Position numbers and translations under genes: made by a program. 64,000 nucleotides of DNA from positions 310,001 to 374,000 of the forward strand of contig NZ_JABBXA010000005.1 of the NCBI RefSeq assembly GCF_014161445.1. The letters are read 5' to 3'. Source of the stretch: Microbispora sp. H13382 (lineage in GTDB: Bacteria; Actinomycetota; Actinomycetes; Streptosporangiales; Streptosporangiaceae). A model generated the notes under the pieces. It worked only from the letters and a program-made list of their open reading frames with translations. It did no database searches and was not told the origin of the DNA. This document shows, piece after piece, positions 1 to 64,000 of the stretch (position 1 is its first letter; every line of letters begins with the position of its first letter).

Positions 1-270
1 CTCGTCGTCGGCGTGCCCGGCGGCGGGCGGATCCGGGTCGCGGCCGAGAGCCCGCGGATCCGCCGGATCGAGGCGGTGGCGTCCGCGCTCACCGCGGCCG
101 GGGGCGCGCCGCACGTCGGCCCTCCGGCCTCGTCCGCGGCGGACGGGCTGCGGCGGGAGGGGGTGCGCTACGTGCTCGCGGCCGGGCTTGATGAGAACAC
201 GTTCTTGTCTCGGCTGCCGGGGGCGACCCCCGTCTACCGGGGCCGTGAGCTACTGCTGGTACGCCTGTGA
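1..270 (+). CDS. C-terminal fragment of an unrecognised protein
   Basis: The reading frame is open from the first base of the window and stops at 268-270, so only the last 89 residues are visible and the real start lies upstream. The fragment is Ala/Gly/Arg-rich. It ends with a short alternating hydrophobic segment (EGVRYVLAAG) and a terminal strand-like ELLLVRL. This resembles the soluble C-terminal tail of a membrane glycosyltransferase or a similar large enzyme, but no family motif is visible. It is followed by an AT-richer gap and then by envelope-glycan genes on the same strand, so a role in the same locus is possible. That is inference only. Confidence 0.6.
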   Translation, partial: LVVGVPGGGRIRVAAESPRIRRIEAVASALTAAGGAPHVGPPASSAADGLRREGVRYVLAAGLDENTFLSRLPGATPVYRGRELLLVRL

Positions 271-325
271 CCAGCCAAGATCGGGGACCTGTGGCATACT
301 GGACAGTAAGTCTTTTTATCACGGT

Positions 326-356
326 TTGACCAAGGCTATGGTGTAGGCCCTGTATC
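326..356 (+). promoter_or_regulatory. possible promoter upstream of the DUF2613 gene
   Basis: The 137-bp gap at 271-407 is clearly AT-richer than its surroundings. It contains a consensus-like -35 box TTGACC (326-331) and a weak -10-like TGTATC (351-356) at a long 19-bp spacing. The pair is poor, so only the general location of a promoter is supported. Confidence 0.3.
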
Positions 357-407
357 ACGTTCTACTCTCGGCCTCTATCGCCCGCTCCGGCAAGGAGGAA
401 GCATCCC

Positions 408-539
408 GTGTTGAAGGTGCTGGCTGCTCTCGCGGTCGGGGCCGTGCTCGCCGGCGTCGCCTCCGTGGCGGTCGTCAACGTGGCAGCGCCCACCGCGGAG
501 CCGCCGAACAAGCCGCTCTACAACTACGGCGACAGGTGA
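408..539 (+). CDS. small DUF2613-family membrane or secreted protein
   Basis: This is a 43-residue ORF with GTG start 408, preceded by an excellent ribosome binding site (AAGGAGGA at 392-399, 8 nt spacing). The N-terminal 25 residues form one hydrophobic helix (LAALAVGAVLAGVASVAVV). A short polar tail follows, ending LYNYGDR. Length, single N-terminal helix and the YNYG tail match the DUF2613 family of tiny actinobacterial proteins. In M. tuberculosis the member Rv0236A lies next to aftD, and here an AftD-like gene is two genes downstream. It may assist or anchor a glycosyltransferase, but its function is unknown. It is too short for most ORF callers. The family call rests on motif and context. 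Confidence 0.75.
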   Translation: MLKVLAALAVGAVLAGVASVAVVNVAAPTAEPPNKPLYNYGDR

Positions 540-723
540 ACGCGGCAGACCTGACCCCCGTTCCATAAGGACTCCCGCGAAGACCGAGCCCGTCAGGGGG
601 CGTGGTTTCGCCACGCCCTCATGCGTCCGTGCCCCGATTCGCCCGCACCGCCCTGCCCGCCCCGTTCCGGCGACGCGGTGCTCCCCGAACTCCCGCCGAG
701 ACGTGTCACCCGAAGGAGTGGTC

Positions 724-1998
724 GTGGTCGCACAGGGTGCGAAGGCGAAGCCCTCGGGGCGCCCGGCCCCCCTTCCCGAGCCGCCCGACAGGCCGCACCT
801 GACGGCCGCCGGTGCCGCCCCTGCCGCCGTTCCCCCGCTCGACGGCGTACGCGTGGCCGTGCTGAACTTCCGCGAACCGAGCCAGACGGTCGCCGGCGGC
901 GCGGAGGAGTACGCCTGGCGGGTCTCCGCCTACCTCGTCGGCCAGGGCGCGAGCGTCAGCTTCCTCACCAGCCGGGAGCGGTACCAGATGCGCGCCGAGT
1001 CGCGCGACGGCATCCGGCTGCGCAGGATGGGCGGCAAGTACCTCGTCTATCTCCTCGTCCCGCTCTGGCTGCTGCTGCACCGCCGCCGGTTCGACGTCGT
1101 CGTCGACTGCATGAACGGCATCCCGTTCTTCTCCCCGGTCGTGGCGCGCCGCCGTACGCGGGTGATCTGCGTGGTCCACCACGTGCACGACCGGCAGTTC
1201 TACGCCTTCTTCCCGCGCTGGCTGGCGCGGATCGGCTGCTTCATCGAGGGGCCGGTGGCGCGGCTGCTGTATCGCCGGTGCACGACGGTGACGGTCTCCG
1301 AGTCCTCCCGGCACGAGCTGCGCGAGCGCCTGCGCTGGCTGGCCCCGATCGAGGTGGTGCCCAACGGCAGCCTGACCGCCAGGCCCGTCGCGAGCGAGCC
1401 GGTGTCGGGCGCCCCGGCCGTCGTCTACCTCGGACGCCTGGTCGGGCACAAGCGCGTCGAGCGGGTGGTCGAGCTCGCCGCCGAGCTGGCGCCCACCCGC
1501 CCCGGCCTGCACGTGCACGTCGTCGGGAGGGGGCCCGAGCACGACCGGCTGGCCGAGCGGGCGGGCGTGCCCGACGTCGCCGGACGCGTCCACCTGCACG
1601 GATTCCTGCCCGAGGCGGAGAAGAACGCGGTGCTCAGCCGCGCCAGGCTCAACGTCACGGCCTCGGAGTTCGAGGGCTGGGGGCTGACCGTGATCGAGGC
1701 GGCGGCCCTCGGCGTGCCCACCGTCGCCTACGACGTGGCCGGCCTGCGCGACTCCGTACGGCACGGCGTGACGGGCTGGCTGGTCCGCGACGGCGAGCGG
1801 CTCGCCGACGTGGTCGACCTCGCCCTGCGGGAGCTGGACGACCCCCTGACGAGGGCCCGGATGGCCCGGGCGTGCCGGCGCTGGGCGGGCGAGTTCACCT
1901 GGGGGAAGACCGGGGCCGCCGTGACCAGGCTGGTCGCGGCCGAACTCGGCCGGCTCCCCGCACGGCTGCCGGGCAGCCGCCATGAGCAGGAGGCCTGA
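724..1998 (+). CDS. GT4-family glycosyltransferase
   Basis: This is a retaining GT-B glycosyltransferase of about 424 residues that would transfer a sugar from a nucleotide donor to an envelope-glycan or lipid acceptor. The N-terminal Rossmann half begins near VRVAVLNFREPSQTVAGGAE, with the glycine-rich acceptor loop typical of GT4. The C-terminal half carries VVYLGRLVGHKRVERVV and the E-x7-E signature (Glu317 and Glu325, in EGWGLTVIE). In-frame GTGs occur at 703, 718 and 724. GTG 724 is preferred because GAAGGAG (712-718) lies 5 nt upstream. There is no membrane segment, so it is cytoplasmic or peripheral. The AftD-like gene starts 8 nt after its stop, so the two are probably co-transcribed. 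Rv0225, recalled as the mycobacterial counterpart in the same neighbourhood, is also GT4. The acceptor cannot be told from the sequence. Confidence 0.85.
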   Translation: MVAQGAKAKPSGRPAPLPEPPDRPHLTAAGAAPAAVPPLDGVRVAVLNFREPSQTVAGGAEEYAWRVSAYLVGQGASVSFLTSRERYQMRAESRDGIRLRRMGGKYLVYLLVPLWLLLHRRRFDVVVDCMNGIPFFSPVVARRRTRVICVVHHVHDRQFYAFFPRWLARIGCFIEGPVARLLYRRCTTVTVSESSRHELRERLRWLAPIEVVPNGSLTARPVASEPVSGAPAVVYLGRLVGHKRVERVVELAAELAPTRPGLHVHVVGRGPEHDRLAERAGVPDVAGRVHLHGFLPEAEKNAVLSRARLNVTASEFEGWGLTVIEAAALGVPTVAYDVAGLRDSVRHGVTGWLVRDGERLADVVDLALRELDDPLTRARMARACRRWAGEFTWGKTGAAVTRLVAAELGRLPARLPGSRHEQEA

Positions 1999-2006
1999 GC
2001 GCGCCC

Positions 2007-5000
2007 GTGTCCGTCGACGTCCCGGTCCAGCCGCGGGAGCCCGCGCGGGAAGAGGTGACCCGCGCGCCTGACGAGAGCGCCGGAGCCCCGGAGCCCGCCC
2101 CCGCCGCCCGTCCCGCGCCGCCCGGCCGGACGCTGCGGCACCGGCTCCGGCTGCTTGCGGGCTGCCTGCTGCTGGCGGCCGTCGCCTTCAACACCGCGCC
2201 CGGCGCGGTGATCTCCGAGACCAAGCTCGACATGGCGGTGAACCCCCTGGGGTTCCTGTCGCGCGCGCTGCACCTGTGGGATCCGGCCTACTTCGGCCAC
2301 CTGCAGAACCAGGCGTACGGCTATCTCTTCCCGATGGGGCCGTTCTACGTGCTCTTCCGGGCCATGGACATGCCCGCCTGGGACATCCAGCGGCTCTGGA
2401 TGTCGCTCGTGCTGTGCGCGGCGTTCCTCGGGACCGAGCGGCTGGCCCGGGCGATGGGGATCGGCTCGCCCGGCACCCGGATCCTCGGCGCGCTCGCCTA
2501 CGCCCTGGCCCCGCACGCGCTGGCCCTGATCGGGATCAACTCCTCGGAGTTCCAGCCGAGTGCCGTGCTGCCGTGGGTGCTGCTGCCGCTGGTCCGGGGC
2601 ACCCGGGAGGGCGCGAGCCCGCGCCGGGCCGCCGCGCTTTCGGCCGTCGCGTTCCTGTTCGCGGGCGGCGTCAACGCGGCGGCGGAACTGGCCGTGCTCG
2701 TCGTCCCGCTCGTCTACCTGCTCAGCCGCCGCCACGGCGGGCGCAAATGGGCCCTGCTCGGCTGGTGGCTGCTGTTCGTCGGCCTCGTGTCGATGTGGTG
2801 GGTCGTCCCGCTGCTGCTGCTCGGGCGCTACATCTTCTCGTTCCTGCCGTTCATCGAGACGGCGTCGGCGACCACCAGCGTCACCTCGCTGGTGAACGCG
2901 CTGCGCGGCACGTCGAGCTGGATCTCGTTCCTGCCGGTGGACGGGCAGCCGTGGCTGCCGGCGGCCTACGACCAGGCCACCGTGCCGTGGCTGGTCGCCG
3001 CGACGGCGCTGGTGGCCGGGCTCGGGCTGACCGGCGTCGTCCGCAGGGCGACCCCGGAGCGGACGTTCCTGGTCCTGAGCGTGGTCGCCGGCCTGCTGAT
3101 CGTCACCGCGGGCCACGCGGGCGACCTCGCCCACCCCTGGACCGGCCAGGTCAGGGACCTGTTCGACGGGCCGCTCGCGCCCTTCCGCAACCTGCACAAG
3201 TTCGACGCGCTGATCCGGCTGCCGCTGGCGCTCGGCCTGGCCGCGCTCCCCGTCGCCCTGCCGAGCACAGGACCGGCGCGCCTGCGCGGGCCGGTCACCG
3301 CTGCGACGGCCGGGCTGCTCGCGCTCACGCTCGTGCCGGTCGGGACGGCCGGGATGACCGCCCGCGGCTCCTTCGCGGACCTCCCCACCTACTGGCGGGA
3401 GGCGGCGGCCTGGCTGAACCGCAACGCGGGCGACGGCATGGTCCTCGCCATGCCCGGCTCGGCCCGGGGGGAGTATCTGTGGGGCCGGCCGCTCGACGAG
3501 CCCATGCAGTCGCTGCTGACCGTGCGCTGGGCCACCCACGCCAACGTGCCGTGGGGCTCGCCCGGCCTGGCCCGGCTCGTGCAGGCGGTGGACGAGCGCT
3601 TCGCCACCGGGCGCGGCTCGCCCGGCCTGACCGAGGCCCTGCGCCGCGCCGGGGTGAGCCACCTGCTCATCCGCAACGACCTGATCAGGGAGACGCTCGG
3701 CACCGCCTGGCCCGCCCGGGTGCACCAGACTCTGCAGGACTCCGGGCTGTCCAGGACCGCCGAGTTCGGGCCGCTGGTCGGCCTGACCGCGAGCGGCACC
3801 GCCTCGGGCTGGCTCGACCAGCCGTACCCGGCGCTGGAGGTCTACACGATCCCGGGGACGGCCCCGCTCGCCTCGACCGTGCCCCGTGCGGGCACGCTGC
3901 ACGTGGAGGGCGCCTCCGAGGCCGTGCTCGACCTGGCCGAGGAGGGCCTGCTCACCGACGACCGGCCGGTGCTCGTCGGCGACGAGCCGGGCGCCGCGGC
4001 GATCCCGCCCCGCGACACGATCCTCACCGACACGCTGCGGAAACGGGACATCGTGTTCGGCGACGTACGGCGCATCGCGTCGGCCACGCTGCCCGACGAC
4101 CAGGCGCCGGTGACCACCGACCTCACCGACCCGGCCTGGTCGGCGGCCACCTCGACCGCCCGCTATCTCGACGTGAAGGACGTCACCGCCTCGTCGGCGG
4201 ACTCCGGCGTCACGGCCGCCGCGGGCCAGCGCGACCCCGGGCGGCAGCCGTACGCCGCGCTCGACGACGACCCGCGCACGGGGTGGCGGTCGGACGGCTG
4301 GCACGGCGCGGTCGGGGAGTGGCTGGAGGTGCGCTTCACCGGCCAGGTCGACCTGACCGAGATCTCGGCGGCGTTCGAGCAGGAGGCGGTCGGGCCGCCG
4401 GTGGCCGAGGTCGCGCTGGAGACCGAGCGCGGCGTGCGGCGCGTCGCGGTGGCGCGGACCGACGCGCTCCAGCCGCTGCTGCCGGTGCCGGGGAAGAGCC
4501 AGTGGCTGCGTATCCGGGTGACCAGGCTCGCGTACGAGCCGAAGACGGCGCTCGGCAGCCGGGTCGGCATCACCGACCTGCGCGTCCCGGGCGTGCGGGC
4601 GGTGCGGACGATCTCGGTGCCGGACACCGGCGCGGGCGATCCCGGCACGATGCTGCTGACCAAGCAGGGGGACGCCGACGCGTGCATGCGGGGCTCGGTC
4701 ACCTGGACGTGCTCCTCGCGACTCCAGATCCTGGGCGAGGACGGCAACGGGTTCGACCGGCTCGTCCCGGTGGCGCGCGACGGCGTGCGCACGCTGCGCG
4801 GGCAGGCCGTGCTCACCGACCCCAAGGCGGCTGACCTGCTCACCACGCTGCCGAAGCAGTACCCGCACGTGAGCGCGTCCTCGACGGCGGCCGAGCACGG
4901 CGCCGTGCTGGGCCGCCAGGCGATGGACGGCGACCCCTCGACGCTGTGGTTCGCCCAGCCGTTCGACCGGCACCCGACGCTGTCGATCGACCTGGGGACG

Positions 5001-6152
5001 ACCCGGAGCTTCTCGCGGATCCGGGTGCTGTTCCCCGACTCGGCGCAGGGCATCCCGCCGGTGAAGCTCACACTGCGCGCGGGGACAGCGCTCACAGAAA
5101 CACGGGCCGTGCAGGGCTGGGTGGACCGCGACGGCGTGTTCACCTTCCCCGCGCTGAGGACGCGGACGTTCTCCATCGAGTTCACCGCGCCCGCCTCCCG
5201 CGCGATCGAGGTCGCCGAGATCGCCGTCCCCGGGGTGAAACCCCTCGGCGGCCTCGGCGCGATCCCCCTGCGGCTGCCCTGCGGCTACGGCCCCACCCTG
5301 CGGGTGGACGGCGACGACGTGCCGACCCGGGTGGTCGAGGGCACCCTCGACGACGTGCTCAACGGCCGCCCGCTGACCTACTCGGGCTGCGCGCCCGTGC
5401 ACCTGACCGAGGGCCGCAGCAGGGTCAGCGTGGCGCCGGGCGACGCCTTCCGGGTGCGCTCGGTGGTGCTGGACGACGGAAGCGGGCAGGAGCGGAAGGC
5501 GGTGACGGCCGCCCCCGCCACGGTGACGTCGTGGGGGCCGCAGGAGCGCCGCCTCCGGGTCGCCGCCGCAGCCCCGTCCTATCTGGTCGTCAACGAGAAC
5601 TTCAACGCCGGCTGGCAGGCGTACGTCGACGGAGCGCGGCTGACCCCGGCACGGCTCGACGGCTGGCGGCAGGCGTGGGAACTGCCGGCCGGCGGCGGCG
5701 AGGTGGTGCTGCGCTACGAGCCCGACCCGGCCTACCGCACGGCGCTGCTCGCCGGGCTGGGCCTGGCCCTCGCGGTGGTGGCCCTGGCGCTGGTGCGCGG
5801 CCGGTCGCGGTCGCGCGCCGCCGGGCCGGGCCGCGTCCGCGCGCTGTGGGTGTGGATCGCGGCGCCGCTCGCCGGGCTGTGGGCCGGGGGCGTGCCGGGT
5901 GTGGCCGTCGTCGCCGTCGCGCTGGCGGCGTTCCTGTGGCTGCGCGCGATCGCCGGCGCCCAGCACGCGGGTCCGAGCCGCCTGCGGGCTCTCGCCCGCC
6001 GCGGCGCCTCCGCGTGGGTGGTGCTCGTCGCGCTCGGCCTCGCCGGCGTCGCCCAGGCCGCGGGGCAGGGCCCGGCCGCCGACGCGCTCTGCCTCGTCGT
6101 GCTCGCCCGGCTGCTGGCCGCCGTAGGGGATCAGGGAGAGGTGAGCCGATGA
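2007..6152 (+). CDS. aftD: AftD-like alpha-(1->3)-arabinofuranosyltransferase family protein
   Basis: This is a 1381-residue polytopic membrane protein, about the usual length of mycobacterial AftD. A proline/alanine-rich cytoplasmic N-terminus leads into a GT-C multi-helix core (about residues 50-480). Long extracytoplasmic beta-rich regions follow. Two F5/8 type C (discoidin-like) carbohydrate-binding segments start near residues 725 and 954, marked by ALDDDPRTGWRS and AMDGDPSTLWFA. A C-terminal region (NENFNAGWQAYVDG) precedes about four closing membrane helices (about 1245-1375). AftD uses decaprenyl-phosphoryl-arabinose to branch arabinan on the outer face of the membrane, and the genes for making that donor lie 6 kb downstream. 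The GTG start at 2007 has its Shine-Dalgarno (AGGAGG, 1988-1993) 13 nt away, so the start is uncertain. The stop overlaps the next ATG by 4 bp. Donor and linkage are inferred from family membership. Confidence 0.82.
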   Translation: MSVDVPVQPREPAREEVTRAPDESAGAPEPAPAARPAPPGRTLRHRLRLLAGCLLLAAVAFNTAPGAVISETKLDMAVNPLGFLSRALHLWDPAYFGHLQNQAYGYLFPMGPFYVLFRAMDMPAWDIQRLWMSLVLCAAFLGTERLARAMGIGSPGTRILGALAYALAPHALALIGINSSEFQPSAVLPWVLLPLVRGTREGASPRRAAALSAVAFLFAGGVNAAAELAVLVVPLVYLLSRRHGGRKWALLGWWLLFVGLVSMWWVVPLLLLGRYIFSFLPFIETASATTSVTSLVNALRGTSSWISFLPVDGQPWLPAAYDQATVPWLVAATALVAGLGLTGVVRRATPERTFLVLSVVAGLLIVTAGHAGDLAHPWTGQVRDLFDGPLAPFRNLHKFDALIRLPLALGLAALPVALPSTGPARLRGPVTAATAGLLALTLVPVGTAGMTARGSFADLPTYWREAAAWLNRNAGDGMVLAMPGSARGEYLWGRPLDEPMQSLLTVRWATHANVPWGSPGLARLVQAVDERFATGRGSPGLTEALRRAGVSHLLIRNDLIRETLGTAWPARVHQTLQDSGLSRTAEFGPLVGLTASGTASGWLDQPYPALEVYTIPGTAPLASTVPRAGTLHVEGASEAVLDLAEEGLLTDDRPVLVGDEPGAAAIPPRDTILTDTLRKRDIVFGDVRRIASATLPDDQAPVTTDLTDPAWSAATSTARYLDVKDVTASSADSGVTAAAGQRDPGRQPYAALDDDPRTGWRSDGWHGAVGEWLEVRFTGQVDLTEISAAFEQEAVGPPVAEVALETERGVRRVAVARTDALQPLLPVPGKSQWLRIRVTRLAYEPKTALGSRVGITDLRVPGVRAVRTISVPDTGAGDPGTMLLTKQGDADACMRGSVTWTCSSRLQILGEDGNGFDRLVPVARDGVRTLRGQAVLTDPKAADLLTTLPKQYPHVSASSTAAEHGAVLGRQAMDGDPSTLWFAQPFDRHPTLSIDLGTTRSFSRIRVLFPDSAQGIPPVKLTLRAGTALTETRAVQGWVDRDGVFTFPALRTRTFSIEFTAPASRAIEVAEIAVPGVKPLGGLGAIPLRLPCGYGPTLRVDGDDVPTRVVEGTLDDVLNGRPLTYSGCAPVHLTEGRSRVSVAPGDAFRVRSVVLDDGSGQERKAVTAAPATVTSWGPQERRLRVAAAAPSYLVVNENFNAGWQAYVDGARLTPARLDGWRQAWELPAGGGEVVLRYEPDPAYRTALLAGLGLALAVVALALVRGRSRSRAAGPGRVRALWVWIAAPLAGLWAGGVPGVAVVAVALAAFLWLRAIAGAQHAGPSRLRALARRGASAWVVLVALGLAGVAQAAGQGPAADALCLVVLARLLAAVGDQGEVSR

Positions 6153-7132
6153 CAAGCGCTCTTCCGCGGTCGCCGCGCACGCTGCTTCTGGCGGGCATCG
6201 CCTTCCTGGTCACCGTGGGGGTGCTGTTCCACTTCTACGTCTCCCCGCGGACCACGGTGCTGCCGCTTGAGCTGACGAGGATCCAGCGGCTCGTCTCGCC
6301 CTCGGCCACCTACCTCGACACCGCCACGTTCCGCCTCCACCGGGGCGTGCCCGTGCAGAACACGGTGGCCGTCTACGGCGATCCGCGGGCCGGGGACGAC
6401 CGCACGGCCGTGTGGGTGGAGTTCTCCTCGCTCGACACCCGGGACGGCGAGCGCGTCGACTACCACGAGCGCCGCACGGCCTTCGACCGGCGGACCGGCC
6501 TCGCCGTCGACTGCTGCGGGGGGTACGTCGACGAGGATCCCGGCGTACGGCAGACCGGGCTCGCCTTCCGCCTGCCCGCCGGGGCGGAGCCGCGCTCGTA
6601 CGGGATGTTCGACCCGGTGCTGCGGCGGGAGGCGCCGATGCGGTTCGAGCGCGAGGAGACCGTGGAGGGCCTGCGGACCTACCGCTACACCTACGCGGCC
6701 GGGCCGGTGAAGACGGCCGACCTGCCCGGACCGGTGCCCGGCAGGTCGGTCGGCATGCCCGGCGAGCCGCGGGTCACCGTGGCGAGATACACCGAGATCA
6801 CCCGCACGATCTGGGTCGAGCCGGAGAGCGGGCTGACCGTGCGCACGCAGGAGCGGCGGCGCGACACCCTGCGCACGCCCGACCAGGTCGAGCGGCAGGT
6901 CGCCTTCGACGCCGACCTGAGGACGAGCGCCGCCGAGGTGCGGGCGTTCGCCGACGAGGCGGCCCGGTTCCGCCGGTGGATCCTGCTGACGCGCGAGTGG
7001 ATCCCGCTGGCGTGCGGCCTGCTCGCGGTCGTGCTCGCCGCGGTCTACCGGATCGGCACCCGGACGAGGAGGTCAGCGGCGGCGCAGCACCAGCAGCAGG
7101 TTCCACGTCACGATCTCGCGAACGCCGGGTAG
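6149..7132 (+). CDS. DUF3068 (PorA-family) membrane protein, copy 1
   Basis: This 327-residue protein starts at ATG 6149, overlapping the aftD-like stop (ATGA), so translation is coupled. It has an N-terminal signal-anchor helix (TLLLAGIAFLVTVGVLFHFYV) at about residues 10-30. A large extracytoplasmic beta-rich domain contains a Cys-Cys pair (VDCCGGYVDED) and the family hallmark TIWVEPESGLTV. A second helix lies near the C-terminus (WIPLACGLLAVVLAAVYRIG). This is the DUF3068 layout, recalled for Rv0227c in the mycobacterial AftD neighbourhood. Some databases call the family PorA porin, but no porin activity is evident here. The last 60 bp overlap the convergent methyltransferase gene. A paralogue lies at 11185-12111. 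Confidence 0.82.
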   Translation: MTSALPRSPRTLLLAGIAFLVTVGVLFHFYVSPRTTVLPLELTRIQRLVSPSATYLDTATFRLHRGVPVQNTVAVYGDPRAGDDRTAVWVEFSSLDTRDGERVDYHERRTAFDRRTGLAVDCCGGYVDEDPGVRQTGLAFRLPAGAEPRSYGMFDPVLRREAPMRFEREETVEGLRTYRYTYAAGPVKTADLPGPVPGRSVGMPGEPRVTVARYTEITRTIWVEPESGLTVRTQERRRDTLRTPDQVERQVAFDADLRTSAAEVRAFADEAARFRRWILLTREWIPLACGLLAVVLAAVYRIGTRTRRSAAAQHQQQVPRHDLANAG

Positions 7133-7810
7133 ATGGATCACCGGGGTCGCCCAGCGAGGGTGATAGCGCGGCAGGGCGTCGACGAGGTCGGCGCCGGGGT
7201 GCCGCCGGGCCCACGCGAGCGCCCGGGCCACCGACACGGCGTACATGCTCGTGCCGTACACGTTCTTGGGGGAGCGGCCGTGGCGGCGCGTGTAGCGGCG
7301 CGCGGCGCGGTGCCCGCCCAGGTAGTGCCACGGCGAGGTCTCGTGGCCGCCCCAGGGCGACAGCCAGTTGGTGAACGACAGGTAGACCAGGCCGCCCGGC
7401 CGCGTCACCCGCACCATCTCGTCGCCCATCCGCCACGGGTCGGGCACGTGCTCCAGCACGTTGGAGGAGAAGCACACGTCCACGGAGCCTGTCTTCAGCG
7501 GCAGGTCGAGGGCGCTGCCGAGCACCGCGCCGTCGGGGATCGCGCCGGTGCGCGCGCTCATCTCCCCGGCGTCGCAGTCCACGCACACCGGCCGCGCGCC
7601 CACGGCGCGCAGCGCGTCGGTGAAGTAACCGGGCCCGCCGCCGACGTCCGCGACGAGCGCGCCGTCCAGGTCGGCGTACGCCGCGAGCTGGGCGACGGTG
7701 TCGCGGGCGAGCAGGCCGTAGAAGAAGTCGGGGTCGGTCTGCTCCTTGCGGAAGGCGCTGAACAGGCGAATCGAACGGGCCAGGTCGGCGCGGAACGGCT
7801 CGGCGTGCAC
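7073..7810 (-). CDS. class I SAM-dependent methyltransferase
   Basis: This is a soluble Rossmann-fold methyltransferase of about 245 residues. Motif I is VADVGGGPGYFTDAL, an acidic residue after strand 2 is in VCVDCDAGE, and the motif IV/post-motif region is VDVCFSSNVLEHVPDP, followed by RPGGLVYLSFTN. The ORF extends to an ATG at 7843. The downstream GTG at 7810 has AGGAGAGG 6 nt upstream on the minus strand and is the better start. It is the only leftward gene among rightward envelope genes and overlaps the DUF3068 gene tail-to-tail. Rv0224c is the recalled mycobacterial counterpart. A sugar or lipid-linked glycan substrate is inferred from context only. Confidence 0.83.
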   Translation of the reverse strand: MHAEPFRADLARSIRLFSAFRKEQTDPDFFYGLLARDTVAQLAAYADLDGALVADVGGGPGYFTDALRAVGARPVCVDCDAGEMSARTGAIPDGAVLGSALDLPLKTGSVDVCFSSNVLEHVPDPWRMGDEMVRVTRPGGLVYLSFTNWLSPWGGHETSPWHYLGGHRAARRYTRRHGRSPKNVYGTSMYAVSVARALAWARRHPGADLVDALPRYHPRWATPVIHLPGVREIVTWNLLLVLRRR

Positions 7811-7880
7811 GACGTCCCTCTCCTGTCGGGTGCGCCGGAGCATAACACCCCTTTTGTCCCACTGCGCTGGGAGAATCCCG

Positions 7881-9887
7881 ATGAGTCAGATCATGCGTAC
7901 CGGACAGCCCGGCATGGCGCCGGCATGGCGAGCGGGCCTGGCGAATCCTGTCATGATCGCGGCGGTCCTGCTGGTCGCGGCGTCGCTGGCGGTCCGCGTC
8001 CCCGTCCTCACGTCGTCCTCCTTCGTCGAGGACGACTTCCTGTTCGTGGGTGACGCCTACGAGCACTCCCTCACGTTCGACTTCCTGTTCCGCGTCCACA
8101 AGGGTCACCTGATGCCGGGGGCGCTCGGGCTCACCTGGGTGCTGTCGCGGCTGTCGCCGTACGACTGGCTGCTGGTCTCGGCGGTCACGTTCGCGGTCCA
8201 GGCCGCAGCGGCGGTCATGCTGCTGCGGCTGCTCGTGCGGTTGTTCGGCACGCGGCCCGGCATCATGCTGCCGCTCGCCCTCGCCCTGTTCTCGCCGCTG
8301 ACCATCCCGGCCTTCGGGTGGTGGTCGGCCGCCATCAACGCGGTGCCGCTCCAGCTCGCCATGGTCATGGCCCTCGCCGCCCAGGTGAGGTACGTCAGGG
8401 AGGGCGGGGCGCGGCACGCCCGCTGGGCCTTCTTCTGGGTCCTAGCCGGCATGGCGTTCAGCACGAAGGGGGTCTTCGTCCCGTTCCTGCTGTTCGCGCT
8501 CACCACGTCGCACCTGCGGCCGTGGGCGGGCCCGTGGCCGGCGCTCATGCTCCGCGAAGCGCGCGCCCACTGGCGGCTGTGGGGGTCGTACGCGGTGCTG
8601 ACGGGCGCGTACGCGGCGCTGTACCTGGCCCGCCGCGGCACCGCGCCGGGCGAGGGCGCGGCCGTCCCGGCGCCGGGCGACGCGGCTGACCTGCTGGGCC
8701 GCCTGCTGGGCGAGGTCTTCCCCGCCGGGGTGGTCGGCGGGCCGCTGTCGTGGGGCCCGGTGCTGCCCAACGGCGGGCTGGCCGACCCGAGCCCGCTGCT
8801 GGTGGCCGCCGGATGGGCCGTGCTCGCCGCACTGGTGGCCGCCACCGTGCTGTGGCGGCGGCGGGCCGTGCGGGCCTGGCTGATCCTGGCGGGCTACCTG
8901 GTCGCCGCGGACGGCGTGCCCACGGCGATCGCGCGGGGCACCGGGCTCGCCCAGGTCGTCGGCTCCGAGACCCGGTACGTCGCCGACGCGGCGATCGTGT
9001 TCGCGGTCTGCCTGGGGCTCGCGCTGCTGCCCATGCGGGACGAGACCGAGCCCTACCGGCGCCCGATTCCCGCCGGGAGCGGGCTGCCGACGGCGGCGGG
9101 ACTCCTCGCGGGCGCCTACCTCGCGATGTCGATCGTCTCGATCCAGAACTACCGCGACACGCTGTCGGGCGACCGTGTGCGGGCCTACCTTGCCGCGGTG
9201 CGGGCCTCGCTCGCCCGGGTGCCGGACACGGCGGTCATCTACTCCAGCCCGCTGCCCGAGGACATCGTGCTGCCCTGGAACGGCAACCGCAGGCTCAGCC
9301 ACCACCTGCTGGCCCCGCTCGCCCGGCCCGCGCTGCGCGCCCGGATACGGGTGCCCGAGCCGTCGGAGCAGGCGCTCGTCTTCGACGACAAGGGCGGGCT
9401 CGCGCCGGTCGAGGTCAAGGCGTCGGTCGGGGTGGTGCCGCCGGGGGGCCGCCCGTGCTTCCCGCTCTTCGGCGACGCGATCTTCTTCCCCGACGTCGTG
9501 TCCTTCGGCGGGCCCGGGCCGATCGCCGGGCTGGCCTACACCGCCGAGCGCGCGGGCACCGGCGATTACGAGATGAGCGGGCAGCGGGGACAGTTGCGGT
9601 TCCACGCCACCGGCTCCGGCGGCGCGCTGGTGCGCTTCCCGGTCACGGCCGTCGGCAAGGGGCTGCTGATCCGGCTGGACGACCCGTCGGGGGTCTGCCT
9701 GAAGGGCTTCGCCTACGGCGACCCCGTGCCCGGCGCGCCCGCCCCTACGGCCGCGGCGACGCCGCGGCCGTCTCCGTCGGTGTCTCCGTCGGTGTCTCCG
9801 TCGGTGTCTCCGTCTCCGTCCGCTTCCGTGACGAGGTCGCCAGGCGGGCGAGGCGCCTCGCCGGCTCCTCGACGTACCGGTGGGTGA
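7881..9887 (+). CDS. polytopic GT-C-like membrane protein with Ser/Pro repeat tail
   Basis: This is a protein of about 668 residues starting at ATG 7881 (ORF readable from 7746, but the upstream part lies over the divergent methyltransferase start). The N-terminal half has about 9-11 hydrophobic helices. An acidic loop after the first helix (SFVEDDFLFVGD) is typical of GT-C transferases, which use such acidic residues for metal or phosphate binding. The C-terminal 250 residues are extracytoplasmic and beta-rich with no recognised domain. The final 45 residues are a low-complexity Ser/Pro/Val tail encoded by 12-bp repeats that overlap the convergent acyltransferase gene by 143 bp. Its place beside DUF3068, acyltransferase and methyltransferase genes matches Rv0226c as recalled. 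The GT-C activity is inferred; no donor can be named. Confidence 0.65.
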   Translation: MSQIMRTGQPGMAPAWRAGLANPVMIAAVLLVAASLAVRVPVLTSSSFVEDDFLFVGDAYEHSLTFDFLFRVHKGHLMPGALGLTWVLSRLSPYDWLLVSAVTFAVQAAAAVMLLRLLVRLFGTRPGIMLPLALALFSPLTIPAFGWWSAAINAVPLQLAMVMALAAQVRYVREGGARHARWAFFWVLAGMAFSTKGVFVPFLLFALTTSHLRPWAGPWPALMLREARAHWRLWGSYAVLTGAYAALYLARRGTAPGEGAAVPAPGDAADLLGRLLGEVFPAGVVGGPLSWGPVLPNGGLADPSPLLVAAGWAVLAALVAATVLWRRRAVRAWLILAGYLVAADGVPTAIARGTGLAQVVGSETRYVADAAIVFAVCLGLALLPMRDETEPYRRPIPAGSGLPTAAGLLAGAYLAMSIVSIQNYRDTLSGDRVRAYLAAVRASLARVPDTAVIYSSPLPEDIVLPWNGNRRLSHHLLAPLARPALRARIRVPEPSEQALVFDDKGGLAPVEVKASVGVVPPGGRPCFPLFGDAIFFPDVVSFGGPGPIAGLAYTAERAGTGDYEMSGQRGQLRFHATGSGGALVRFPVTAVGKGLLIRLDDPSGVCLKGFAYGDPVPGAPAPTAAATPRPSPSVSPSVSPSVSPSPSASVTRSPGGRGASPAPRRTGG

Positions 9888-11076
9888 GCGTGGCGAGCAG
9901 CAGCGTGAGCGCGCCGACCACGACCAGGTTGCCGGCGAAGTTCCCGCTCCACGCCTGTTGCTCGGTGAAGTCGTACCAGAGATAGAGGGCCACGAACTGC
10001 CACAGGAACACGCCGTACGACACCCGGCCGAGGAAGCGCATCACCCGGCTGCTCAGGAAGCGGCCGTACGGCGAGCCTCCGGCCGGCAGCAGCGCGGCCG
10101 GGGTCACCAGCCCGGCCGCCACCGTGGCGTACAGGGCCAGCTCCGACAGGTCGGCCCAGACGCCGTCCACGCCGCTGAAGCGCGTGCCGGTGAGCGGCGA
10201 GGCCGCCACGGCGTACGCGAGGGCGGCGACGAGCAGGAACGAGCCCGCGGACGCGCCCACCGCCCGGACGAGGCGATGCGCAGGGCCGCCGGGGTCGCGT
10301 TCCTCCCGCGCCCACTCGGAGACGACGGCCAGCGCCATGCCGACCGCGAAGAACACCCAGGCCCGGGGCAGCCAGGCGTTCAGGAAGGGCCGGTAGACCG
10401 GGTAGTAGGTGAGCAGCGCCCACGCGAACGACGACGCGGCGAGCACGGCGACGCCGGTCAGCAGCCGCCGCGCGCGGGCGTCGAGGCCGGGGCCGCCGCG
10501 CCGCGCGAACGCCGCGAGCACGGCGGCGACCAGCGGCAGCAGCACGTAGAAGGCGGCCTCGACGCACAGGCTCCACATCTGGGCGAGCCCGCGTGGCCCG
10601 AGGCCGAACCACCAGGGGTGGATCTCGTAGGTATGGCCGAGCAGCAGCAGTTGCAGCCACGTCTTGACGTCGCCGAGGTGCGGCTTGGACCACAGCACCA
10701 TCGCCACGACCACGACCAGCCAGTACGCCGGGAGGATGCGCAGGGCGCGCTTGACGAGGTAGTCGCGGGTGCCCGGGGGACGCCCGCCGAGCAGCGCGGC
10801 ACGCGCGTACGGCCGGTAGAGGAGCAGCCCGGACAGCGCGAAGAAGATGGGGACCGCGACGTCCCCCCGGGCGAGCAGGCTGCTGAAGAAGTTGTCGTGC
10901 AGCGCCGCCGCCGACTCGATCGCGACGTGGAAGACGAGGACGGCGAGGGCCGCGAGGGCCCGCACGCCGTCGAGGGCGTCGACGTGACCGGTGGGCACGG
11001 CAGTGTCACGAACGGGTTGCGAACCGGCGGGTAACATGTCACGAGTCACCGACGAGCTAGAACCTGTTTCGGTCAC
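9745..11076 (-). CDS. acyltransferase family 3 integral membrane protein
   Basis: This is a 443-residue polytopic protein of the acyltransferase-3 (OafA/NodX-like) family, which O-acylates cell-surface glycans. The N-terminal family signature is clear: HVDALDGVRALAALAVLVFH with the conserved His in the first helix, then GVAVPIFF-like text and FALSGLLLYRPY. About ten helices follow, and a PTET-rich tail ends the protein. The GTG at 11076 has only a weak upstream GGAAAA. V10 (11049) or Met14 (11037) are alternative starts, and an operator-like palindrome covers the first codons of the longest form. It is convergent with the GT-C-like gene and divergent from the second DUF3068 gene. Rv0228 is the recalled counterpart. 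The acyl group and acceptor are unknown. Confidence 0.87.
   Translation of the reverse strand: MTETGSSSSVTRDMLPAGSQPVRDTAVPTGHVDALDGVRALAALAVLVFHVAIESAAALHDNFFSSLLARGDVAVPIFFALSGLLLYRPYARAALLGGRPPGTRDYLVKRALRILPAYWLVVVVAMVLWSKPHLGDVKTWLQLLLLGHTYEIHPWWFGLGPRGLAQMWSLCVEAAFYVLLPLVAAVLAAFARRGGPGLDARARRLLTGVAVLAASSFAWALLTYYPVYRPFLNAWLPRAWVFFAVGMALAVVSEWAREERDPGGPAHRLVRAVGASAGSFLLVAALAYAVAASPLTGTRFSGVDGVWADLSELALYATVAAGLVTPAALLPAGGSPYGRFLSSRVMRFLGRVSYGVFLWQFVALYLWYDFTEQQAWSGNFAGNLVVVGALTLLLATLTHRYVEEPARRLARLATSSRKRTETETPTETPTETPTETAAASPRP
9771..9819. repeat. 12-bp tandem repeat shared by two convergent gene ends
   Basis: The unit TCTCCGTCGGTG occurs three times without error (9771-9806) and continues as degenerate TCTCCG units to about 9819. 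On the plus strand it encodes SPSV repeats at the tail of the membrane protein. On the minus strand it encodes PTET repeats at the tail of the acyltransferase. Length variation by slippage would alter both tails in frame. Confidence 0.9.
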
Positions 11077-11144
11077 TTTTCCATATCCCTCGTGACGTCG
11101 GTCACTGCCCCGTCTAACATACAGCGAAATAGAAACCTGTTTCA
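11058..11144. promoter_or_regulatory. pair of AACCTGTTTC palindromic sites in a divergent promoter
   Basis: Two copies of the same motif flank the divergent promoter: TAGAACCTGTTTCG (11058-11071) and AGAAACCTGTTTCA (11131-11144, with a perfect GAAAC-CT-GTTTC inverted repeat). The spacing is 73 bp from start to start. The sites lie between the acyltransferase gene and the second DUF3068 gene. The core resembles the TnnAACnnGTTnnA pattern of TetR-type KstR operators, each copy with one mismatch. The regulator is unknown. Confidence 0.45.
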
Positions 11145-11184
11145 GGATAAATAGGCGTCAACTGGCCTGCCCCCAGGAGGAGCG

Positions 11185-12111
11185 ATGCGCCGCGCAGTGG
11201 GAGTTGTTCTCTTGGCAATCGGGGCGTTCCTCGTCGTCTTCGCGCCACTGCTGCGGTTCCAGGTGGCGGACAAGCTCGTGCAGGCGCCGGCCGACCAGTA
11301 CAGCGTCGCGAAGCTGACCGCTCCCAACGCGCGTTACTTCAGCATGCGCGACCTGAAGGTCCTCACCGGCGACCTCGACATCACGGTCACCGTCCGGGGC
11401 GACGTCAAGGAGTCCAAGGACGACCACGTGGTGTGGGACCAGTTCACCGCCGCCAGCGACGTCACCAACAACAACCCGCGGATCTCGATGACGCAGTTCC
11501 GCAGCGCGTTCAACAAGTTCAACGGCCAGGGCGTCACCTGCTGCGGCACCAGCGTCGACAACGGGGAGGGCGCGCAGCCCGTGCAGCTGCAGGGCCAGGT
11601 CTTCCTGTTCCCCTTCGGCGTCGAGAAGAAGACCTACCAGGTGTTCAACGCCGACGCCCGTAAGGCGTACGACGCGACGTTCACCGGTGAGGACACGGTC
11701 AACGGGCTGCCGGTCTACAAGTTCACACAGCAGATCCCCCCGACCGTCACCGACACGCTCAGCGCGCCCGCCTCCGTGCTCGGCATGAAGGGCACCGGGG
11801 ACATCCAGGTCGAGCGCGTCTACGACGGCACCATCACGTTCTGGGTGGAGCCGAACACCGGCGTGGCGGTCAAGCAGGAGCAGCAGCGCCACGAGGTGCT
11901 GAAGACGTCCGACGGTGTCGAGCGCCTGCCCGCCTTCATCGCCACCGCGTCGTTCACCCCGGAGACCGTCGGCAACCTGGTGCAGACGGCACGCGACAAC
12001 ATGGCCCAGATCACGCTGATCAGGACGACGCTCCCGCTGGTGGCGCTCATCCTCGGGCTCGCGCTCGCCGTCGTCGGGGCGTGGCTGCTGCGGCCCCGCC
12101 GCGTGAACTGA
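11185..12111 (+). CDS. DUF3068 (PorA-family) membrane protein, copy 2
   Basis: This 308-residue paralogue of the protein at 6149-7132 starts at ATG 11185 with a strong AGGAGGAG just upstream. It has an N-terminal helix (VGVVLLAIGAFLVVFAPLL), an extracytoplasmic domain with a Cys-Cys pair (GVTCCGTSVDNGEG), the family-typical TITFWVEPNTGVAV, and a C-terminal helix (LPLVALILGLALAVVGAWLL). The layout matches copy 1, although sequence identity by eye is modest. It sits directly before the prenyltransferase-DprE1-DprE2 genes, so it probably belongs to the same envelope programme. Function is unknown. Confidence 0.83.
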   Translation: MRRAVGVVLLAIGAFLVVFAPLLRFQVADKLVQAPADQYSVAKLTAPNARYFSMRDLKVLTGDLDITVTVRGDVKESKDDHVVWDQFTAASDVTNNNPRISMTQFRSAFNKFNGQGVTCCGTSVDNGEGAQPVQLQGQVFLFPFGVEKKTYQVFNADARKAYDATFTGEDTVNGLPVYKFTQQIPPTVTDTLSAPASVLGMKGTGDIQVERVYDGTITFWVEPNTGVAVKQEQQRHEVLKTSDGVERLPAFIATASFTPETVGNLVQTARDNMAQITLIRTTLPLVALILGLALAVVGAWLLRPRRVN

Positions 12112-12131
12112 CCCGGGAAGCGGACCGGTCC

Positions 12132-13076
12132 GTGAAGCGGGAGAGCGCGCTGAACCCGCCGATGGGCCCGCCGGTGGCGACGCTTCCGGCGGGCACGCCC
12201 TCCCGGCGCGCATGCGCGGTCGGGCTGGCGCGGGCCTGCCGGCCCCGGCAGTGGCTCAAGAACGCGCTCGTCTTCGCCGCACCGGCCGCCGCCGGAGTGC
12301 TGACCACCGGGGCGGGCCTGCGCGGCTCGCTCGTCGCGTTCGCCGCCTTCTGCCTGGCCGCGAGCGGCTCCTACCTTTTCAACGACGCGGCCGACGTGGC
12401 CGCCGACCGGCGCCACCCGCGCAAGCGGCTGCGCCCGATCGCGTCCGGGATCGTGTCCGTACGGCTCGCGCGGGCCGTGGGCGCGGCACTGCTGGCGGCC
12501 GGTTTGCTCGCCGGGCTCGCGGGCGGGTGGCCGCTCGCCGCCGTGGTGGCCGCCTATCTCGCGCTCACCTTCGCCTACACCCTCTGGCTCAAGCACCAGC
12601 CCGTGGTGGACCTGGTCGCGGTGGCCTGCTGCCACGTGGTGCGCGCGTACGCGGGGGCGGTCGCCGTGGCCGTGCCGGTGACGAGCTGGTTCCTGGTCGT
12701 CGTCTCGCTCGGCTCGCTGCTGCTGGTGACCGGCAAGCGGGAGGCCGAGCTCCGCGCCCGGCCCGGGGACGGCCCGATCGCCCGGGCCACGCTGGAGACC
12801 TACACCGCGAGCTACCTCGGCCACGTGCGTGTCATGGCCTCGGGGGCGATGATCGTCACCTACTGCCTGTGGGCGCTCCAGGAGCACACCGGGCCGGCCA
12901 AGGTGTTCTGCGCGCTCAGCATCGTGCCGTTCGTGCTGGTCGTGCTGCGGCACGCGCTGCTGGTCGACCGCGGAGTGGGGGAGGAACCCGAGGAACTAGT
13001 GCTGCGCGACCGCCCGCTCCAGGTCTTCCTCGCGCTGATGCTGGTCCTGCTGGCGTGCGGTATCCAACTGGCATGA
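12132..13076 (+). CDS. ubiA: UbiA-family decaprenyl-phosphate phosphoribosyltransferase
   Basis: This is a polytopic membrane enzyme of about 314 residues expected to transfer 5-phosphoribosyl from PRPP to polyprenyl phosphate, the first committed step to decaprenyl-phosphoryl-arabinose. The first Asp motif is FNDAADVAADRRHPRK followed by RLRPIASG, which is characteristic of the Rv3806c-like branch rather than the quinone branch. RPRQWLKNALVFAAP precedes it, and the second motif LTFAYTLWLKHQPVVD follows. About eight hydrophobic helices are visible. The ORF reads from GTG 12081, but that overlaps the preceding gene. GTG 12132 or ATG 12162 are more likely starts, neither with a strong Shine-Dalgarno. 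Its stop overlaps the dprE1-like ATG, giving translational coupling that supports the pathway assignment. Confidence 0.86.
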   Translation: MKRESALNPPMGPPVATLPAGTPSRRACAVGLARACRPRQWLKNALVFAAPAAAGVLTTGAGLRGSLVAFAAFCLAASGSYLFNDAADVAADRRHPRKRLRPIASGIVSVRLARAVGAALLAAGLLAGLAGGWPLAAVVAAYLALTFAYTLWLKHQPVVDLVAVACCHVVRAYAGAVAVAVPVTSWFLVVVSLGSLLLVTGKREAELRARPGDGPIARATLETYTASYLGHVRVMASGAMIVTYCLWALQEHTGPAKVFCALSIVPFVLVVLRHALLVDRGVGEEPEELVLRDRPLQVFLALMLVLLACGIQLA

Positions 13077-14410
13077 CTCTGCTGACGGGATGGGGGCGCA
13101 CGGCGCCCACGCGCGCCACCGTGGCCCGCCCGCGCATCGCCGAGGAGGCGGCCGCGCTGCTGGCGAAGGCGGGAAGCCGTGGCGTCGTCGCCCGCGGCCT
13201 CGGCCGCGCGTACGGCGACGCCGCGCAGAACGCGGGCGGGCTCGTGCTCGACTGCACCGCGCTGGAGCGGTCGTGGCAGGTCGACTCCACGGGGCTCGTC
13301 ACCGCGTCGGCGGGAATCAGCCTGCACGACCTCATGACCGCGCTCGTCCCGCGCGGCTGGTTCGTCCCGGTGACCCCCGGCACCCGGTACGTCACGGTCG
13401 GCGGGGCCGTCGCGGCCGACGTGCACGGCAAGAACCACCACGTGGACTCCTCCTTCGGCGCCCACCTGCGCTCGCTGCGCCTGCTCACCGCCGACGGGAG
13501 CCTGCGGACGCTCGGCCCCGGCGACGACCTGTTCTGGGCCACCGTGGGCGGCATGGGGCTGACCGGGGTGATCACCGAGGCGACGTTCCGGTGCGTGCCG
13601 GTCGAGACCGCGTGGGTGCGGGTGGACGTCGAGCGCACCCGCGACCTCGACGAGACCCTGGCGACGATGACCGCGACCGACGACGGTCACCGCTACACGG
13701 TCGCGTGGATCGACCTGCTGGCGCGGGGCGGGCGGATGGGCCGGGGCGTGCTCACCCGGGGCGACCACGCCGTGCCGGGCGACCTGCCCGCCCGCGCGCG
13801 CGGGAACCCGCTCGCCTTCGCGCCGCGGCCCCTGCTGTCGGCCCCGCCCCGGGTGCCCGGCGGCCTGCTCAACCGGGGCACCGTCCGGGCCTTCAACGCC
13901 GCCTGGTACGGCAAGGCCCCCGCCGCCCCGCGCCGGATCGTCCAGGGCATCGCGCCGTTCTTCCATCCGCTCGACGGCGTGGACGGCTGGAACCGGATGT
14001 ACGGCCCGCGCGGCTTCGTGCAGTACCAGTTCGTGGTGCCGATCGGAGCGGAGGACACGCTGCGCCGGGTGGTCGAGCGGCTGTCCGGCGCGGGGGTCGT
14101 GTCGTTCCTGACCGTGCTGAAGAGGTTCGGGGCGGGGACCCCCGGCATGCTGTCGTTCCCCATGCCGGGGTGGACGCTGGCCCTGGACATCCCGGCCGGG
14201 CAGATCGGGCTGGCCGCGATGCTGACCGAGTTCGACGAGTGGGTCGCCGCGGCCGGGGGCCGCCTCTACCTGGCCAAGGACTCCCGCATGTCCGCCGCCA
14301 CCATGGCCGCGACGTACCCCCGGCTGCCGGAGTGGCGGGAGATCCGGCGCCGGGCCGACCCGGACGGTGTCTTCGTCTCCGACCTCGCCCGTAGGCTGCG
14401 CCTGTGCTGA
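13073..14410 (+). CDS. dprE1: decaprenylphosphoryl-beta-D-ribose 2-oxidase (DprE1-like)
   Basis: This 445-residue FAD-dependent oxidase oxidises the 2'-OH of decaprenylphosphoryl-ribose to the keto intermediate. It starts at ATG 13073, overlapping the upstream stop. The N-terminus TLLTGWGRTAPT, the FAD-binding segment RGLGRAYGDAAQN, and the HGKNHH motif (His118) all match DprE1. So do the YGPRGFVQYQFVVP and LAKDSR motifs (Lys402, equivalent to the essential Lys418). The residue aligned by eye with Cys387 of the tuberculosis enzyme, the target of benzothiazinones, is Ala370 in GWTLALDIP. The enzyme should therefore lack the covalent drug site. The dprE2-like gene follows 10 bp later. Confidence 0.9.
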   Translation: MTLLTGWGRTAPTRATVARPRIAEEAAALLAKAGSRGVVARGLGRAYGDAAQNAGGLVLDCTALERSWQVDSTGLVTASAGISLHDLMTALVPRGWFVPVTPGTRYVTVGGAVAADVHGKNHHVDSSFGAHLRSLRLLTADGSLRTLGPGDDLFWATVGGMGLTGVITEATFRCVPVETAWVRVDVERTRDLDETLATMTATDDGHRYTVAWIDLLARGGRMGRGVLTRGDHAVPGDLPARARGNPLAFAPRPLLSAPPRVPGGLLNRGTVRAFNAAWYGKAPAAPRRIVQGIAPFFHPLDGVDGWNRMYGPRGFVQYQFVVPIGAEDTLRRVVERLSGAGVVSFLTVLKRFGAGTPGMLSFPMPGWTLALDIPAGQIGLAAMLTEFDEWVAAAGGRLYLAKDSRMSAATMAATYPRLPEWREIRRRADPDGVFVSDLARRLRLC

Positions 14411-14420
14411 AGGAGTGGTT

Positions 14421-15221
14421 GTGAGGAACGCACTGGGTTCGGTCGACACCGTCCTGCTGCTCGGCGGGCGCAGCGAGATCGGCCTCGCGATCGTGGAACG
14501 GCTGGTCCGGCGGGGCGCCCGCCGGGTCGTGCTCGCCGTCCGCGGTGCTTCCGCACCCAGGGAAAACGGTGCCTCCGCGTCCGTGAAGGACGGCGGCGCC
14601 GCCGTGCCGGTGGAGGACCTCGAACGGCTCGGGGCCGAGGTTCACGTGCTGGACTTCGACGCCGCCCGCCCGGAGACGCACGCCGCCCTGATCGAGGAGG
14701 CCGCCGCCAGGGCCGGCGACCTCGACGTGGTGATCCCGGCGTTCGGCGTGCTCGGCAGCCAGGCGGTCTACGACGCCGACCCGGTGGCCGCCGCCCGAGA
14801 CGTCGCGGTCAACTTCGGCGGCCACGTCTCGATCGGGCTGGCCGCCGCCGGGCGGCTGCGCGAGCAGGGACACGGCACGCTCGTCGTGCTGTCGTCGGTG
14901 GCCGGGGTGCGGGTGCGCAAGGCCAACTTCGTGTACGGCTCGGCCAAGGCCGGGCTCGACGGCTTCGCCCAGGGACTGGCCGACGCGCTGCACGGCTCCG
15001 GGGCCCGGGTCGTGGTCGTCCGGCCGGGTTTCGTGATCGGCCGGATGACGCGGGGGATGACCCCCGCCCCGATGTCGGTGACGGCGGCCGAGGTCGCGGA
15101 CGCGGTCGTGGAGGCCCTGGACACGCGGCAGGGGACCGTGTGGGTCCCCGCGCGGCTGCGCCTCGCGTTCGCCGTCATGCGCCTGCTTCCCCGCCCCATA
15201 TGGCGCAGACTCCCCCGCTGA
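14421..15221 (+). CDS. dprE2: decaprenylphosphoryl-2-keto-erythropentose reductase (DprE2-like SDR)
   Basis: This 266-residue short-chain dehydrogenase would reduce the DprE1 product to decaprenyl-phosphoryl-arabinose using NAD(P)H. The cofactor loop is VLLLGGRSEIGLAI, a variant of TGxxxGIG matching the DprE2 subfamily (GGxSEIGLA). The acidic segment LDFDAARPE and catalytic Tyr172/Lys176 (YGSAKAG) are present. GTG 14421 is chosen because AAGGAG (14410-14415) lies 5 nt upstream, although the frame is open from further upstream. It is co-transcribed with the dprE1-like gene and is the last gene of the rightward glycan block. A convergent protease gene follows after 43 bp. Confidence 0.87.
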   Translation: MRNALGSVDTVLLLGGRSEIGLAIVERLVRRGARRVVLAVRGASAPRENGASASVKDGGAAVPVEDLERLGAEVHVLDFDAARPETHAALIEEAAARAGDLDVVIPAFGVLGSQAVYDADPVAAARDVAVNFGGHVSIGLAAAGRLREQGHGTLVVLSSVAGVRVRKANFVYGSAKAGLDGFAQGLADALHGSGARVVVVRPGFVIGRMTRGMTPAPMSVTAAEVADAVVEALDTRQGTVWVPARLRLAFAVMRLLPRPIWRRLPR

Positions 15222-15264
15222 CCCTGTGCCGGGCCGGCGGGGGAGCCTCCTCCGATCGGCTGGA

Positions 15265-16410
15265 TCAGCCGGTGACGAGGGTGAGGCCGTACGCCGAGAG
15301 GGCCTCGTTGACGGGCTGGAAGTAGGTGGTGCCGCCGGAGGAGCAGTTGCCCGAGCCGCCGGAGGTCATGCCCTGGGCCTGGCTGCCCGAGATGAACGAG
15401 CCGCCGGAGTCACCGGGCTCGGCGCAGACGTTGGTCCGGGTCAGCCCGCTGACCGTGCCCTGCGAGTAACGGACGCTGGCGTTGAGCTGCTGGACGGTGC
15501 CGCAGCGCCAGCCGGTGGTCGAGCCGGACCGGCAAATCGAGGAGCCGACGGCGGCGACGCTGGAGCCGGCCACCCTCACGTTGCCGTACGACACGATGTT
15601 CGTGGGCGTCCAGTTGCTGTTGACCGCGACCCAGGAGTAGTCGTTGCCGGGGAACGAGGAACCCTGGAAGGTGCCCTGCGCGACCCGGTTGTAGCCGGTC
15701 GTGGTGTTGCCGGCGCGGCCGCAGTGGCCGGCGCTGACGAAGCCGGGCGTGCTGCCCCTGCGCACCGAGAAACCGATGGAGCAGCGGGCGGAGCTGTTGA
15801 TGTAGTACGCGTCGCCGCCCTGCAGGTTGTAGAAGGTCTGCGGCTGCTCGTTGGACTGCTCGACGCGTACGGCGGACTTGTCGGCGCCGCTCGCGGCCAC
15901 GAACGCCTCGGCCTCGGCGGTGTTGGAGGACAGCACGACGACGCTGTTGCTGCGCACGTCGACGTACCAGACGGACGTGGAGGCGGGCGCGCCGGCGGCG
16001 GCCCGGTCCAGCGCGGCCTCGGCGGACTCGAGCGTGGCGAGGTTGCGGCCGACGATCTTCGGCTGCGCGCCCGCGGACAGGATCGCGCCGGCCTTGGACG
16101 CGTCGGCGGTGGCGACGATGAAGCTCTCGGAGGTGGTGCCGGAGACCCAGGATCCGGCGTAGGCGTCACCGATGGTGGCGCGCACCTTGGCCTCGGTGGC
16201 CATGGCCTTCGCCTCGTTCGCGAGGCGGGCGTCGACCTGGGCGGAGGTGAGTCCGAGGTCGCGCTGCATCGCCTCCACCATCGCGGGCGGCGGCTTGACG
16301 GCGGAGGAGGCGGGAGAGTTGTTCGGCTCGGCCATGGCGGGGGTGGCGACCGTGGCGAGGGCCGTGACGGCCAGAGCGCATCCGGCGAGTACGGTGCGTC
16401 TGTGGAGCAT
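15265..16410 (-). CDS. secreted S1E serine protease (streptogrisin/alpha-lytic type)
   Basis: This is a 381-residue preproprotease. A signal peptide (VLAGCALAVTALATVATPAMA) is followed by an alpha-lytic-type pro-domain (about residues 45-190) containing LTSAQVDARLANEAKA. The mature chymotrypsin-fold domain (about 195-381) shows the triad: His in FVSAGHCG, Asp in NDYSWVAV and Ser in EPGDSGGSF. Paired cysteines flank the His and Ser. The pro-domain acts as a folding chaperone in this family and is then cleaved. ATG 16410 is chosen over the ORF-start codon at 16467 because AAGGAGAG lies just upstream and the signal peptide begins there. Gene order gives no specific partner. Confidence 0.93.
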   Translation of the reverse strand: MLHRRTVLAGCALAVTALATVATPAMAEPNNSPASSAVKPPPAMVEAMQRDLGLTSAQVDARLANEAKAMATEAKVRATIGDAYAGSWVSGTTSESFIVATADASKAGAILSAGAQPKIVGRNLATLESAEAALDRAAAGAPASTSVWYVDVRSNSVVVLSSNTAEAEAFVAASGADKSAVRVEQSNEQPQTFYNLQGGDAYYINSSARCSIGFSVRRGSTPGFVSAGHCGRAGNTTTGYNRVAQGTFQGSSFPGNDYSWVAVNSNWTPTNIVSYGNVRVAGSSVAAVGSSICRSGSTTGWRCGTVQQLNASVRYSQGTVSGLTRTNVCAEPGDSGGSFISGSQAQGMTSGGSGNCSSGGTTYFQPVNEALSAYGLTLVTG

Positions 16411-16652
16411 GTGGGGCTCTCCTTGTCTTTGGGGGGTGCCGTCAACGTAACCGACCTCCGCTGTCACGTGGATCTATCAATTCGCCCCTATCACCGAGTT
16501 ATGGAACCGCCCTCGCTGGGGGATTCGCTGGCCCGGAAATAACCGCCCTCGGACCTCCGGGCGTGCGTGAGCGCGAGAAGAGGCAGGCGCCGCGGCGTAC
16601 GCCGGCGACCGGGCGGGCGATCAGGCTCGGCCCGAGTCCCACAGGACGGCCG

Positions 16653-18086
16653 CTATGTCTCGGCGGCGCCGTCCGTGTCCCCGGAGGAAGACGTATCGGT
16701 CGAGGCGGTGGTTTCTCGGAAGTTGGCGGTGCGGGTGTCCTGGATCTTCCGGGCTTCCTTCAACTGGGCCTGCAAGTAGAGGATGCGTCTGTGAAGCGCT
16801 CGGTCGTCAGGCGGCCGGGTGCTCCTCCACAACCGCACGATCCTGTCCGCGCCCGCGGTGGCGAGCAGATGGCCATGCGGGTGGAAGGCGATCGCGCGGA
16901 TGGGACCCGTGTGGCCGGTCAGCGGACGCCCCACCTGGTCACCGGAGTTCAGCCGCCAGAACCGGACCATTCCATCGTCTCCGGCGCTGGCCACCAGGTC
17001 CGCTGCCGGGTGGAAGGCCACCGCCCGGACGGGACCTATGTGACCGGCCAACGGCTTGGTAGCAGCCTGGCGTGCGGCCACATCCCACAACCGCACCGAT
17101 TCGTCGTCGCCACCGCTCGCCAGCGTGTGCCCGTCGGGGTGGAACGCGAGCGCCACCACAGCCCCGCTATGGCCTGCCAGCGCCTCTCCAACGGGTTCGT
17201 CCATGGTGGTATCCCACAGCCGCACGACGCCGTCGTCGCCGCCGTTGGCGAGCACACGCCCAAACGGCTCGAATGCGAGGGCCCAGCCGGCGCCGTCATG
17301 GCTGTGCAGAGGTTCCCGCAACGGCTGCCCCGAGCCGGCGTCCCATAGCCGCACGGTTCCGTCGATGCCGCCGCTCGCCAGTACGCGCCCGTCGGGGTCG
17401 AAGGACACCGACCAGACGCTGCCCGTGTGCCCCCGCAACGGCTCACCCACCGGTCGTCCTGAGTCGGCATCCCAGAGCCGGATCTCCTTGTCGCTGCCTC
17501 CGCTGGCCAGCAGACCTGTCTTCGGGTGGAAGGCCACAGCCACAACGGCACCCGTATGGCCCAGCAAAGGCTCCCGTAACGGCTTCCCCGCGGCGACATC
17601 CCACAACCGCACCGCCCCGTCACCGCCGCCGCTCGCCAGCACGCGCCCGCCGGGATCGAAGGCCACCGACCAGACGGCGCCGGAATGGCTCCCCAGAGGG
17701 CCGCCTGCCAATCGGTACAGATCTTCCGGTTCACCCTGCGCTTCGAGGATCGGTCCCTGAGACACTTCCGCCCGTACCTCGGACCGGGTCCTGGCAGCCG
17801 GGTGGGGTTCGGCCTGGTCCTGGGCGCTACGGGCGGCGACCCAGAGAGCGTGGAACTCCGTGACATCGCCCTTCAGCGCCTCAACGACGAGTTCCAGGTT
17901 GCCCCACCGCGGCAGCTTCTCGCAGCGGACGGCCTCATGCGCCGTGGTATGGCTCATCGCCCCCGTCCGTCTGGCCAGAGTGCGATAACTGGGCTCGCCC
18001 GCGTGTACATACAGGGTCCTCAGTCGCTCGCGCAGAGTGGCCAGAGCGGTCTCACGTGGCAGGTGGCTCGGCGATGGCATTTCCAT
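16653..18086 (-). CDS. WD40 beta-propeller protein with N-terminal helical DNA-binding-like domain
   Basis: This 477-residue protein has no signal peptide. Residues 1-75 form a helical domain (LRERLRTLYVHAGEPSYRTL, then a helix-turn-helix-like stretch RRTGAMSHTTAHEAVR). This resembles the XRE-like domain that actinomycetes place before signalling repeats. After an acidic linker, seven WD40 repeats run from about residue 130 to 430. Each follows the pattern GH.G.V.AVAFHP...LASGG.D..VRLWD, enough for one complete seven-blade propeller. A C-terminal tail has a short coiled-coil-like segment (RRILYLQAQLKEARKIQ) and a Thr/Ser/Asp-rich end. Met3 (18080) is an alternative start. It probably acts as an intracellular scaffold or regulator; partners are unknown. 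Confidence 0.85.
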   Translation of the reverse strand: MEMPSPSHLPRETALATLRERLRTLYVHAGEPSYRTLARRTGAMSHTTAHEAVRCEKLPRWGNLELVVEALKGDVTEFHALWVAARSAQDQAEPHPAARTRSEVRAEVSQGPILEAQGEPEDLYRLAGGPLGSHSGAVWSVAFDPGGRVLASGGGDGAVRLWDVAAGKPLREPLLGHTGAVVAVAFHPKTGLLASGGSDKEIRLWDADSGRPVGEPLRGHTGSVWSVSFDPDGRVLASGGIDGTVRLWDAGSGQPLREPLHSHDGAGWALAFEPFGRVLANGGDDGVVRLWDTTMDEPVGEALAGHSGAVVALAFHPDGHTLASGGDDESVRLWDVAARQAATKPLAGHIGPVRAVAFHPAADLVASAGDDGMVRFWRLNSGDQVGRPLTGHTGPIRAIAFHPHGHLLATAGADRIVRLWRSTRPPDDRALHRRILYLQAQLKEARKIQDTRTANFRETTASTDTSSSGDTDGAAET

Positions 18087-18304
18087 CGCAGCATCCCATG
18101 ATGCCGGGAGCGAAATCCAGAAATGTCAGGGAATGTAAAGCGAATGACCTCTCCTCCGACTCGGGCTCTGATGTAAGCCCGTTCAGCAGGCGTCCGGATT
18201 CATCAGATGGCGTAAGGCCTTGGAGCCCATCGTCAACCGTGCTCCGGCACGCCCCATGCTGGTATCACGCCCACAACACCAGCCATGGGTATGGAGATCC
18301 CTGA

Positions 18305-18460
18305 ATGGAGTTCGGTGACATGCTGCCCCACCTGACCGCCCTGGTCACGGCGAGCGCCGTGCTGTTGTCCGTTCCTGCCGCTACTTACATGTTCTCGGCC
18401 GACTCAGGGCGCCGTTCCCGGGCGCTGCGCCTGCTGCGGTTACTGTTGTTGCGCCGTTAG
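18305..18460 (+). CDS. hypothetical 51-residue single-helix peptide
   Basis: This is a small ORF with ATG 18305 and a GGAG about 8 nt upstream. It encodes one hydrophobic segment (LTALVTASAVLLSVPAATYMF) followed by an Arg/Leu-rich cationic tail. It lies in the gap between the divergent WD40 gene and a LysR gene. No family was recognised. Length, a plausible ribosome site and a sensible membrane peptide argue for it; the lack of visible conservation argues against. Confidence 0.4.
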   Translation: MEFGDMLPHLTALVTASAVLLSVPAATYMFSADSGRRSRALRLLRLLLLRR

Positions 18461-18597
18461 TGCTGTGCAATGCGGGAGATACGCGTAATAGCAGGTCCAG
18501 CTCGATCGGCAGCCCGTACGCGCAGCTGCGTGGCGGTGTGGCAGACGCCGGCCCGGCCCGCCCAGGCCGGTCGGTCACGAGTCCCGCCGGCGGCCGG

Positions 18598-19560
18598 CTA
18601 AGGAACCGCGCCGTATTCGGGGTTGGTGACGAGCCAGTCCGCGTAGCGGGCACTGCGGCGGACCGCGTCGGCGTACGCGGCCCGGGCGTGGGCGGCGACC
18701 ACGGGGGCGGCGGCCCGCGCGCCCATCGAGTCGGCGTGCCAGCCGAGCAGGTGCCGCCAGCGCAGCGGCGCACCGGCCAGCGGCATCATGACCAGCCCGG
18801 CGGTGAGGCGGAAGGTGGCCTGGCAGAGGGCGACCGCCTTGCCCACCCCGACCAGGTGCAGGCAGGTCGCCACGTCCGTCTCGTAGATGGAGTCGGGGAC
18901 GAACCCGGCCCGGGCGCAGGCGGCGGCGAAGCAGTCGGCGAAACAGCCGTCGCCGGGGGCGACCGTCCAGTGTTCGTCGGCGAGGCTGGACAGCTGCAGT
19001 TCCCTCTCCCCGGCTAGTGGGTGGTCCTCCGACAGGAGCACGAAGACCGGGTCGGTGCCGACCGTGGTCCAGTTCATCGCCTCGGCCGGGGGAGGCGGGC
19101 TGTCGCCGCACGTCCCGAGCAGCACGAAGTCGAGCCGGCCGGCCACCGCGAGCGAGGTCAGCTCACCGGCCGACCAGGACGTGCGGGTGGTGACCGGGAT
19201 GCCGGGCTGGTCGGCGGTCAGGCGCTCGACCAGCCCGCCGAGTATGGGCCCGTTCGTCGCGCCGATGCGATAGCCGGGCAGTTTGACCGAGGTGTTGGCG
19301 AACCGTACCGCGTCCTCCTGGAGGTCCCGTACGGCGGGCAGCAGCACCCGGGCGCGGGCCAGCACCATCTCGCCGAGAGGAGTGGGACGGGCGCCGTTGC
19401 GGTCGCGTTCGAACAGCGGACCCCCGAGTGAGCGCTCGATGCGCTTGAGCTGAGCGGTTAGGGACGGTTGGGCGAGGCCGAGCCGGGTGGCCGCTTTCGT
19501 GACGCTCCCGGCTTCGGCGACCGCGTGCACGATTCTGAGGTGGCGGATCTCCAGATCCAT
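18598..19560 (-). CDS. LysR-family transcriptional regulator
   Basis: This 320-residue regulator has an N-terminal winged HTH (residues 1-60: LRIVHAVAEAGSVTKAATRL followed by GLAQPSLTAQLKRIE) and a C-terminal periplasmic-binding-like effector domain (about 90-300). The HTH is the classic LTTR type, except that SLTAQLKRIE replaces the common SxSxxIxxLE. It is divergent from the nitronate-monooxygenase gene across a 229-bp gap, so it may regulate that gene, although a KstR-like palindrome lies closer to that start. Effector and targets are unknown. Confidence 0.88.
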   Translation of the reverse strand: MDLEIRHLRIVHAVAEAGSVTKAATRLGLAQPSLTAQLKRIERSLGGPLFERDRNGARPTPLGEMVLARARVLLPAVRDLQEDAVRFANTSVKLPGYRIGATNGPILGGLVERLTADQPGIPVTTRTSWSAGELTSLAVAGRLDFVLLGTCGDSPPPPAEAMNWTTVGTDPVFVLLSEDHPLAGERELQLSSLADEHWTVAPGDGCFADCFAAACARAGFVPDSIYETDVATCLHLVGVGKAVALCQATFRLTAGLVMMPLAGAPLRWRHLLGWHADSMGARAAAPVVAAHARAAYADAVRRSARYADWLVTNPEYGAVP

Positions 19561-19744
19561 AGGGGGAAGGTACGACTCCCGTGGTATGGCCGCAATCCCG
19601 CATTGTCATGAAATCTGACTTTAACGGTGGTCATCGCCGGGTGATCGCCGCCCCGGCGCGCTGGAACGTGTTCTCGCGAGAGTTCCCGCCGCGTCCCCGG
19701 CCGTCGAGTTACCGACTGGTAGGAACGCGCCGAACGCAGGTCAC

Positions 19745-19758
19745 TAGAACGCGTTGCA
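19745..19758. promoter_or_regulatory. KstR-like operator upstream of the nitronate-monooxygenase gene
   Basis: TAGAACGCGTTGCA at 19745-19758 fits the published KstR consensus TnnAACnnGTTnnA at every fixed position. It ends 31 bp before the ATG at 19790, where a repressor would block transcription. KstR is the TetR-type repressor of sterol uptake and side-chain degradation in actinobacteria, and it is relieved by steroid-CoA thioesters. No kstR gene is in this window. Confidence 0.6.
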
Positions 19759-19789
19759 GTTCGCTGGAGGCCGTCGTACGTTCGAAGGC

Positions 19790-20917
19790 ATGCGGACACG
19801 TGTCACCGACATGTTCGGTATCGAGTTCCCGATCTTCGCCTTCAGCCACTGCCGGGACGTCGTCGCCGCGGTGAGCCGTGCCGGCGGCATGGGAGTGCTC
19901 GGCGCCCTGTATTTCACCCCCGAGGAGCTCGAGATCGAGCTCAAGTGGATCGACGACCACGTGGACGGCCGCCCGTACGGCGTGGACGTGGTGATGCCCG
20001 CCTCCTACGCGGGGTCGGACCTCGACGTGGACTCCCCGGCCGACCTTGTGGCGCGGCTGCAGGGGATGATCCCGCAGGGGCATCGGGCCTTCGTGGAGGA
20101 CCTGCTGGCCCGGCACGGCGTGCCGCCGCTGGACGGATCCGACTCGGGCAAGGTGCTGCTCGGCTGGACCGACGCGACGGCCCGGCCGCAGGTCGAGGTC
20201 GCGCTCCGGCATCCCATCGCGCTGCTGGCCAACGCCCTCGGCCCGCCGCCCGCCGACGTCGTGGAGCAGGCGCACGCGAAGGGCGTGAAGGTGGCCGCGC
20301 TCGCCTCCACGCCGCGCCACGCCGTCAAGCAGGTCGAGGTCGGCGTGGACGTCGTCGTGGCGCAGGGCACCGAGGCGGGCGGCCACACCGGCGAGATCTC
20401 CACGATGGTGCTCATCCCGCAGGTCGTGGACGCGGTGGACGTGCCGGTTCTGGCCGCGGGCGGCATCGGTTCCGGCCGTCAGATGGCCGCGGGCATGGCG
20501 CTCGGCGCCGAGGGCGTGTGGACCGGCTCGATCTGGCTGGCGGTGGAGGAGGCCGACACCTCCGAGACCGTACGGCGGCGCATCATCGCGGCCACCTCCC
20601 GCGACACCGTCAGGTCGCGGAGCTGGACCGGCAAGCCCGCCCGCCTGCTGAAGAACGAGTGGACCGACGCCTGGGAGTCGGCCGAGTCGCCCGGCACGCT
20701 GCCGATGCCGCTGCAGTTCATGCTGATCTCCGACGCGCTGCGGCGGATCGGCAGGTCGGACGCGACCGAGCTGGCCACGTTCCCGGCCGGTCAGATCATC
20801 GGCGCGATGAACCAGGTCAAGCCGGCCAAACAGGTCGTCTTCGAGATGGTGGAGGAGTACGTCGAGGCCATGGAACGCCTCGGCCGCATCACCCGGGACG
20901 AGTCCCGGGACGAGTGA
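19790..20917 (+). CDS. nitronate monooxygenase-family FMN protein
   Basis: This is a 375-residue TIM-barrel flavoprotein of the NMO/2-nitropropane dioxygenase family. ATG 19790 has GAAGG a few bases upstream. Family features include the N-terminal GIEFPIFAFSHCRDVVAAVS and GGMGVLGALYFTPEEL segments. The phosphate-binding stretches GTEAGGHTGEI and VLAAGGIGSGRQMAAGMALGAEG bind FMN. Members oxidise nitronates or act as FMN enoyl/keto reductases. In steroid-degrading actinobacteria a member (IpdC) acts on steroid ring intermediates. The perfect KstR-like palindrome in the promoter and the sterol genes 2 kb downstream suggest a role in steroid or fatty-acid breakdown rather than nitronate detoxification. 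The exact substrate cannot be read from the sequence. Confidence 0.8.
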   Translation: MRTRVTDMFGIEFPIFAFSHCRDVVAAVSRAGGMGVLGALYFTPEELEIELKWIDDHVDGRPYGVDVVMPASYAGSDLDVDSPADLVARLQGMIPQGHRAFVEDLLARHGVPPLDGSDSGKVLLGWTDATARPQVEVALRHPIALLANALGPPPADVVEQAHAKGVKVAALASTPRHAVKQVEVGVDVVVAQGTEAGGHTGEISTMVLIPQVVDAVDVPVLAAGGIGSGRQMAAGMALGAEGVWTGSIWLAVEEADTSETVRRRIIAATSRDTVRSRSWTGKPARLLKNEWTDAWESAESPGTLPMPLQFMLISDALRRIGRSDATELATFPAGQIIGAMNQVKPAKQVVFEMVEEYVEAMERLGRITRDESRDE

Positions 20918-20995
20918 GGCCCCCGCCCCCCGCTCGCGTGGCGCCCTGCTGCTTTACTGCTGGGGATGTCCCGCGAGCTGGGGGAGGACGCCGCG

Positions 20996-22189
20996 ATGAG
21001 CCGTGCCGGTGACGAGACCGTGGCGGAGGCCCCGCCCATCCCGCCGCCGATCATGGGGAACGTCCCCGGTTCCTACGCCCTGAGCGTCTTCAGGGAGCGG
21101 CATCCCGTGCTCGTCCGCCAGGTCGCGCGGGCGCTGCCGTACGACCCGGACCGGCGGCGCGCGCTCGACCGGCTGCTCGACGAGGTCGTCCGTGACGTCA
21201 TGGCGCCGCTGGAGCCGTCGGCGCACGACGGCGCCGCCTGGGCCGAGTGGGGACGCGGGAAGATCGGCCGCCGCTACGTCGACGTGCCGTTCCTGTGGGG
21301 CGAGAGCTACTTCTACCGCAAGCTTCTGGAGGCCACCGGATACTTCGGCGACGGCCCGTGGCGCGGGGTCGACCCGTTCGGCCCGATGAAGCAGGCCGAG
21401 CTCGAGGGCCCGGTCGTGGACGGGGAACTCGCGGCGCTCGACGAGACGGCGACACTGTCCCCGGACGAGCAGGCCCGGGCGCTCCTGCTCGGCTCGCTCT
21501 GGGGCAACCGCGCCGACCTGTCCTTCGGCGTCACGCTCGACGGGGACCACGAGAGGGCGACCGGCCTGGTCGTGGACGACGGCCCACTGCTGTGGTCGCT
21601 TCTCGAGGCCGCCGCACCGGGGCGGATCTGCCTGGTCGCCGACAACGCGGGGCGCGAGCTGCTGCCCGACCTCGTGCTCGTCGACCATCTCCTCGCGCGC
21701 GGGCTCGCGGGCGAGGTCGTCCTCCACGTGAAGCCCGTCCCGTACTTCGTGTCCGACGCGACCCCGGCCGACGTGCTCGCGTGCCTGCGGCGGCTCGCCG
21801 CGGCCCCCGGCCGGGCCGGGGAGGCCGGCGCCCGCCTGTGGGCCGCGACGGAGGAGGGGCGTCTCAGACTGCGGGCGCATCCCTTCGCCTGTGCTCCGCT
21901 GCCCTACTCGGACATGCCGGACGACCTGCGCGAGGAGTTCGCCTCGGCCTCGCTGACCGTCATGAAGGGCGACCTGAACTACCGGCGGCTCGTCGGCGAT
22001 CGGATGTGGCCGGCGACCACGCCGTTCGCCGCGGTCACCGGCTACTTCCCCGGGCCTGTCGTCGCGCTGCGCACGCTGAAGTCGGACGCGCTCGTCGGCG
22101 TGCCGGAGCGGACGCTGGCGGAGCTGGACGCGACCGGCCGCCCATGGCGCACCACCGGCACTCACGCCATGGTCCAGGCCCGGCCCTGA
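20996..22189 (+). CDS. DUF89/ARMT1-family damage-control phosphatase
   Basis: This is a metal-dependent phosphatase-like protein of about 397 residues. The DUF89 hallmarks are all present: SLWGNRADLSF, the Asp-containing metal motif LVADNAGRELLPDLVLVDHLL, and KGDLNYRRLVGD near the C-terminus. The family hydrolyses damaged or misplaced sugar phosphates and related metabolites (metabolite repair), using Asp and Asn ligands for Mn/Co/Ni. ATG 20996 is chosen because GGGAGGA lies 7 nt upstream; an in-frame ATG at 20966 is less good. It starts 78 bp after the NMO gene on the same strand and ends 4 bp before the convergent crotonase gene. A link to the flanking sterol genes is not apparent. Confidence 0.83.
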   Translation: MSRAGDETVAEAPPIPPPIMGNVPGSYALSVFRERHPVLVRQVARALPYDPDRRRALDRLLDEVVRDVMAPLEPSAHDGAAWAEWGRGKIGRRYVDVPFLWGESYFYRKLLEATGYFGDGPWRGVDPFGPMKQAELEGPVVDGELAALDETATLSPDEQARALLLGSLWGNRADLSFGVTLDGDHERATGLVVDDGPLLWSLLEAAAPGRICLVADNAGRELLPDLVLVDHLLARGLAGEVVLHVKPVPYFVSDATPADVLACLRRLAAAPGRAGEAGARLWAATEEGRLRLRAHPFACAPLPYSDMPDDLREEFASASLTVMKGDLNYRRLVGDRMWPATTPFAAVTGYFPGPVVALRTLKSDALVGVPERTLAELDATGRPWRTTGTHAMVQARP

Positions 22190-22193
22190 CCGG

Positions 22194-23009
22194 CTATCGG
22201 CCCTGGTAGACGGGTGGGCGCTTGTCGCGGAAGGCGCGCGCGCCCTCCTTGGCGTCCTCGGAGCCGATGACCGGCCAGCCGATCGCGTCGGAGACCTTGA
22301 ACGCCTCGGCCTCCGGCATGCCCAGCGTCTCGCGGTAGGCACGCAGGATCGCCTGTACGGCGAGCGGCCCGCAGGCGGCCACCTGGCCGGCGATCTCGCG
22401 GGCCGCCGCGAGCGCCTGGCCGTCCGGCACGACCCGGTTGACCATGCCCATCGCGAGCGCCTCGGCGGCCGTGACCGCCCGGCCGGTGAGCAGCACGTCC
22501 ATGGCGAACGCGTACGGGATCTGGCGGGGCAGCCGGATGGCGCTGCCGCCCATCGGGAACAGCGCCCGCCTGGCCTCGAACAGCCCGAGCGTGGCGCTCT
22601 CGGCGACGACGCGCAGGTCGGTGCCGACGAGGAGTTCGGTGCCGCCCGCCACGGCGTAGCCCTCGACCGCGCACACGATCGGCTTGGACGGCAGCGCCTC
22701 GGGGTCGCGCAGCAGGCCCTTCCAGTGGTAGTCGGGGATCTCGGCGGCCCGGCGGCGCACCCGCTCGTCCTGCGACGGCGTGCCCATCGCCTTGAGGTCG
22801 GCCCCGGCGCAGAACGTGCCGTTCGCCCCGGTCAGGACGCCGACCCGCACCTCGGGCTCGTCCGAGATGTACTGCCAGGCCTCGGCCAGCCCCACCAGCA
22901 TGTCCTGTGAGAGCGCGTTCCTGGCCTCGGGGCGGTCCATCGTGACGACCACCACGTGACCGTCGCGCTCGATCCGGCAGTGCGGGGTGCTGATGGGCAG
23001 GAGCTCCAC
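22194..23009 (-). CDS. crotonase-family enoyl-CoA hydratase (EchA19-like)
   Basis: This is a 271-residue enoyl-CoA hydratase/isomerase superfamily member. The two oxyanion-hole segments are GTFCAGADLKAMG and GYAVAGGTELLVG. The N-terminus VVVVTMDRPEARNALSQDM and C-terminal KEGARAFRDKRPPVYQGR are typical. GTG 23009 is preferred over the ATG at 23063 because GGAGGA lies about 7 nt upstream. It is divergent from an acyl-CoA synthetase gene across 207 bp that hold KstR2-like and KstR-like palindromes. In M. tuberculosis echA19 and fadD19 are also divergent and serve sterol side-chain beta-oxidation. By analogy this enzyme would hydrate a steroid-enoyl-CoA, which is inference. Confidence 0.87.
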   Translation of the reverse strand: MELLPISTPHCRIERDGHVVVVTMDRPEARNALSQDMLVGLAEAWQYISDEPEVRVGVLTGANGTFCAGADLKAMGTPSQDERVRRRAAEIPDYHWKGLLRDPEALPSKPIVCAVEGYAVAGGTELLVGTDLRVVAESATLGLFEARRALFPMGGSAIRLPRQIPYAFAMDVLLTGRAVTAAEALAMGMVNRVVPDGQALAAAREIAGQVAACGPLAVQAILRAYRETLGMPEAEAFKVSDAIGWPVIGSEDAKEGARAFRDKRPPVYQGR

Positions 23010-23043
23010 AGGTGTCCTCCAGCGGGACGGCGTCACCGGTTCG

Positions 23044-23057
23044 ATCAAGCGCTTGTT
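23044..23057. promoter_or_regulatory. KstR2-like operator (AnCAAGnnCTTGnT)
   Basis: ATCAAGCGCTTGTT at 23044-23057 fits the published KstR2 consensus AnCAAGnnCTTGnT at every fixed base and contains a perfect 10-bp palindrome. It lies 35-48 bp upstream of the crotonase start, at the expected core promoter. KstR2 controls the later part of cholesterol degradation. Other acyl-CoA-responsive TetR proteins use similar CAAG..CTTG sites, so the exact regulator is uncertain. Confidence 0.55.
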
Positions 23058-23093
23058 AGACATCGCGCGCGGGGTTAGTCTGCCCGCAAGAAC

Positions 23094-23107
23094 TAGAACC
23101 GATTCTC
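23094..23107. promoter_or_regulatory. KstR-like operator between crotonase and acyl-CoA synthetase genes
   Basis: TAGAACCGATTCTC at 23094-23107 is an inverted repeat close to the KstR consensus TnnAACnnGTTnnA, with A for G in the right core and C for the last A. It lies 110 bp before the synthetase ATG and 85 bp before the crotonase GTG, so it could control both divergent units. Confidence 0.45.
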
Positions 23108-23216
23108 ATCTGAGTCGCTCCGCATTGCCAGATCTTGTCAGCGTCGTGCCGGCGTGCTTCACTTCGCGGCCGCTGACGCCCGGGCTTTGTGGCGCACCCC
23201 CATAGGGAGCTGGCAC

Positions 23217-24764
23217 ATGGGCTCACTCGGTTTCTGGAGGCTCGCGCAGGCCGACCCCGCGTGGATCGCGGCGGTCGATCCCGACGGCACGGAACACTCC
23301 GCGGGCGAACTGCTCGCCCGGGCCAACAGCATGGTCCACGGCCTTCGTGCGCTGGGCCTGCGGCCGGGCGACGGCATCTGCGGCCTGCTGCCCAACGGCG
23401 CGGACGGCCTCGTGCTCTACCTCGCCGCCCTGCAGGCGGGGTGGTACTACACGCCGGTCAACTGGCACCTCACCGGGCCGGAGATCGGCTACATCGTCGC
23501 CGACAGCGAGGCCGCCGCGTTCCTTGTCCACGAGCGGTACGCCGCCGAGGCTGTCAGGGGCGCCCGGGAGGCCGGTATCGCGGCCGAGCGGTGCTTCTCC
23601 TACGGCGAGATCGAGGGCTTCCGCCCGGTGGCCGAGCTGACCGGCGGCATGCCCGAGACCCTGCCCGGCGACCGTACGGCCGGGGCCACCATGCACTACA
23701 CCTCCGGCACGACCGGCAGGCCGAAGGGTGTGCGGCGCGCGCTCACCGGCCTCGACCCCGACGACGCCGCCGAGCTGATGACGGGCCTGCTGCGGCTGTT
23801 CGGCGTGACGCCGGGGCGGCCGAACGCCCACCTCGTCACCTCGCCCAGCTACCACACGGCCGTCACCCAGTTCGCCGGTACGGCGCTGCACATGGGCCAC
23901 ACGCTGGTCTTCATGGACAAATGGGACGCCGAGGAGACCCTGCGCCTGTGCGAGCGGCACCGGGTGACGAACTCCCACATGGTCCCCACGCACTTCAAGC
24001 GGCTGCTGTCGCTGCCCGAGGAGACGCGGCGGTCCTACGACCTGTCGTCGCTGCGGTGGATGATCCACGCCGCCGCGCCGTGCCCGGTGCCGGTCAAGTG
24101 GCAGATGCTGGAGTGGTGGGGCGACGTGATCTACGAGTACTACGCCGCCACCGAGGGCGGCGGCACGATCGCGACCCCCGAGGACTGGAAGAAACGGCCG
24201 GGCACGGTCGGGAAGGCCTGGCCGGGCAGCGAGCTGCTGATCGTGGACGACGAGCTCGCCCCGGTGCCCGCGGGCACGCCCGGCACCGTCTACATGAAGA
24301 TGGGCATCTCCTTCGAGTACAAGGGCGATCCGGAGAAGACCGCGGCCAACCGGTTGCGTGATTACTTCACCGTCGGGGACATCGGCTACCTGGACGAGGA
24401 CGGCTTCCTGTTCCTCTGCGACCGTAAGGCCGACATGATCATCTCGGGCGGGGCCAACATCTATCCGGCCGAGATCGAAAAGGAGATCATGGTCCACCCG
24501 AAGGTCGCCGACGTGGCCGTCTTCGGCATCCCGGACGACGAGTGGGGCGAGCGCATCATGGCCGTCGTCGAGCCCGCGCCCGGCGCCGTCCCCGGGCAGG
24601 AGCTGGCCGCGGAGATCGTCCTCTCGCTGGAGGGCCGCCTGGCCCGCATGAAGTGGCCGAGCGTGATCGACTTCATCGACGAGATGCCCCGCGAGCCGAA
24701 CGGCAAGCTGCTCAAACGCAAGCTCCGCGCCCCCTACTGGGAAGGCAGGGATCGTGCCATCTGA
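23217..24764 (+). CDS. acyl-CoA synthetase (AMP-forming, FadD17-like)
   Basis: This 515-residue ANL-family ligase would activate a carboxylic acid to its CoA thioester with ATP. The P-loop-like motif is MHYTSGTTGRPKGVRR. YEYYAATEGGGTIATPEDW carries the adenine-binding region, and LDEDGFLFLCDRKADMI is followed by SGGANIYPAEIEKEI (hinge and swivel). The C-terminal catalytic Lys is in EPNGKLLKRKLR. ATG 23217 begins right after GGGAGCTGGCAC; the frame is open upstream but without a family N-terminus. It heads an operon of five genes (synthetase, DUF35, two thiolase-like proteins, second synthetase) with overlaps or gaps under 20 bp. A sterol side-chain or long-chain acid substrate is inferred from these partners. 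Confidence 0.88.
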   Translation: MGSLGFWRLAQADPAWIAAVDPDGTEHSAGELLARANSMVHGLRALGLRPGDGICGLLPNGADGLVLYLAALQAGWYYTPVNWHLTGPEIGYIVADSEAAAFLVHERYAAEAVRGAREAGIAAERCFSYGEIEGFRPVAELTGGMPETLPGDRTAGATMHYTSGTTGRPKGVRRALTGLDPDDAAELMTGLLRLFGVTPGRPNAHLVTSPSYHTAVTQFAGTALHMGHTLVFMDKWDAEETLRLCERHRVTNSHMVPTHFKRLLSLPEETRRSYDLSSLRWMIHAAAPCPVPVKWQMLEWWGDVIYEYYAATEGGGTIATPEDWKKRPGTVGKAWPGSELLIVDDELAPVPAGTPGTVYMKMGISFEYKGDPEKTAANRLRDYFTVGDIGYLDEDGFLFLCDRKADMIISGGANIYPAEIEKEIMVHPKVADVAVFGIPDDEWGERIMAVVEPAPGAVPGQELAAEIVLSLEGRLARMKWPSVIDFIDEMPREPNGKLLKRKLRAPYWEGRDRAI

Positions 24765-25674
24765 GGAATCGCCGGTCGCCACCCACGTTCTGGAGTTTCC
24801 CGGCGGCTACACGCGGACGACCGGTCCGGTCATCGGGCGGTTCCTCACCGAGCTGCGCGACCGGCGGCTGGTCGGGGTCCGTACGGCCGGCGGGCGGGTG
24901 CTGGTGCCGCCGCTGGAGTACGACCCGGACACGGGCGAGCCGGTCACCGGCGAGTACGTGGAGGTCGGACCGGCCGGGACCGTCCAGGCGTGGGCCTGGG
25001 TCGGCTCCCCGCGCCCCGGCCATCCGCTCGACCGGCCGTTCGCCTGGGCGCTGGTCAAACTCGACGGCGCGGACACGGCCTTGGTCCACGCGGTGGACGC
25101 CGGAAGCCCGAAGGAGCTGCGGCCGGGCCTGCGGGTCCGCCCGCGCTGGCGGGCCGCGACGACGGGCCACATCACGGACATCGAGTGCTTCCTGCCCGAG
25201 GTCACCTCGCTCGTCGCGCCGGTGCGGGCCGAGTATCGCGTCATGCCGGGCCGTGCGCTCACCCGCTTCCTCGAAGGCGTGCGCGACGGCAGGTTCCTGG
25301 GCGGCCGGTGCGCCGAATGCGCCGCCGTCTACGTGCCCTACCGGGTGTCCTGCCCCGCGTGCGGCTCCGTCGTGGAGGAGGAGGTGGAGGTCGCCGACAC
25401 CGGCACCGTCACCACCTACGCGATCAACAACCTGCCCGACCCACGGGCCCCCGAGGTGCCGTTCGTCTCGGCGTACGTGCTGCTGGACGGCGCGGACACG
25501 CCGATGATCGCGCTTATCGGCGGCATCCCGGCGCACGAGGTGCGGCAGGGCATGCGGGTGCGCGCCGTGTGGGTGCCGCCCGAGGAGCGGACGCCGTCGA
25601 TGACCAACGTAAAGTGGTTCGAGCCGACCGGCGAGCCGGACGCCGACCTCGACGACTCCATCGGGGGGTCGTGA
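24754..25674 (+). CDS. double OB-fold DUF35 protein (Rv3521-like)
   Basis: This is a 306-residue protein made of two tandem DUF35/OB-fold modules. The C-terminal module (about residues 165-290) has an intact Zn-ribbon with CAEC and CPAC, followed by the OB segment. The N-terminal module (about 20-150) keeps the OB fold but has lost its zinc cysteines. DUF35 proteins form complexes with SCP-x/Ltp thiolase-like enzymes and are required for their retro-aldolase or thiolase activity. Two Ltp-like genes follow directly. Size and order match Rv3521-ltp4-ltp3 as recalled. GTG 24754 overlaps the synthetase stop by 11 bp. It probably acts as the accessory subunit of one or both Ltp proteins. Confidence 0.85.
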   Translation: MPSEESPVATHVLEFPGGYTRTTGPVIGRFLTELRDRRLVGVRTAGGRVLVPPLEYDPDTGEPVTGEYVEVGPAGTVQAWAWVGSPRPGHPLDRPFAWALVKLDGADTALVHAVDAGSPKELRPGLRVRPRWRAATTGHITDIECFLPEVTSLVAPVRAEYRVMPGRALTRFLEGVRDGRFLGGRCAECAAVYVPYRVSCPACGSVVEEEVEVADTGTVTTYAINNLPDPRAPEVPFVSAYVLLDGADTPMIALIGGIPAHEVRQGMRVRAVWVPPEERTPSMTNVKWFEPTGEPDADLDDSIGGS

Positions 25675-26714
25675 TGAGGGACGTCGCGGTCGTCGCCTTC
25701 GCCCAGACCGTCCACACCGGCCACGACACCGGGCTGGCCGAGCCGGAGCTGCTGCTGCCGGTCATCGACGAGGTCAAGCGGGCGACCGGGCTCAAGAGGT
25801 TCGGCTTCACCTGCTCCGGCTCGTGCGACTACCTGGCCGGGGCGCCGTTCTCGTTCGTCTCGGCGCTCGACGCGGTCGGCGCCTGGCCGCCGATCAGCGA
25901 GAGTCACGTCGAGATGGACGGCGCGTTCGCGCTCTACGAGGCGTGGGTGCGGCTCCAGCACGGCGACATCGACACCGCCCTCGTCTACGGCTTCGGCAAG
26001 TCGTCGATGTCGGACATCCGGGAGATCATGACGCTCCAGCTCGATCCGTACTATCTGGCGCCGCTCGGGCTCGACCAGGTGTCGTACGCCGCCCTGCAGG
26101 CCTGCGCGGTGAACGCGGACAGAGCGGCGCTGGACGAGATCGTACGGCGCAGCCGGGCCGACGGCCGGGCCAACCCCTACGCCCTCGACCTGCCCGACCC
26201 TTCGGGAGAGGAGTTCGAGGTCGAGCCGCTGCGGCCGTACGACGTCGCGCCGGTCACGGACGGAGCGGCGGCCGTGGTGCTGGCCGCCGGGGACCGCGCC
26301 CGCGAGCTGGCCGGGCGGCCCGCCTGGATCACCGGCATCGCGCACCGCGCGGAGCCCCACTACCTGGGCATGCGCGACCTGTCCCGATCGGTGTCCACGG
26401 CCGAGGCGGGCCGGGCGGCCGGCGTGGGCAAGGGCCCGGTCGACGTGGCCGAGCTGCACACCCAGTTCAGCCACGAGGAGCCCATCCTGCGCGCGGCGCT
26501 CGGCCTGTCCGGCGACGTGACGGTCAACCCGTCCGGCGGGCCGCTCGCGGCCAACCCGGTCATGGCCACCGGCCTGATCCGCCTCGGTGAGGCGGCCCTG
26601 CGGATCCTCGACGGCTCGGCCGCCCGCGCGGTCGCGCACGCCACCTCGGGCCCGTGCCTGCAGCAGAACCTCGTCGCCGTGCTCGAAGGCGCCGTCCTCG
26701 ACCAGTCTCTGTAG
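25674..26714 (+). CDS. SCP-x/thiolase-like protein (Ltp4-like)
   Basis: This is a 346-residue non-decarboxylating thiolase-superfamily protein. Its ATG (25674) shares one base with the DUF35 stop; a GTG at 25671 is also possible. The N-terminus DVAVVAFAQTVHTGHDTG and the nucleophile-loop region (FTCSGSCDYLAGAPFSFVS) depart from canonical thiolases. The C-terminal ELHTQFSHEEPILRAALG replaces the usual catalytic His segment, and VNPSGGPLAANPVMATGLIRLGE is the family glycine-rich region. This is the SCP-x/Ltp branch, several members of which act as steroid side-chain retro-aldolases with a DUF35 partner. With the next gene it recalls ltp4-ltp3, which are needed for C24-branched sterol side chains in Rhodococcus. 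Specificity is inferred. Confidence 0.83.
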   Translation: MRDVAVVAFAQTVHTGHDTGLAEPELLLPVIDEVKRATGLKRFGFTCSGSCDYLAGAPFSFVSALDAVGAWPPISESHVEMDGAFALYEAWVRLQHGDIDTALVYGFGKSSMSDIREIMTLQLDPYYLAPLGLDQVSYAALQACAVNADRAALDEIVRRSRADGRANPYALDLPDPSGEEFEVEPLRPYDVAPVTDGAAAVVLAAGDRARELAGRPAWITGIAHRAEPHYLGMRDLSRSVSTAEAGRAAGVGKGPVDVAELHTQFSHEEPILRAALGLSGDVTVNPSGGPLAANPVMATGLIRLGEAALRILDGSAARAVAHATSGPCLQQNLVAVLEGAVLDQSL

Positions 26715-26722
26715 GAGTCGCC

Positions 26723-27871
26723 GTGGGAAACCGCTGTGCCGTCGTCGGCGTGGGCCAGACCCGCTACCAGACCAGACGGCAGGACGTGTCGCTGGCCGGG
26801 CTGGTCCGCGAGGCCGCCCTGCGGGCGCTGGAGGACGCGGGCCTGACGTTCGCCGACATCGACGCGGTCGTCATCGGCAAGGCGCCGGACCTGTTCGAGG
26901 GCGTGATGATGCCGGAGGCGTACCTCGCCGACGCGCTCGGCGGGGCCGGCAAGCCGGTGATGCGCGTGCACACGGCGGGCTCGGTCGGCGGCTCGACCGC
27001 GCTGGTCGGCGCGTCGCTCGTCCAGGGCGGCGTGCACGGGCGGGTGCTGGTCGTCGCCTTCGAGAAACAGTCGGAGTCGAACGCCACCTGGGCCCTGTCC
27101 ACGCACCTGCCCTTCAACGCCTCCCTGGTCGTGGGCGCGGGCGGCTACTTCGCGCCGCACATCAGGGAGTACATGCGCAGGTCGGGCGCGCCGGACCACA
27201 TCGGCACGCTGGTCGCGGTCAAGGACCGGCTGAACGCGCTGAAGAACCCCTACGCCCACCTGCGCATCCCCGGGATCAGCCGGGAGATGGTCGAGTCGAC
27301 CCCGATGCTGTGGGAGCCGATCCGCTACCTGGAGACCTGCCCGTCGTCCGACGGCGCCTGCGCGATCGTGCTCGCCGCCGAGGACAAGGTGACCGGCACG
27401 CCCGCCTGGATCCACGGCACGGCGATGCGCTCGGAGCCGATCATGCTGGCCGGCCGCGACGTCGTGAGCCCGCGCGCGGGCCGCGACTGCGCCGCCGACG
27501 TCTACCGCCAGGCCGGCGTCACCGACCCGCGCCGGGAGATCGACGTCGCCGAGGTGTACGTGCCGTTCTCCTGGTACGAGCCGATGTGGCTGGAGAACCT
27601 GGGCTTCGCCGCCGAGGGGGAGGGCTGGAAGCTCACCGAGGCCGGATGCACGGCGCTCGACGGCGACACCCCGTGGAACGCCTCCGGCGGCGTGCTGTCG
27701 TCCAACCCGATCGGCGCCTCCGGGCTCATCCGGTTCGCCGAGGCGGCGCTCCAGGTGCGGGGCACGGCGGGGGAGCACCAGGTCGAGGGGGTGCGGCTCG
27801 CGCTCGGACACGCGTACGGCGGAGGCGCGCAGTTCTTCGCCATGTGGATCGTCGGCAGCAGTAAACCCTGA
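26723..27871 (+). CDS. SCP-x/thiolase-like protein (Ltp3-like)
   Basis: This is a 382-residue thiolase-superfamily member with GTG 26723, TAGGAG 5 nt upstream, and 8 bp after the previous stop. It shows the N-terminal CAVVGVGQTRYQTRRQDVSL, a middle HTAGSVGGSTALVGASLV loop in place of a canonical nucleophile cysteine, and EVYVPFSWYEPMWLENLGF. The C-terminal NASGGVLSSNPIGASGLIRF and ALGHAYGGGAQFF close the family fold. The tyrosine-rich EVYVPFSWYEP segment is typical of Ltp-type proteins. The pairing of two Ltp proteins with a double DUF35 protein suggests a heteromeric retro-aldolase or thiolase. The reaction is not proven by sequence. Confidence 0.84.
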   Translation: MGNRCAVVGVGQTRYQTRRQDVSLAGLVREAALRALEDAGLTFADIDAVVIGKAPDLFEGVMMPEAYLADALGGAGKPVMRVHTAGSVGGSTALVGASLVQGGVHGRVLVVAFEKQSESNATWALSTHLPFNASLVVGAGGYFAPHIREYMRRSGAPDHIGTLVAVKDRLNALKNPYAHLRIPGISREMVESTPMLWEPIRYLETCPSSDGACAIVLAAEDKVTGTPAWIHGTAMRSEPIMLAGRDVVSPRAGRDCAADVYRQAGVTDPRREIDVAEVYVPFSWYEPMWLENLGFAAEGEGWKLTEAGCTALDGDTPWNASGGVLSSNPIGASGLIRFAEAALQVRGTAGEHQVEGVRLALGHAYGGGAQFFAMWIVGSSKP

Positions 27872-27889
27872 GCGCGGGAGGTCCGCCGG

Positions 27890-29485
27890 ATGGAGTTCAA
27901 CCACGCCGATCTTTTCGAGGGGCTCGCCGACGCCATCGGGGACCGCGTCGCGGTGGTCTGCGGCGACGACCGCCCGACGTACGCCGAGCTCGACGCCCAC
28001 GCCAACCGGCTGGCCCACCACCTGGCCGCGCACGGCGTCGGCCACGGCACGCACGTGGGCATGCAGCTCTACAACGGGGTGGAGTACGTCGCGGCCCTGC
28101 TGGCGACGCTGAAGCTGCGGGCCGTCCCGGTCAACGTCAACTACCGGTACGTCGAGTCGGAGCTGCTCTACCTCTACCGGGACTCCGGCATCGCGGCCCT
28201 GCTGTTCGACGTGGAGTTCGACGACCGCGTCGCGGCCACCGCGCCCGAGGTCCCCGGGCTGCGCCACCTCGTCGCCGTCGGCGGCCCCACGGCCGTGCCG
28301 GGCGCGGTGCCGTACGAGGAGGGGGTGGCGGGGCAGTCCGAGAGCAGGGACTTCCCGCCCCGCTCCGGCGACGACGTGTACGTCATCTACACCGGCGGCA
28401 CGACGGGCATGCCCAAGGGCGTGATATGGCGGTCGGAGGACCTCTTCTACGCCTTCGGCGGCGGCAACCCGTACGGCGACCCGCTGAAGACGCCGGAGGC
28501 GGTGATCGAGCAGGCGCGCGGCGCGGCGTCCCCGGTGGTCATGATGACGGCGGCGCCGCTGATGCACGGTGCCGCGCAGGTGGGCACCTTCATCGCCTGG
28601 TGGATGGGCGGCACGATGGTGTACGTCCGCAGGTTCGACGCGGCCGCCGTGCTGCGCGCGATCGAGCGGGAGAAGGTCGTCAGCCTGAACATCACCGGCG
28701 ACGCGATGGCCCGTCCGCTCGCCGAGGAGATGGCCGCCGGGTCCTACGACCTGTCGTCGCTGTTCGCGCTCAGCTCGACCGGGGCGATCCTCAGCGGCGC
28801 CGTGCGCGCGCGGCTGGAGGAGCTGCTGCCGGGCCGGATGATCCTCGACAACTTCGGCTCGACCGAGTCCGGATACACGGCGTCGGGCGTCGACGGGTCG
28901 TCGCCGGAGTCGGGCCTGCGCTACCGGCCCAACGCGGGCGCCGCCGTGGCCGTGCTGGACGAGACGCTGACCCCGGTCGAGCCGGGCTCCGGGCGGATCG
29001 GCACGGTGGCCAGGAGCGGCTGGATCGCGTCCGGCTACCACAACGATCCGGGCAAGACCGCCCGCACCTTCGTCACCGACGCCCACGGCGTGCGGTGGCT
29101 TCTCACCGGAGACCTCGCGACGGTCGAGGAGGACGGCACGATCCGGTTCTGCGGACGCGGGTCCCAGTGCATCAACACCGGCGGGGAGAAGGTCTTCCCC
29201 GAGGAGGTCGAGGCGGTGCTCAAGGGCCATCCCGCCGTGTTCGACGCCGTGGTCACCGGCATCGCCGACGAACGCTGGGGCTCGCGGGTCGCGGCCGTCG
29301 TCCAGCCGTACGGCGGGACCGCGCCGACGGCGGAGCAGCTCGACGCGCACTGCCGTACCCGGCTGTCGGGCTACAAGGTGCCGCGGACCTACGCGTTCGT
29401 GGAGGAGATCGTCCGCTCCCCGGCGGGCAAGGCCGACTACCGGTGGGCCGGTCAGGTGGCCGCCTCGGCGCGTCCGCCGGAGTAG
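27890..29485 (+). CDS. steroid/fatty acyl-CoA synthetase (FadD19-like)
   Basis: This is a 531-residue AMP-forming acyl-CoA synthetase, ATG 27890, preceded by GGGAGG. The N-terminal binding region (RPTYAELDAHANRLAHHLAA), the P-loop motif YVIYTGGTTGMPKGVIWR, DNFGSTESGYTASG, FCGRGSQCINTGGEKVFPEE and the C-terminal Lys in SPAGKADYR are all present. The MCQL/MPKGVIWR and NTGGEKVFPEEVE style resembles FadD19, which activates sterol side chains with C24 branches. It is the last gene of the operon, and its final 34 bp overlap the convergent TIM-barrel gene. Assignment to sterols is by operon partners. Confidence 0.86.
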   Translation: MEFNHADLFEGLADAIGDRVAVVCGDDRPTYAELDAHANRLAHHLAAHGVGHGTHVGMQLYNGVEYVAALLATLKLRAVPVNVNYRYVESELLYLYRDSGIAALLFDVEFDDRVAATAPEVPGLRHLVAVGGPTAVPGAVPYEEGVAGQSESRDFPPRSGDDVYVIYTGGTTGMPKGVIWRSEDLFYAFGGGNPYGDPLKTPEAVIEQARGAASPVVMMTAAPLMHGAAQVGTFIAWWMGGTMVYVRRFDAAAVLRAIEREKVVSLNITGDAMARPLAEEMAAGSYDLSSLFALSSTGAILSGAVRARLEELLPGRMILDNFGSTESGYTASGVDGSSPESGLRYRPNAGAAVAVLDETLTPVEPGSGRIGTVARSGWIASGYHNDPGKTARTFVTDAHGVRWLLTGDLATVEEDGTIRFCGRGSQCINTGGEKVFPEEVEAVLKGHPAVFDAVVTGIADERWGSRVAAVVQPYGGTAPTAEQLDAHCRTRLSGYKVPRTYAFVEEIVRSPAGKADYRWAGQVAASARPPE

Positions 29486-30459
29486 GCGGCGGCGAGGGCG
29501 TGGAAGACCTCCTTCGGCTCCCTGCCGCCGTCCTTCAGCAGCCGGACCACCCCGTAGGAGGCCATGTCGAGGTCCCTGCGCGGGTGGGGGTCGTACGGCA
29601 GGCCGTACCCGGCGAAGGTGAACCAGAAGGCGCTGTCCACGCCCTCCTCTTCGAACACGCCGAGCAGTTCGTGCAGGTAGCGGACCTGCTCGCCCTCGTC
29701 GCGGGTGAAGTTCCCGGTCAGCCGGGGCCGCCTTCGCGACCGATCCACGATGGCCCACGCCATGCCGCCGCGTGCGCCCGCCCCTGTGTAGGCGCACGTG
29801 CCGAACTCGGTGACCGCGACCGGCTTGCCGTGTCCGAAGAGGGAGCGCAGCCCCTCGCGGTAGGTCGCCGCGTTGCGCTCGTCGCGGTAGGCGTCCACCG
29901 CGACGATGTCGAACGGACTCCAGTCGACCCCCTCCCAGTCCCCCGAGGCGTACGTCACCCGCCCGCCGAAGACCTCGCGCGCCGCCCGGGCGGTCTCCGT
30001 CAGGAAGGGGTTCAGCAGAGCGGGGATCCCGGCGAACCGGGCGTACACCTCGGGGTCGCCCTTCATGAGCCCGGAGATGCGGTCGAAGACGGTGTCGCCG
30101 GGGAGGAAGCCGGCGGCGAACATGCTCAGCTCGCATCCGGTGACGAGCACCACCTCCGCGCCGTCGCGCCGCAGCTCCTCGGCCCGCCCGGCGCATTCGG
30201 CGAAGAACGGCGCGAGCTCCCGCGTGGTCATCTCGCAAGGGAAGGGCGCGAACCACACCTCCAGCCCGGCGTCGGCGGCGTGCCGCGCGGCGACGTCGAG
30301 CCGCTCCGGGTGGCCGCCGGTGACGCGGACGGCCGTGCAGTGCAGCTCCTCGGCGATGACCCGCATCTCCGCGCGGACCGTCTCGGAGTCGAAGGTCTCC
30401 CGGCTGATGTGCCCGCCGGGCAGGAAACCGGTGTCGTAGTTGATGCCCCTGCCCCTCAT
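29452..30459 (-). CDS. TIM-barrel (glycoside-hydrolase-like) protein of unknown function
   Basis: This 335-residue cytoplasmic protein starts at ATG 30459, overlapping the upstream gene stop by 4 bp. The N-terminus MRGRGINYDTGFLPGG, a barrel strand with TAVRVTGGHPERLDVAAR, VVLVTGCELSMFAAGFLPGD, FDIVAVDAYRDERNAATY and KPVAVTEFGTCAYTGA suggest a glycoside-hydrolase clan A barrel. The acidic residues in the CELS and TEFG loops sit where general acid and nucleophile would be. Homologues have, as I recall, been labelled abortive infection proteins without clear evidence. Coupling with a VC0807-type membrane protein gives no substrate. Activity is unproven. Confidence 0.7.
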   Translation of the reverse strand: MRGRGINYDTGFLPGGHISRETFDSETVRAEMRVIAEELHCTAVRVTGGHPERLDVAARHAADAGLEVWFAPFPCEMTTRELAPFFAECAGRAEELRRDGAEVVLVTGCELSMFAAGFLPGDTVFDRISGLMKGDPEVYARFAGIPALLNPFLTETARAAREVFGGRVTYASGDWEGVDWSPFDIVAVDAYRDERNAATYREGLRSLFGHGKPVAVTEFGTCAYTGAGARGGMAWAIVDRSRRRPRLTGNFTRDEGEQVRYLHELLGVFEEEGVDSAFWFTFAGYGLPYDPHPRRDLDMASYGVVRLLKDGGREPKEVFHALAAAYSGGRAEAAT

Positions 30460-31142
30460 CGCGCGCCCCCCGCCTCCATCTTGACCATCATCATGATCGG
30501 CCCGGAGGCGAACGCGCCCGCGAGCACGAGCCCCAACGCGATGGCGACGATCAACATCACGTTGGACAGCCAGACCATGGTGGACACCGGCAGCGTGAAC
30601 GCGCCGATCAGCCGGGCCACGCAGTCGGCGAGCATCACCCCGCCCCAGATGCCGCTGAAGAGGCGCTCGGCGCGGCGGAACCGGGCGGAGCCCGCCGCGA
30701 GCCGTTCCCAGGCGGCCTCCTTCGCCGCGTTCCCACGGGTGATGAACGCGCGCATGCCCGGGGTCATCACCGGGCGCGCGGTGAACGCCGAGAGCATCAT
30801 GACCAGGCTGATCACGGCGCTGAGGGCCGAGTCCTTGGCGATCATCATGCGGGCGTCGCCGGTGCCGAAGCTCAGCGCGATGCCGGCCAGGTTGACCGCC
30901 AGCGTCAGTCCGGCGAGTCCGTTCAGGGTCCGGTCGCGGACGATCCCGGAGATCACCCGGACGGCCGGGATCACGCCGCTCACGGCCAGCGCGGCGACCT
31001 CGCTCACGCCGAACGCGCCGTGCAGGACGTAGTAGCAGACGAGCGGCGCGGCGACGTCCAGCGCCAGCGGCGTGAGCAACCGGCCGAGGTTGTTGCGCTG
31101 AGGTTGCCCGGCTCGCGGCGGCGCGGTCAGGGTCTGCGTCAT
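30456..31142 (-). CDS. VC0807-family integral membrane protein
   Basis: This is a polytopic protein of about 228 residues. ATG 31142 is chosen because GGAGGA lies 4-5 nt upstream on the minus strand; the ORF extends to 31169. After a polar N-terminus come about five hydrophobic segments: LALDVAAPLVCYYVLHG, VAALAVSGVIPAVRVISGIV, SALSAVISLVMMLSAF and two near the C-terminus. The layout and the VISGIVRDRTLNG loop match the VC0807/DUF3159-like group. Function is unknown. It is translationally coupled to the downstream TIM-barrel gene. Confidence 0.7.
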   Translation of the reverse strand: MTQTLTAPPRAGQPQRNNLGRLLTPLALDVAAPLVCYYVLHGAFGVSEVAALAVSGVIPAVRVISGIVRDRTLNGLAGLTLAVNLAGIALSFGTGDARMMIAKDSALSAVISLVMMLSAFTARPVMTPGMRAFITRGNAAKEAAWERLAAGSARFRRAERLFSGIWGGVMLADCVARLIGAFTLPVSTMVWLSNVMLIVAIALGLVLAGAFASGPIMMMVKMEAGGAR

Positions 31143-31249
31143 CGGCTCCTCCAGGTCGTCTCTCCGCACGCATCAAGCGTCTCGAAAGCCGGAGGAGCCG
31201 GGCAGATTCAGCGATCCCGATTACGGCAGTACAAATGTCCCGGTAGCCG

Positions 31250-31888
31250 TCAGAGCTTCCTGGCGCCCTCGGTGGCCAGAGCCGCCACCGCGCCGAGACC
31301 GAGGTAGACGACGCCGCTGCCCCGGTCGAGCCGCCGCCGGGCACGGGCCGAGGAGCGCAGTCGGCCGGCGAGGACCGAGGCCAGTAGCGCGTACGTGCCG
31401 TCGCTGGCCATGCCGAGCGCGACCCACACGGCCCCGAGCACGAGCACCTGCGGCGCCACGGCGCCGAGCGCCGGATCGACGAACTGCGGCAGGAACGCCA
31501 GGAAGAACATGGCGGTCTTGGGGTTCAGCACGTTGACCACGAACCCCTCGCCGAACAGCCGGGCGTTCGAGGCCACCTTGACCACGGCGTCCTCCGCCTC
31601 CGGCCGCCGCATGAGCTTGCGAATCCCCAGGTAGACGAGGTAGGCCGCGCCGAGGTACTTCACGACGGCGAAGGCCGTGGCCGAGGCGGCGAGCAGCGCG
31701 GTGATCCCGAGCGCCGCGGCGGCGATGTGCACCAGCGAGCCGGCGTGGACGCCGAGCACCGACACCAGCCCCGCCGAACGGCCCTGGGCCACGCTGCGGG
31801 TGACGATGTAGAGCACGGCGGGTCCCGGGACCACGAGCAGCGCCAGCGTGGCGGCGGCGAACAGGGCGAGTGTGGGCAGAGTCGGCAT
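31250..31888 (-). CDS. LysE/RhtB-family amino-acid exporter
   Basis: This 212-residue, six-helix membrane protein has family motifs LLVVPGPAVLYIVTRSVAQG (helix 1 and the conserved GP loop), GVHAGSLVHIAAAALG, YLGAAYLVYLGIRKL, and NVLNPKTAMFFLAFLPQFV. RhtB/LysE proteins export amino acids such as lysine, threonine or homoserine lactones by proton exchange. The gene stands alone, with a methionine aminopeptidase downstream on the same strand after 56 bp between it and that gene's stop. The substrate cannot be predicted. Confidence 0.9.
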   Translation of the reverse strand: MPTLPTLALFAAATLALLVVPGPAVLYIVTRSVAQGRSAGLVSVLGVHAGSLVHIAAAALGITALLAASATAFAVVKYLGAAYLVYLGIRKLMRRPEAEDAVVKVASNARLFGEGFVVNVLNPKTAMFFLAFLPQFVDPALGAVAPQVLVLGAVWVALGMASDGTYALLASVLAGRLRSSARARRRLDRGSGVVYLGLGAVAALATEGARKL

Positions 31889-31944
31889 GGCTCGGATGGT
31901 ACGGACAACGGGCCTGTTCAGGCACTCCTATTTAGCGCTCCTGA

Positions 31945-32712
31945 TCAGAGCACGGTCAGCACGCGGGGGCCGTCCTCGGTGACCGCGATCGTGTGCTCCA
32001 TGTGGGCGGCCCGGCTGCCGTCCACGCTGTTCAGCGTCCAGCCGTCGCCCGCCGTGCGGTAACCGTCCCGGCCTCCGGCGATGAACATCGGCTCGATGGC
32101 CAGCGCGAGGCCGTGCCGCAGGGGATAGCCCCGGCCCGGCCGGCCGTGGTTCGGCACCGACGGGTCCTCGTGCATGCGGCGGCCGATGCCGTGGCCGCCG
32201 AAGTCCCTGGGCATGCCGTACCCGGCCTTCTGGGCGATCGTCCCGATCGCCGCCGAGATGTCCCCGATGCGGTTACCCACGGTCGCGGCGGCGATCCCGG
32301 CCTCCAGGGCCCGGCGCGTGGTGTCGACGAGCTCCAGGTCGCCGGGCCGCGGCGTGCCCACGATGAACGTGACGGCGGCGTCGGCCGTCCAGCCGTCCAG
32401 CTCCGCGCCGCAGTCGACGCCCACGACGTCACCGTCACGCAGCCGGTAGTCCGTCGGGATGCCGTGCACGATCGCGTCGTTGACGGACACGCAGATCACG
32501 GCGGGAAAGGGGGTCGGCGCGAAGTGCGGCCGGTAGCCGAGGAACGGCGAGCTCGCCCCCGCCTCGCGCAACACCGCCCGCGCCGTCTCGTCCAGGTCCG
32601 TCAGCCGCACCCCGATGGCCGCGGCTTTCCGCACGGCGTCGAGGGTGCGGGCCACCACGCGCCCCGCCTCCCGCATCGCGTCCAGCGCGGCGTCGGTTTT
32701 GATTTCCACCAT
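31945..32712 (-). CDS. map: type I methionine aminopeptidase
   Basis: This is a 255-residue M24 metallopeptidase that removes N-terminal methionine from new proteins. The metal ligands are visible: VGVDCGAELDGWTADAAVTF (two Asp), FGGHGIGRRMHEDP (His), LAIEPMF (Glu) and MEHTIAVTE (Glu). ATG 32712 has GGGAGGA 7 nt upstream. A TetR-like or ribosomal operon context is absent, so this is probably an accessory map gene besides the housekeeping copy. It is divergent from a small XRE regulator, with a shared palindrome and promoter region between them. Confidence 0.92.
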   Translation of the reverse strand: MVEIKTDAALDAMREAGRVVARTLDAVRKAAAIGVRLTDLDETARAVLREAGASSPFLGYRPHFAPTPFPAVICVSVNDAIVHGIPTDYRLRDGDVVGVDCGAELDGWTADAAVTFIVGTPRPGDLELVDTTRRALEAGIAAATVGNRIGDISAAIGTIAQKAGYGMPRDFGGHGIGRRMHEDPSVPNHGRPGRGYPLRHGLALAIEPMFIAGGRDGYRTAGDGWTLNSVDGSRAAHMEHTIAVTEDGPRVLTVL

Positions 32713-32743
32713 GACACGGTCCTCCCGAGTGGCGCCAATAACT

Positions 32744-32759
32744 ATACCGGTATTAGTAT
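32744..32759 (+). promoter_or_regulatory. palindromic operator and -10 box of a leaderless XRE gene
   Basis: The perfect palindrome ATACCGGTAT (32744-32753) is followed at once by TAGTAT (32754-32759), a good -10 box. A start site about 7 nt later falls on or next to the ATG at 32767, which has no Shine-Dalgarno, so the transcript is probably leaderless. The palindrome sits within the spacer, where the encoded regulator could repress itself and the divergent map gene. Confidence 0.5.
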
Positions 32760-32766
32760 CACGGTC

Positions 32767-33042
32767 ATGGTGAGAGTGCCCCTGACCCCCGAGGAACGCC
32801 TGCGGGGGGAGCGGTTCGGCGCCCTGCTCCGGCAGGCGCGCGGCGAGCGCAGCATGGTCGAGGTCGCGGCGGCGGCCGGGCTGTCGGCCGAGACGCTGCG
32901 CAAGATCGAGACCGGCCGGGCCCCGACCCCGGCCTTCTTCACCGTCGCCGCGCTCGCCGCCGCGCTTGGCCTGTCGCTGGACGAGCTGGCCGCCGCCTGC
33001 GTCGAGGGTCCTCAGGCCGCCGAGTTCCGCCAAGCCGGCTGA
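32767..33042 (+). CDS. small XRE/Cro-type HTH regulator
   Basis: This is a 91-residue single-domain DNA-binding protein. The HTH reads FGALLRQARGERSMVEVAAA followed by AGLSAETLRKIETGRAPTPA, with the KIETGR recognition-helix end typical of the Xre family. ATG 32767 is taken because homology begins there and a -10 box lies 8 nt upstream. A GTG codon follows it. There is no effector domain. It is divergent from map. Probable autoregulator; its targets are unknown. Confidence 0.85.
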   Translation: MVRVPLTPEERLRGERFGALLRQARGERSMVEVAAAAGLSAETLRKIETGRAPTPAFFTVAALAAALGLSLDELAAACVEGPQAAEFRQAG

Positions 33043-33358
33043 CGCCCCGGCCCAGCGCGGCGAGTACCCCGGTACGCACCCGGAGATGACTGCATGAGGG
33101 CCGGGATCCGTCGTGGAAATCGTCTCCGCTGAATCTTTCACCGCTCGTCACGTGCGGCGGCCTCCCGGCCCCGGCCGCCGTCGCCGGTGTTCGCCGAGGT
33201 GAGCGGGGACGGGCCGCCACGCGTCCGGCCACCCAAGGAGAGGGCGGGCCGCCGGAATTCCTGTACAGCGGGCGAAGGAGACCTGACGCTGGGGGCATCG
33301 CCGGCGATCAGTCGCAGCCGGCCCGGGCGGTGTGGTCAGCTCACCATGGAGGTGCCGG
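33043..33358. other. intergenic region with one GC-rich hairpin
   Basis: No convincing gene was seen in these 316 bp. A perfect 8-bp stem (CGGCGGCC 33155-33162 with GGCCGCCG 33173-33180, 10-nt loop) could end the XRE transcript, but it lacks a T-tract. The region must also hold the promoter of the secreted CBM2 protein, which I could not locate with confidence. Confidence 0.5.
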
Positions 33359-34183
33359 ATGCGATTCCCCCAGGGCCGGTTACGTCGCTCGGCCGTCCTC
33401 GTGGCCGTCATGGCCGCGGCGGCCGCCACGACCGGGCTCGTCCCGGGCACGGCCGACGCAGCGGTCTCCTGCGGGGTCACGTACGCGACCTCGCAGTGGG
33501 GAGAGGACGGGGGCGGTTTCACGGCCAGTGTGGACGTCGCCAACACCGGTGACCACATCGCGGGCTGGACGCTGACGTTCACCTTCCCCGGCTCGCAGCG
33601 GCTCACGTACGGCTGGTCCGCGCAGTGGGCCCAGACCGGCCGCCTGGTCGCCGCCTCGGTCCCGGCGGGCTCGATCTCGCCCGGCGCGTCGGCCGCCGTC
33701 GGGTTCGCCGGCACCTGGCGCGGGAGCAATCCGCCGCCGACGGACTTCGCCGTCAACGGCGTGCCGTGCGTGGTCGGCCCGCCCCCCTCCGCCGCTCCCA
33801 CCCCCGTCCCGTCGCCGAGCCCGAGCGCCACGCCGAGCGTCGTCGTCTCGCCCGCGGACATCGTCGTGCCCGAAGGCGGCTCGGCGCTCATCCACGTGCG
33901 GCTCAGCCAGAAGCCGTCGTACGGCTGGGTGACCGTCGACAGCGAGCGGCTGCTCGGCGACCCGGACCTGTCCATCGGCCCCCGGCTGCTCTTCCCCGCC
34001 GACCAGTGGAACACCTGGCAGTCCCTCACCGTCTTCGCGGCGGAGGACGACGACACGACGGACGGCACCGCCACGTTCCTGTCCCGGATCAGTCAGTTGC
34101 CGGGCAGCGGCGTCGCCCTGTGGACCGCGAGGGAGCTGGACAACGACGTCGCCACGCCGTCGCCCGCACCGAGCCCGAGCTGA
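33359..34183 (+). CDS. secreted CBM2 protein with C-terminal Calx-beta-like domain
   Basis: This 274-residue secreted protein has ATG 33359 with GGAGG 6 nt upstream. A signal peptide (SAVLVAVMAAAAATTGLVPG, cleavage near ADA-AV) leads into a family 2 carbohydrate-binding module at about residues 37-140. This module has VTYATSQWGEDGGGFTASVD and GWTLTFTFPG, exposed tryptophans and terminal cysteines (SCGV and VPCVV). A Pro/Ser/Thr linker follows. A Calx-beta-like domain (about 160-265) carries IVVPEGGSALIHVRLSQKP and FAAEDDDTTDGTATF. Such domains are common in actinomycete cellulases and chitinases, but there is no catalytic domain here. It probably binds cellulose or chitin outside the cell. 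Confidence 0.85.
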   Translation: MRFPQGRLRRSAVLVAVMAAAAATTGLVPGTADAAVSCGVTYATSQWGEDGGGFTASVDVANTGDHIAGWTLTFTFPGSQRLTYGWSAQWAQTGRLVAASVPAGSISPGASAAVGFAGTWRGSNPPPTDFAVNGVPCVVGPPPSAAPTPVPSPSPSATPSVVVSPADIVVPEGGSALIHVRLSQKPSYGWVTVDSERLLGDPDLSIGPRLLFPADQWNTWQSLTVFAAEDDDTTDGTATFLSRISQLPGSGVALWTARELDNDVATPSPAPSPS

Positions 34184-34265
34184 ACCGTCGCGCAGCGCGG
34201 GAAGGGGCCGTCGGGTGGTCACCCTGCCGGCCTCCGCTCAGCGCCGGGAGCTGTCCGCGGGTTCC

Positions 34266-35372
34266 TCACTTCCTGATTCGCAAGCGAGCGGGCTCCGCCG
34301 GATCCCTGTCGACGACCTGGACCGGCGGCCATGCCCATTGCCATACGTCGACGCCCGGCGTACGGGAGAACCGGATCAGCCCGCGGGTGCCTTCGACCGC
34401 GACGTGTGGCCAGGACGCGGCGATGCCCGCCCGATCCGCGCCGCCGGAACGCAGCACGTCGGCGAGGACGGCGATCGTGTCGTAGCCCTCGAAGGCGACG
34501 AAGGAGGGCGCTTGGGCCAGCCGTTCGCGCAGGTCCGCCTCGACTCGCGCGCCGAGTGGGCTGAGACGTTCGGGCAGGTAGCGCAGGAACGGGACCCCGG
34601 CGCCGTCGCCGCCCAGCGACCTCGCCCATTCGGCGAACTCCGGCTGCCCGGCCGGGGCGCCGATCATGATCTCGGTCAGTCGCCGGTCGCGGCGGACCGA
34701 CCTGACGATCGACACGGCCGGCTCCGGGTGGCCGGCCAGAAGAAGGAGGGCCGTCGCGCCACTGGCGGCGAGCTCGTCGCACACGGCCGCGGGGGTGAGC
34801 GCGCGCACGTCGAGTTCGATGACGGTGCCGCCCCGTGGAGCGAGGTGGTCCCGCAGGATGCGGGCCCCGGACGCCCAGTAGACACTCGAGTCGGCGGCTA
34901 CGGCGATTCGGCCGTGGCCCGCGCCGAGGAGGAAGTCCGCGTACATCCGCCAGCCGTGGGACTGCGCCGGGGCCAGGCGCGCGACCCATCGCGTCGGCCG
35001 TTCGGTGAGCGCGTCGAGAACCGCCGACGAGCAGAGGAACGGCAGGCCGAGGGCGTCGGCCCTGGCGGCGGCGGCGCGGGCGACGACGCTGTGATACTCC
35101 CCCGCCAGGGCGGCCACGCCCAGGTGAGCCAGTTCGTCCACGGCCGCCGCGGCCCTGTGCGGATCGGCCGCCGTGTCCCGGACCACCAGATCGAGCGGTC
35201 TTCCGGCGATCCCACCGGCGTCGTTGACGTCGCCGGCGGCCAGCTCGAGCCCGGCGAGCAGGTGCCGCCCCGCCTCGACCCAGCCGGGCCGGGTCAGCGG
35301 GACGAGAACGCCGATCCGGACGGATGATCCGTCGGTCCGCTCCACCCTGGGCGGCGATGGGGGCGTATTCAT
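34266..35372 (-). CDS. periplasmic-binding-fold protein (branched-chain amino-acid type) without signal peptide
   Basis: This is a 368-residue type I periplasmic-binding fold protein. It begins directly with the first strand (VRIGVLVPLTRPGWVEAGRH) after 18 polar residues, so no signal peptide or lipobox is present. Family features include GLELAAGDVNDAGGIAGRPL, VVRDTAADPHRAAAAVDEL, and AGEYHSVVARAAAARADALG. FVAFEGYDTIAVLADVLR lies near the C-terminus. ATG 35372 has GAGGAGA about 8 nt upstream. No ABC permease or ATPase is nearby. The missing export signal suggests a cytoplasmic sensor or a displaced receptor domain. A LysR gene lies upstream on the same strand. Confidence 0.8.
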   Translation of the reverse strand: MNTPPSPPRVERTDGSSVRIGVLVPLTRPGWVEAGRHLLAGLELAAGDVNDAGGIAGRPLDLVVRDTAADPHRAAAAVDELAHLGVAALAGEYHSVVARAAAARADALGLPFLCSSAVLDALTERPTRWVARLAPAQSHGWRMYADFLLGAGHGRIAVAADSSVYWASGARILRDHLAPRGGTVIELDVRALTPAAVCDELAASGATALLLLAGHPEPAVSIVRSVRRDRRLTEIMIGAPAGQPEFAEWARSLGGDGAGVPFLRYLPERLSPLGARVEADLRERLAQAPSFVAFEGYDTIAVLADVLRSGGADRAGIAASWPHVAVEGTRGLIRFSRTPGVDVWQWAWPPVQVVDRDPAEPARLRIRK

Positions 35373-35459
35373 GTGTCGGTGTCTCCTCTACGACGTGTCG
35401 GGACGATCGAAGTATCGCGGGCCACCGTCGGGTCAGGCGGTAGATCATCGGCGGGCATA

Positions 35460-36338
35460 TCACGCGTCTCTGCGGGACAGGAGCGCGGTGACCAGGGCCG
35501 TGGTGGCGGGTGGGTCGGGCGGCTCACCGTACGTCGCGGCGTAGACCCGGCGGTCCGATCCCGGCAGCTCGGACACCCGCACGTCCGGGTGGCGGTGGGC
35601 CGCCAGCGCCAGCCGGGGGAGGAGTGCCACGCCCAGCCCTGCCGCGACCATGGCCTGCATGGCCACGTAGTCGTCCGTGGTGAACGAGACACGCGGCTCG
35701 AAGCCCGCCTCGGCGCACAGCGCGAGCAGGTGCGCGCGGCACCGCTCGCACCCCGCGATCCACGGCCCGTCCGCGTACGCCGCCAGGTCCCCGGCATCGT
35801 CGTACGCCGCGGGGGTGACGAGGAGGCTCGGGTCGTCGAGCAGGTGGATCAGGCGGACGCCGTCGTCCTCGGGAGCGGTCTCGCCGTAGCGGAAGACCAC
35901 GGCGACGTCCACCCGGCCGGCCCGGAGCAGGCGCAGTGCCTCGGGCGGCTCGGCCTCCATCAGCCGCAGGTCCAGCCCCGGATGGTCCTGCGCGAGCCGC
36001 GCGGCGGCGGCCGGGACGAACGTGCCGAGGGCCGAGGGGAACGCGGCCAGCCGTACGCGCCCGGCCCGCAGCCCGACGTGCGCGGACAGTTCCGCGGACG
36101 CCGCGTCGAGCCGGCCGAGGATCTCCGCGCCGCGCTCGGCGAGCAGGCGGCCGGCCTCGGTGAGGCGGATCCCGCGGCCCACCCGCTGCACCAGCTTCGC
36201 GCCCGTCTCCGCCTCCAGCCGGGCGAGGTGGTGGCTCACGGAGGGCTGCGAGTAGTGCAGCTCCCGCGCCGCCGCGGTCACCGTGCCGGTCCGGGCCACG
36301 GCCACGAGAACCCGCAGTCGTACGACGTCGAGCGGCAT
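35460..36338 (-). CDS. LysR-family regulator divergent from threonine dehydratase
   Basis: This 292-residue LTTR has an HTH at residues 1-60 (LRVLVAVARTGTVTAAAREL then HYSQPSVSHHLARLE) and an effector-binding domain at about 88-285. It is divergent from the threonine/serine dehydratase gene across 75 bp, the standard arrangement for a LysR activator and its target. The likely effector is therefore an amino acid or the dehydratase product. This is inference from gene order. Confidence 0.89.
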   Translation of the reverse strand: MPLDVVRLRVLVAVARTGTVTAAARELHYSQPSVSHHLARLEAETGAKLVQRVGRGIRLTEAGRLLAERGAEILGRLDAASAELSAHVGLRAGRVRLAAFPSALGTFVPAAAARLAQDHPGLDLRLMEAEPPEALRLLRAGRVDVAVVFRYGETAPEDDGVRLIHLLDDPSLLVTPAAYDDAGDLAAYADGPWIAGCERCRAHLLALCAEAGFEPRVSFTTDDYVAMQAMVAAGLGVALLPRLALAAHRHPDVRVSELPGSDRRVYAATYGEPPDPPATTALVTALLSRRDA

Positions 36339-36413
36339 TCATCGATCCCGTCTATGGATTCGCCCGAAAACTTCAGTTGGACCTATTGTCGGGCCCCGGG
36401 CCAGGCTGGGGCT

Positions 36414-37364
36414 ATGACGAACATCCGCGACATCCTGGACGCCCGGCGGCTCATCGCCCCCCACCTGCCCGAAACTCCCATGTGGTCCTATCCCGTGCTC
36501 GACGCGGCCGTCGGCGCCGAGGTCCACGTCAAGCACGAGAACGTCCAGCCGACGGGGGCGTTCAAGGTCCGCGGCGGCATCGCGCTGCTGGCCCGCATGG
36601 CCGACCGCGCCCGCGGGGTCGTCGCGTACTCGACCGGCAACCACGCGCAGTCCATCGCGTACGCCTGCCGCCTGTACGGCGTGCCCTGCGCGGTCCTGAT
36701 GCCGGAGAACCCGAACCCCGCCAAGGTCGCGGCGGTCGAGGCGCTCGGGGCGGCCGTCGAGGTCCGGGGCGCGACGATGGTGGAGACCGGGGAGCACGCG
36801 CGGGTCTTCGCCGCCGAAGCCGGGCGCAGGCTGATCAGCCCGGCCGACGAGCCGGACATCCTGGCGGGGGTGGGCACGCTCTACGTCGAGATGTTCACCG
36901 CCCGGCCGGACCTGGAGGCGGTGTTCGTGCCCGTGGGCAGCGGCAGCGGGGCCGCCGCCGCGTGCCTCGCCGCCGCCGCGCTCGCGCCGGGCTGCCGGGT
37001 GATCGCCGTCCAGTCGGCCCAGGCCCCGGCCGCGTACGACTCCTGGCGCTTGGGAGAGCTCGTGACCCGGCCCGTGAAGACCGTCGTGGAGGGGCTCGCG
37101 ACCGGTTCGGCGTTCGCGACCCCGCAGGCCGTGATGCGGGACGGGCTGACCGACTTCGTCCTGGTGGACGACGACGACATCCTGCGGGCCCAGCGCCTGC
37201 TGCTCACCGAGGCCCACACCCTGGCCGAAGGCGCGGGGGCCGCCGCCCTCGCCGGGCTGCTGGCCCGGCGCGAGGAGTTCGCCGGGCGGAAGGTCGCCGT
37301 CGTCTGCACGGGCGGCAACGCGGGCCCGGCCGAACTCTCCCGTCTCCTCGCCCCGGCCGACTAG
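36414..37364 (+). CDS. PLP-dependent threonine/serine dehydratase
   Basis: This 316-residue fold-type II PLP enzyme deaminates threonine or serine to the 2-oxo acid and ammonia. The Schiff-base lysine is Lys51 in VQPTGAFKVRGG. The Asn loop STGNHAQSIAYAC and the phosphate-binding GSGSGAAAA follow. The C-terminal VVCTGGNAG contacts the pyridine ring. There is no C-terminal ACT regulatory domain, so it is the short catabolic type (or a racemase-like relative). ATG 36414 has no good Shine-Dalgarno. It is divergent from a LysR gene that probably controls it. Confidence 0.88.
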   Translation: MTNIRDILDARRLIAPHLPETPMWSYPVLDAAVGAEVHVKHENVQPTGAFKVRGGIALLARMADRARGVVAYSTGNHAQSIAYACRLYGVPCAVLMPENPNPAKVAAVEALGAAVEVRGATMVETGEHARVFAAEAGRRLISPADEPDILAGVGTLYVEMFTARPDLEAVFVPVGSGSGAAAACLAAAALAPGCRVIAVQSAQAPAAYDSWRLGELVTRPVKTVVEGLATGSAFATPQAVMRDGLTDFVLVDDDDILRAQRLLLTEAHTLAEGAGAAALAGLLARREEFAGRKVAVVCTGGNAGPAELSRLLAPAD

Positions 37365-37365
37365 A

Positions 37366-37389
37366 CGACCGATCGGTCGGTCTTATAGT
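37366..37389 (+). promoter_or_regulatory. TetR-type operator overlapping a leaderless promoter
   Basis: CGACCGATCGGTCG (37366-37379) is a perfect 14-bp palindrome with the GACC..GGTC arms common in TetR operators. TATAGT (37384-37389) is a good -10 box. The TetR GTG start is at 37398 with no Shine-Dalgarno, which fits transcription beginning at the start codon. The operator covers the -35 to -10 spacer, so autorepression of the TetR-thioesterase operon is likely. Confidence 0.65.
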
Positions 37390-37397
37390 TTGGGCGA

Positions 37398-38030
37398 GTG
37401 ACACAAGACGGCCGACGGCTGCGCGGGTTGCGCAGCCGCGAGACGATCCTCCGGCAGGCGGTGGAGCTGGCCTCGGTCGAAGGGCTGGACGGGCTCTCCC
37501 TCGGGCGGCTGGCGACGGCGACCGGCGTCAGCAAGTCCGGGCTCTTCGCCCACTGGCGGGACAAGGAGCAACTGCAACTCGACGCCGTGGAGTGGGCCGC
37601 CCGGCAGTGGACCGAGCAGGTTGTGGGGCCCGCGCTGCGCGCTCCCGCGGGCGTGCGGCGCCTGTTCACGCTGCACGAGGCACGGCTGGCTTTCTACGGC
37701 GCCGGTGTGCTGCCCGGCGGGTGTTTCTTCTTCGCCGTGCAGGCCGAGTTCGACGATCGCCCCGGAGCCGTCCGCGACCGGCTCGCGCGGGCCATGCGCG
37801 AGTGGCAGGGGCTGATCCGCCGGCTGGTCGCGGAGGCCGTGACGCTGGGCGAAGTGGACGGCGCCGTCGATCCGGCCCAGCTGGCCTACGAGATCGACGC
37901 GCTCGGCGAGATGGTGATCATCCACTCCCGGTTGTACGACGGGGCGCAGGCCCTCGTTCACGCCCGCCGTGGCGTGCTGCAGCGCCTGCGTGCGCTCTGC
38001 TCCGACCCCGCGCTTCTCCCGGAGGACTGA
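37398..38030 (+). CDS. TetR-family repressor of a thioesterase operon
   Basis: This is a 210-residue TetR protein. The N-terminal HTH is SRETILRQAVELASVEGLDG then LSLGRLATATGVSKSGLFAH, with the GVSKSGLFAHW recognition helix. The C-terminal ligand domain (about 70-205) contains GVLPGGCFFFAVQAEFDDRPG, typical of the YxaF/LmrA-like group. GTG 37398 appears to be a leaderless start just after a palindromic operator. One base separates its stop from the thioesterase ATG, so repressor and enzyme are co-expressed. Confidence 0.9.
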   Translation: MTQDGRRLRGLRSRETILRQAVELASVEGLDGLSLGRLATATGVSKSGLFAHWRDKEQLQLDAVEWAARQWTEQVVGPALRAPAGVRRLFTLHEARLAFYGAGVLPGGCFFFAVQAEFDDRPGAVRDRLARAMREWQGLIRRLVAEAVTLGEVDGAVDPAQLAYEIDALGEMVIIHSRLYDGAQALVHARRGVLQRLRALCSDPALLPED

Positions 38031-38031
38031 C

Positions 38032-38574
38032 ATGACCGCAGGTGGCGTTTACGAGCCCGTCCAGGTGCACTTCGACGACCTCGACGCGATGGGGCTGCTG
38101 CACAACTCGCGCTACGCCGTGCTCGTCGAGCGGGCCATCGGCGCGTACTGGCACCGGCTCGGCTGGGCGCCCGACCCCGCCCGGTCGGCATTCCCCGACG
38201 TGCTCATGGCCGTACGCGAGTTCAAGGTGACCTACCACGCGCCCATCGCGGAGCCGGGCGAGCGGCTGGTGCACTTCTGGCTGGAGCGGATGGGGCGCAC
38301 CAGCGGGGTGTACGGCTTCCGCGTGCTGTCCGCCGACCGCGCCCCGGACCAGGCCCCGGATCAGGCCCCGGATCAGGCCCCGGATCAGGCCCCGGATCAG
38401 GCCCCGGATCAAGCCCCGGATCAAGCCACCGTGCACGCCGAGGGCTACCGCGTCAACGTCAACCTGGATCCAGCCACTTTCCGACCGGCGCCGTTCAGTG
38501 ACGAGATCCGCGTCGCCGCAGCGCCCCTGCTGAAGACGGCGCCCGCGGTGCTCGCGGAGGCGGCGCCGTGCTGA
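38032..38574 (+). CDS. acyl-CoA thioesterase (4HBT hot-dog fold) with APDQ repeat insertion
   Basis: This is a 180-residue hot-dog thioesterase. The family motif is VQVHFDDLDAMGLLHNSRYA, with the active-site Asp and the NSRY segment, followed by VREFKVTYHAPIAEPGERLV. ATG 38032 has GGAGGA upstream. Seven in-frame copies of the tetrapeptide Ala-Pro-Asp-Gln, encoded by a 12-bp tandem repeat, interrupt the last part of the domain between FRVLSADR and ATVHAEGYRVNV. The fold resumes afterwards, so the repeat probably forms an external loop. The enzyme hydrolyses acyl-CoA; chain preference is unknown. The next gene overlaps its end. Confidence 0.87.
   Translation: MTAGGVYEPVQVHFDDLDAMGLLHNSRYAVLVERAIGAYWHRLGWAPDPARSAFPDVLMAVREFKVTYHAPIAEPGERLVHFWLERMGRTSGVYGFRVLSADRAPDQAPDQAPDQAPDQAPDQAPDQAPDQATVHAEGYRVNVNLDPATFRPAPFSDEIRVAAAPLLKTAPAVLAEAAPC
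38341..38424 (+). repeat. seven 12-bp tandem repeats (APDQ-coding) in the thioesterase gene
   Basis: The unit GCCCCGGATCAG is repeated seven times with only single-base changes (C in copy 1, terminal A in copies 6 and 7), spanning 84 bp in frame. The near identity points to recent slippage expansion. Copy number could vary between strains without a frameshift. Confidence 0.95.
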
Positions 38575-38945
38575 GGTCGCGCTGGATCGCCGGGCCCGAC
38601 GCGGAGCAGCGGGGACCACTGGTGGCCGCGCTGACGGACTTCCGGATGGACCGGATGCTCGACCTGCCCGGCATCGCGCGGCGCGGCCTGTCGCTGGGCC
38701 GCCTGTGGCCGTCGCTGCCCGGCGCGGTCGGCATGTGGTTGTGGGCGGACCTCCCCGGCCGCCGGGTCGGTTCGCTGTCGGTGTGGCGCGGGGAGAGCGA
38801 CCTCCGGGAGTTCGTACGGCTGCGTGCGCACGTCGAGATCATGCGCGACTACCGGCATCGGGGCACGCTGCGCTCCCGCACCTGGCAGGTCGGCGAACTG
38901 GACAGAGCCGGCCTGTGGCACGCCGCGACCGCATCCTCCGCCTGA
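38568..38945 (+). CDS. hypothetical protein downstream of the thioesterase
   Basis: This 125-residue soluble protein starts at GTG 38568, overlapping the thioesterase stop by 7 bp, so it is coupled to it. It has Trp/Arg-rich segments (RSRWIAGPDAEQRGPLVAAL, GAVGMWLWADLPGRRVGSLS) and a motif VWRGESDLREFVRLRAHVEI. The pattern of a VW.....L..FV segment near the end resembles small ferredoxin-like dimeric alpha/beta-barrel proteins. That is a weak resemblance only. Function unknown. Confidence 0.7.
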   Translation: MLRSRWIAGPDAEQRGPLVAALTDFRMDRMLDLPGIARRGLSLGRLWPSLPGAVGMWLWADLPGRRVGSLSVWRGESDLREFVRLRAHVEIMRDYRHRGTLRSRTWQVGELDRAGLWHAATASSA

Positions 38946-38954
38946 GCGGGGCGA

Positions 38955-39707
38955 TCAGGGGCCGAGGTCGTTGCGGGTGGCCTCCTCGACCTCGTGCAGG
39001 CTCTGCCGGGTGAGTTCGAGCTCCGAGGTCAGGTCGTCGAGCGCCCGGGCGCCGCCGCCCGCGCCGTCGGCGGTCGCGGTCATGGCGGAGATCTCGACGG
39101 CCCGGGCGACCAGGCCCTCCAGGCTGATGGCGCCCGACTGCAGCCGGGCCAGCACCCGCTCCCGCGCGCCCGACAACCGGTCGTACACCTCGCGCTGGGC
39201 GTCCAGGGCGGCGATCGACCGGTCGAGCTCGCCCGCGACCTCCTGCCGGGCCGTCCGCCGGGCCTGCGTGAGCCGTGCGCGCTCCTGCTCCAGGAACCGG
39301 GGGTCGAAGCGGGCCAGCGCCGACCCGGTGACGGTGGCGTGCCCGGCCAGCCGCCGCAGGGTCGCGACGGTGTCGTCCACCTGCGGGCGCATGGCGGCGA
39401 TTCGGTCGAGCAGGATCTGCCCGCGCATCGAGGCGGCCAGGTCGGCGAAGGACGCGGCGGCCTGCTCCGCCCGCCGCAGCCACGCCTCCTCCACGCTGCC
39501 GCGCGCGACCGGCGGGGCCTCGGGTTCCGTACGGCTCTCGCCCCCCGCGGACTGCCAGGCGGAGGCGAACGCCTTGATGAGCCACACCCCCACCCCGGCG
39601 ACGGCAACGCCCGCCGGGGGGAGGTTGACGGCCCAGGCCGCGCCGGCGGCCGTGGCGCCCAGGAGCAGCGCCCAGGGGTCGCGCAGTTCGTCGGTGAAGC
39701 GGGACAC
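38955..39707 (-). CDS. membrane-anchored coiled-coil protein partnered with a VWA protein
   Basis: This 250-residue protein starts at GTG 39707, 16 bp after the VWA gene stop. Two N-terminal hydrophobic segments (WALLLGATAAGAAWAVNLPP and GVAVAGVGVWLIKAF) are followed by about 180 residues of charged Ala/Leu/Arg-rich helix with heptad character (RARLTQARRTARQEVAGEL, AALDAQREVYDRLSGARERV). No enzyme motif is present. By organisation it resembles accessory proteins of toxic-anion-resistance or VWA systems. It probably assembles with the solute-binding/VWA protein at the membrane. Confidence 0.72.
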   Translation of the reverse strand: MSRFTDELRDPWALLLGATAAGAAWAVNLPPAGVAVAGVGVWLIKAFASAWQSAGGESRTEPEAPPVARGSVEEAWLRRAEQAAASFADLAASMRGQILLDRIAAMRPQVDDTVATLRRLAGHATVTGSALARFDPRFLEQERARLTQARRTARQEVAGELDRSIAALDAQREVYDRLSGARERVLARLQSGAISLEGLVARAVEISAMTATADGAGGGARALDDLTSELELTRQSLHEVEEATRNDLGP

Positions 39708-39723
39708 AGGCAGGGGCTCCCGG

Positions 39724-41562
39724 TCAGAAGTTGGAGATCACGGCGGTGAACACCTCGTCGATGCTCCCCGGCTTGCGCGAATCGTAGGCCGCCGCGTCGG
39801 TGGTCTGCGAGATCTGCCGCAGGACGCCGAGGTCGGCGTCGGCGCCGTACGCGATGGTGAACATCCGCACGGTCTCCTGCCCCGCCTCCTTGCGCAGTTC
39901 GGGCAGCAGGTTCTCGAGCGAGATGGAGTTGTTGTCCTCGTTCTTGCCGTCCGTCAGGAACACGACCGCGTTGATCGCCTCACCGCTCTGGTGCCGCATC
40001 ACGTGCTTGTACGACGCGAGGGCCGTGTCGTACAGCCCCGTGCCGCCGCTGGGAATGAGGCCGTTGATGCGGTTCTTGAGCCGCGACTGGTTGTTCGTGC
40101 CCAGGGGGACGAGCTCGCGGTAGTCCTTGTCGCCGTCCTGCTTGAGGCTGAACAGCCACAGGCCGACGCGGTCGTTCGGGCCGAACTGCGGCAGCGCGTT
40201 GATCGCGGCCTGCTTGGCGAGGTCGAGCTTGGTCTTGCCGGTGCCCGCGACGTCGGCGCCCATCGAGCCGGAGACGTCCATCACCATCAGCACGTTGGCG
40301 GGCTTGCGCAGCTCGGCCCAGCTGGCGAGGATCCGGTCGAGCACCTGCGGAGTCGGCGTGCTGAGAGTGGTGGCCGGCTGCTTGGGGTCGAGGCCGTTGG
40401 CGGTCGTGACGAGGGCGCCCGGCTTGTTGTCGAAGGACCGGAAGGCGTACTTCTCGAACTCCCGCTGCCGCTCGGGCGCCTGGAGGTACTTCACGAAGTC
40501 CGCCGCCGCGGCCTTCTTCGTGGCGTCCGCCCAGGACAGCACGGCGTACGGATGGTCGGAGAAGAGCGTGCCCTCCTTGGGGTAGATCGCCACCAGCGGG
40601 ACCTTCGGCTTGGCGTGGTCGCCGAGCGTCTTGGGGTCGCCCGTCGGGTTGCCCTGGTTGTAGTCCCACACCGACTTCTCCTCCACCGTCACGGCGGAGA
40701 TGTACGACATGGCCGTCCCGGAGTCGTCGGCGTGCTGGAGGTTGGACAGGAAGGTCAGGGTGGTGTCGCCGTAGTGGACGATGGACCGCTCGACCCCCTT
40801 GACGAAGTCACGCGTCTTCGCCGCGGCGACGTCCCGTTCCGTCAGGTCGCCCGACAGGCCGGTGGCCGCGAAGTACGCCCCGACGGTCGCGTTCAGGCCC
40901 GAAGTGGAGAAGTTCGGGTTCGTCTTGCCGAGACGGAACTGCCCCCATTCCGGGTGGTCGTACTTCGCCCAGCCCTTCGGGTCGTTGGCCAGGTCCAGGA
41001 TGTCGGACCAGCCGATCTTCTTCGACGGCCAGCCGAGCGCCTGGGCCATGGGCTTGGGCATCGCGATGACCAGTGGAGACATGGCGATCGTCGGGTTGTC
41101 CGCGGACACCGGGGACGCCTGGTCGCCGCCCTCGACGCGCTGCCGCAGGAGGGTGATCCAGCCGGTGCTCGCCGGCGTCCACACGTCCGGCTTCGGGCCG
41201 TCCTGCTGCTCGTCCCAGCCGCGCGCCAGGGCCTGCATCGCCCCGCCGGACGCCTTGGAGTTCACGACCACGTCCACGCACTGCCCGTCCACCTTGTGGC
41301 CGTTGTAGCCGTTGGCCATCGTGCGCAGCAGTTCGGCCTTCTCGCTGGAGGCGGCGACGGTCAGCGTGATCCCGTCGTCGTCGCAGGCGCGTTTGGTCGC
41401 GTTCCCGCCCTGGTCGTCACCGGCGTTCCCGCCGCCGGACACCCCGCCGAACAGCAGCTTCAACCCGACGATGAGCGCTCCCGCGAAGACGACCGCGACG
41501 ATGAACGGAGCCACGCTGCGTCGGCGCTTCTGCTGCGGTGGGGGGTACACGATCTCCTCCAT
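39724..41562 (-). CDS. extracellular solute-binding and von Willebrand A domain fusion protein
   Basis: This is a 612-residue single-pass membrane protein. A short cytoplasmic N-terminus and helix (PFIVAVVFAGALIVGLKLLFG, about residues 19-39) lead to an extracellular periplasmic-binding-like domain (about 60-375). This domain contains TLTVAASSEKAELLRTMANG and PDVWTPASTGWITLLRQ. A VWA domain (about 405-605) has an intact MIDAS: DVSGSMG, then a Thr (SGGTGLYDTA) and FLTDGKNED. The solute-binding half resembles the bacterial extracellular domain found in VWA proteins of actinomycetes. ATG 41562. Function may be metal-dependent adhesion or sensing. The coiled-coil gene downstream is the likely partner. 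Confidence 0.85.
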   Translation of the reverse strand: MEEIVYPPPQQKRRRSVAPFIVAVVFAGALIVGLKLLFGGVSGGGNAGDDQGGNATKRACDDDGITLTVAASSEKAELLRTMANGYNGHKVDGQCVDVVVNSKASGGAMQALARGWDEQQDGPKPDVWTPASTGWITLLRQRVEGGDQASPVSADNPTIAMSPLVIAMPKPMAQALGWPSKKIGWSDILDLANDPKGWAKYDHPEWGQFRLGKTNPNFSTSGLNATVGAYFAATGLSGDLTERDVAAAKTRDFVKGVERSIVHYGDTTLTFLSNLQHADDSGTAMSYISAVTVEEKSVWDYNQGNPTGDPKTLGDHAKPKVPLVAIYPKEGTLFSDHPYAVLSWADATKKAAAADFVKYLQAPERQREFEKYAFRSFDNKPGALVTTANGLDPKQPATTLSTPTPQVLDRILASWAELRKPANVLMVMDVSGSMGADVAGTGKTKLDLAKQAAINALPQFGPNDRVGLWLFSLKQDGDKDYRELVPLGTNNQSRLKNRINGLIPSGGTGLYDTALASYKHVMRHQSGEAINAVVFLTDGKNEDNNSISLENLLPELRKEAGQETVRMFTIAYGADADLGVLRQISQTTDAAAYDSRKPGSIDEVFTAVISNF

Positions 41563-41716
41563 TGCTCCGGGATGTCTGTATTCATCCCGACGAACGGCGG
41601 TTCACGTTAGTTGCCGATCATCTCGTCTCGCTAACGCATCAGCCCCGTTCCCACGCCATCCACAGATTCCGATGATTCTCCGTAACGACTCGAACACAAT
41701 AAGTAAAGTTCGCCCC

Positions 41717-42070
41717 GTGTCGAAGCTCATCCATCAGCAGACCGTCGACTTCTTCCACGAGTTCGGCCGGATACCCGCTGTAGCGGGCGAGCGACTGAAG
41801 GAGCTCTTGATGACAGCGTCAGCCGACTACGAGAAGGTCATCGGTGACCGTTATTTCTCCGAGTGGGTGAACAAGGGCCTGGAACAGGGTCGCCAAGAGG
41901 GCCGCGCGGAGGGCGAGATCGAGGCGATCCTCGCCGTGCTCGACGCCCGGGGCCTGGACATTCCTTCCGAAGCGCGTGAGCGGATCAGCCGATGCTCCGA
42001 CCTGCATCTGCTGGAGAAGTGGATCCGCCGGGCGGCCACGGCGAAGTCCGTGGACGACCTTTTCTCCTGA
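41717..42070 (+). CDS. C-terminal remnant of a Rpn/transposase-like nuclease family protein
   Basis: This is an ORF of about 117 residues (GTG 41717; frame open upstream to an ATG at 41672 and beyond). It contains a helical stretch GLEQGRQEGRAEGEIEAILA and VLDARGLDIPSEARERISRC, followed by SDLHLLEKWIRRAATAKSVDD. This is the usual C-terminal tail of actinobacterial proteins of about 290 residues related to Rpn recombination-promoting nucleases. The upstream nuclease domain is missing. A TAAAGT (41704-41709) could serve as a -10 box for a short transcript. It may be a decayed gene or an expressed short form. Codon use is somewhat less GC-biased than that of its neighbours. Confidence 0.55.
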   Translation: MSKLIHQQTVDFFHEFGRIPAVAGERLKELLMTASADYEKVIGDRYFSEWVNKGLEQGRQEGRAEGEIEAILAVLDARGLDIPSEARERISRCSDLHLLEKWIRRAATAKSVDDLFS

Positions 42071-42195
42071 TGTCCCCGCCTCCGCGAATGCCGGGGGCCC
42101 TTGGGAGCGGCCGAGCGGGCTCAGCGCTGGCGCGACCGGCGTTCGGCCCACACCGACGGGGCGGATGATCCCGCGCCCTTCTCCCCGGCGCCCGT

Positions 42196-42810
42196 TCAGG
42201 GCGAGATGCGGCGGTGGACGAGCTCGGCGAGGGTGGCGTGGACGTCCTCGACCGGCTGGTCGGGACGCAGGGCACGGCGTTCGATGGCGACGGTGAGCAC
42301 CATGCCGAAGACGGCTGTGGCGGCGGTGCCGGTGTCGAACCCCGGGCGCAGCTCGCCGGCCTCCACCGCGTCCGCGAGAACGCGCTCGTACATCGCGAGC
42401 ACGCTCGTACGCAGCCGCAGGACGGCGTCCTGCCACGCCGCCCGCCACAACTCGGCCAGCAGCACCCGGGCGAAGGGCCCGTACTCGTCGAAGAAGCGGA
42501 GCTGGGCGAGCATGAGCGCGTCGAGCACGGCGACCGGCGAGGCGGCGGGACCGCGCGCGGCCTCGGCGAGGGCGTCGGCGAGCCGCTCGATCCCGTGGTC
42601 GAGCAGCCCGGCGAACAGCGCTTCCTTGCTGCCGAAGTTGTAGAAGACGGTGCCCTTGGCCACTCCGGCGCGTTCGGCGATCGCGTCGACGGTCGTGGCG
42701 GCGAAGCCCTGCTCGGCGATGAGGTCGGCCGCGGCCCGGTACAGCCGCTGCCGCGTCTCGGCACGCCTGCCGCCCTGGTCCTTCGCCGGGCCGTGCGCTG
42801 GGCGGCTCAC
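42196..42810 (-). CDS. TetR-family regulator of the ABC-YhgE operon
   Basis: This 204-residue TetR protein has HTH ETRQRLYRAAADLIAEQGFA then ATTVDAIAERAGVAKGTVFY, and a C-terminal domain ending LAELVHRRISP. GTG 42810 overlaps the YhgE stop (GTGA), placing it last in a three-gene operon with an ABC ATPase and a YhgE/Pip permease. The typical arrangement is that it represses this efflux-like operon from a site upstream of the first gene (see 45986). The convergent neighbour is a degraded gene. Confidence 0.88.
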   Translation of the reverse strand: MSRPAHGPAKDQGGRRAETRQRLYRAAADLIAEQGFAATTVDAIAERAGVAKGTVFYNFGSKEALFAGLLDHGIERLADALAEAARGPAASPVAVLDALMLAQLRFFDEYGPFARVLLAELWRAAWQDAVLRLRTSVLAMYERVLADAVEAGELRPGFDTGTAATAVFGMVLTVAIERRALRPDQPVEDVHATLAELVHRRISP

Positions 42811-45155
42811 AGCGCCAGCTCCGGCTTGAGGCGGCGCATCGACCAGGTGCGGCCGCGGTGGACGGCGAGCACGGTGAGCGCGAGACCGAGGGCGACGAAC
42901 GCGGACAGCACGCCGCAAGCCTGCCACACCACGACGGTGTCGCCGCCGCTGATGAGCCGGCGCATCGCCGACACCACCCAGCTCATCGGCAGCCACGGCG
43001 AGATCACCTGGAAGAAGCCGGGGGAGGTCTCGATGGGATAGGTGCCCGCCGACGAGGTGAGCTGCAGCATGAGCAGCGCCAGCACCGCGACCCGTGCGGG
43101 CGGCCCGAGCAGCGCGTTGACCGCCTGCACGATCGCGAGGAACGCCGCGGTCACGAGCACGAGGAAGGCCGCCACGCCCGGCCAGCTGCCGGCCCGCAGC
43201 CCGAGCCCGAAGCGCAGCACGGCGAGCAGCACCGCCACCTGGAGCGTCCCCATCGCGAGGCCCGGCAGCCAGCCCGCGAGCGCCGTGCGCCAGGCCGGCG
43301 CCGACCCGGCGAGCAGCCGCGGGTTGACCGGCCGCAGCACCATGTACGTCACCATCGCGCCGACCCACAGCGCCAGCGGCACGAAGAACGGCGCGAACCC
43401 GGTCCCGTAGTTGGGCACCTCGTTGTCCACCTCGGTGGCGAGCCGGACGGGGTCGCTCATCATGTCCGTACGGCTGTCGCGTTCCCCGGCTCCGTAGTCG
43501 GGGATCTGGGACGCCCCGTCGCCGAGCTTGCCGGCCAGTTCGCCCGAGCCGTCGGTCAGCTTGACCAGTCCGGAGTCGAGCTTTCCGGCCCCACGCCGCA
43601 GCGTGCCGATGCCGTTGTCGAGCGTGCCCGCGCCGGAGGCGAGTGAGGCGAGGCCCGTGGTGAGGCTGCTCGCTCCGTTGTCGAGCCTGGCCAGGCCGGT
43701 GGACAGGCCGCGCGCGCCCGCCTTCAGCGTGCCGAGGCCGCGCGACAGTGTGGAGGCTCCGTTCAATGCCTTGCCCGCGCCGTCGCGGAGGCCGGACGCT
43801 CCGTCGGCCAGTCGCCTCAGACCCTTGTCCAGCTCGTTGAACTTGTCGCGGGCGTCGTCCAGGGCGGTGCCGAGGCCGGGTGCGGCGGCGGCCAGCTCAC
43901 GGGCGTCGTCCGCCACCGTCCGCGCCGTACGGGCGAGGTCGTCGAGCTTGCCCTCCTGGGTGCCGAGGCGGTCCTGCAGCCGTCCGGCGGCCGACGCGAG
44001 GTCGTCGGCCGACCCCGCGGCCCGTTGCACCAGCGCGCGCAGCTCGGGGTCGGCGGCGGGATGGGCGTCCAGCCAGCGGTCGACGGCACGCAGGTCCTGC
44101 CGCGCCGTGCCGGCCGAGCTCCGCACCTCCCGGGGCAGGCCGTCGAGCGCGTCGGCGAAGCCGTCGGCGCCCTCCGCGAGGGTGAGCGCGGCACGCCGGA
44201 TGCGGTCGCCGTTCTGCTCCAGCACGGGGACGTACGTGTCGGCCGCGCGGTTGACGGTCGGAGACAGGGCGTGCACCTGGCGGTAGGCCTCACGGTTGCC
44301 CTCTGCCAGCTTGGCCGCCCCCTTGTTTAGCGCGGACAGGCCCTCGCGCAGGTCGGCCGCGCCGGAGGCCGCCTTCGACAGGCCGGCGGACAAGGAGGCC
44401 GAGCCGGTCCTTGCCTGGTGCAGCCCGCTCGTCAGCTGCTTCGACCCGCCGTACAGGGCGTCGGCCCCGGAGGACAGCCGGCCCGTCGCGTCCTGCGCGG
44501 ACCCCAGCCCCTTGGCCAGTGAGGCGGCGCCGTCGCTCGCGGCGGCGGCCCCGTCGTGGAGCCGGTCGGCGCCGTCGGCCGCCTGGGCGGTCTTGTCGTG
44601 CAGCTCGCCGAAGGACAGGAAGATCTGGTCGAGGTAGTCCTTGACCGCGCTGTGCCCGGCCGCCTCCTTGACCTCGCGGAACACGGCGTCCGAGATCGTC
44701 CCCATGATGTAGCTGCGCCCGGTGTCCACCCGTACGCCGAGCCGGGCCGGGTGCGGTGTGCCGTCACCGGAGGGCGAGGCGAGGTCGGCGCTGAAGTCGG
44801 CCGGGATCGTGAGCGACAGGTAGTAACGCCCCTCGCGGACGCCACTGTCGGCCTCGGCCGCGCCGACCCGGTGCCAGGCGAAGACCCTGCGCTCCTCCAG
44901 CTCGGCGGCGAGCTCGCGGCCGGCGTCCACCGTGCTCGGCGGGCCTCCCGTGGCGCCGGCGACGGTGGCCGGACGGTCCTCCACCACGAGGGCCACCGGT
45001 ACGCGGCTCAGGTTCGCCTGCGGATCCCAGAACGACCACAGGTACAGCCCGGCGTACAGCAGGGGCAACATCACGACGGCCACCAGTGCGGCCCTGGTGA
45101 GCCGCGAGCGCATGAACCTGCGCAGTTCGAACCGGCCGGCGAGGGAGGCCCTCAT
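42807..45155 (-). CDS. YhgE/Pip-type ABC-2 membrane permease
   Basis: This is a 782-residue membrane protein. One N-terminal helix (ALVAVVMLPLLYAGLYLWSF, about residues 22-41) is followed by a large extracytoplasmic domain of about 500 residues rich in heptads and glycine-spaced repeats (SLAKGLGSAQDATGRLSSGA). A C-terminal bundle of five or six helices begins near FVPLALWVGAMVTYMVLRPV. This is the YhgE/Pip architecture (phage-infection-protein relatives such as EsaA). Such proteins work as export permeases or secretion scaffolds. ATG 45155 overlaps the stop of the upstream ATPase gene, and the TetR regulator overlaps the other end, so all three are coupled. Confidence 0.87.
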   Translation of the reverse strand: MRASLAGRFELRRFMRSRLTRAALVAVVMLPLLYAGLYLWSFWDPQANLSRVPVALVVEDRPATVAGATGGPPSTVDAGRELAAELEERRVFAWHRVGAAEADSGVREGRYYLSLTIPADFSADLASPSGDGTPHPARLGVRVDTGRSYIMGTISDAVFREVKEAAGHSAVKDYLDQIFLSFGELHDKTAQAADGADRLHDGAAAASDGAASLAKGLGSAQDATGRLSSGADALYGGSKQLTSGLHQARTGSASLSAGLSKAASGAADLREGLSALNKGAAKLAEGNREAYRQVHALSPTVNRAADTYVPVLEQNGDRIRRAALTLAEGADGFADALDGLPREVRSSAGTARQDLRAVDRWLDAHPAADPELRALVQRAAGSADDLASAAGRLQDRLGTQEGKLDDLARTARTVADDARELAAAAPGLGTALDDARDKFNELDKGLRRLADGASGLRDGAGKALNGASTLSRGLGTLKAGARGLSTGLARLDNGASSLTTGLASLASGAGTLDNGIGTLRRGAGKLDSGLVKLTDGSGELAGKLGDGASQIPDYGAGERDSRTDMMSDPVRLATEVDNEVPNYGTGFAPFFVPLALWVGAMVTYMVLRPVNPRLLAGSAPAWRTALAGWLPGLAMGTLQVAVLLAVLRFGLGLRAGSWPGVAAFLVLVTAAFLAIVQAVNALLGPPARVAVLALLMLQLTSSAGTYPIETSPGFFQVISPWLPMSWVVSAMRRLISGGDTVVVWQACGVLSAFVALGLALTVLAVHRGRTWSMRRLKPELAL

Positions 45156-45967
45156 CGACGGGTCCCTTCCTCGGCGTCGTGACGGGCGTCGTCGCGGCGC
45201 GCCGCCACCCGCTCGACGGGCAGCGGCAGCAGCGTGGTGGCCACGCCGGCCGCCTCCTCGGTGTCGGTGCACGCCGCGACGACCGTGAGGCCCTCGTCGG
45301 CCAGGCCGCGGAGCGTGTCCCACAACGCGTGGCGCCTGCCCGCGGGAATGCCGGTGCCGGCGTCGTCGACGAGGAGCAGGCCCGGCTGGTCGAGCAGCGC
45401 GAGCGCCACGCCCAGCCGGACCGCCTGGTCACGGGTCAGTTCTCTGGCCAGCGTCCGATCGCCGTGCGGCAGCGCGCCCGGATCGAGCCCGGCGTGGGCG
45501 AGGGCCGACCGCGCGGCGTCGGGGTGCCGCCTGCGCCACAGGAACCCGTGCGGGCGCAGCCGCTCCCGCAGGTGCTCCCGCACGGACAGGGCGTCGTCGA
45601 AGGGGTTCACCTGCGGGAAGAGCCCGAGGGTGGCCACCTGCCCGATCCTGCGGGGTGCCACCAGGCCGCCCACGGTGAGCGTCCCCTCGGTGGGCTTCAT
45701 CCGCCCCGCGAGGGTGAGCAGCAGACTCGTACGGCCGCTGCCCGCCTCACCTGTGACGACGGTGAGCGTCCCGGGAGCCGCGTGCAGTGAGATGTGCCGG
45801 TAGACCCAGCCGTGACCACCCCGAACGCCCAGCTCCCGCGCCACCACTTCGACACCCGCGAAGACACCGCCGGAAGCACCGCCGGAAGCACCGCCGGAGA
45901 TGCCGCCGGACGGTGTGGCGGGAGCTCCGGCAGCGGGTGTGGCATCCACGGTCCGCTGGGCATCCAC
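45152..45967 (-). CDS. ABC transporter ATP-binding protein with degenerate motifs
   Basis: This 271-residue ATPase subunit has GTG 45967 with GGAG 5 nt upstream (ORF open to 46123). A Gly/Ala/Ser repeat N-terminus (about 20-34) precedes the domain. The Walker A is GEAGSGRTS, with Arg79 instead of lysine. The signature is LTRDQ rather than LSGGQ, and Walker B is LLLVDDAG with Asp in place of the catalytic Glu. ATP hydrolysis may therefore be slow or absent. Similar variants accompany YhgE/Pip permeases, so this may be a subfamily trait and not decay. It is the first gene of the operon. Confidence 0.78.
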   Translation of the reverse strand: MDAQRTVDATPAAGAPATPSGGISGGASGGASGGVFAGVEVVARELGVRGGHGWVYRHISLHAAPGTLTVVTGEAGSGRTSLLLTLAGRMKPTEGTLTVGGLVAPRRIGQVATLGLFPQVNPFDDALSVREHLRERLRPHGFLWRRRHPDAARSALAHAGLDPGALPHGDRTLARELTRDQAVRLGVALALLDQPGLLLVDDAGTGIPAGRRHALWDTLRGLADEGLTVVAACTDTEEAAGVATTLLPLPVERVAARRDDARHDAEEGTRR

Positions 45968-46389
45968 GTCTGCTCCATTCTTTGCACTGACCAGTCGGTA
46001 CAAAACAATAGCGCCGAGGGATCGCCGCCCTGTGCCCCGGCACGGTGTGATTTCACCTACACGAGGTGAGGCCCGGCCGGCCGTGACCGGCCCTCGCGGG
46101 TGCCGCCCACGCTCGCGAGACACTCGCCCGGCGCAGGTGTTTCATGAAAATTTCACCGAGGAGAACTCGGCGCTTCGGCTCTCACCTGGCCAAACCGGCG
46201 GGTGCCCGAATCGGGCCGTCAACTCTCCGACACGGAGCATTGACCCGAGTTCCCGTGGTCCGTAACTTAGGCCGCGTTCGGGTTCATGGATGTTGTTCAC
46301 ATTCATGAATTTCCCCCAGCGGGATCAGGAGTGGCCCACGCGCCACGGCCTCGGTCAGGGGTCCTGCACGATCTGCGAGGAGCTCGGTT
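45968..46389. other. 422-bp divergent intergenic region with repeated TTCATGAA palindromes
   Basis: No convincing gene was seen. The region is AT-richer toward the pectate lyase. It holds TTCATGAA (46141-46148), which overlaps the inverted repeat TGAAA-A-TTTCA (46145-46155), and a second palindrome ATTCATGAAT (46302-46311). The second lies 78 bp before the lyase start. The shared core suggests two operators for one regulator, possibly pectin-responsive. Confidence 0.5.
45986..46002 (-). promoter_or_regulatory. possible TetR operator upstream of the ABC-YhgE-TetR operon
   Basis: ACTGACCAGTCGGTAC (about 45986-46001) holds overlapping imperfect inverted repeats (ACTG..CAGT and ACC..GGT) about 20 bp before the ATPase GTG. 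TATTGT on the minus strand just upstream could be a -10 box. The placement fits repression by the TetR encoded at the operon end, but the symmetry is weak. Confidence 0.35.
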
Positions 46390-47667
46390 TTGAGAAGGAA
46401 TACCAGAACCGGAGTCGGGGTGATCGGCACCGTCGTCGGGGTCGCCGCCCTGGTCGGCGGCGTCTTCACCGGCGTCTCCAACGCGGCGCCCAGTGCGGGT
46501 GCCTACCGGATCGTGAACGGCGCCAGCGGCCTGTGCCTCACCGTTCCCGGCAGCAGCGGCTCCGACGGCGTGCAGCTCACCGTCTCCAGCTGCAACGGCG
46601 CGAGCAACCAGACCTGGAACCTGTCGGCCCAGGGCAGCGGCTTCCGCCTGGCCGCCGGCAACAGCGGCAAGTGCGCCGGGGTCGCCGGCGCCTCCACCTC
46701 CGCGGGCAAGGCCGTCCAGCAGGAGTCGTGCACCGGCTCCTCGTCGCAGACCTGGGAACTGGTCGCCTCGGGCTCCAACTACCGGGTCGTCAACGCCAAC
46801 AGCGACAAGTGCCTGAACACCAAGGACAACTCCACGTCCTCGGGCGCGCTGGTGCAGCAGAACTCCTGCGACTCGGCGGCCACCAAGCAGTGGACCCTCC
46901 AGCCGACCGGGTCCCAGCCGTCGTCGACTCCCACCGCCACACCGACCAAGACCCCCACGACCAGCCCGACGCCGCCGTCGGGCTGGCCCAGCCCGCAGGG
47001 CTCGCAGGCGGTCACCAGCACGATCAGTGTCTCCGGCACCCTCGACGGCGGCCTGAAGCGCTACTACGCCAGCGGCAACATGGGTGACGGCGGGCAGAGC
47101 GAGAGCCAGAAGCCGATCTTCGAGCTGGCCAACGGCGCGACGCTCAGGAACGTGATCATCGGTTCGCCCGGCGCCGACGGCATCCACTGCCTGGGCAGCT
47201 GCACGCTGCAGAACGTCTGGTGGGAGGACGTCGGCGAGGACGCCGCCACCCTGCTGGGCAGTTCGTCGTCCCAGGTCATGACCATCGACGGCGGCGGGGC
47301 GAAGAGCGCATCCGACAAGGTGTTCCAGCACAACGGCCCCGGCACCATGATCATCAAGAACTTCCAGGTGCAGGACTTCGGCAAGCTCTACCGCGCCTGC
47401 GGCAACTGCACGAACTCCTACCAGCGTCACGTCCAGATGTCGAACATCGTGGCGACCACCCCCGGCAAGACGCTGGCCGGCATCAACACCAACTGGGGCG
47501 ACACCGCGCGCTTCTCCAACATCACGATCGTGAACGACTCCAGCCACAAGATCGTGATCTGCGAGAAGTACAAGGGCGTGCCGAAGGGCAGCGAGCCCTC
47601 CAAGATCGGTGAGGGCCCCGACGGCACGAACTGCCTCTACAACTCCTCCGACATCACCTACAGGTAA
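46390..47667 (+). CDS. secreted pectate lyase (PL3) with ricin-type CBM13
   Basis: This is a 425-residue secreted enzyme. The TTG start at 46390 is supported by GAGGAG 7 nt upstream and by the signal peptide that follows (GVGVIGTVVGVAALVGGVFT). A ricin-B/CBM13 beta-trefoil spans about residues 38-172 with three QxW-type repeats (SNQTWNLSA, SSQTWELVA, ATKQWTLQP). A Thr/Pro linker leads to a PL3 parallel beta-helix domain (about 205-425). The PL3 domain contains ATLRNVIIGSPGADGIHCLG, WWEDVGEDAATL and FQHNGPGTMIIKNF. Pectate lyase cleaves polygalacturonate by calcium-dependent beta-elimination. The paired Asp/Glu in EDVGEDAA are probable calcium ligands. A strong terminator follows. Confidence 0.92.
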   Translation: MRRNTRTGVGVIGTVVGVAALVGGVFTGVSNAAPSAGAYRIVNGASGLCLTVPGSSGSDGVQLTVSSCNGASNQTWNLSAQGSGFRLAAGNSGKCAGVAGASTSAGKAVQQESCTGSSSQTWELVASGSNYRVVNANSDKCLNTKDNSTSSGALVQQNSCDSAATKQWTLQPTGSQPSSTPTATPTKTPTTSPTPPSGWPSPQGSQAVTSTISVSGTLDGGLKRYYASGNMGDGGQSESQKPIFELANGATLRNVIIGSPGADGIHCLGSCTLQNVWWEDVGEDAATLLGSSSSQVMTIDGGGAKSASDKVFQHNGPGTMIIKNFQVQDFGKLYRACGNCTNSYQRHVQMSNIVATTPGKTLAGINTNWGDTARFSNITIVNDSSHKIVICEKYKGVPKGSEPSKIGEGPDGTNCLYNSSDITYR

Positions 47668-47702
47668 CCGCCCCGCGCACCGCGCGCAGGCGGGAACGAA
47701 CG

Positions 47703-47737
47703 GAAGGCCCGGTGGTCCCCCCAGCCACCGGGCCTTC
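47703..47737 (+). terminator. strong hairpin terminator after the pectate lyase gene
   Basis: A perfect 13-bp stem, GAAGGCCCGGTGG (47703-47715) with CCACCGGGCCTTC (47725-47737), encloses a 9-nt loop. It lies 36 bp after the lyase stop. No long T-tract follows, as is usual in GC-rich actinomycetes. It may serve the convergent peptidase gene too, because the stem works in both directions. Confidence 0.85.
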
Positions 47738-47783
47738 TGCGTTGAATTGCCGCGCCTCCGGCGCCCTGAGCCGCCGCTTCGGC

Positions 47784-49136
47784 TCAGGCCGCGCCGTGCC
47801 AGCCGCCGTAGTCGGCGAGGAAGAGGGCCTCGGTCGTGACGACGCGGCGCAGCTCCTCCAGCACGACCCGCTCGTTCGGGGCGTGGATCGAGGCGCCGTC
47901 GTCCTCGGCGCCGTACAGCAGGATCTCGGCCTTGGGGAACTGCCGGGCGAGGGCCGCCACCAGCGGGATCGAGCCGCCCTGGCCGACCTGGCGCGGCGCC
48001 CGGCCGAAGGCGCGCTCCAGCGCCCGCTCCGCGGCGTTCATGGCCGGGCCGCCCGGCTCGATCTGGAAGCCGGAGCCGCTGACGAAGTCGCCGAAGGAGA
48101 CCTCGACCCCCCACGGCGCGACCTTCTCCAGGAAGGCCGTCACGTCGTTCAGCGCCTGCCTGGCGTTCCCGCTCGCGGGGATGCGGATCGTGACGCGGGC
48201 CCGGGCCACCGCCTGCACCGCGTTGATCGCGCCGGTCACGGTCGGCACGTCCAGCCCGGTCACCGTGATCGCGTACGACGCCCAGAGCCGGTCGGAGAGC
48301 GAGCCGTCCCCGACCAGCGAGACGCCGTCGAGCACCCCGGCGAGCGAGCGGAACTCCTCCTCGGACGGCGCCACGCCGGGGAAGGTCCCCGGTTCGAGGC
48401 CGGGCACCCGGACGTTCCCCTGGTCGTCGTGCAGGGCGGTCAGCATGCGCATGAGCGCGGCCAGCGCGTCGGGCGCGGCGCCGCCGAACGCGCCGCTGTG
48501 CACGGCCTCGGCGAGCGTGCGGACCTCCACGGTGAACGCGGCCATGCCGCGCAGCGACGTGGTGAGCGCGGGGTCGCCCACCTCGGGGTTGCCGACGTCG
48601 GCGATGACCATGGCGTCGGCGTGCAGCAGGTCGGGGTTGGCCTCGACGAACGCCTCCAGACGCTCGCCGGCGTACTCCTCCTGGCCCTCGATGATGACCT
48701 TCACGCCGACCGGGAACCGGCCGTTGAAGGCGCGCAGCGCGGCCACGTGGGTGATGACGCCGCTCTTGTCGTCGGCCGTGCCCCGGCCGTACATGATCCC
48801 GTCGACGATCGTGGGCTCGAACGGCGGGGTGCGCCACAGGGCGAGGTCGCCGGCGGGCTGGACGTCGTAGTGCGCGTAGAGCAGCACGGTCGGGGCCCCG
48901 TCCGGCGCGGGCGCCTCGGCGAACACGGCGGGGAAACTGCCCTCGATGGGAATCTGCCGGACGTGCGGGAGACCGGCGGCGCGCAGCAGTCGCTCGACGA
49001 GCGCGGCGGCCTCCAGGACCGGGGCCTCGGAGTGGCCGGGGAACGCGACGGACGGGATGGCGGCCAGGCGCTTGAGATCCTCGACCGTCTGCGGCATGCC
49101 CTCCTCGACGGCGCGCTCGATCTCCTCAGGTGTCAC
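47784..49136 (-). CDS. M20-family dipeptidase/carboxypeptidase
   Basis: This is a 450-residue zinc metallopeptidase. Metal-site motifs are VLLYAHYDVQPAG (His, Asp) followed by YGRGTADDKSGV (Asp), IIEGQEEYAGE (catalytic Glu pair) and a C-terminal HAPNERV segment. The insert domain between them is the dimerisation lid of M20. GTG 49136 is chosen because GGGGAGA lies 5 nt upstream, although the frame extends to 49220. It is cytoplasmic, without a signal peptide. It probably hydrolyses dipeptides or N-acyl amino acids. The neighbouring genes (aminotransferase and alanine dehydrogenase) also handle amino acids but lie divergently. Confidence 0.9.
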   Translation of the reverse strand: MTPEEIERAVEEGMPQTVEDLKRLAAIPSVAFPGHSEAPVLEAAALVERLLRAAGLPHVRQIPIEGSFPAVFAEAPAPDGAPTVLLYAHYDVQPAGDLALWRTPPFEPTIVDGIMYGRGTADDKSGVITHVAALRAFNGRFPVGVKVIIEGQEEYAGERLEAFVEANPDLLHADAMVIADVGNPEVGDPALTTSLRGMAAFTVEVRTLAEAVHSGAFGGAAPDALAALMRMLTALHDDQGNVRVPGLEPGTFPGVAPSEEEFRSLAGVLDGVSLVGDGSLSDRLWASYAITVTGLDVPTVTGAINAVQAVARARVTIRIPASGNARQALNDVTAFLEKVAPWGVEVSFGDFVSGSGFQIEPGGPAMNAAERALERAFGRAPRQVGQGGSIPLVAALARQFPKAEILLYGAEDDGASIHAPNERVVLEELRRVVTTEALFLADYGGWHGAA

Positions 49137-49262
49137 GGCGTTCTCCCCGGATGTGCGTGGATCTTCCCGGCGTTCGGTGGACCCCATTTGACCACACGGT
49201 CCGGCGGGCCCATCTTCCACGTCTGGTCGGCCTCAATCTACCTTGACGGATTTCGTTGCTGT

Positions 49263-49276
49263 TACATGTCGATGTA
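49263..49276. promoter_or_regulatory. TACAT-GTCG-ATGTA palindrome upstream of the aminotransferase gene
   Basis: Perfect 5-bp arms (49263-49267 and 49272-49276) around 4 bases lie about 107 bp before the aminotransferase ATG and 127 bp before the divergent peptidase start. Candidate operator for an amino-acid-responsive regulator; no regulator is encoded nearby. Confidence 0.3.
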
Positions 49277-49382
49277 GCGGAATCCGAACTTCTTCCACAG
49301 TGCAGCCACGTAATCACTTGGCAAAACGCCGAAGTGGCATGCAAACTGTCCCCAGCGACGGATCACCTGAGGGAAGGTTGCG

Positions 49383-50765
49383 ATGACGCGCCCCGACGTA
49401 CTCAAGGCCGCACAAGACAATCTCTGGATGCACTTCACGCGCCACTCCTCCTACGAGGGAGGGGAGGTGCCCATGATCGTGCGCGGCGAGGGCGCCTACA
49501 TCTACGACATCCACGGCAAGCGGTATCTCGACGGCCTCGCCGGACTGTTCGTGGTCCAGGTCGGCCACGGCCGCGCCGAGCTGGCCGAGGCCGCCGCCAA
49601 GCAGGCCCAGGAGCTCGCGTTCTTCCCGCTGTGGTCGTACGCGCACCCGAAGGCGGCCGAGCTGGCCGCGCGGCTCGCGGAGCTCACCCCCGGCGACCTC
49701 AACCGCGTCTTCTTCACCACCGGCGGCGGCGAGGCCGTCGAGTCGGCCTGGAAGCTGGCCAAGCAGTACTACAAGATCAAGGGCAAGCCGCTGAAGACCA
49801 AGGTCGTCAGCCGGTCCATCGCCTACCACGGCACCCCGCAGGGCGCACTGTCGATCACCGGCATCCCGGCGCTCAAGCAGGTCTTCGAGCCGCTGGTGCC
49901 CGGTGCGATCAAGGCCCCCAACACGAACCTCTACCGCGCCGACGAGATCTCCGGCTTCCCCGGCCTGGAGAAGGACCCCGAGGCGTTCGGCCGCTGGGCC
50001 GCCGACCAGGTCGGCAAGGCCATCGAGATGGAGGGCCCGGACACCGTGGCCGCCGTCTTCGTCGAGCCGGTGCAGAACGCCGGCGGCTGCTTCCCGCCGC
50101 CCCCCGGATACTTCCAGCGGCTGCGTGAGATCTGCGACGCCCACGACGTGCTGCTCGTGTCGGACGAGGTCATCTGCGCCTTCGGCCGCCTGGGCACGAT
50201 GTTCGGCGGCCAGAAGTTCGACTACCTGCCGGACATCATCACCTGCGCCAAGGGTCTGACCAGCGGTTACTCGCCCATCGGTGCGATGATCGCCTCGGAG
50301 CGGCTGTTCGAGCCGTTCAAGAACGGCACCGAGACCTTCGCGCACGGCTACACCTTCGGCGGCCACCCGGTGTCGGCCGCCGTCGCCCTGGCCAACCTCG
50401 ACATCTTCGAGAGGGAGGGCCTGATCGAGCACGTCACGGCCAACGAGCCGGTGTTCAAGGCCACTCTCGACCGGCTGCTGGACCTGCCGATCGTCGGCGA
50501 CGTCCGCGGCTCGGGCTACTTCTACGGAATCGAGCTGGTCAAGGACAAGTCCACCAAGCAGACCTTCAACGAGGAGGAGTCGGAGCGCCTGCTGCGCGGC
50601 TTCCTCTCGAAGGCGCTGTACGACGCCGGCCTGTACTGCCGGGCGGACGACCGTGGGGACCCGGTCGTGCAGCTCGCCCCGCCGCTGATCTGCGGCCCCA
50701 AGGAGTTCGACGAGATCGAGTCGATTCTCCGTTCGGTGCTCACCGAGGCGTGGGCCCGCCTGTAG
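49383..50765 (+). CDS. class III PLP aminotransferase (omega-amino acid:pyruvate type)
   Basis: This is a 460-residue fold-type I aminotransferase. ATG 49383 follows GAGGGAAGG. The PLP lysine is Lys290 in ITCAKGLTSGYSP. The Asp contacting the pyridine nitrogen is in LLVSDEVICAFGR, and phosphate contacts lie in TTGGGEAVESAWKLA. The N-terminal LWMHFTRHSSYEGGEVPMIV is characteristic of omega-amino acid:pyruvate and beta-alanine/taurine-type transaminases. Alanine dehydrogenase follows 67 bp downstream and could recycle the alanine formed to pyruvate and ammonium. The amino donor (beta-alanine, taurine, GABA or a polyamine) cannot be fixed by eye. Confidence 0.88.
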   Translation: MTRPDVLKAAQDNLWMHFTRHSSYEGGEVPMIVRGEGAYIYDIHGKRYLDGLAGLFVVQVGHGRAELAEAAAKQAQELAFFPLWSYAHPKAAELAARLAELTPGDLNRVFFTTGGGEAVESAWKLAKQYYKIKGKPLKTKVVSRSIAYHGTPQGALSITGIPALKQVFEPLVPGAIKAPNTNLYRADEISGFPGLEKDPEAFGRWAADQVGKAIEMEGPDTVAAVFVEPVQNAGGCFPPPPGYFQRLREICDAHDVLLVSDEVICAFGRLGTMFGGQKFDYLPDIITCAKGLTSGYSPIGAMIASERLFEPFKNGTETFAHGYTFGGHPVSAAVALANLDIFEREGLIEHVTANEPVFKATLDRLLDLPIVGDVRGSGYFYGIELVKDKSTKQTFNEEESERLLRGFLSKALYDAGLYCRADDRGDPVVQLAPPLICGPKEFDEIESILRSVLTEAWARL

Positions 50766-50832
50766 ACCGTGGAGCTCGTTCGGCCGGGTAGGGGGCGACC
50801 GTGACGAGTGACCGCCTGAAAGGACACAACTC

Positions 50833-51948
50833 ATGAAGATCGGCGTGCCCGCCGAGGTCAAGAATCACGAGTACCGCGTCGCCGCCACACCGGCCGGCGT
50901 CCACGAGCTCGTCCGTCACGGTCACGAGGTCGGCGTCCAGCGCGGCGCCGGCCTCGGCTCCTCCATCACCGACGAGGAGTACCTCGCGGCCGGTGCCAAG
51001 GTCGTCGAGGGCGCCGACGAGGTGTGGGCCGAGTCCGAGATGATCCTCAAGGTCAAGGAGCCGGTCGCGGAGGAGTACCACCGTCTCCGCGCGGACCAGA
51101 TCCTGTTCACCTACCTCCACCTGGCCGCCTCCCGGCCCTGCACCGACGCGCTGCTCGCCGCCGGCACCACCGCCATCGCGTACGAGACCGTCCAGGTCGG
51201 CAACGGGCTGCCGCTGCTGGCCCCGATGTCGGAGGTCGCGGGCCGGCTCGCGCCCCAGGTCGGCGCGTACAACCTGATGCGGTTCAACGGCGGCCGCGGC
51301 GTGCTCCCCGGCGGCGTGCCCGGCGTCGCCCCCGCCAAGGTCGTCGTGATCGGCGGCGGCGTCTCCGGCCTCAACGCGGCGCAGGTCGCCGTCGGCATGG
51401 GCGCGGACGTGACGATCCTCGACGTCAACATCGACCGGCTGCGCTTCATCGACGCCATCTACCAGGGCCGGCTGAAGACGCTGGTCTCCACGTCGTACGC
51501 GATCGAGCGGGCCGTGCTGGAGGCCGACCTGGTCGTCGGCGCCGTGCTCATCCCGGGCGCCAAGGCCCCGACGCTGGTCTCCAACGACCTGGTCTCCCGC
51601 ATGAAGCCGGGCTCGGTGCTCGTCGACATCGCCATCGACCAGGGCGGCTGCTTCGAGGACTCCCGCCCGACCACGCACGACGACCCGACGTTCCCGGTGC
51701 ACGAGTCGGTGTTCTACTGCGTGGCCAACATGCCGGGCTCGGTGGCCAACACCTCCACCTTCGCGTTGACGAACGCCACCCTGCCCTACGCCGTCAAGAT
51801 CGCCGACAGTGGCTGGAAGGACGCGCTGCGCGGCGACGAGGCGCTCGGCCTCGGCCTCAACACCCACGCCGGCGTGCTCACCAACGAGCCGGTCGCGGCG
51901 GCGCACGACCTGTCGTACACGCCGGTCGCGGAGATCCTCGCCGCCTGA
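50833..51948 (+). CDS. ald: alanine dehydrogenase
   Basis: This is a 371-residue NAD-dependent alanine dehydrogenase that interconverts alanine with pyruvate and ammonium. The N-terminus [20 protein letters not shown] is diagnostic. Catalytic Lys75 (LKVKEP) and His96 (TYLHLA) are present. The NAD-binding loop [15 protein letters not shown] and the C-terminal hallmark [14 protein letters not shown] complete the family. Length matches typical Ald (about 370). ATG 50833 follows GAAAGGA. Its place after an omega-aminotransferase suggests a pyruvate-regenerating couple. Confidence 0.96.
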
Positions 51949-52015
51949 CCGACACGTGGGGGATCAGCGCGGGAGTGCTGGCAAGCGCTGCCCGTCGCGA
52001 ACGTGGAGTGATTTG

Positions 52016-53488
52016 TCAGGTACGACCGAGATCGAGGCGTCTGCGCAGGTCCCTCGCGGTGCCGAGCACATGCTCGACCTCGGCCGGAGTGGGCCAGGGG
52101 GCCGTGCCCGGCCGCAGCAGCGTGGCGCGCACCAGGCCGAGATGCTCGATGGCGGCCCGGTGCAGTCCGCTCGCCCGGGCGAGCCGCCCAACGGTGTCCG
52201 CCGGACCGGTCTCGTCCGCGTCCGGCAGGCCGCCGGCGGCCGGATCGCCCATGAGCGGGTTCCCAGTGACCAGGTCTCCGGTGACCAGATCCCACGTGCC
52301 GAGGATCTCGACCAGGTCCGCGGGCTCCGCCGCCGAATCGCCGCGCCTGCGCGCCGCCGCCACGGCGAGTTCGGCGCGCGCGGCCTGCCCGGGCTCCGCG
52401 GGCCGGCTCCAGTGGGGCGGGGGCGGGTCGAGCAGGCAGTCCTCGGCGTCCGGGGACGCGCCGAGCAGGGGCAGCAGCGTCCGCAGTTCGACCATCGCGC
52501 CGTGGTGCCCGAATTCGGCCGCCCGCCTGAACCAGTGGCGCCCGCCCTTCAGGTCGTTGTGCTCCGCGACGAGCAGCAGCCCGAGGCGGAAGGCGGCCTC
52601 GGGGTCGTCGGCCGCGGCCCGCTCGTACCAGTGGGCGGCCGCCTGCCTGTCGTCCATCCGGGCGCAGACGAGGCCGGCCATCCGCCGCGCGTCGGGCCGC
52701 CCGGTCCGCGCCGCCCGCTCGAAGCAGGCACGCGCGGTGGATAAGTCACCCCGGCCCAGCGCCAGGTCGCCGAGGCGGAAGGCGGCCCCGGGGTGGTCGG
52801 CGCGGGCGGCCAGCCGGTAGAACGCCTCGGCGCCCTTCTCGTCGCGGGCCGTGTGGAGGAGCAGAGCCATGTGATAGGCGGCCTCCGCGTGGCCGCCGCG
52901 TGCCGCGTACTCCCACCAGTGCAGCGCCTCGGCCTCGTCGCCCGCGGCGTAGCCCAGGAAGCCCAGGTCGTGGGCCGAGCGCAGGTCGCCGTCCACGGCC
53001 GCCCTGAAGTGCCAGCGCCGGGCGCCCATGCCGTCGCCCTGGTCCTCGCACAGCAGGGCCAGTCGCCGGGCCGCGTGGCGGGAGCCGTCCTCGGCCGCCC
53101 GCTCGAACCACGTGCGCGCCGCGTCGGTGTCGCCGCGCCGCTCCAGCAGCAGCGAGGCCAGGTTCGTCGCCGCGTCCGCGTCGCCGGTGGCCGCGGCCAG
53201 CTCGAACCAGCCGATGGCCTCCTCGGTCGTCCCGTGCGTGCGGTGCCACAGCCCCAGGTTGTAGGCGCTGTCGACGTTGCCCGCCCGCGCCGCCCGTTCC
53301 CACCAGTGCCGGGCGCCCAGTCGGTCGTCGCGCTCCGCGCACAGCCGGCCCAGCCGGTGCGCCGCGTCACGGTCGCCGTCGCGGGCCCTGTCGAGCAGGT
53401 TCGCCTCGGCCGGGTCCAGGGGTTCAGGGGTACGCGGGACCGGTATCCCGGGCCACGCGGTCGCCTCCGTCGCTCCCACTAGTGTCAT
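52016..53488 (-). CDS. Sel1/TPR-like helical repeat protein
   Basis: This is a protein of about 490 residues, mostly 36-residue helix-turn-helix repeats of the Sel1 type. Examples are GARHWWERAARAGNVDSAYN, AIGWFELAAATGDADAATNL and ARTWFERAAEDGSRHAARRL. At least nine repeats lie between residues 40 and 370. The C-terminal 120 residues are low-complexity, with a DLVTGDLVTGN repeat, and end in a helical segment. There is no signal peptide or membrane helix. ATG 53488 and GTG 53521 are both possible starts; neither has a Shine-Dalgarno. Such repeats are protein scaffolds, and the partner is unknown. Confidence 0.82.
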   Translation of the reverse strand: MTLVGATEATAWPGIPVPRTPEPLDPAEANLLDRARDGDRDAAHRLGRLCAERDDRLGARHWWERAARAGNVDSAYNLGLWHRTHGTTEEAIGWFELAAATGDADAATNLASLLLERRGDTDAARTWFERAAEDGSRHAARRLALLCEDQGDGMGARRWHFRAAVDGDLRSAHDLGFLGYAAGDEAEALHWWEYAARGGHAEAAYHMALLLHTARDEKGAEAFYRLAARADHPGAAFRLGDLALGRGDLSTARACFERAARTGRPDARRMAGLVCARMDDRQAAAHWYERAAADDPEAAFRLGLLLVAEHNDLKGGRHWFRRAAEFGHHGAMVELRTLLPLLGASPDAEDCLLDPPPPHWSRPAEPGQAARAELAVAAARRRGDSAAEPADLVEILGTWDLVTGDLVTGNPLMGDPAAGGLPDADETGPADTVGRLARASGLHRAAIEHLGLVRATLLRPGTAPWPTPAEVEHVLGTARDLRRRLDLGRT

Positions 53489-53547
53489 GGGAGACAGGGT
53501 GACACGTAACCGAGTCGTCACGGAGGGTTATTGGTAAGACGTTGGTG

Positions 53548-54684
53548 TCATGGGACGCGCTCGAACCTGACGAAGCCCACGTACATTCCCATCCCGCAGG
53601 CGTAGCGCAGCCGCCCCTCCGGACGGGCCGCGAGCCGCACCACGCGCTCGCCGGTCACGGGGAGCACGACGTCGCGGTCGTCGATCGCGAGCGTGCGCGT
53701 GCAGCCCCGGTTGTCCCTCGTCCTGAAGGCGATCTCGACGGGCCGCCCGGCGGCGGCGACGGCGATGCCGGGCCGGAAACCCTCGGCGGTCGCCCAGACC
53801 GTGAGCCGCTGGACGCCGTCGGTCCCGGTGAGGGCGCGTCCCGCGGCGGCGGCGGGGGAGCCGAACTGCGCCTGGGAGAAGTCCGGCAGCCAGCCGCCGA
53901 GCCGCAAGCCGGAGCCGACGGTGAAGAGCCCGGCGGCCAGGGCCGCGATCCCCGCCAGGGCGGCCAGCCGGGTCGAGGCAAGCGTGCGCACCAGCAGCCC
54001 GAGGGCGGCGAAGGCGGGAGCGGTGCCGAGGGCGAGCCCCGCGAGCACGGCCGCGCCCCCGGACGCGGAACCCGTGGAGACGGCCACGACCTCCATGCCG
54101 ACCGTGACGCCGCAGGGAACGAAGATCGTGGCCGCGCCCAGCCCGGCCGCCCGCACGAGAGTGGGGGAGCGTGTGCCGCCTCGCGTGCTCTTCAGCGGGG
54201 CGGCCGTGCCGGGAGATGCGGTCCCGCACGCGGCGGAGGCCGTGCGGCCGGGTGCGGTGCGCGGCGCGCAGTCGTGCCCGATGCCGACGGACGCGTGGTC
54301 CGGCGGGGGCCGCCCGCCCGGGGCGCGTGCGGGCACTTCCCCGGGCGGTGCGCAGCCCGCCTCGTGACGCCGGCGGAGCATCCGTACGGCGAGGACGACC
54401 ACCACGGTTCCGGCGGCGACGAGCAGCGCCGCCCGGGTGCCCGGGCCGACCTGGACCGCCGCGCCAGCCAGCCCGAGCAACGCTCCGAGGGCGGTGTGGG
54501 CGGCGAGTCTGCCGGTCAGGAACGCGGCCACCGGAGGGAGGGCACGGGACGGGCCGGCCGCGTTCCCGGAGGCGTTCCCGGAGACGAGGCCGATGAGAAG
54601 GCCGCCCTGGACGGCGGCGCACGACGCCGTGCCCGCGGCGAGGCCGGCGGCGAGGCCCCCGGCGAACAGGGCGGCCGGGTTCAC
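53548..54684 (-). CDS. TauE/SafE-like membrane transporter fused to a cupredoxin-like domain
   Basis: This is a protein of about 378 residues with GTG 54684, located 2 bp after the stop of a small Cys-rich gene, so translation is coupled. Six or more helices include ALFAGGLAAGLAAGTASCAA, GLLIGLVSG and a later ATIFVPCGVTVGMEVVAVST. The last carries the PCG motif of DsbD/TauE-like urease-accessory transporters. The C-terminal 90 residues form a cupredoxin-like beta sandwich (GFRPGIAVAAAGRPVEIAFR) with Cys in RGCTRTL and a final YACGMGMY ligand loop. This suggests copper or redox handling at the membrane face. The metal is inferred from the Cys/Met ligands. Confidence 0.75.
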   Translation of the reverse strand: MNPAALFAGGLAAGLAAGTASCAAVQGGLLIGLVSGNASGNAAGPSRALPPVAAFLTGRLAAHTALGALLGLAGAAVQVGPGTRAALLVAAGTVVVVLAVRMLRRRHEAGCAPPGEVPARAPGGRPPPDHASVGIGHDCAPRTAPGRTASAACGTASPGTAAPLKSTRGGTRSPTLVRAAGLGAATIFVPCGVTVGMEVVAVSTGSASGGAAVLAGLALGTAPAFAALGLLVRTLASTRLAALAGIAALAAGLFTVGSGLRLGGWLPDFSQAQFGSPAAAAGRALTGTDGVQRLTVWATAEGFRPGIAVAAAGRPVEIAFRTRDNRGCTRTLAIDDRDVVLPVTGERVVRLAARPEGRLRYACGMGMYVGFVRFERVP

Positions 54685-54686
54685 GG

Positions 54687-54887
54687 TCAGCCGGTGAGCG
54701 CGAGGTCGTCCAGCGCGCCGGTCTTCGCCGCCTCCACGAGCGAGCCGAGCTGGTCGAGGCTCATCTCCACCTTCTGGCCGAAGTCGTCGGTGATGACGAC
54801 CTGACGCTCGGCCGGGGCGGAGGCGTCCACGAACAGCTCGGGGCAGCCGCAGCTGCAGTTGCCACAAAATCGGGCGATGGACTTCAC
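54687..54887 (-). CDS. small Cys-rich probable metal-binding protein
   Basis: This is a 66-residue protein with GTG 54887 and GAGGAGGA about 5-8 nt upstream. The N-terminal motif CGNCSCGCPELFVD holds four cysteines in nine residues, followed by an acidic, helical C-terminus (SLDQLGSLVEAAKTGALDD). No signal peptide is present. It is coupled to the TauE/cupredoxin gene, so a role as a cytoplasmic metal chaperone or sensor for that transporter is likely. No standard domain name was recognised. Confidence 0.75.
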   Translation of the reverse strand: MKSIARFCGNCSCGCPELFVDASAPAERQVVITDDFGQKVEMSLDQLGSLVEAAKTGALDDLALTG

Positions 54888-55032
54888 GCCAGTCCTCCTC
54901 GTACGGCGGGGCCTTTCCTCGCAACGTAATGTGATCGCATGGAGGCGACCAGTAACAGTTCGCTGACCGGCCGGAGAGAAGTCCGCCACTCCCGGCGGCC
55001 GGTCGCGGTGCTCGGTTTCGCCGTGACCCGAA

Positions 55033-55102
55033 TGAAGGAAAGTTGCAGAACCCTCACGAGTTTTGCAGATTATTGACCCGCCTGTGGGTCCGTGCTTAAG
55101 GT
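55033..55102 (+). promoter_or_regulatory. promoter and possible RpiR operator of the importer-murQ operon
   Basis: TTGACC (55073-55078) and TAAGGT (55097-55102), 18 bp apart, make a good sigma-70-type promoter about 40 bp before the ATG. Upstream, TGAAGGAAAGTTGCA (55033-55047) matches a site near the GHL10 gene (63285-63299) at 11 of 15 bases, suggesting one shared regulator, probably the RpiR protein at 62201. Confidence 0.5.
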
Positions 55103-55143
55103 CCGGACAAGATCCGCATCAGAACAACCCCCCGGAGCGGTCA

Positions 55144-56958
55144 ATGAAACGTCTGACAGCGGTCGCGGCGTTGCTCAGCCTCGCGGCCGTCGCGGCATGC
55201 AGCGGCGGCGGCACGAACGGGAACTCCACAGGCGGCGGTGGCGGCGTCTACACCACGGTGGATATCAACAAGCCGTCGCTCGACGTCAACGCGCCGATCA
55301 ACCCGTGGAACCCCAAGGGCAACGCGTTCTGGGGCTACAACGCGATGAGGATCGCCTGGGCGAAGAACACCCTCACCGACCCGAACCAGTTCTATCCGGG
55401 CATCGCGGCGAGCTGGGACATCGCGCCGGACAACTCCTCCATCACCCTGCACCTGCAGCCGGGCAACAAGTGGTCCGACGGGCAGCCCGTCACCGCCGAT
55501 GACGTGAAGTTCTCCATCGCGCTGGCCTACACCCAGGGCAGCACCGCCTTCGCGGTCGATCCCGGCGCGGCCGGCGCCGCCTCGGACGTCGAAGTCGTCG
55601 ACGACACGACCATCAAGATCACCCAGGACATGAAGAACCCCAGCGTCACGTTCGTGCGCGGGGTCATGGACGCCTTCGTGGTGCCCCAGCACGTGTGGCA
55701 GAGCGTCGTCCCCGCCGACTTCTGGGACATGCTCAAGGCCGCCCGCGGCGACGGCCCGGAGGCGGAGGCGGCGCGCGGGCAGATCAAGGCGCTGTCGGAG
55801 AAGGTGCTCGCGTTCGCTCCGCCCCAGGACGTGTCGGCCGGGCCGTTCGTCCTCAAGCGGATGAACCCCGGCGAGGCGCTGCTGGTGAAGAACACGAACT
55901 TCTACAACGCCGCCAACGTCGCACCCGACCAGCTCAAGCTGCTCAACACCACCGGGAACGAGCAGATCTGGAACTACCTGACCTCCGGCACGCTCGACAA
56001 CGCCCCGTTCACCGCGGTGCCCGCCGACGTGATGACGCGCATCAAGGCGACGCCCGGCAACCAGGTCGTCAAGGGCTACTCCCCGGTGGCCGTCTCGCTC
56101 GCGTTCAACCAGGCGAAGAAGCCGTACGACAACGTGCACGTGCGGCGCGGGCTGGCCTCCCTGGTCAACCGTGAGGAGGTCACGCGGATCGCCTCGCCGG
56201 AGGGCGGCACGGCGGCCGTGATCACCTCGGGCATCCACCAGAAGGCCGCCAGGGAGTGGCTCGGCGCCGGACTCGACGCGCTGGACCCGTACGAACTGGA
56301 CCCGGCCAAGGCCGACAAGGAGTTCACGGAGGCCGGCCTGCAGAAGAAGGACGGCAAGTGGGCGCTGCCCGACGGCAAGCCCTGGAAGGTGACGATCCAC
56401 ATCCCGGCGCCGTTCTCCGACTGGGTCTCCGCGGCCAAGGCCATCACCAGCCAGCTCACCGCGGCCGGCGTCGACGCCGAGGTGGTGACCACCGCCGACT
56501 ATCCGCTCTACCTGTCCGAGCTCTCCGAGGGCAAGTACGACCTCGGCTTCTGGCTCATCGCGCTCGGCCCCGCGCCGTACAACATCTTCCAGCGCCTGTA
56601 CGGCACCTCCAACGGCTGGAACATCCTCGGCGGCAAGGTCAAGCACTCGGCGCCCGGCAAGGACGGCAACTGGATGGGCGGCCCGGAGACGATCGACGTC
56701 GACGGCGTCGGCACGGTCAACCCCGGCGAGCTGACCGCCCAGCTCAACAGCGTCAGCGGCGACGAGCAGAAGGCGGTCATCGCCAAGCTCGCCAAGGCGG
56801 CCAACCAGGACCTCCCGGTCATCCAGCTGTGGGACTACGTGAACACCCAGTTCGTCAACACCAACCGCTTCACCGGCTTCCCCGAGGACGAGAGCGACCT
56901 GCTGCGCCAGCCCTCCGGCGTCTGGATCCAGCTCGGCCTGATCAAGAAGAAGCAGTAG
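55144..56958 (+). CDS. peptide/opine-type ABC transporter substrate-binding lipoprotein
   Basis: This is a family 5 extracellular solute-binding lipoprotein of about 604 residues. The signal peptide ends in the lipobox LAAVAAC-S, so Cys19 is lipid-anchored. The mature domain shows YPGIAASWDIAPDNSSITLH, LQPGNKWSDGQPVTADDVKF, and SGPFVLKR-like AGPFVLKRMNPGEALLVKN. ATG 55144 is preceded by CGGAGCG and a clear promoter. Genes for two permeases, two ATPases and MurQ follow with overlaps. This suggests that the ligand is a cell-wall fragment (MurNAc-containing muropeptide or sugar). The ligand assignment is inferred. Confidence 0.9.
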   Translation: MKRLTAVAALLSLAAVAACSGGGTNGNSTGGGGGVYTTVDINKPSLDVNAPINPWNPKGNAFWGYNAMRIAWAKNTLTDPNQFYPGIAASWDIAPDNSSITLHLQPGNKWSDGQPVTADDVKFSIALAYTQGSTAFAVDPGAAGAASDVEVVDDTTIKITQDMKNPSVTFVRGVMDAFVVPQHVWQSVVPADFWDMLKAARGDGPEAEAARGQIKALSEKVLAFAPPQDVSAGPFVLKRMNPGEALLVKNTNFYNAANVAPDQLKLLNTTGNEQIWNYLTSGTLDNAPFTAVPADVMTRIKATPGNQVVKGYSPVAVSLAFNQAKKPYDNVHVRRGLASLVNREEVTRIASPEGGTAAVITSGIHQKAAREWLGAGLDALDPYELDPAKADKEFTEAGLQKKDGKWALPDGKPWKVTIHIPAPFSDWVSAAKAITSQLTAAGVDAEVVTTADYPLYLSELSEGKYDLGFWLIALGPAPYNIFQRLYGTSNGWNILGGKVKHSAPGKDGNWMGGPETIDVDGVGTVNPGELTAQLNSVSGDEQKAVIAKLAKAANQDLPVIQLWDYVNTQFVNTNRFTGFPEDESDLLRQPSGVWIQLGLIKKKQ

Positions 56959-56961
56959 TCC

Positions 56962-57969
56962 GTGACGGTTCTCCTCCGGCGGCTCGCGGGCCATGTGGCC
57001 CGCGGGCTCGTCATGATCCTGGTCGTCACGACGATCAGTTTTCTGATCATCAGGAGCGTCCCCGGCGATCCGCTCGCGGCGCGCTACCAGAAGCTCGTCG
57101 AGCAGGGCATGGCCCCCGACGCCGCCCAGCGCGCGGTCGAGGCGTTGTACGGCTTCACGCCGAAGGGCGGCCTGTGGGAGCAGTACCTCGGCTACATGGG
57201 CGGCCTGGCCCACCTCGACCTCGGGCAGTCGCTGTCCGTGCCCGGCGCCGGGGTGTCGACCGTGCTGTTCTCGGCGGCCAAGTGGACCGTGATCCCGGTG
57301 CTCGCCGGGACGCTGCTGAGCTTCCTCGCCGGCGTCGTCATGGGCGTCTACGCCGCGATCAAGCGGACCGGCGTGCTCGGCGACCTCCTCGCGATCTCCG
57401 GATCGCTGCTGCACGGCGTCCCGCAGTACGTGCTGGCGCTGCTGCTGGGAGCGATCTTCACCACGCTGATCCCGATCCTTCCGGCAGGGGGCACGGCCGA
57501 CATCGTGATCGATCCCGGCTTCACCGCCGACTACATCGGCTCGCTGGTCGAGCACGCCACCCTGCCGGTCGTCACGTACGCGCTGGCCGGTTACGGCGGG
57601 TGGATCCTCGCGATGAAGTCGAGTGTGGTCACGGTGCTCGGCGACGACTTCATCCTGGCGGCCGAGCTGCGCGGCATGAAACGGTCGATCATCTTCCGCT
57701 ACGTCGCGCGCAACGCGATCCTGCCGCTGTTCACGATCCTGGCGCTCTCGCTGGGCCTGCTCTTCGGCGGCGCGATCTTCATCGAGCGCATCTTCAACTA
57801 TCCCGGCCTGGGGCTGATGCTGATCGACAGCGTCAACAACCGCGACTATTCCCTGATGGGCGGGGCGTTCCTGCTCATCACGACGGCGGTCGTCGTCGCG
57901 AACATCGCCGCCGACCTGCTCTACACGGTCATCGACCCCCGGGTGCGCAGTGGAGAGGGGACGGCATGA
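56962..57969 (+). CDS. ABC transporter permease (DppB/OppB type)
   Basis: This is a 335-residue permease with GTG 56962, 3 bp after the lipoprotein stop. The N-terminal helix GLVMILVVTTISFLIIRSVP and the TRAP-like GDPLAARYQK are typical of OppB. The EAA loop is in LGDDFILAAELRGMKRSIIF, the contact site for the ATPases. Six helices are expected. Its last bases overlap a 36-codon mini-ORF that bridges to the second permease. Confidence 0.92.
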   Translation: MTVLLRRLAGHVARGLVMILVVTTISFLIIRSVPGDPLAARYQKLVEQGMAPDAAQRAVEALYGFTPKGGLWEQYLGYMGGLAHLDLGQSLSVPGAGVSTVLFSAAKWTVIPVLAGTLLSFLAGVVMGVYAAIKRTGVLGDLLAISGSLLHGVPQYVLALLLGAIFTTLIPILPAGGTADIVIDPGFTADYIGSLVEHATLPVVTYALAGYGGWILAMKSSVVTVLGDDFILAAELRGMKRSIIFRYVARNAILPLFTILALSLGLLFGGAIFIERIFNYPGLGLMLIDSVNNRDYSLMGGAFLLITTAVVVANIAADLLYTVIDPRVRSGEGTA

Positions 57970-58076
57970 GCGAGCGAAGCGAGCGAATCAGTGAACACAG
58001 CGAGCTGCCCGGCAGGGTCACCTGCGCGCCTCCGGCACGACGCCACCCCGAGCCGCCAGGCGAGGGGGTCGCATGA
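57966..58076 (+). repeat. GAGCGAAGCGAGCGAATCA-type dispersed element forming a coupled mini-ORF
   Basis: Positions 57966-58076 encode a 36-residue ORF (begins MSERSERISEHSE) whose ATG overlaps the first permease stop and whose stop overlaps the second permease ATG. The 5' part (57968-57988) is the GAGCGAAGCGAGCGAATCA element that I recall as a common dispersed repeat in actinomycete genomes, often at gene ends. The peptide is Arg/Pro/Ser-rich with no family. The most likely view is an inserted repeat that happens to keep translational coupling. A functional leader peptide is less likely. Confidence 0.6.
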
Positions 58077-58975
58077 CGAGCACGATCGTGCCGGAGACGG
58101 GCGCCGCCGCGGCCGTGCGGCGCAACTTCTGGCGGGGTGTCTGGCGGGTCATGCGGCGCAAGCCGAGCCGGATGGCCGGGGCGGTCATCCTCGTGGTGTT
58201 CGCGGTCATGGGGATCTTCGGGCCGCTGCTCTACCCCGACCCGCTGCCCCGCGACACGAGCGCGCTCTACGCCCCGCCGAGCCTGCGGCATCCGTTCGGC
58301 ACGGACTTCGAGGGCACGGACGTGCTCGCCCTCGTCGTGACCGGAACACGGTACGTCCTGCTGACCGCCGTCGTGACGGCCGTCATCACGGTCGTGGTCG
58401 GCGCGGGCATCGGGCTGTTCGCGGGGTTCCGGCGGGGCCGCTGGGACACCGTGCTCATGCGGTTCACCGACATGAAGCTCACGATCCCCGGCCTGCCGCT
58501 GCTGCTGGTGCTGTCGACGGTGTGGAAGTTCACCGGCGCCGTCGAGATGGGCCTGGTGCTCGGGCTGCTCGGCTGGGGCGGCGTGGCCCGGGCCGTGCGG
58601 GCGCAGACGCTGTCGCTGCGCGAGCGCGGGTTCATCGAGGCCGCCCGGGGGCTCGGCCTGTCCACCACGCACATCGTCGGCAGGGAGCTGCTGCCCGGCA
58701 TGGCCCCGTACATCGCGATGAACGCGCTCATCGCGGTGACCGGCGCGGTCTACGCGCAGGTGGGCCTGTTCTTCCTGGGCGTGCTGCCGTTCGAGGCGAA
58801 CAACTGGGGGGTCATGCTCAACCTCGCCGTCTTCGGCGGCGGCGCGCTGACCACGACGGCCGCGCTGCCGTACCTGCTGGCGCCGCTACTGGCGATCCTG
58901 CTGCTCACGCTCGGCATCGTGCTGATCGTGGACGCGATGGACGAGATCTTCAACCCCCGGCTGCGGGAGGAGTGA
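58073..58975 (+). CDS. ABC transporter permease (DppC/OppC type)
   Basis: This is a 300-residue permease with ATG 58073. A cytoplasmic N-terminus with RRNFWRGVWRVMRRKPSRMA precedes the first helix, as in OppC. The conserved HPFGTDFEGTDVLALVV loop and the EAA loop RERGFIEAARGLGLSTTHIV are present. Six helices are visible. The preceding mini-ORF overlaps its start, and the ATPase gene begins 2 bp after its stop. Confidence 0.92.
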   Translation: MTSTIVPETGAAAAVRRNFWRGVWRVMRRKPSRMAGAVILVVFAVMGIFGPLLYPDPLPRDTSALYAPPSLRHPFGTDFEGTDVLALVVTGTRYVLLTAVVTAVITVVVGAGIGLFAGFRRGRWDTVLMRFTDMKLTIPGLPLLLVLSTVWKFTGAVEMGLVLGLLGWGGVARAVRAQTLSLRERGFIEAARGLGLSTTHIVGRELLPGMAPYIAMNALIAVTGAVYAQVGLFFLGVLPFEANNWGVMLNLAVFGGGALTTTAALPYLLAPLLAILLLTLGIVLIVDAMDEIFNPRLREE

Positions 58976-58977
58976 AC

Positions 58978-60005
<1,028 letters not shown>

Positions 60006-60009
<4 letters not shown>

Positions 60010-61058
60010 TCGGCGGGACCGGCATCACGAAGACGTTCCGGCAGCGCGGCGGCGTGCTCGGCGCGCGGGAGGTCCCGGCGCTGCGCGGCGTGGACTTCGC
60101 GATCCCGAAGGGCGGGGCCGTCTCGTTCATCGGCGAGTCGGGCTGCGGCAAGACCACGCTCGGCCGGATCATCGCCGGGCTGGAGACCTGCGACGCGGGC
60201 GAGATCGTCATCGACGGCGTGGCGATGTCGTCGCTGAGCCACCGGCGGCGGCAGCCGTACTTCCGCCGGGTCCAGCTCGTCCACCAGGACCCGTACTCCG
60301 CGCTGAACCCGACGCGCACCATCCACCAGGCGCTGGCCGCGCCGCTCGCGCTGCGGGCGCGGCAGACGGGCCGGCCGCGCGCGTGGGCGGACGAGCGGGC
60401 CGGGGAACTGCTCGGCATGGTCGGGCTCGACCCGGGCTACGTGCTGCCGCGCTATCCCCACCAGTTGTCCGGCGGCATGCGCCAGCGCGTTGTGATCGCC
60501 CGCGCGCTGACCGTCGATCCCGAGGTCCTGGTCGCCGACGAGGCCGTCTCGATGATCGACGTGTCGCTGCGCCTGGGCATCCTCGCGCTGCTGAAGGACC
60601 TGCGCGAGCGGCTCGGGGTGAGCGTGCTGTTCATCACCCACGACGTGGCGACCGCCCGCTACATCGGCACGGACGGCGAGCTGTACGTCATCTACCGCGG
60701 CCAGGTGGTCGAGCGCGGCCCGGTCGAGACCGTCATCTCGGCGCCGGTGCATCCCTACACCCAGGCGCTGCTGTCGGCCATTCCGGTGCTGCACGGGCTG
60801 GAGTCGCCGGGCGAGCAGCGGGTCGTGCCGGTGGAGGCGTCGGGAGACCACCCGAGCGACGACACGAGCGGCCACCCGGGCGGCCACCCGAGCGACCACG
60901 CGGGGGGCTGCCTGTTCGCGCCGCGCTGCCCGTTCCGTACGGAGCGGTGTGAGCGGGAGCGGCCCGTGCTCGGCCACGACGGCGACACGCCGCAGCGGCA
61001 CGCCTGCTTCCATCCCGAACGCCGCAGTGTGGTCGCCGTGCCGGTGAGCCGCCGGTGA
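60006..61058 (+). CDS. ABC transporter ATP-binding protein (DppF/OppF type)
   Basis: This is a 350-residue ATPase with ATG 60006 overlapping the previous stop. Walker A is GESGCGKTT, and the Q-loop region is VHQDPYSALNP. The signature is LSGGMRQRV, Walker B is VLVADEAVSMIDVS (Ala for the usual Pro after the Glu), and the switch His is in FITHDVA. A His/Asp/Gly-rich low-complexity stretch (SGHPGGHPSDHAGG) precedes the cysteine segment CLFAPRCPFRTERCERE. The murQ-like gene starts inside its stop codon (GTGA), which ties transport to MurNAc-6-phosphate metabolism. Confidence 0.93.
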
Positions 61059-62101
61059 GCCAGGGCGGCACGAGGGAGACGGATTCCAACGACGGGGACG
61101 AGATGACTGACCCACTGGCGGGCCTGTCCACCGAGCAGCGCGAGATGTACACCGAGCAGCTCTTCACCGAGCAGCTCTTCACCGAGCAGCTCTTCACCGA
61201 GCAGAGCGAGCTGTTCACCGAGCAGAGTGATCCGCGTTATCGCGAGATCGACCGGCTGCCGACCGAGGAGATCGCCCGGCTGATGAACGCGGCCGACGCC
61301 ACGGTGCCCGGCGCGGTGGCCAGGGCCATCCCGGCCGTCTCGGCCGCCGTCGACGCCATCGTCGCCCGGATGGGCGGGGGCGGACGCCTCTTCTACGTGG
61401 GCGCGGGGACGTCCGGCAGGCTCGGCGTCCTCGACGCGTCGGAGTGCCCGCCGACCTTCGGCACCGACCCCGAGCTCGTGCAGGGCGTCATCGCGGGCGG
61501 CGAGGCCGCGCTGACCCGGTCGATCGAGGGCGCCGAGGACGACCACGACGGAGGAATGGCGGCCGTCGCCGACCAGGCCCTGGGCCCGCTCGACTCGCTC
61601 GTGGGGATCTCCGCCAGCGGCCGGGCGCCGTTCGTGCTCGGCGCGCTGGGCGAGGCCGCCCGCCGCGGGGCGCTGACCGTGAGCCTGTCGTGCAATCCGG
61701 GGTCGCCGCTGTCGGAGCGGGCCGAACATCCGATCGAGGTGGTCGTCGGCCCCGAGGTGGTGGCCGGCTCGACCCGGCTCAAGGCGGGGACCGCCCAGAA
61801 GCTCGTGCTCAACATGATCTCCACGATCGCGATGATCCGGCTCGGCCGGACGTACGGGAACACCATGATCGAGGTCTCGGCCGTGAACGCGAAGCTCGCG
61901 CGCCGGGCGACGCGGATCGTCGGCGACCTCACCGGCGCCGGGCCCGCTGCCGCGCGGGCCGCGCTGGAGGCGGCGGACTGGAACATCAAGGCGGCGGTGC
62001 TGATGATCGAGCGCGACCTCGGCCCTGACGACGCCCGCACGCTTCTGCGGGCCAACGGCGACCGGCTGGAGGCCGCCCGCCATGCGGGCGGCGCCGCCTG
62101 A
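61055..62101 (+). CDS. murQ: N-acetylmuramic acid 6-phosphate etherase
   Basis: This is a 348-residue SIS-domain enzyme that cleaves the lactyl ether of MurNAc-6-phosphate to GlcNAc-6-phosphate and lactate in peptidoglycan recycling. Diagnostic motifs are YVGAGTSGRLGVLDASECPP and EGAEDDHDGG, with the probable catalytic acids Glu130 and Glu161. ISASGRAPFVLG, SCNPGSPLS and VAGSTRLKAGTAQKLVLNM follow. An unusual N-terminal extension carries LFTEQ repeats before the normal family start (SDPRYREIDRLPTEE). GTG 61055 overlaps the ATPase stop; ATG 61103 is an alternative. No MurNAc kinase is visible, so phosphorylation must come from elsewhere. Confidence 0.95.
   Translation: MSQGGTRETDSNDGDEMTDPLAGLSTEQREMYTEQLFTEQLFTEQLFTEQSELFTEQSDPRYREIDRLPTEEIARLMNAADATVPGAVARAIPAVSAAVDAIVARMGGGGRLFYVGAGTSGRLGVLDASECPPTFGTDPELVQGVIAGGEAALTRSIEGAEDDHDGGMAAVADQALGPLDSLVGISASGRAPFVLGALGEAARRGALTVSLSCNPGSPLSERAEHPIEVVVGPEVVAGSTRLKAGTAQKLVLNMISTIAMIRLGRTYGNTMIEVSAVNAKLARRATRIVGDLTGAGPAAARAALEAADWNIKAAVLMIERDLGPDDARTLLRANGDRLEAARHAGGAA
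61151..61225 (+). repeat. 15-bp tandem repeats (LFTEQ-coding) at the murQ 5' end
   Basis: ACCGAGCAGCTCTTC is present three times without error (61151-61195) and continues as diverged copies to about 61225, giving TEQLF repeats in frame. It appears to be an expansion of the natural MurQ start motif (L.TE.SN in E. coli). Confidence 0.93.
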
Positions 62102-62200
62102 CGAGCTCCGGCCTTCCGTCAGGAGGGCCTGCCGGCCGGGCGGGGGAGCGGACGGTCGGGGCTTGGCCGTGGGCGGGCCGGCCGGGCGCTCGCGGAGTGG

Positions 62201-63100
62201 TCAGGCGCTACGGACGCGGCGGTGGGCGTCGCCGAGGTAGTCGGCGAGCGCGTCGCGGGTCGCCCGTAAGGCGGCGTCGGAGGTGTCGAACGTGCGCTGC
62301 GCGACGCCGACGAACACGCAGTCGACGATGAGGAGCTGGCTGATCCGGCTGGCCAGCGCGCCCGGCCGGAACGCCGTCTCGCGACCGGCGGAGACCAGGA
62401 CGTGGCCGGCGATCCCGGCCAGCGACGAGCGCGGGTTGTTGGTGATCGCCACGACCGTCGCACCGGCCTTGCGGGCGACCCGTGCCGGGCCGAGCACGTC
62501 GGGTGTCTCGCCGGTGCAGCTCACCCCGACGGCGACGTCCCCCTCGCGCAGCAGCGCGGCGCTGGTGAGCGCGAGATGCGCGTCGGTGAAGTAGTGGCCG
62601 GGCAGCCCGATTCGCATGAGCTTCTGCGCCATGTCGGCCGCGACGAGACCGGAGGCGCCCACGCCGTACACGTCCACGCGGCGGGCGCCGGCGACGGCGT
62701 CCACCACCGCGCCGAGCCCTTCGGGACTGAGCTGCGCCGCCGTGTCGGCGAGCGCCTGCGACTCGGCCCGGGTGACCTTGGCGATGACGTCGGTCAGCGG
62801 GTCGTCCGGGGCGAGGTCGCCCGGCACGAGCCGTTCGGGGGTGTCCCTGGCCACGGCCGCGGCCAGCGCGAACCGCAGCTGTGAGTAGCCGGCGAAGCCC
62901 AGCGCCCGTGCGGTCCGCACGATCGTCGCCTCGCTGATCCCCGAGACCGCGCTGATCTCCGTGATCGTGCTGCGGGCCACCATGGCGGGGTCGTCGAGGA
63001 TGAGACGCGCGATGGTCTGGGCGGCGGGGGTGAGCGAGGGCAGCACCGCACGCACCGTCGCGATCGGGTTGACCGGTGCGGCGCCCTCGTTCTCGTTCAT
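62201..63100 (-). CDS. RpiR/MurR-family regulator with SIS domain
   Basis: This is a regulator of about 300 residues. The N-terminal HTH_6 domain (about 10-85) contains STITEISAVSGISEATIVRT then ARALGFAGYSQLRFALA. The C-terminal SIS sugar-phosphate domain (about 125-265) has VDVYGVGASGLVAADMAQKL and GVSCTGETPDVLG. Start 63100 (ATG) or GTG 63103 follows GGAGAGG; the ORF extends to 63118. It is convergent with murQ and divergent from the GHL10 hydrolase gene. It probably senses MurNAc-6-phosphate or GlcNAc-6-phosphate, by analogy with MurR. Confidence 0.91.
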   Translation of the reverse strand: MNENEGAAPVNPIATVRAVLPSLTPAAQTIARLILDDPAMVARSTITEISAVSGISEATIVRTARALGFAGYSQLRFALAAAVARDTPERLVPGDLAPDDPLTDVIAKVTRAESQALADTAAQLSPEGLGAVVDAVAGARRVDVYGVGASGLVAADMAQKLMRIGLPGHYFTDAHLALTSAALLREGDVAVGVSCTGETPDVLGPARVARKAGATVVAITNNPRSSLAGIAGHVLVSAGRETAFRPGALASRISQLLIVDCVFVGVAQRTFDTSDAALRATRDALADYLGDAHRRVRSA

Positions 63101-63284
63101 CACCTGCAGCCTCTCCATTGCGCGATCAGCTTAGATCCACCCGCCCGCCGGCGCGGGACAACGGGATCAGAAGTCCACATGTCGAGACATGTGCGACGTG
63201 ACCCGGCACGTCTGGCGCGTCTCCAACGAGGACCTCCTGGGGCAGATTACACGTCTATGACACTTTCTTTTATCGGCATTGATC

Positions 63285-63299
63285 TGAAAGTAAGTTTCT
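63285..63299. promoter_or_regulatory. RpiR-type operator candidate upstream of the GHL10 gene
   Basis: TGAAAGTAAGTTTCT (63285-63299) is an inverted repeat of GAAA and TTTC arms, the usual shape of RpiR-family sites. It lies 46 bp before the hydrolase TTG start in an AT-rich stretch, and 185 bp from the divergent rpiR-like start. A related 15-mer occurs at 55033-55047. Confidence 0.5.
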
Positions 63300-63344
63300 G
63301 CCAGTGTCGTGATCGCCGCATCCCCCCGGCTTTCGGAGGTCCGA

Positions 63345-64000
63345 TTGAGCTCCCCCTCCCGGCGTTCCATGCTGCGCGGCCTGGCCCTCGCCGCCGCGGC
63401 GGCGAGCGTCCCGCTGCCCGCCCTCGCCGCATCCCCCGCTTCCGCCTCGCCCGCCGGGTACGTCCCGCCGCTGCGTCAGATGCGCGGCATGTGGATCGCC
63501 TCGGTCGTCAACATCAACTGGCCGTCCAAGCCGGGGCTGACGCCCGAGCGGCAGCAGGCCGAGCTCGCGGCCTGGCTCGACCTGGCCGTGGCGCGCCGGC
63601 TCAACTCGGTGTTCGTGCAGATCAGGCCGACGGCCGACGCCTTCTGGCCGTCGCCGTACGAGCCGTGGTCGCAGTATCTGACCGGCGTCCAGGGGCAGGA
63701 CCCGGGCTACGACCCGCTGGGCTTCGCCGTCGAGGCCGCCCACCGGCGAGGGCTCGCGTTCCACGCCTGGTTCAACCCGTACCGCGTGTCGATGCGGGCG
63801 GACCCGGCCGCGCTGCATCCCGATCACCCCGGCCGCCGCCACCCCGAGTGGATCGTCCCGTACGGCGGCAAGCTCTACTACAACCCCGGCATCCCCGAGG
63901 TCCGCGCGTTCGTGCAGGACGCGATGATGGACGCCGTCACCCGTTACGACATCGACGGTGTGCACTTCGACGACTACTTCTACCCGGTCAACACCACGGC
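63345..64000 (+). CDS. secreted GHL10/DUF187 glycoside hydrolase (5' part)
   Basis: The gene is cut by the window end; 218 residues are visible. TTG 63345 is chosen because GGAGG (63335-63339) lies 5 nt upstream and a twin-arginine-like signal follows (SRRSMLRGLALAAAA...PALAAS). The GHL10 TIM-barrel hallmarks are RQMRGMWIASVVNINWPSKP, RPTADAFWPSPYEPWSQYL, HAWFNPYRV, YYNPGIPEVR and YDIDGVHFDDYFYP. E. coli DigH, of this family, cleaves peptide-free peptidoglycan strands. Beside murQ and a muropeptide-type importer it probably releases disaccharides from denuded glycan. The C-terminus lies outside the window. Confidence 0.9.
   Translation, partial: MSSPSRRSMLRGLALAAAAASVPLPALAASPASASPAGYVPPLRQMRGMWIASVVNINWPSKPGLTPERQQAELAAWLDLAVARRLNSVFVQIRPTADAFWPSPYEPWSQYLTGVQGQDPGYDPLGFAVEAAHRRGLAFHAWFNPYRVSMRADPAALHPDHPGRRHPEWIVPYGGKLYYNPGIPEVRAFVQDAMMDAVTRYDIDGVHFDDYFYPVNTT

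What the first reader, a model, noticed from the sequence alone, without database searches (positions are those of the whole stretch)
408..15221. Complete arabinan-type locus in one contiguous block
DUF2613, GT4, AftD-like, DUF3068, methyltransferase, GT-C-like, acyltransferase, UbiA-type phosphoribosyltransferase, DprE1-like and DprE2-like genes lie together. In mycobacteria the same families are split between two loci. The surrounding genome shows no sign of mycolic-acid genes, so the polymer may be an arabinan or other pentofuranan not attached to mycolates. It points to an undescribed envelope glycan in a non-mycolate actinobacterium.
Basis: partly seen in the sequence, partly recalled or inferred. 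Interest (0 to 1): 0.72.

Follow-up and report, generated by a model that had tools for sequence, protein, structure and literature searches.

The report
Swappable actinobacterial envelope-glycan gene locus
A bacterium without mycolic acids carries, in one removable block, relatives of the genes that tuberculosis-type bacteria use to export their waxy lipids and finish their arabinan, and related species have lost the block or carry a version in which the sugar-donor genes are exchanged.

Summary
The ten gene families are real and lie where stated. The host is very probably a Microbispora (Streptosporangiaceae, described as lacking mycolic acids). Emb and GlfT2 were not found; Pks13 matches are partial. 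Published whole-cell sugars of four Microbispora strains list no arabinose, so an abundant arabinan is doubtful.

The block combines two modules. One (MmpA, GT4, MtrP-like, AftD, TmaT-like, PgfA, small peptide) equals the 'tmaT locus' plus aftD of mycolate bacteria. Of 43 AftD loci examined (4 mycobacterial), 34 hold at least 5 of these 6 core families. The other module makes polyprenyl-phosphate-arabinose (UbiA, DprE1, DprE2).

In the window's own genus (15 genomes) the site holds this block (9), a variant with a polyprenyl-P-hexose-synthase-like GT2 instead (3), or nothing (3). AftD lineage largely follows the donor genes.

Best reading: a dispensable, exchangeable locus for a lipid-anchored surface glycan whose donor sugar can be swapped. 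Its tmaT genes suggest that this machinery predates mycolates. Acceptor and product are unknown.

The parts
1..270 (+). 3' end of a 559-aa polytopic membrane protein, homologue of mycobacterial MmpA (Rv0226c); the gene starts about 1.4 kb before the window (L002:12592-14271)
   Evidence: MmpA-position protein of a Mycobacteriaceae genome (L160:6386-8029): 35% over 538 aa, 142 bits, to the allele-B copy; 34% over 476 aa, 110 bits, to this copy; no Pfam match; left end of the unit missing from empty sites
408..539 (+).
   Evidence: same peptide in 29 of 70 loci at E<=2e-8; Mycobacteriaceae counterparts only at E 0.003-0.2 (iterated profile)
724..1998 (+). GT4 glycosyltransferase of the tmaT-locus type
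   Evidence: PF00534 E 3e-29; 37-38% to the GT4 of the tmaT locus in two Mycobacteriaceae genomes
2007..6152 (+). AftD-type GT-C arabinofuranosyltransferase with CBM domains
   Evidence: PF11847 749.9 bits; PDB 6w98, mycobacterial AftD, E 2e-142 over residues 51-1331; the only PF11847 match in the genome
6149..7132 (+). PgfA/LmcA (DUF3068, PorA family) copy 1
   Evidence: NF053601 221 bits; PDB LmcA 7n3v E 1e-11
7073..7843 (-). MtrP-like methyltransferase
   Evidence: PF08241; 54% over 244 aa to the MtrP-position protein of a Mycobacteriaceae genome
7881..9887 (+). uncharacterised GT-C glycosyltransferase with C-terminal CBM6/CBM35-like domain
9745..11076 (-). TmaT-like acyltransferase-3 membrane protein
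   Evidence: PF01757 111 bits; best match in the whole own genome to the TmaT-position protein of a Mycobacteriaceae genome, 118 bits vs 55 for the next
11185..12111 (+).
   Evidence: PF11271 264 bits; the two PgfA genes here are the only two matches in the genome
12162..13076 (+). decaprenyl(polyprenyl)-phosphate phosphoribosyltransferase (UbiA family)
   Evidence: NF008978 379 bits, cut-off 207; PDB 8j8j E 9e-62
13073..14410 (+). DprE1, polyprenyl-P-ribose 2-oxidase; Ala at the benzothiazinone cysteine position (position recalled)
   Evidence: NF053785 618 bits; PDB 4aut E 3e-131, GWNVCVDF aligned with GWTLALDI
14415..15221 (+). DprE2, 2-keto reductase; right end of the unit missing from empty sites
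   Evidence: NF053786 288 bits, cut-off 250; junctions of empty sites

Best explanation
This is a self-contained, dispensable, exchangeable locus that builds a lipid-anchored surface glycan in a bacterium without mycolic acids. Proposed steps: GT4 starts or extends a glycolipid on the inner face of the membrane (inferred). UbiA joins phosphoribose from PRPP to polyprenyl phosphate, an unlinked phosphatase removes the 5'-phosphate, and DprE1/DprE2 epimerise ribose to arabinose, giving polyprenyl-P-D-arabinofuranose (family membership shown, chemistry inferred; the phosphatase was not looked for). After flipping, AftD and the second GT-C enzyme transfer the pentose outside the membrane (inferred). 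The TmaT-like enzyme acylates the product, and the PgfA proteins, with MmpA and the MtrP-like protein, carry it to its place, as their relatives do with trehalose mycolates and lipoglycans (inferred). In allele B of the same site a GT2 resembling polyprenyl-P-hexose synthases stands in place of the arabinose-donor genes, so the same machinery probably adds another sugar.
For: Gene families. Conserved module: 43 AftD loci, one per genome, picked from the 121 AftD-positive genomes and spread over genera: of six core families (MmpA, GT4, MtrP, AftD, TmaT, PgfA) 6 are present in 23 of 43, at least 5 in 34, at least 4 in 39; 4 of the 43 are Mycobacteriaceae. TmaT is the best match in the own genome. 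Co-occurrence in 225 Emb-negative genomes: of 100 with AftD, 81 have PgfA (odds ratio 27) but only 33 have DprE1 over its cut-off (odds ratio 2). Genus census: DprE1 at >=85% in 9 of 15, GT2B at >=90% in 3 of 15 with no overlap, site empty in 3 of 15. Between alleles A and B AftD is 43-44% identical while most flanking genes are 76-92%. The G286 junction, read by eye, keeps about 24 nt of the start of the mmpA homologue followed by a short stretch like the last codons of dprE2. AftD tree (quick, SH-aLRT only): allele-B AftDs group with another genus that also has GT2B (99*), outside the 20-row clade that holds the window. In the window's family (25 genomes) all 18 DprE1-positive genomes are AftD-positive.
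Against: No product is known. Published whole-cell sugars of four Microbispora strains list no arabinose; which allele those strains carry is not shown, though the type strain of one of the species, M. hainanensis DSM 45428 (L003), has allele A. The donor split is not perfect: G025 has GT2B beside AftD and also a DprE1 just under the cut-off (497.6 of 500 bits) on another contig; G099 has both a GT2B and a DprE1-like match in its locus (224 bits with the curated model). 67 of 100 Emb-negative AftD genomes lack a DprE1 over the cut-off, two of them just under it, so AftD's donor cannot be read from its name. GT2B's link to polyprenyl-P-hexose synthases rests on PF00535 and a weak PDB match (E 1e-5). 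PgfA occurs without AftD in 17 genomes. Allele B lacks the MtrP-like gene, the first PgfA and the second GT-C. Four of 43 AftD loci hold only 2 of the 6 core families. Fisher values ignore relatedness.
Confidence: 0.55

Rival explanations
1. One reading: a substantial arabinan or LAM/arabinogalactan-like pentofuranan polymer is made here, as in mycobacteria but without mycolates.
For: Polyprenyl-P-arabinose genes plus AftD with CBM domains; LmcA/PgfA loss in C. glutamicum removes full-length LM/LAM (PMC8972800, passages); Microbispora clausenae has phosphatidylinositol mannosides.
Against: No Emb, no GlfT2 match (no positive control run); no arabinose among published whole-cell sugars of four strains. 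The LM backbone enzymes MptA/MptB were not searched.
Confidence: 0.2
2. The DprE1/DprE2/UbiA genes serve protein or pilin glycosylation, the second GT-C being a protein arabinosyltransferase, while the tmaT-like genes do something unrelated next door.
For: The GT-C model is closest to oligosaccharyl- and protein-mannosyl-transferases. The phosphoribosyl-polyprenol route also feeds other pentofuranose-adding GT-C systems (PMC11127046, passages).
Against: In the genus the block is present or absent as a whole; in the window's family DprE1 was never found without AftD (18 of 18). GT-C folds are alike whatever the acceptor.
Confidence: 0.1
3. The donor genes arabinosylate a specialised metabolite, and the block is a biosynthetic gene cluster.
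For: In the Streptomyces loci fetched, DprE1/DprE2 (mostly with a UbiA on the other strand) lie without AftD in the stretch held, up to 10 kb each side, so this cassette is used elsewhere for something else.
Against: No synthase of a metabolite core (polyketide, peptide, terpene) was seen among the genes of the block; the partners are envelope families.
Confidence: 0.05

Closest known systems
tmaT locus of Corynebacterineae (tmaT, lmcA/pgfA, mmpA, a GT, mtrP; C. glutamicum NCgl2759-2765; M. tuberculosis Rv0226c, Rv0227c and neighbours, the full range Rv0224c-Rv0228 recalled) with aftD nearby
   Same: Same families, clustered: MtrP 54%, MmpA 34-35%, GT4 37-38%, TmaT 35-39%, PgfA about 29-31% identity to Mycobacteriaceae genomes; AftD and a small peptide also there.
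   Different: Here in a bacterium without mycolic acids; polyprenyl-P-arabinose genes and a second GT-C are built in; the block is missing in some species, whereas Rv0226c and Rv0227c are reported essential in mycobacteria (PMC8698533, PMC8972800, passages). The MmpA paper states that MmpA shares no homology to proteins outside corynebacteria/mycobacteria, apart from partial similarity to AftD.
Mycobacterial decaprenyl-phosphoryl-arabinose pathway (Rv3806c, DprE1, DprE2) and AftD
   Same: Family models over their cut-offs and near full-length PDB matches.
   Different: No Emb and no GlfT2 match; Ala at the benzothiazinone cysteine position; AftD about 7 kb from DprE1 instead of about 480 kb as in G213.
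Three-component periplasmic pentofuranose addition systems (GT136 type, PMC11127046)
   Same: Polyprenyl-P-ribose origin, optional DprE1/E2 epimerases, GT-C with a CBM (passages).
   Different: Those modify Gram-negative O antigens; here PgfA, TmaT, MtrP and MmpA relatives take part and the whole donor set is exchanged between alleles.

Membership tests
Polyprenyl-P-arabinose (DPA) synthesis genes | DPPR synthase, DprE1 and DprE2 over curated cut-offs | tested here: met
   379 vs 207, 618 vs 500, 288 vs 250 bits; PDB 8j8j, 4aut
Polyprenyl-P-arabinose (DPA) synthesis genes | Rv3807c-type 5'-phosphatase | not tested
   none noticed among the block's genes; the genome was not searched for it
AftD (PF11847) | GT-C domain plus CBMs, full length | tested here: met
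   749.9 bits; F5/8C and CBM_AftD matches, the latter just at its cut-off (27.1 vs 27); 6w98 over residues 51-1331
AftD (PF11847) | transfers D-arabinofuranose | not testable with these tools
   67 of 100 Emb-negative AftD genomes lack a DprE1 over the cut-off, so the family need not be uniform in donor
tmaT locus | MtrP, GT4, MmpA, PgfA and TmaT families together | tested here: met
   TmaT best match in own genome; best matches in own genome were not run for MtrP, GT4 and MmpA
tmaT locus | acts on trehalose mycolates | tested here: inconclusive
   indirect only: no full-length Pks13 match in own genome; family described as without mycolic acids (PMC6113628)
Arabinogalactan biosynthesis | EmbA-C family (PF04602) | tested here: not met
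   no match in own genome; 0 of 61 genomes of the order; 21 of 246 in the class, all in one family
Arabinogalactan biosynthesis | GlfT2 galactofuranosyltransferase | tested here: inconclusive
   no match in own genome, but no positive-control genome was included
Arabinogalactan biosynthesis | AftA, AftB, AftC, GlfT1 | not tested
GT2B as polyprenyl-P-hexose synthase | GT2 of the DPM synthase / GtrB type | tested here: inconclusive
   PF00535 73.5 bits; PDB DPM synthase 5mlz E 1e-5; substrate unknown

The most novel reading that the evidence does not exclude
MmpA, GT4, MtrP, AftD, TmaT and PgfA form an ancient actinobacterial machine that assembles, acylates and carries a lipid-anchored glycan to the cell surface. 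Mycolate bacteria later turned its acylation and carrier parts to trehalose mycolate export. In Microbispora it works as a swappable locus, like an O-antigen or capsule locus, whose sugar is set by exchange of the donor-lipid genes together with a matching AftD lineage.
Probability: 0.4. Interest if true: 0.8.

Novelty: new variant of a known kind. Interest (0 to 1): 0.63.

Why it matters
PgfA, MmpA, MtrP and TmaT are studied as parts of mycolate export or lipoglycan assembly, and Rv0226c/Rv0227c are reported essential in mycobacteria. If the same set works in bacteria without mycolic acids, and can be missing there without killing the species, its original substrate was something else and its chemistry can be studied in harmless strains with natural null mutants. 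The A/B/empty polymorphism in one genus gives ready-made comparisons to find the product and to learn what decides the donor sugar of AftD-type enzymes.

Tried and rejected
Rejected: 'arabinan locus special to this organism' (AftD in 121 of 246 genomes of the class). Rejected: AftD presence implies arabinose-donor genes. Rejected: the GT-C gene at 7881-9887 is MmpA; the MmpA-position protein of Mycobacteriaceae matches the gene upstream of the window instead (only the two best matches per protein were printed). G014's empty junction shares 17 nt with the end of dprE2 of G032, but this overlaps a terminator arm, so it is not counted as a deletion scar; G285's junction shows no clear remnant. 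In G286 the mmpA-side remnant is the stronger part; the dprE2-side stretch is short and imperfect. Genome-wide absence of AftD and PgfA in an empty-site genome was tested for G014 only; for G285 and G286 only DprE1 and GT2B were tested. G289's site lies at contig ends and was not seen; it is called allele A from DprE1 alone. The motif TKLD was found literally in 35 of 51 AftD rows; among the other 16 the second pattern showed TKID or TKYD in 8 and matched nothing in 8. My gene caller misses some genes (for example the acyltransferase overlapping its neighbour), so gene lists per locus are lower bounds; one search used six-frame ORFs instead. The profiles were iterated on the same loci, so generic families (GT4, methyltransferase, acyltransferase) could draw in paralogues; synteny is the safeguard. 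The lists compared were copied by me from the answers. Literature: ten searches; among the papers they listed, none was about this module in bacteria without mycolic acids; only listed titles and abstract openings were seen, many hits were not listed, and subscription papers are mostly not held. Papers were seen as search listings and passages; for PMC8698533 also the outline with abstract and the figure legends, and for PMC11064477 also the outline with abstract.
Full report

THE HOST. The best named relative of DprE1 is Microbispora hainanensis DSM 45428, 93%. Emb has no match in the own genome or in any of the 61 genomes sampled from its order. GlfT2 gives no match (without a positive control). 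Pks13 gives only partial matches, the best 43% over residues 96-528 of 1774. Streptosporangiaceae are described as lacking mycolic acids (PMC6113628, passages). Whole-cell sugars listed for Microbispora clausenae, M. bryophytorum and M. catharanthi (PMC8049491, passages) and for M. hainanensis CSR-4 (PMC7338456, passages) include no arabinose, which speaks against an abundant arabinan but not against a minor decoration.

THE LEFT HALF IS THE tmaT LOCUS. In C. glutamicum and mycobacteria a conserved locus holds tmaT, lmcA/pgfA, mmpA, a putative glycosyltransferase and mtrP. TmaT, MtrP and MmpA are needed to acetylate and export trehalose corynomycolate; LmcA is needed for full-length LM/LAM; PgfA binds a TMM analogue (PMC8698533, PMC8972800, PMC9678360, PMC7775120). 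Fetched Mycobacteriaceae loci show the same five families near AftD, and each matches a protein of the Microbispora block: MtrP 54% over 244 aa, GT4 37-38%, TmaT 35% over 381 aa, PgfA (copy 2) about 29-31%. The MmpA-position protein matches the gene just upstream of the window (34% over 476 aa; 35% over 538 aa for the allele-B copy). Searching the own genome with the TmaT-position protein gives the window gene as best match, 118 bits against 55 for the next. The MmpA paper states that this protein has no homologue outside corynebacteria and mycobacteria, apart from partial similarity to AftD; sequence and gene order here argue otherwise.

HOW WIDE IS IT. In 246 genomes of the class (at least 90% complete), AftD is found in 121, PgfA in 119, DprE1 over its cut-off in 79 and Emb in 21, all in one family. 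Of 225 Emb-negative genomes 100 have AftD; 81 of these have PgfA (odds ratio 27, p 1e-25) but only 33 have DprE1 over the cut-off (odds ratio 2, p 0.03; relatedness not corrected). I read 43 of the 121 AftD loci, chosen to spread over genera: 23 hold all six of MmpA, GT4, MtrP, AftD, TmaT and PgfA, 34 hold at least five, 39 at least four and 4 only two; four of the 43 are Mycobacteriaceae, two of which were read with an adjoining stretch. The small peptide is found at 29 of 70 loci at E<=2e-8. So the stable partners of AftD are the tmaT-locus genes, not the arabinose-donor genes.

THE GENUS SHOWS WHAT THE UNIT IS. Fifteen genomes of the window's genus were compared. DprE1 at 85% or more is present in 9. 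A GT2 related to polyprenyl-P-hexose synthases (GT2B; PF00535, PDB DPM synthase E 1e-5) at 90% or more is present in 3 others. In the remaining 3 the gene before the locus is directly followed by the protease. Allele B (G016, G003, G290) has the MmpA homologue, GT2B, GT4, AftD, acyltransferase, PgfA and an Asp/Glu-racemase-family gene between the same flanking genes; UbiA, DprE1, DprE2, the MtrP-like gene, one PgfA and the second GT-C were not found at its site. AftD of A and B is 43-44% identical, whereas most flanking genes are 76-92%. In the empty genome G286 the junction, read by eye, runs from about 24 nt of the start of the MmpA homologue into a short stretch like the last codons of DprE2, which looks like the scar of a deletion of the entire block; the other two empty junctions are not clear. 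On a tree of a flanking gene the three empty genomes need three separate changes and allele B is one clade (100/99*). The site was seen in 8 of 9 A genomes, 3 of 3 B and 3 of 3 empty.

DONOR AND TRANSFERASE CHANGE TOGETHER. On a tree of 51 AftD proteins (quick method, SH-aLRT support) the allele-B AftDs group with that of another genus (G025) that also has GT2B beside it (99*), outside a 20-row clade that holds the window and in which 18 rows have DprE1 in the genome; 8 of the 20 are from the window's genus. A second, distant set with GT2B next to AftD lies in another family (L135-L137). Exceptions: G025 also has a DprE1 just under the cut-off on another contig (497.6 bits), and G099 has both a GT2B and a DprE1-like match in its locus (224 bits with the curated model).

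READING. The block is one exchangeable unit, from the MmpA homologue to DprE2, that makes a lipid-anchored surface glycan. The arabinose-donor cassette is one of at least two donor cassettes; AftD most likely transfers D-arabinofuranose in allele A and probably a hexose in allele B. The TmaT-, PgfA-, MmpA- and MtrP-like proteins would acylate and carry the product. Product, acceptor and donor use are inferred; gene families, gene order and allele states are shown; the deletion in G286 is well supported but read by eye. In mycobacteria Rv0226c and Rv0227c are reported essential; here the whole set is absent from the site in 3 of 15 species (genome-wide absence of AftD and PgfA tested for G014 only).

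Noticed in passing
window 13073-14410 (DprE1): The cysteine targeted by benzothiazinones in mycobacterial DprE1 (position recalled) is Ala here: GWNVCVDF aligned with GWTLALDI.
   Followed up: partly
L010-L031 and other Streptomyces loci: The Streptomyces loci fetched carry DprE1 and DprE2 (mostly with a UbiA on the other strand) without AftD or the tmaT set in the stretch held; use unknown.
   Followed up: no
L075 (Cyanobium usitatum), L045 (Chloroflexi MAG), L072 (Acidobacteria MAG): DprE1 relatives at 53-60% identity outside Actinomycetota (binning of the MAGs not checked).
   Followed up: no
L002:6799-12484 (window -7202 to -1517): In the window's genome and G009 extra genes (878 aa, M24 peptidase, metallo-beta-lactamase fold) stand between the left flank gene and the MmpA homologue; in G287 and G032 the two are adjacent or nearly so.
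   Followed up: no
L004 (Planotetraspora mira), L006, L007: Extra copies of the unassigned GT-C+CBM protein stand in or near the block, four copies in L004.
   Followed up: no
genomes of group f17, e.g. G130:C1:1246708: A second, distant AftD-family protein (about 260-310 bits) accompanies the first in many genomes of this family.
   Followed up: no
L176 (G286) 15180-15480: The junction of the empty site holds about 250 bases with repeated GTGATCTTG-like words, perhaps a small repeat element that helped the deletion.
   Followed up: no
window 15265-16410: An alpha-lytic-type secreted protease is the right-hand flank in the allele-A, allele-B and empty sites that were seen to that end.
   Followed up: partly
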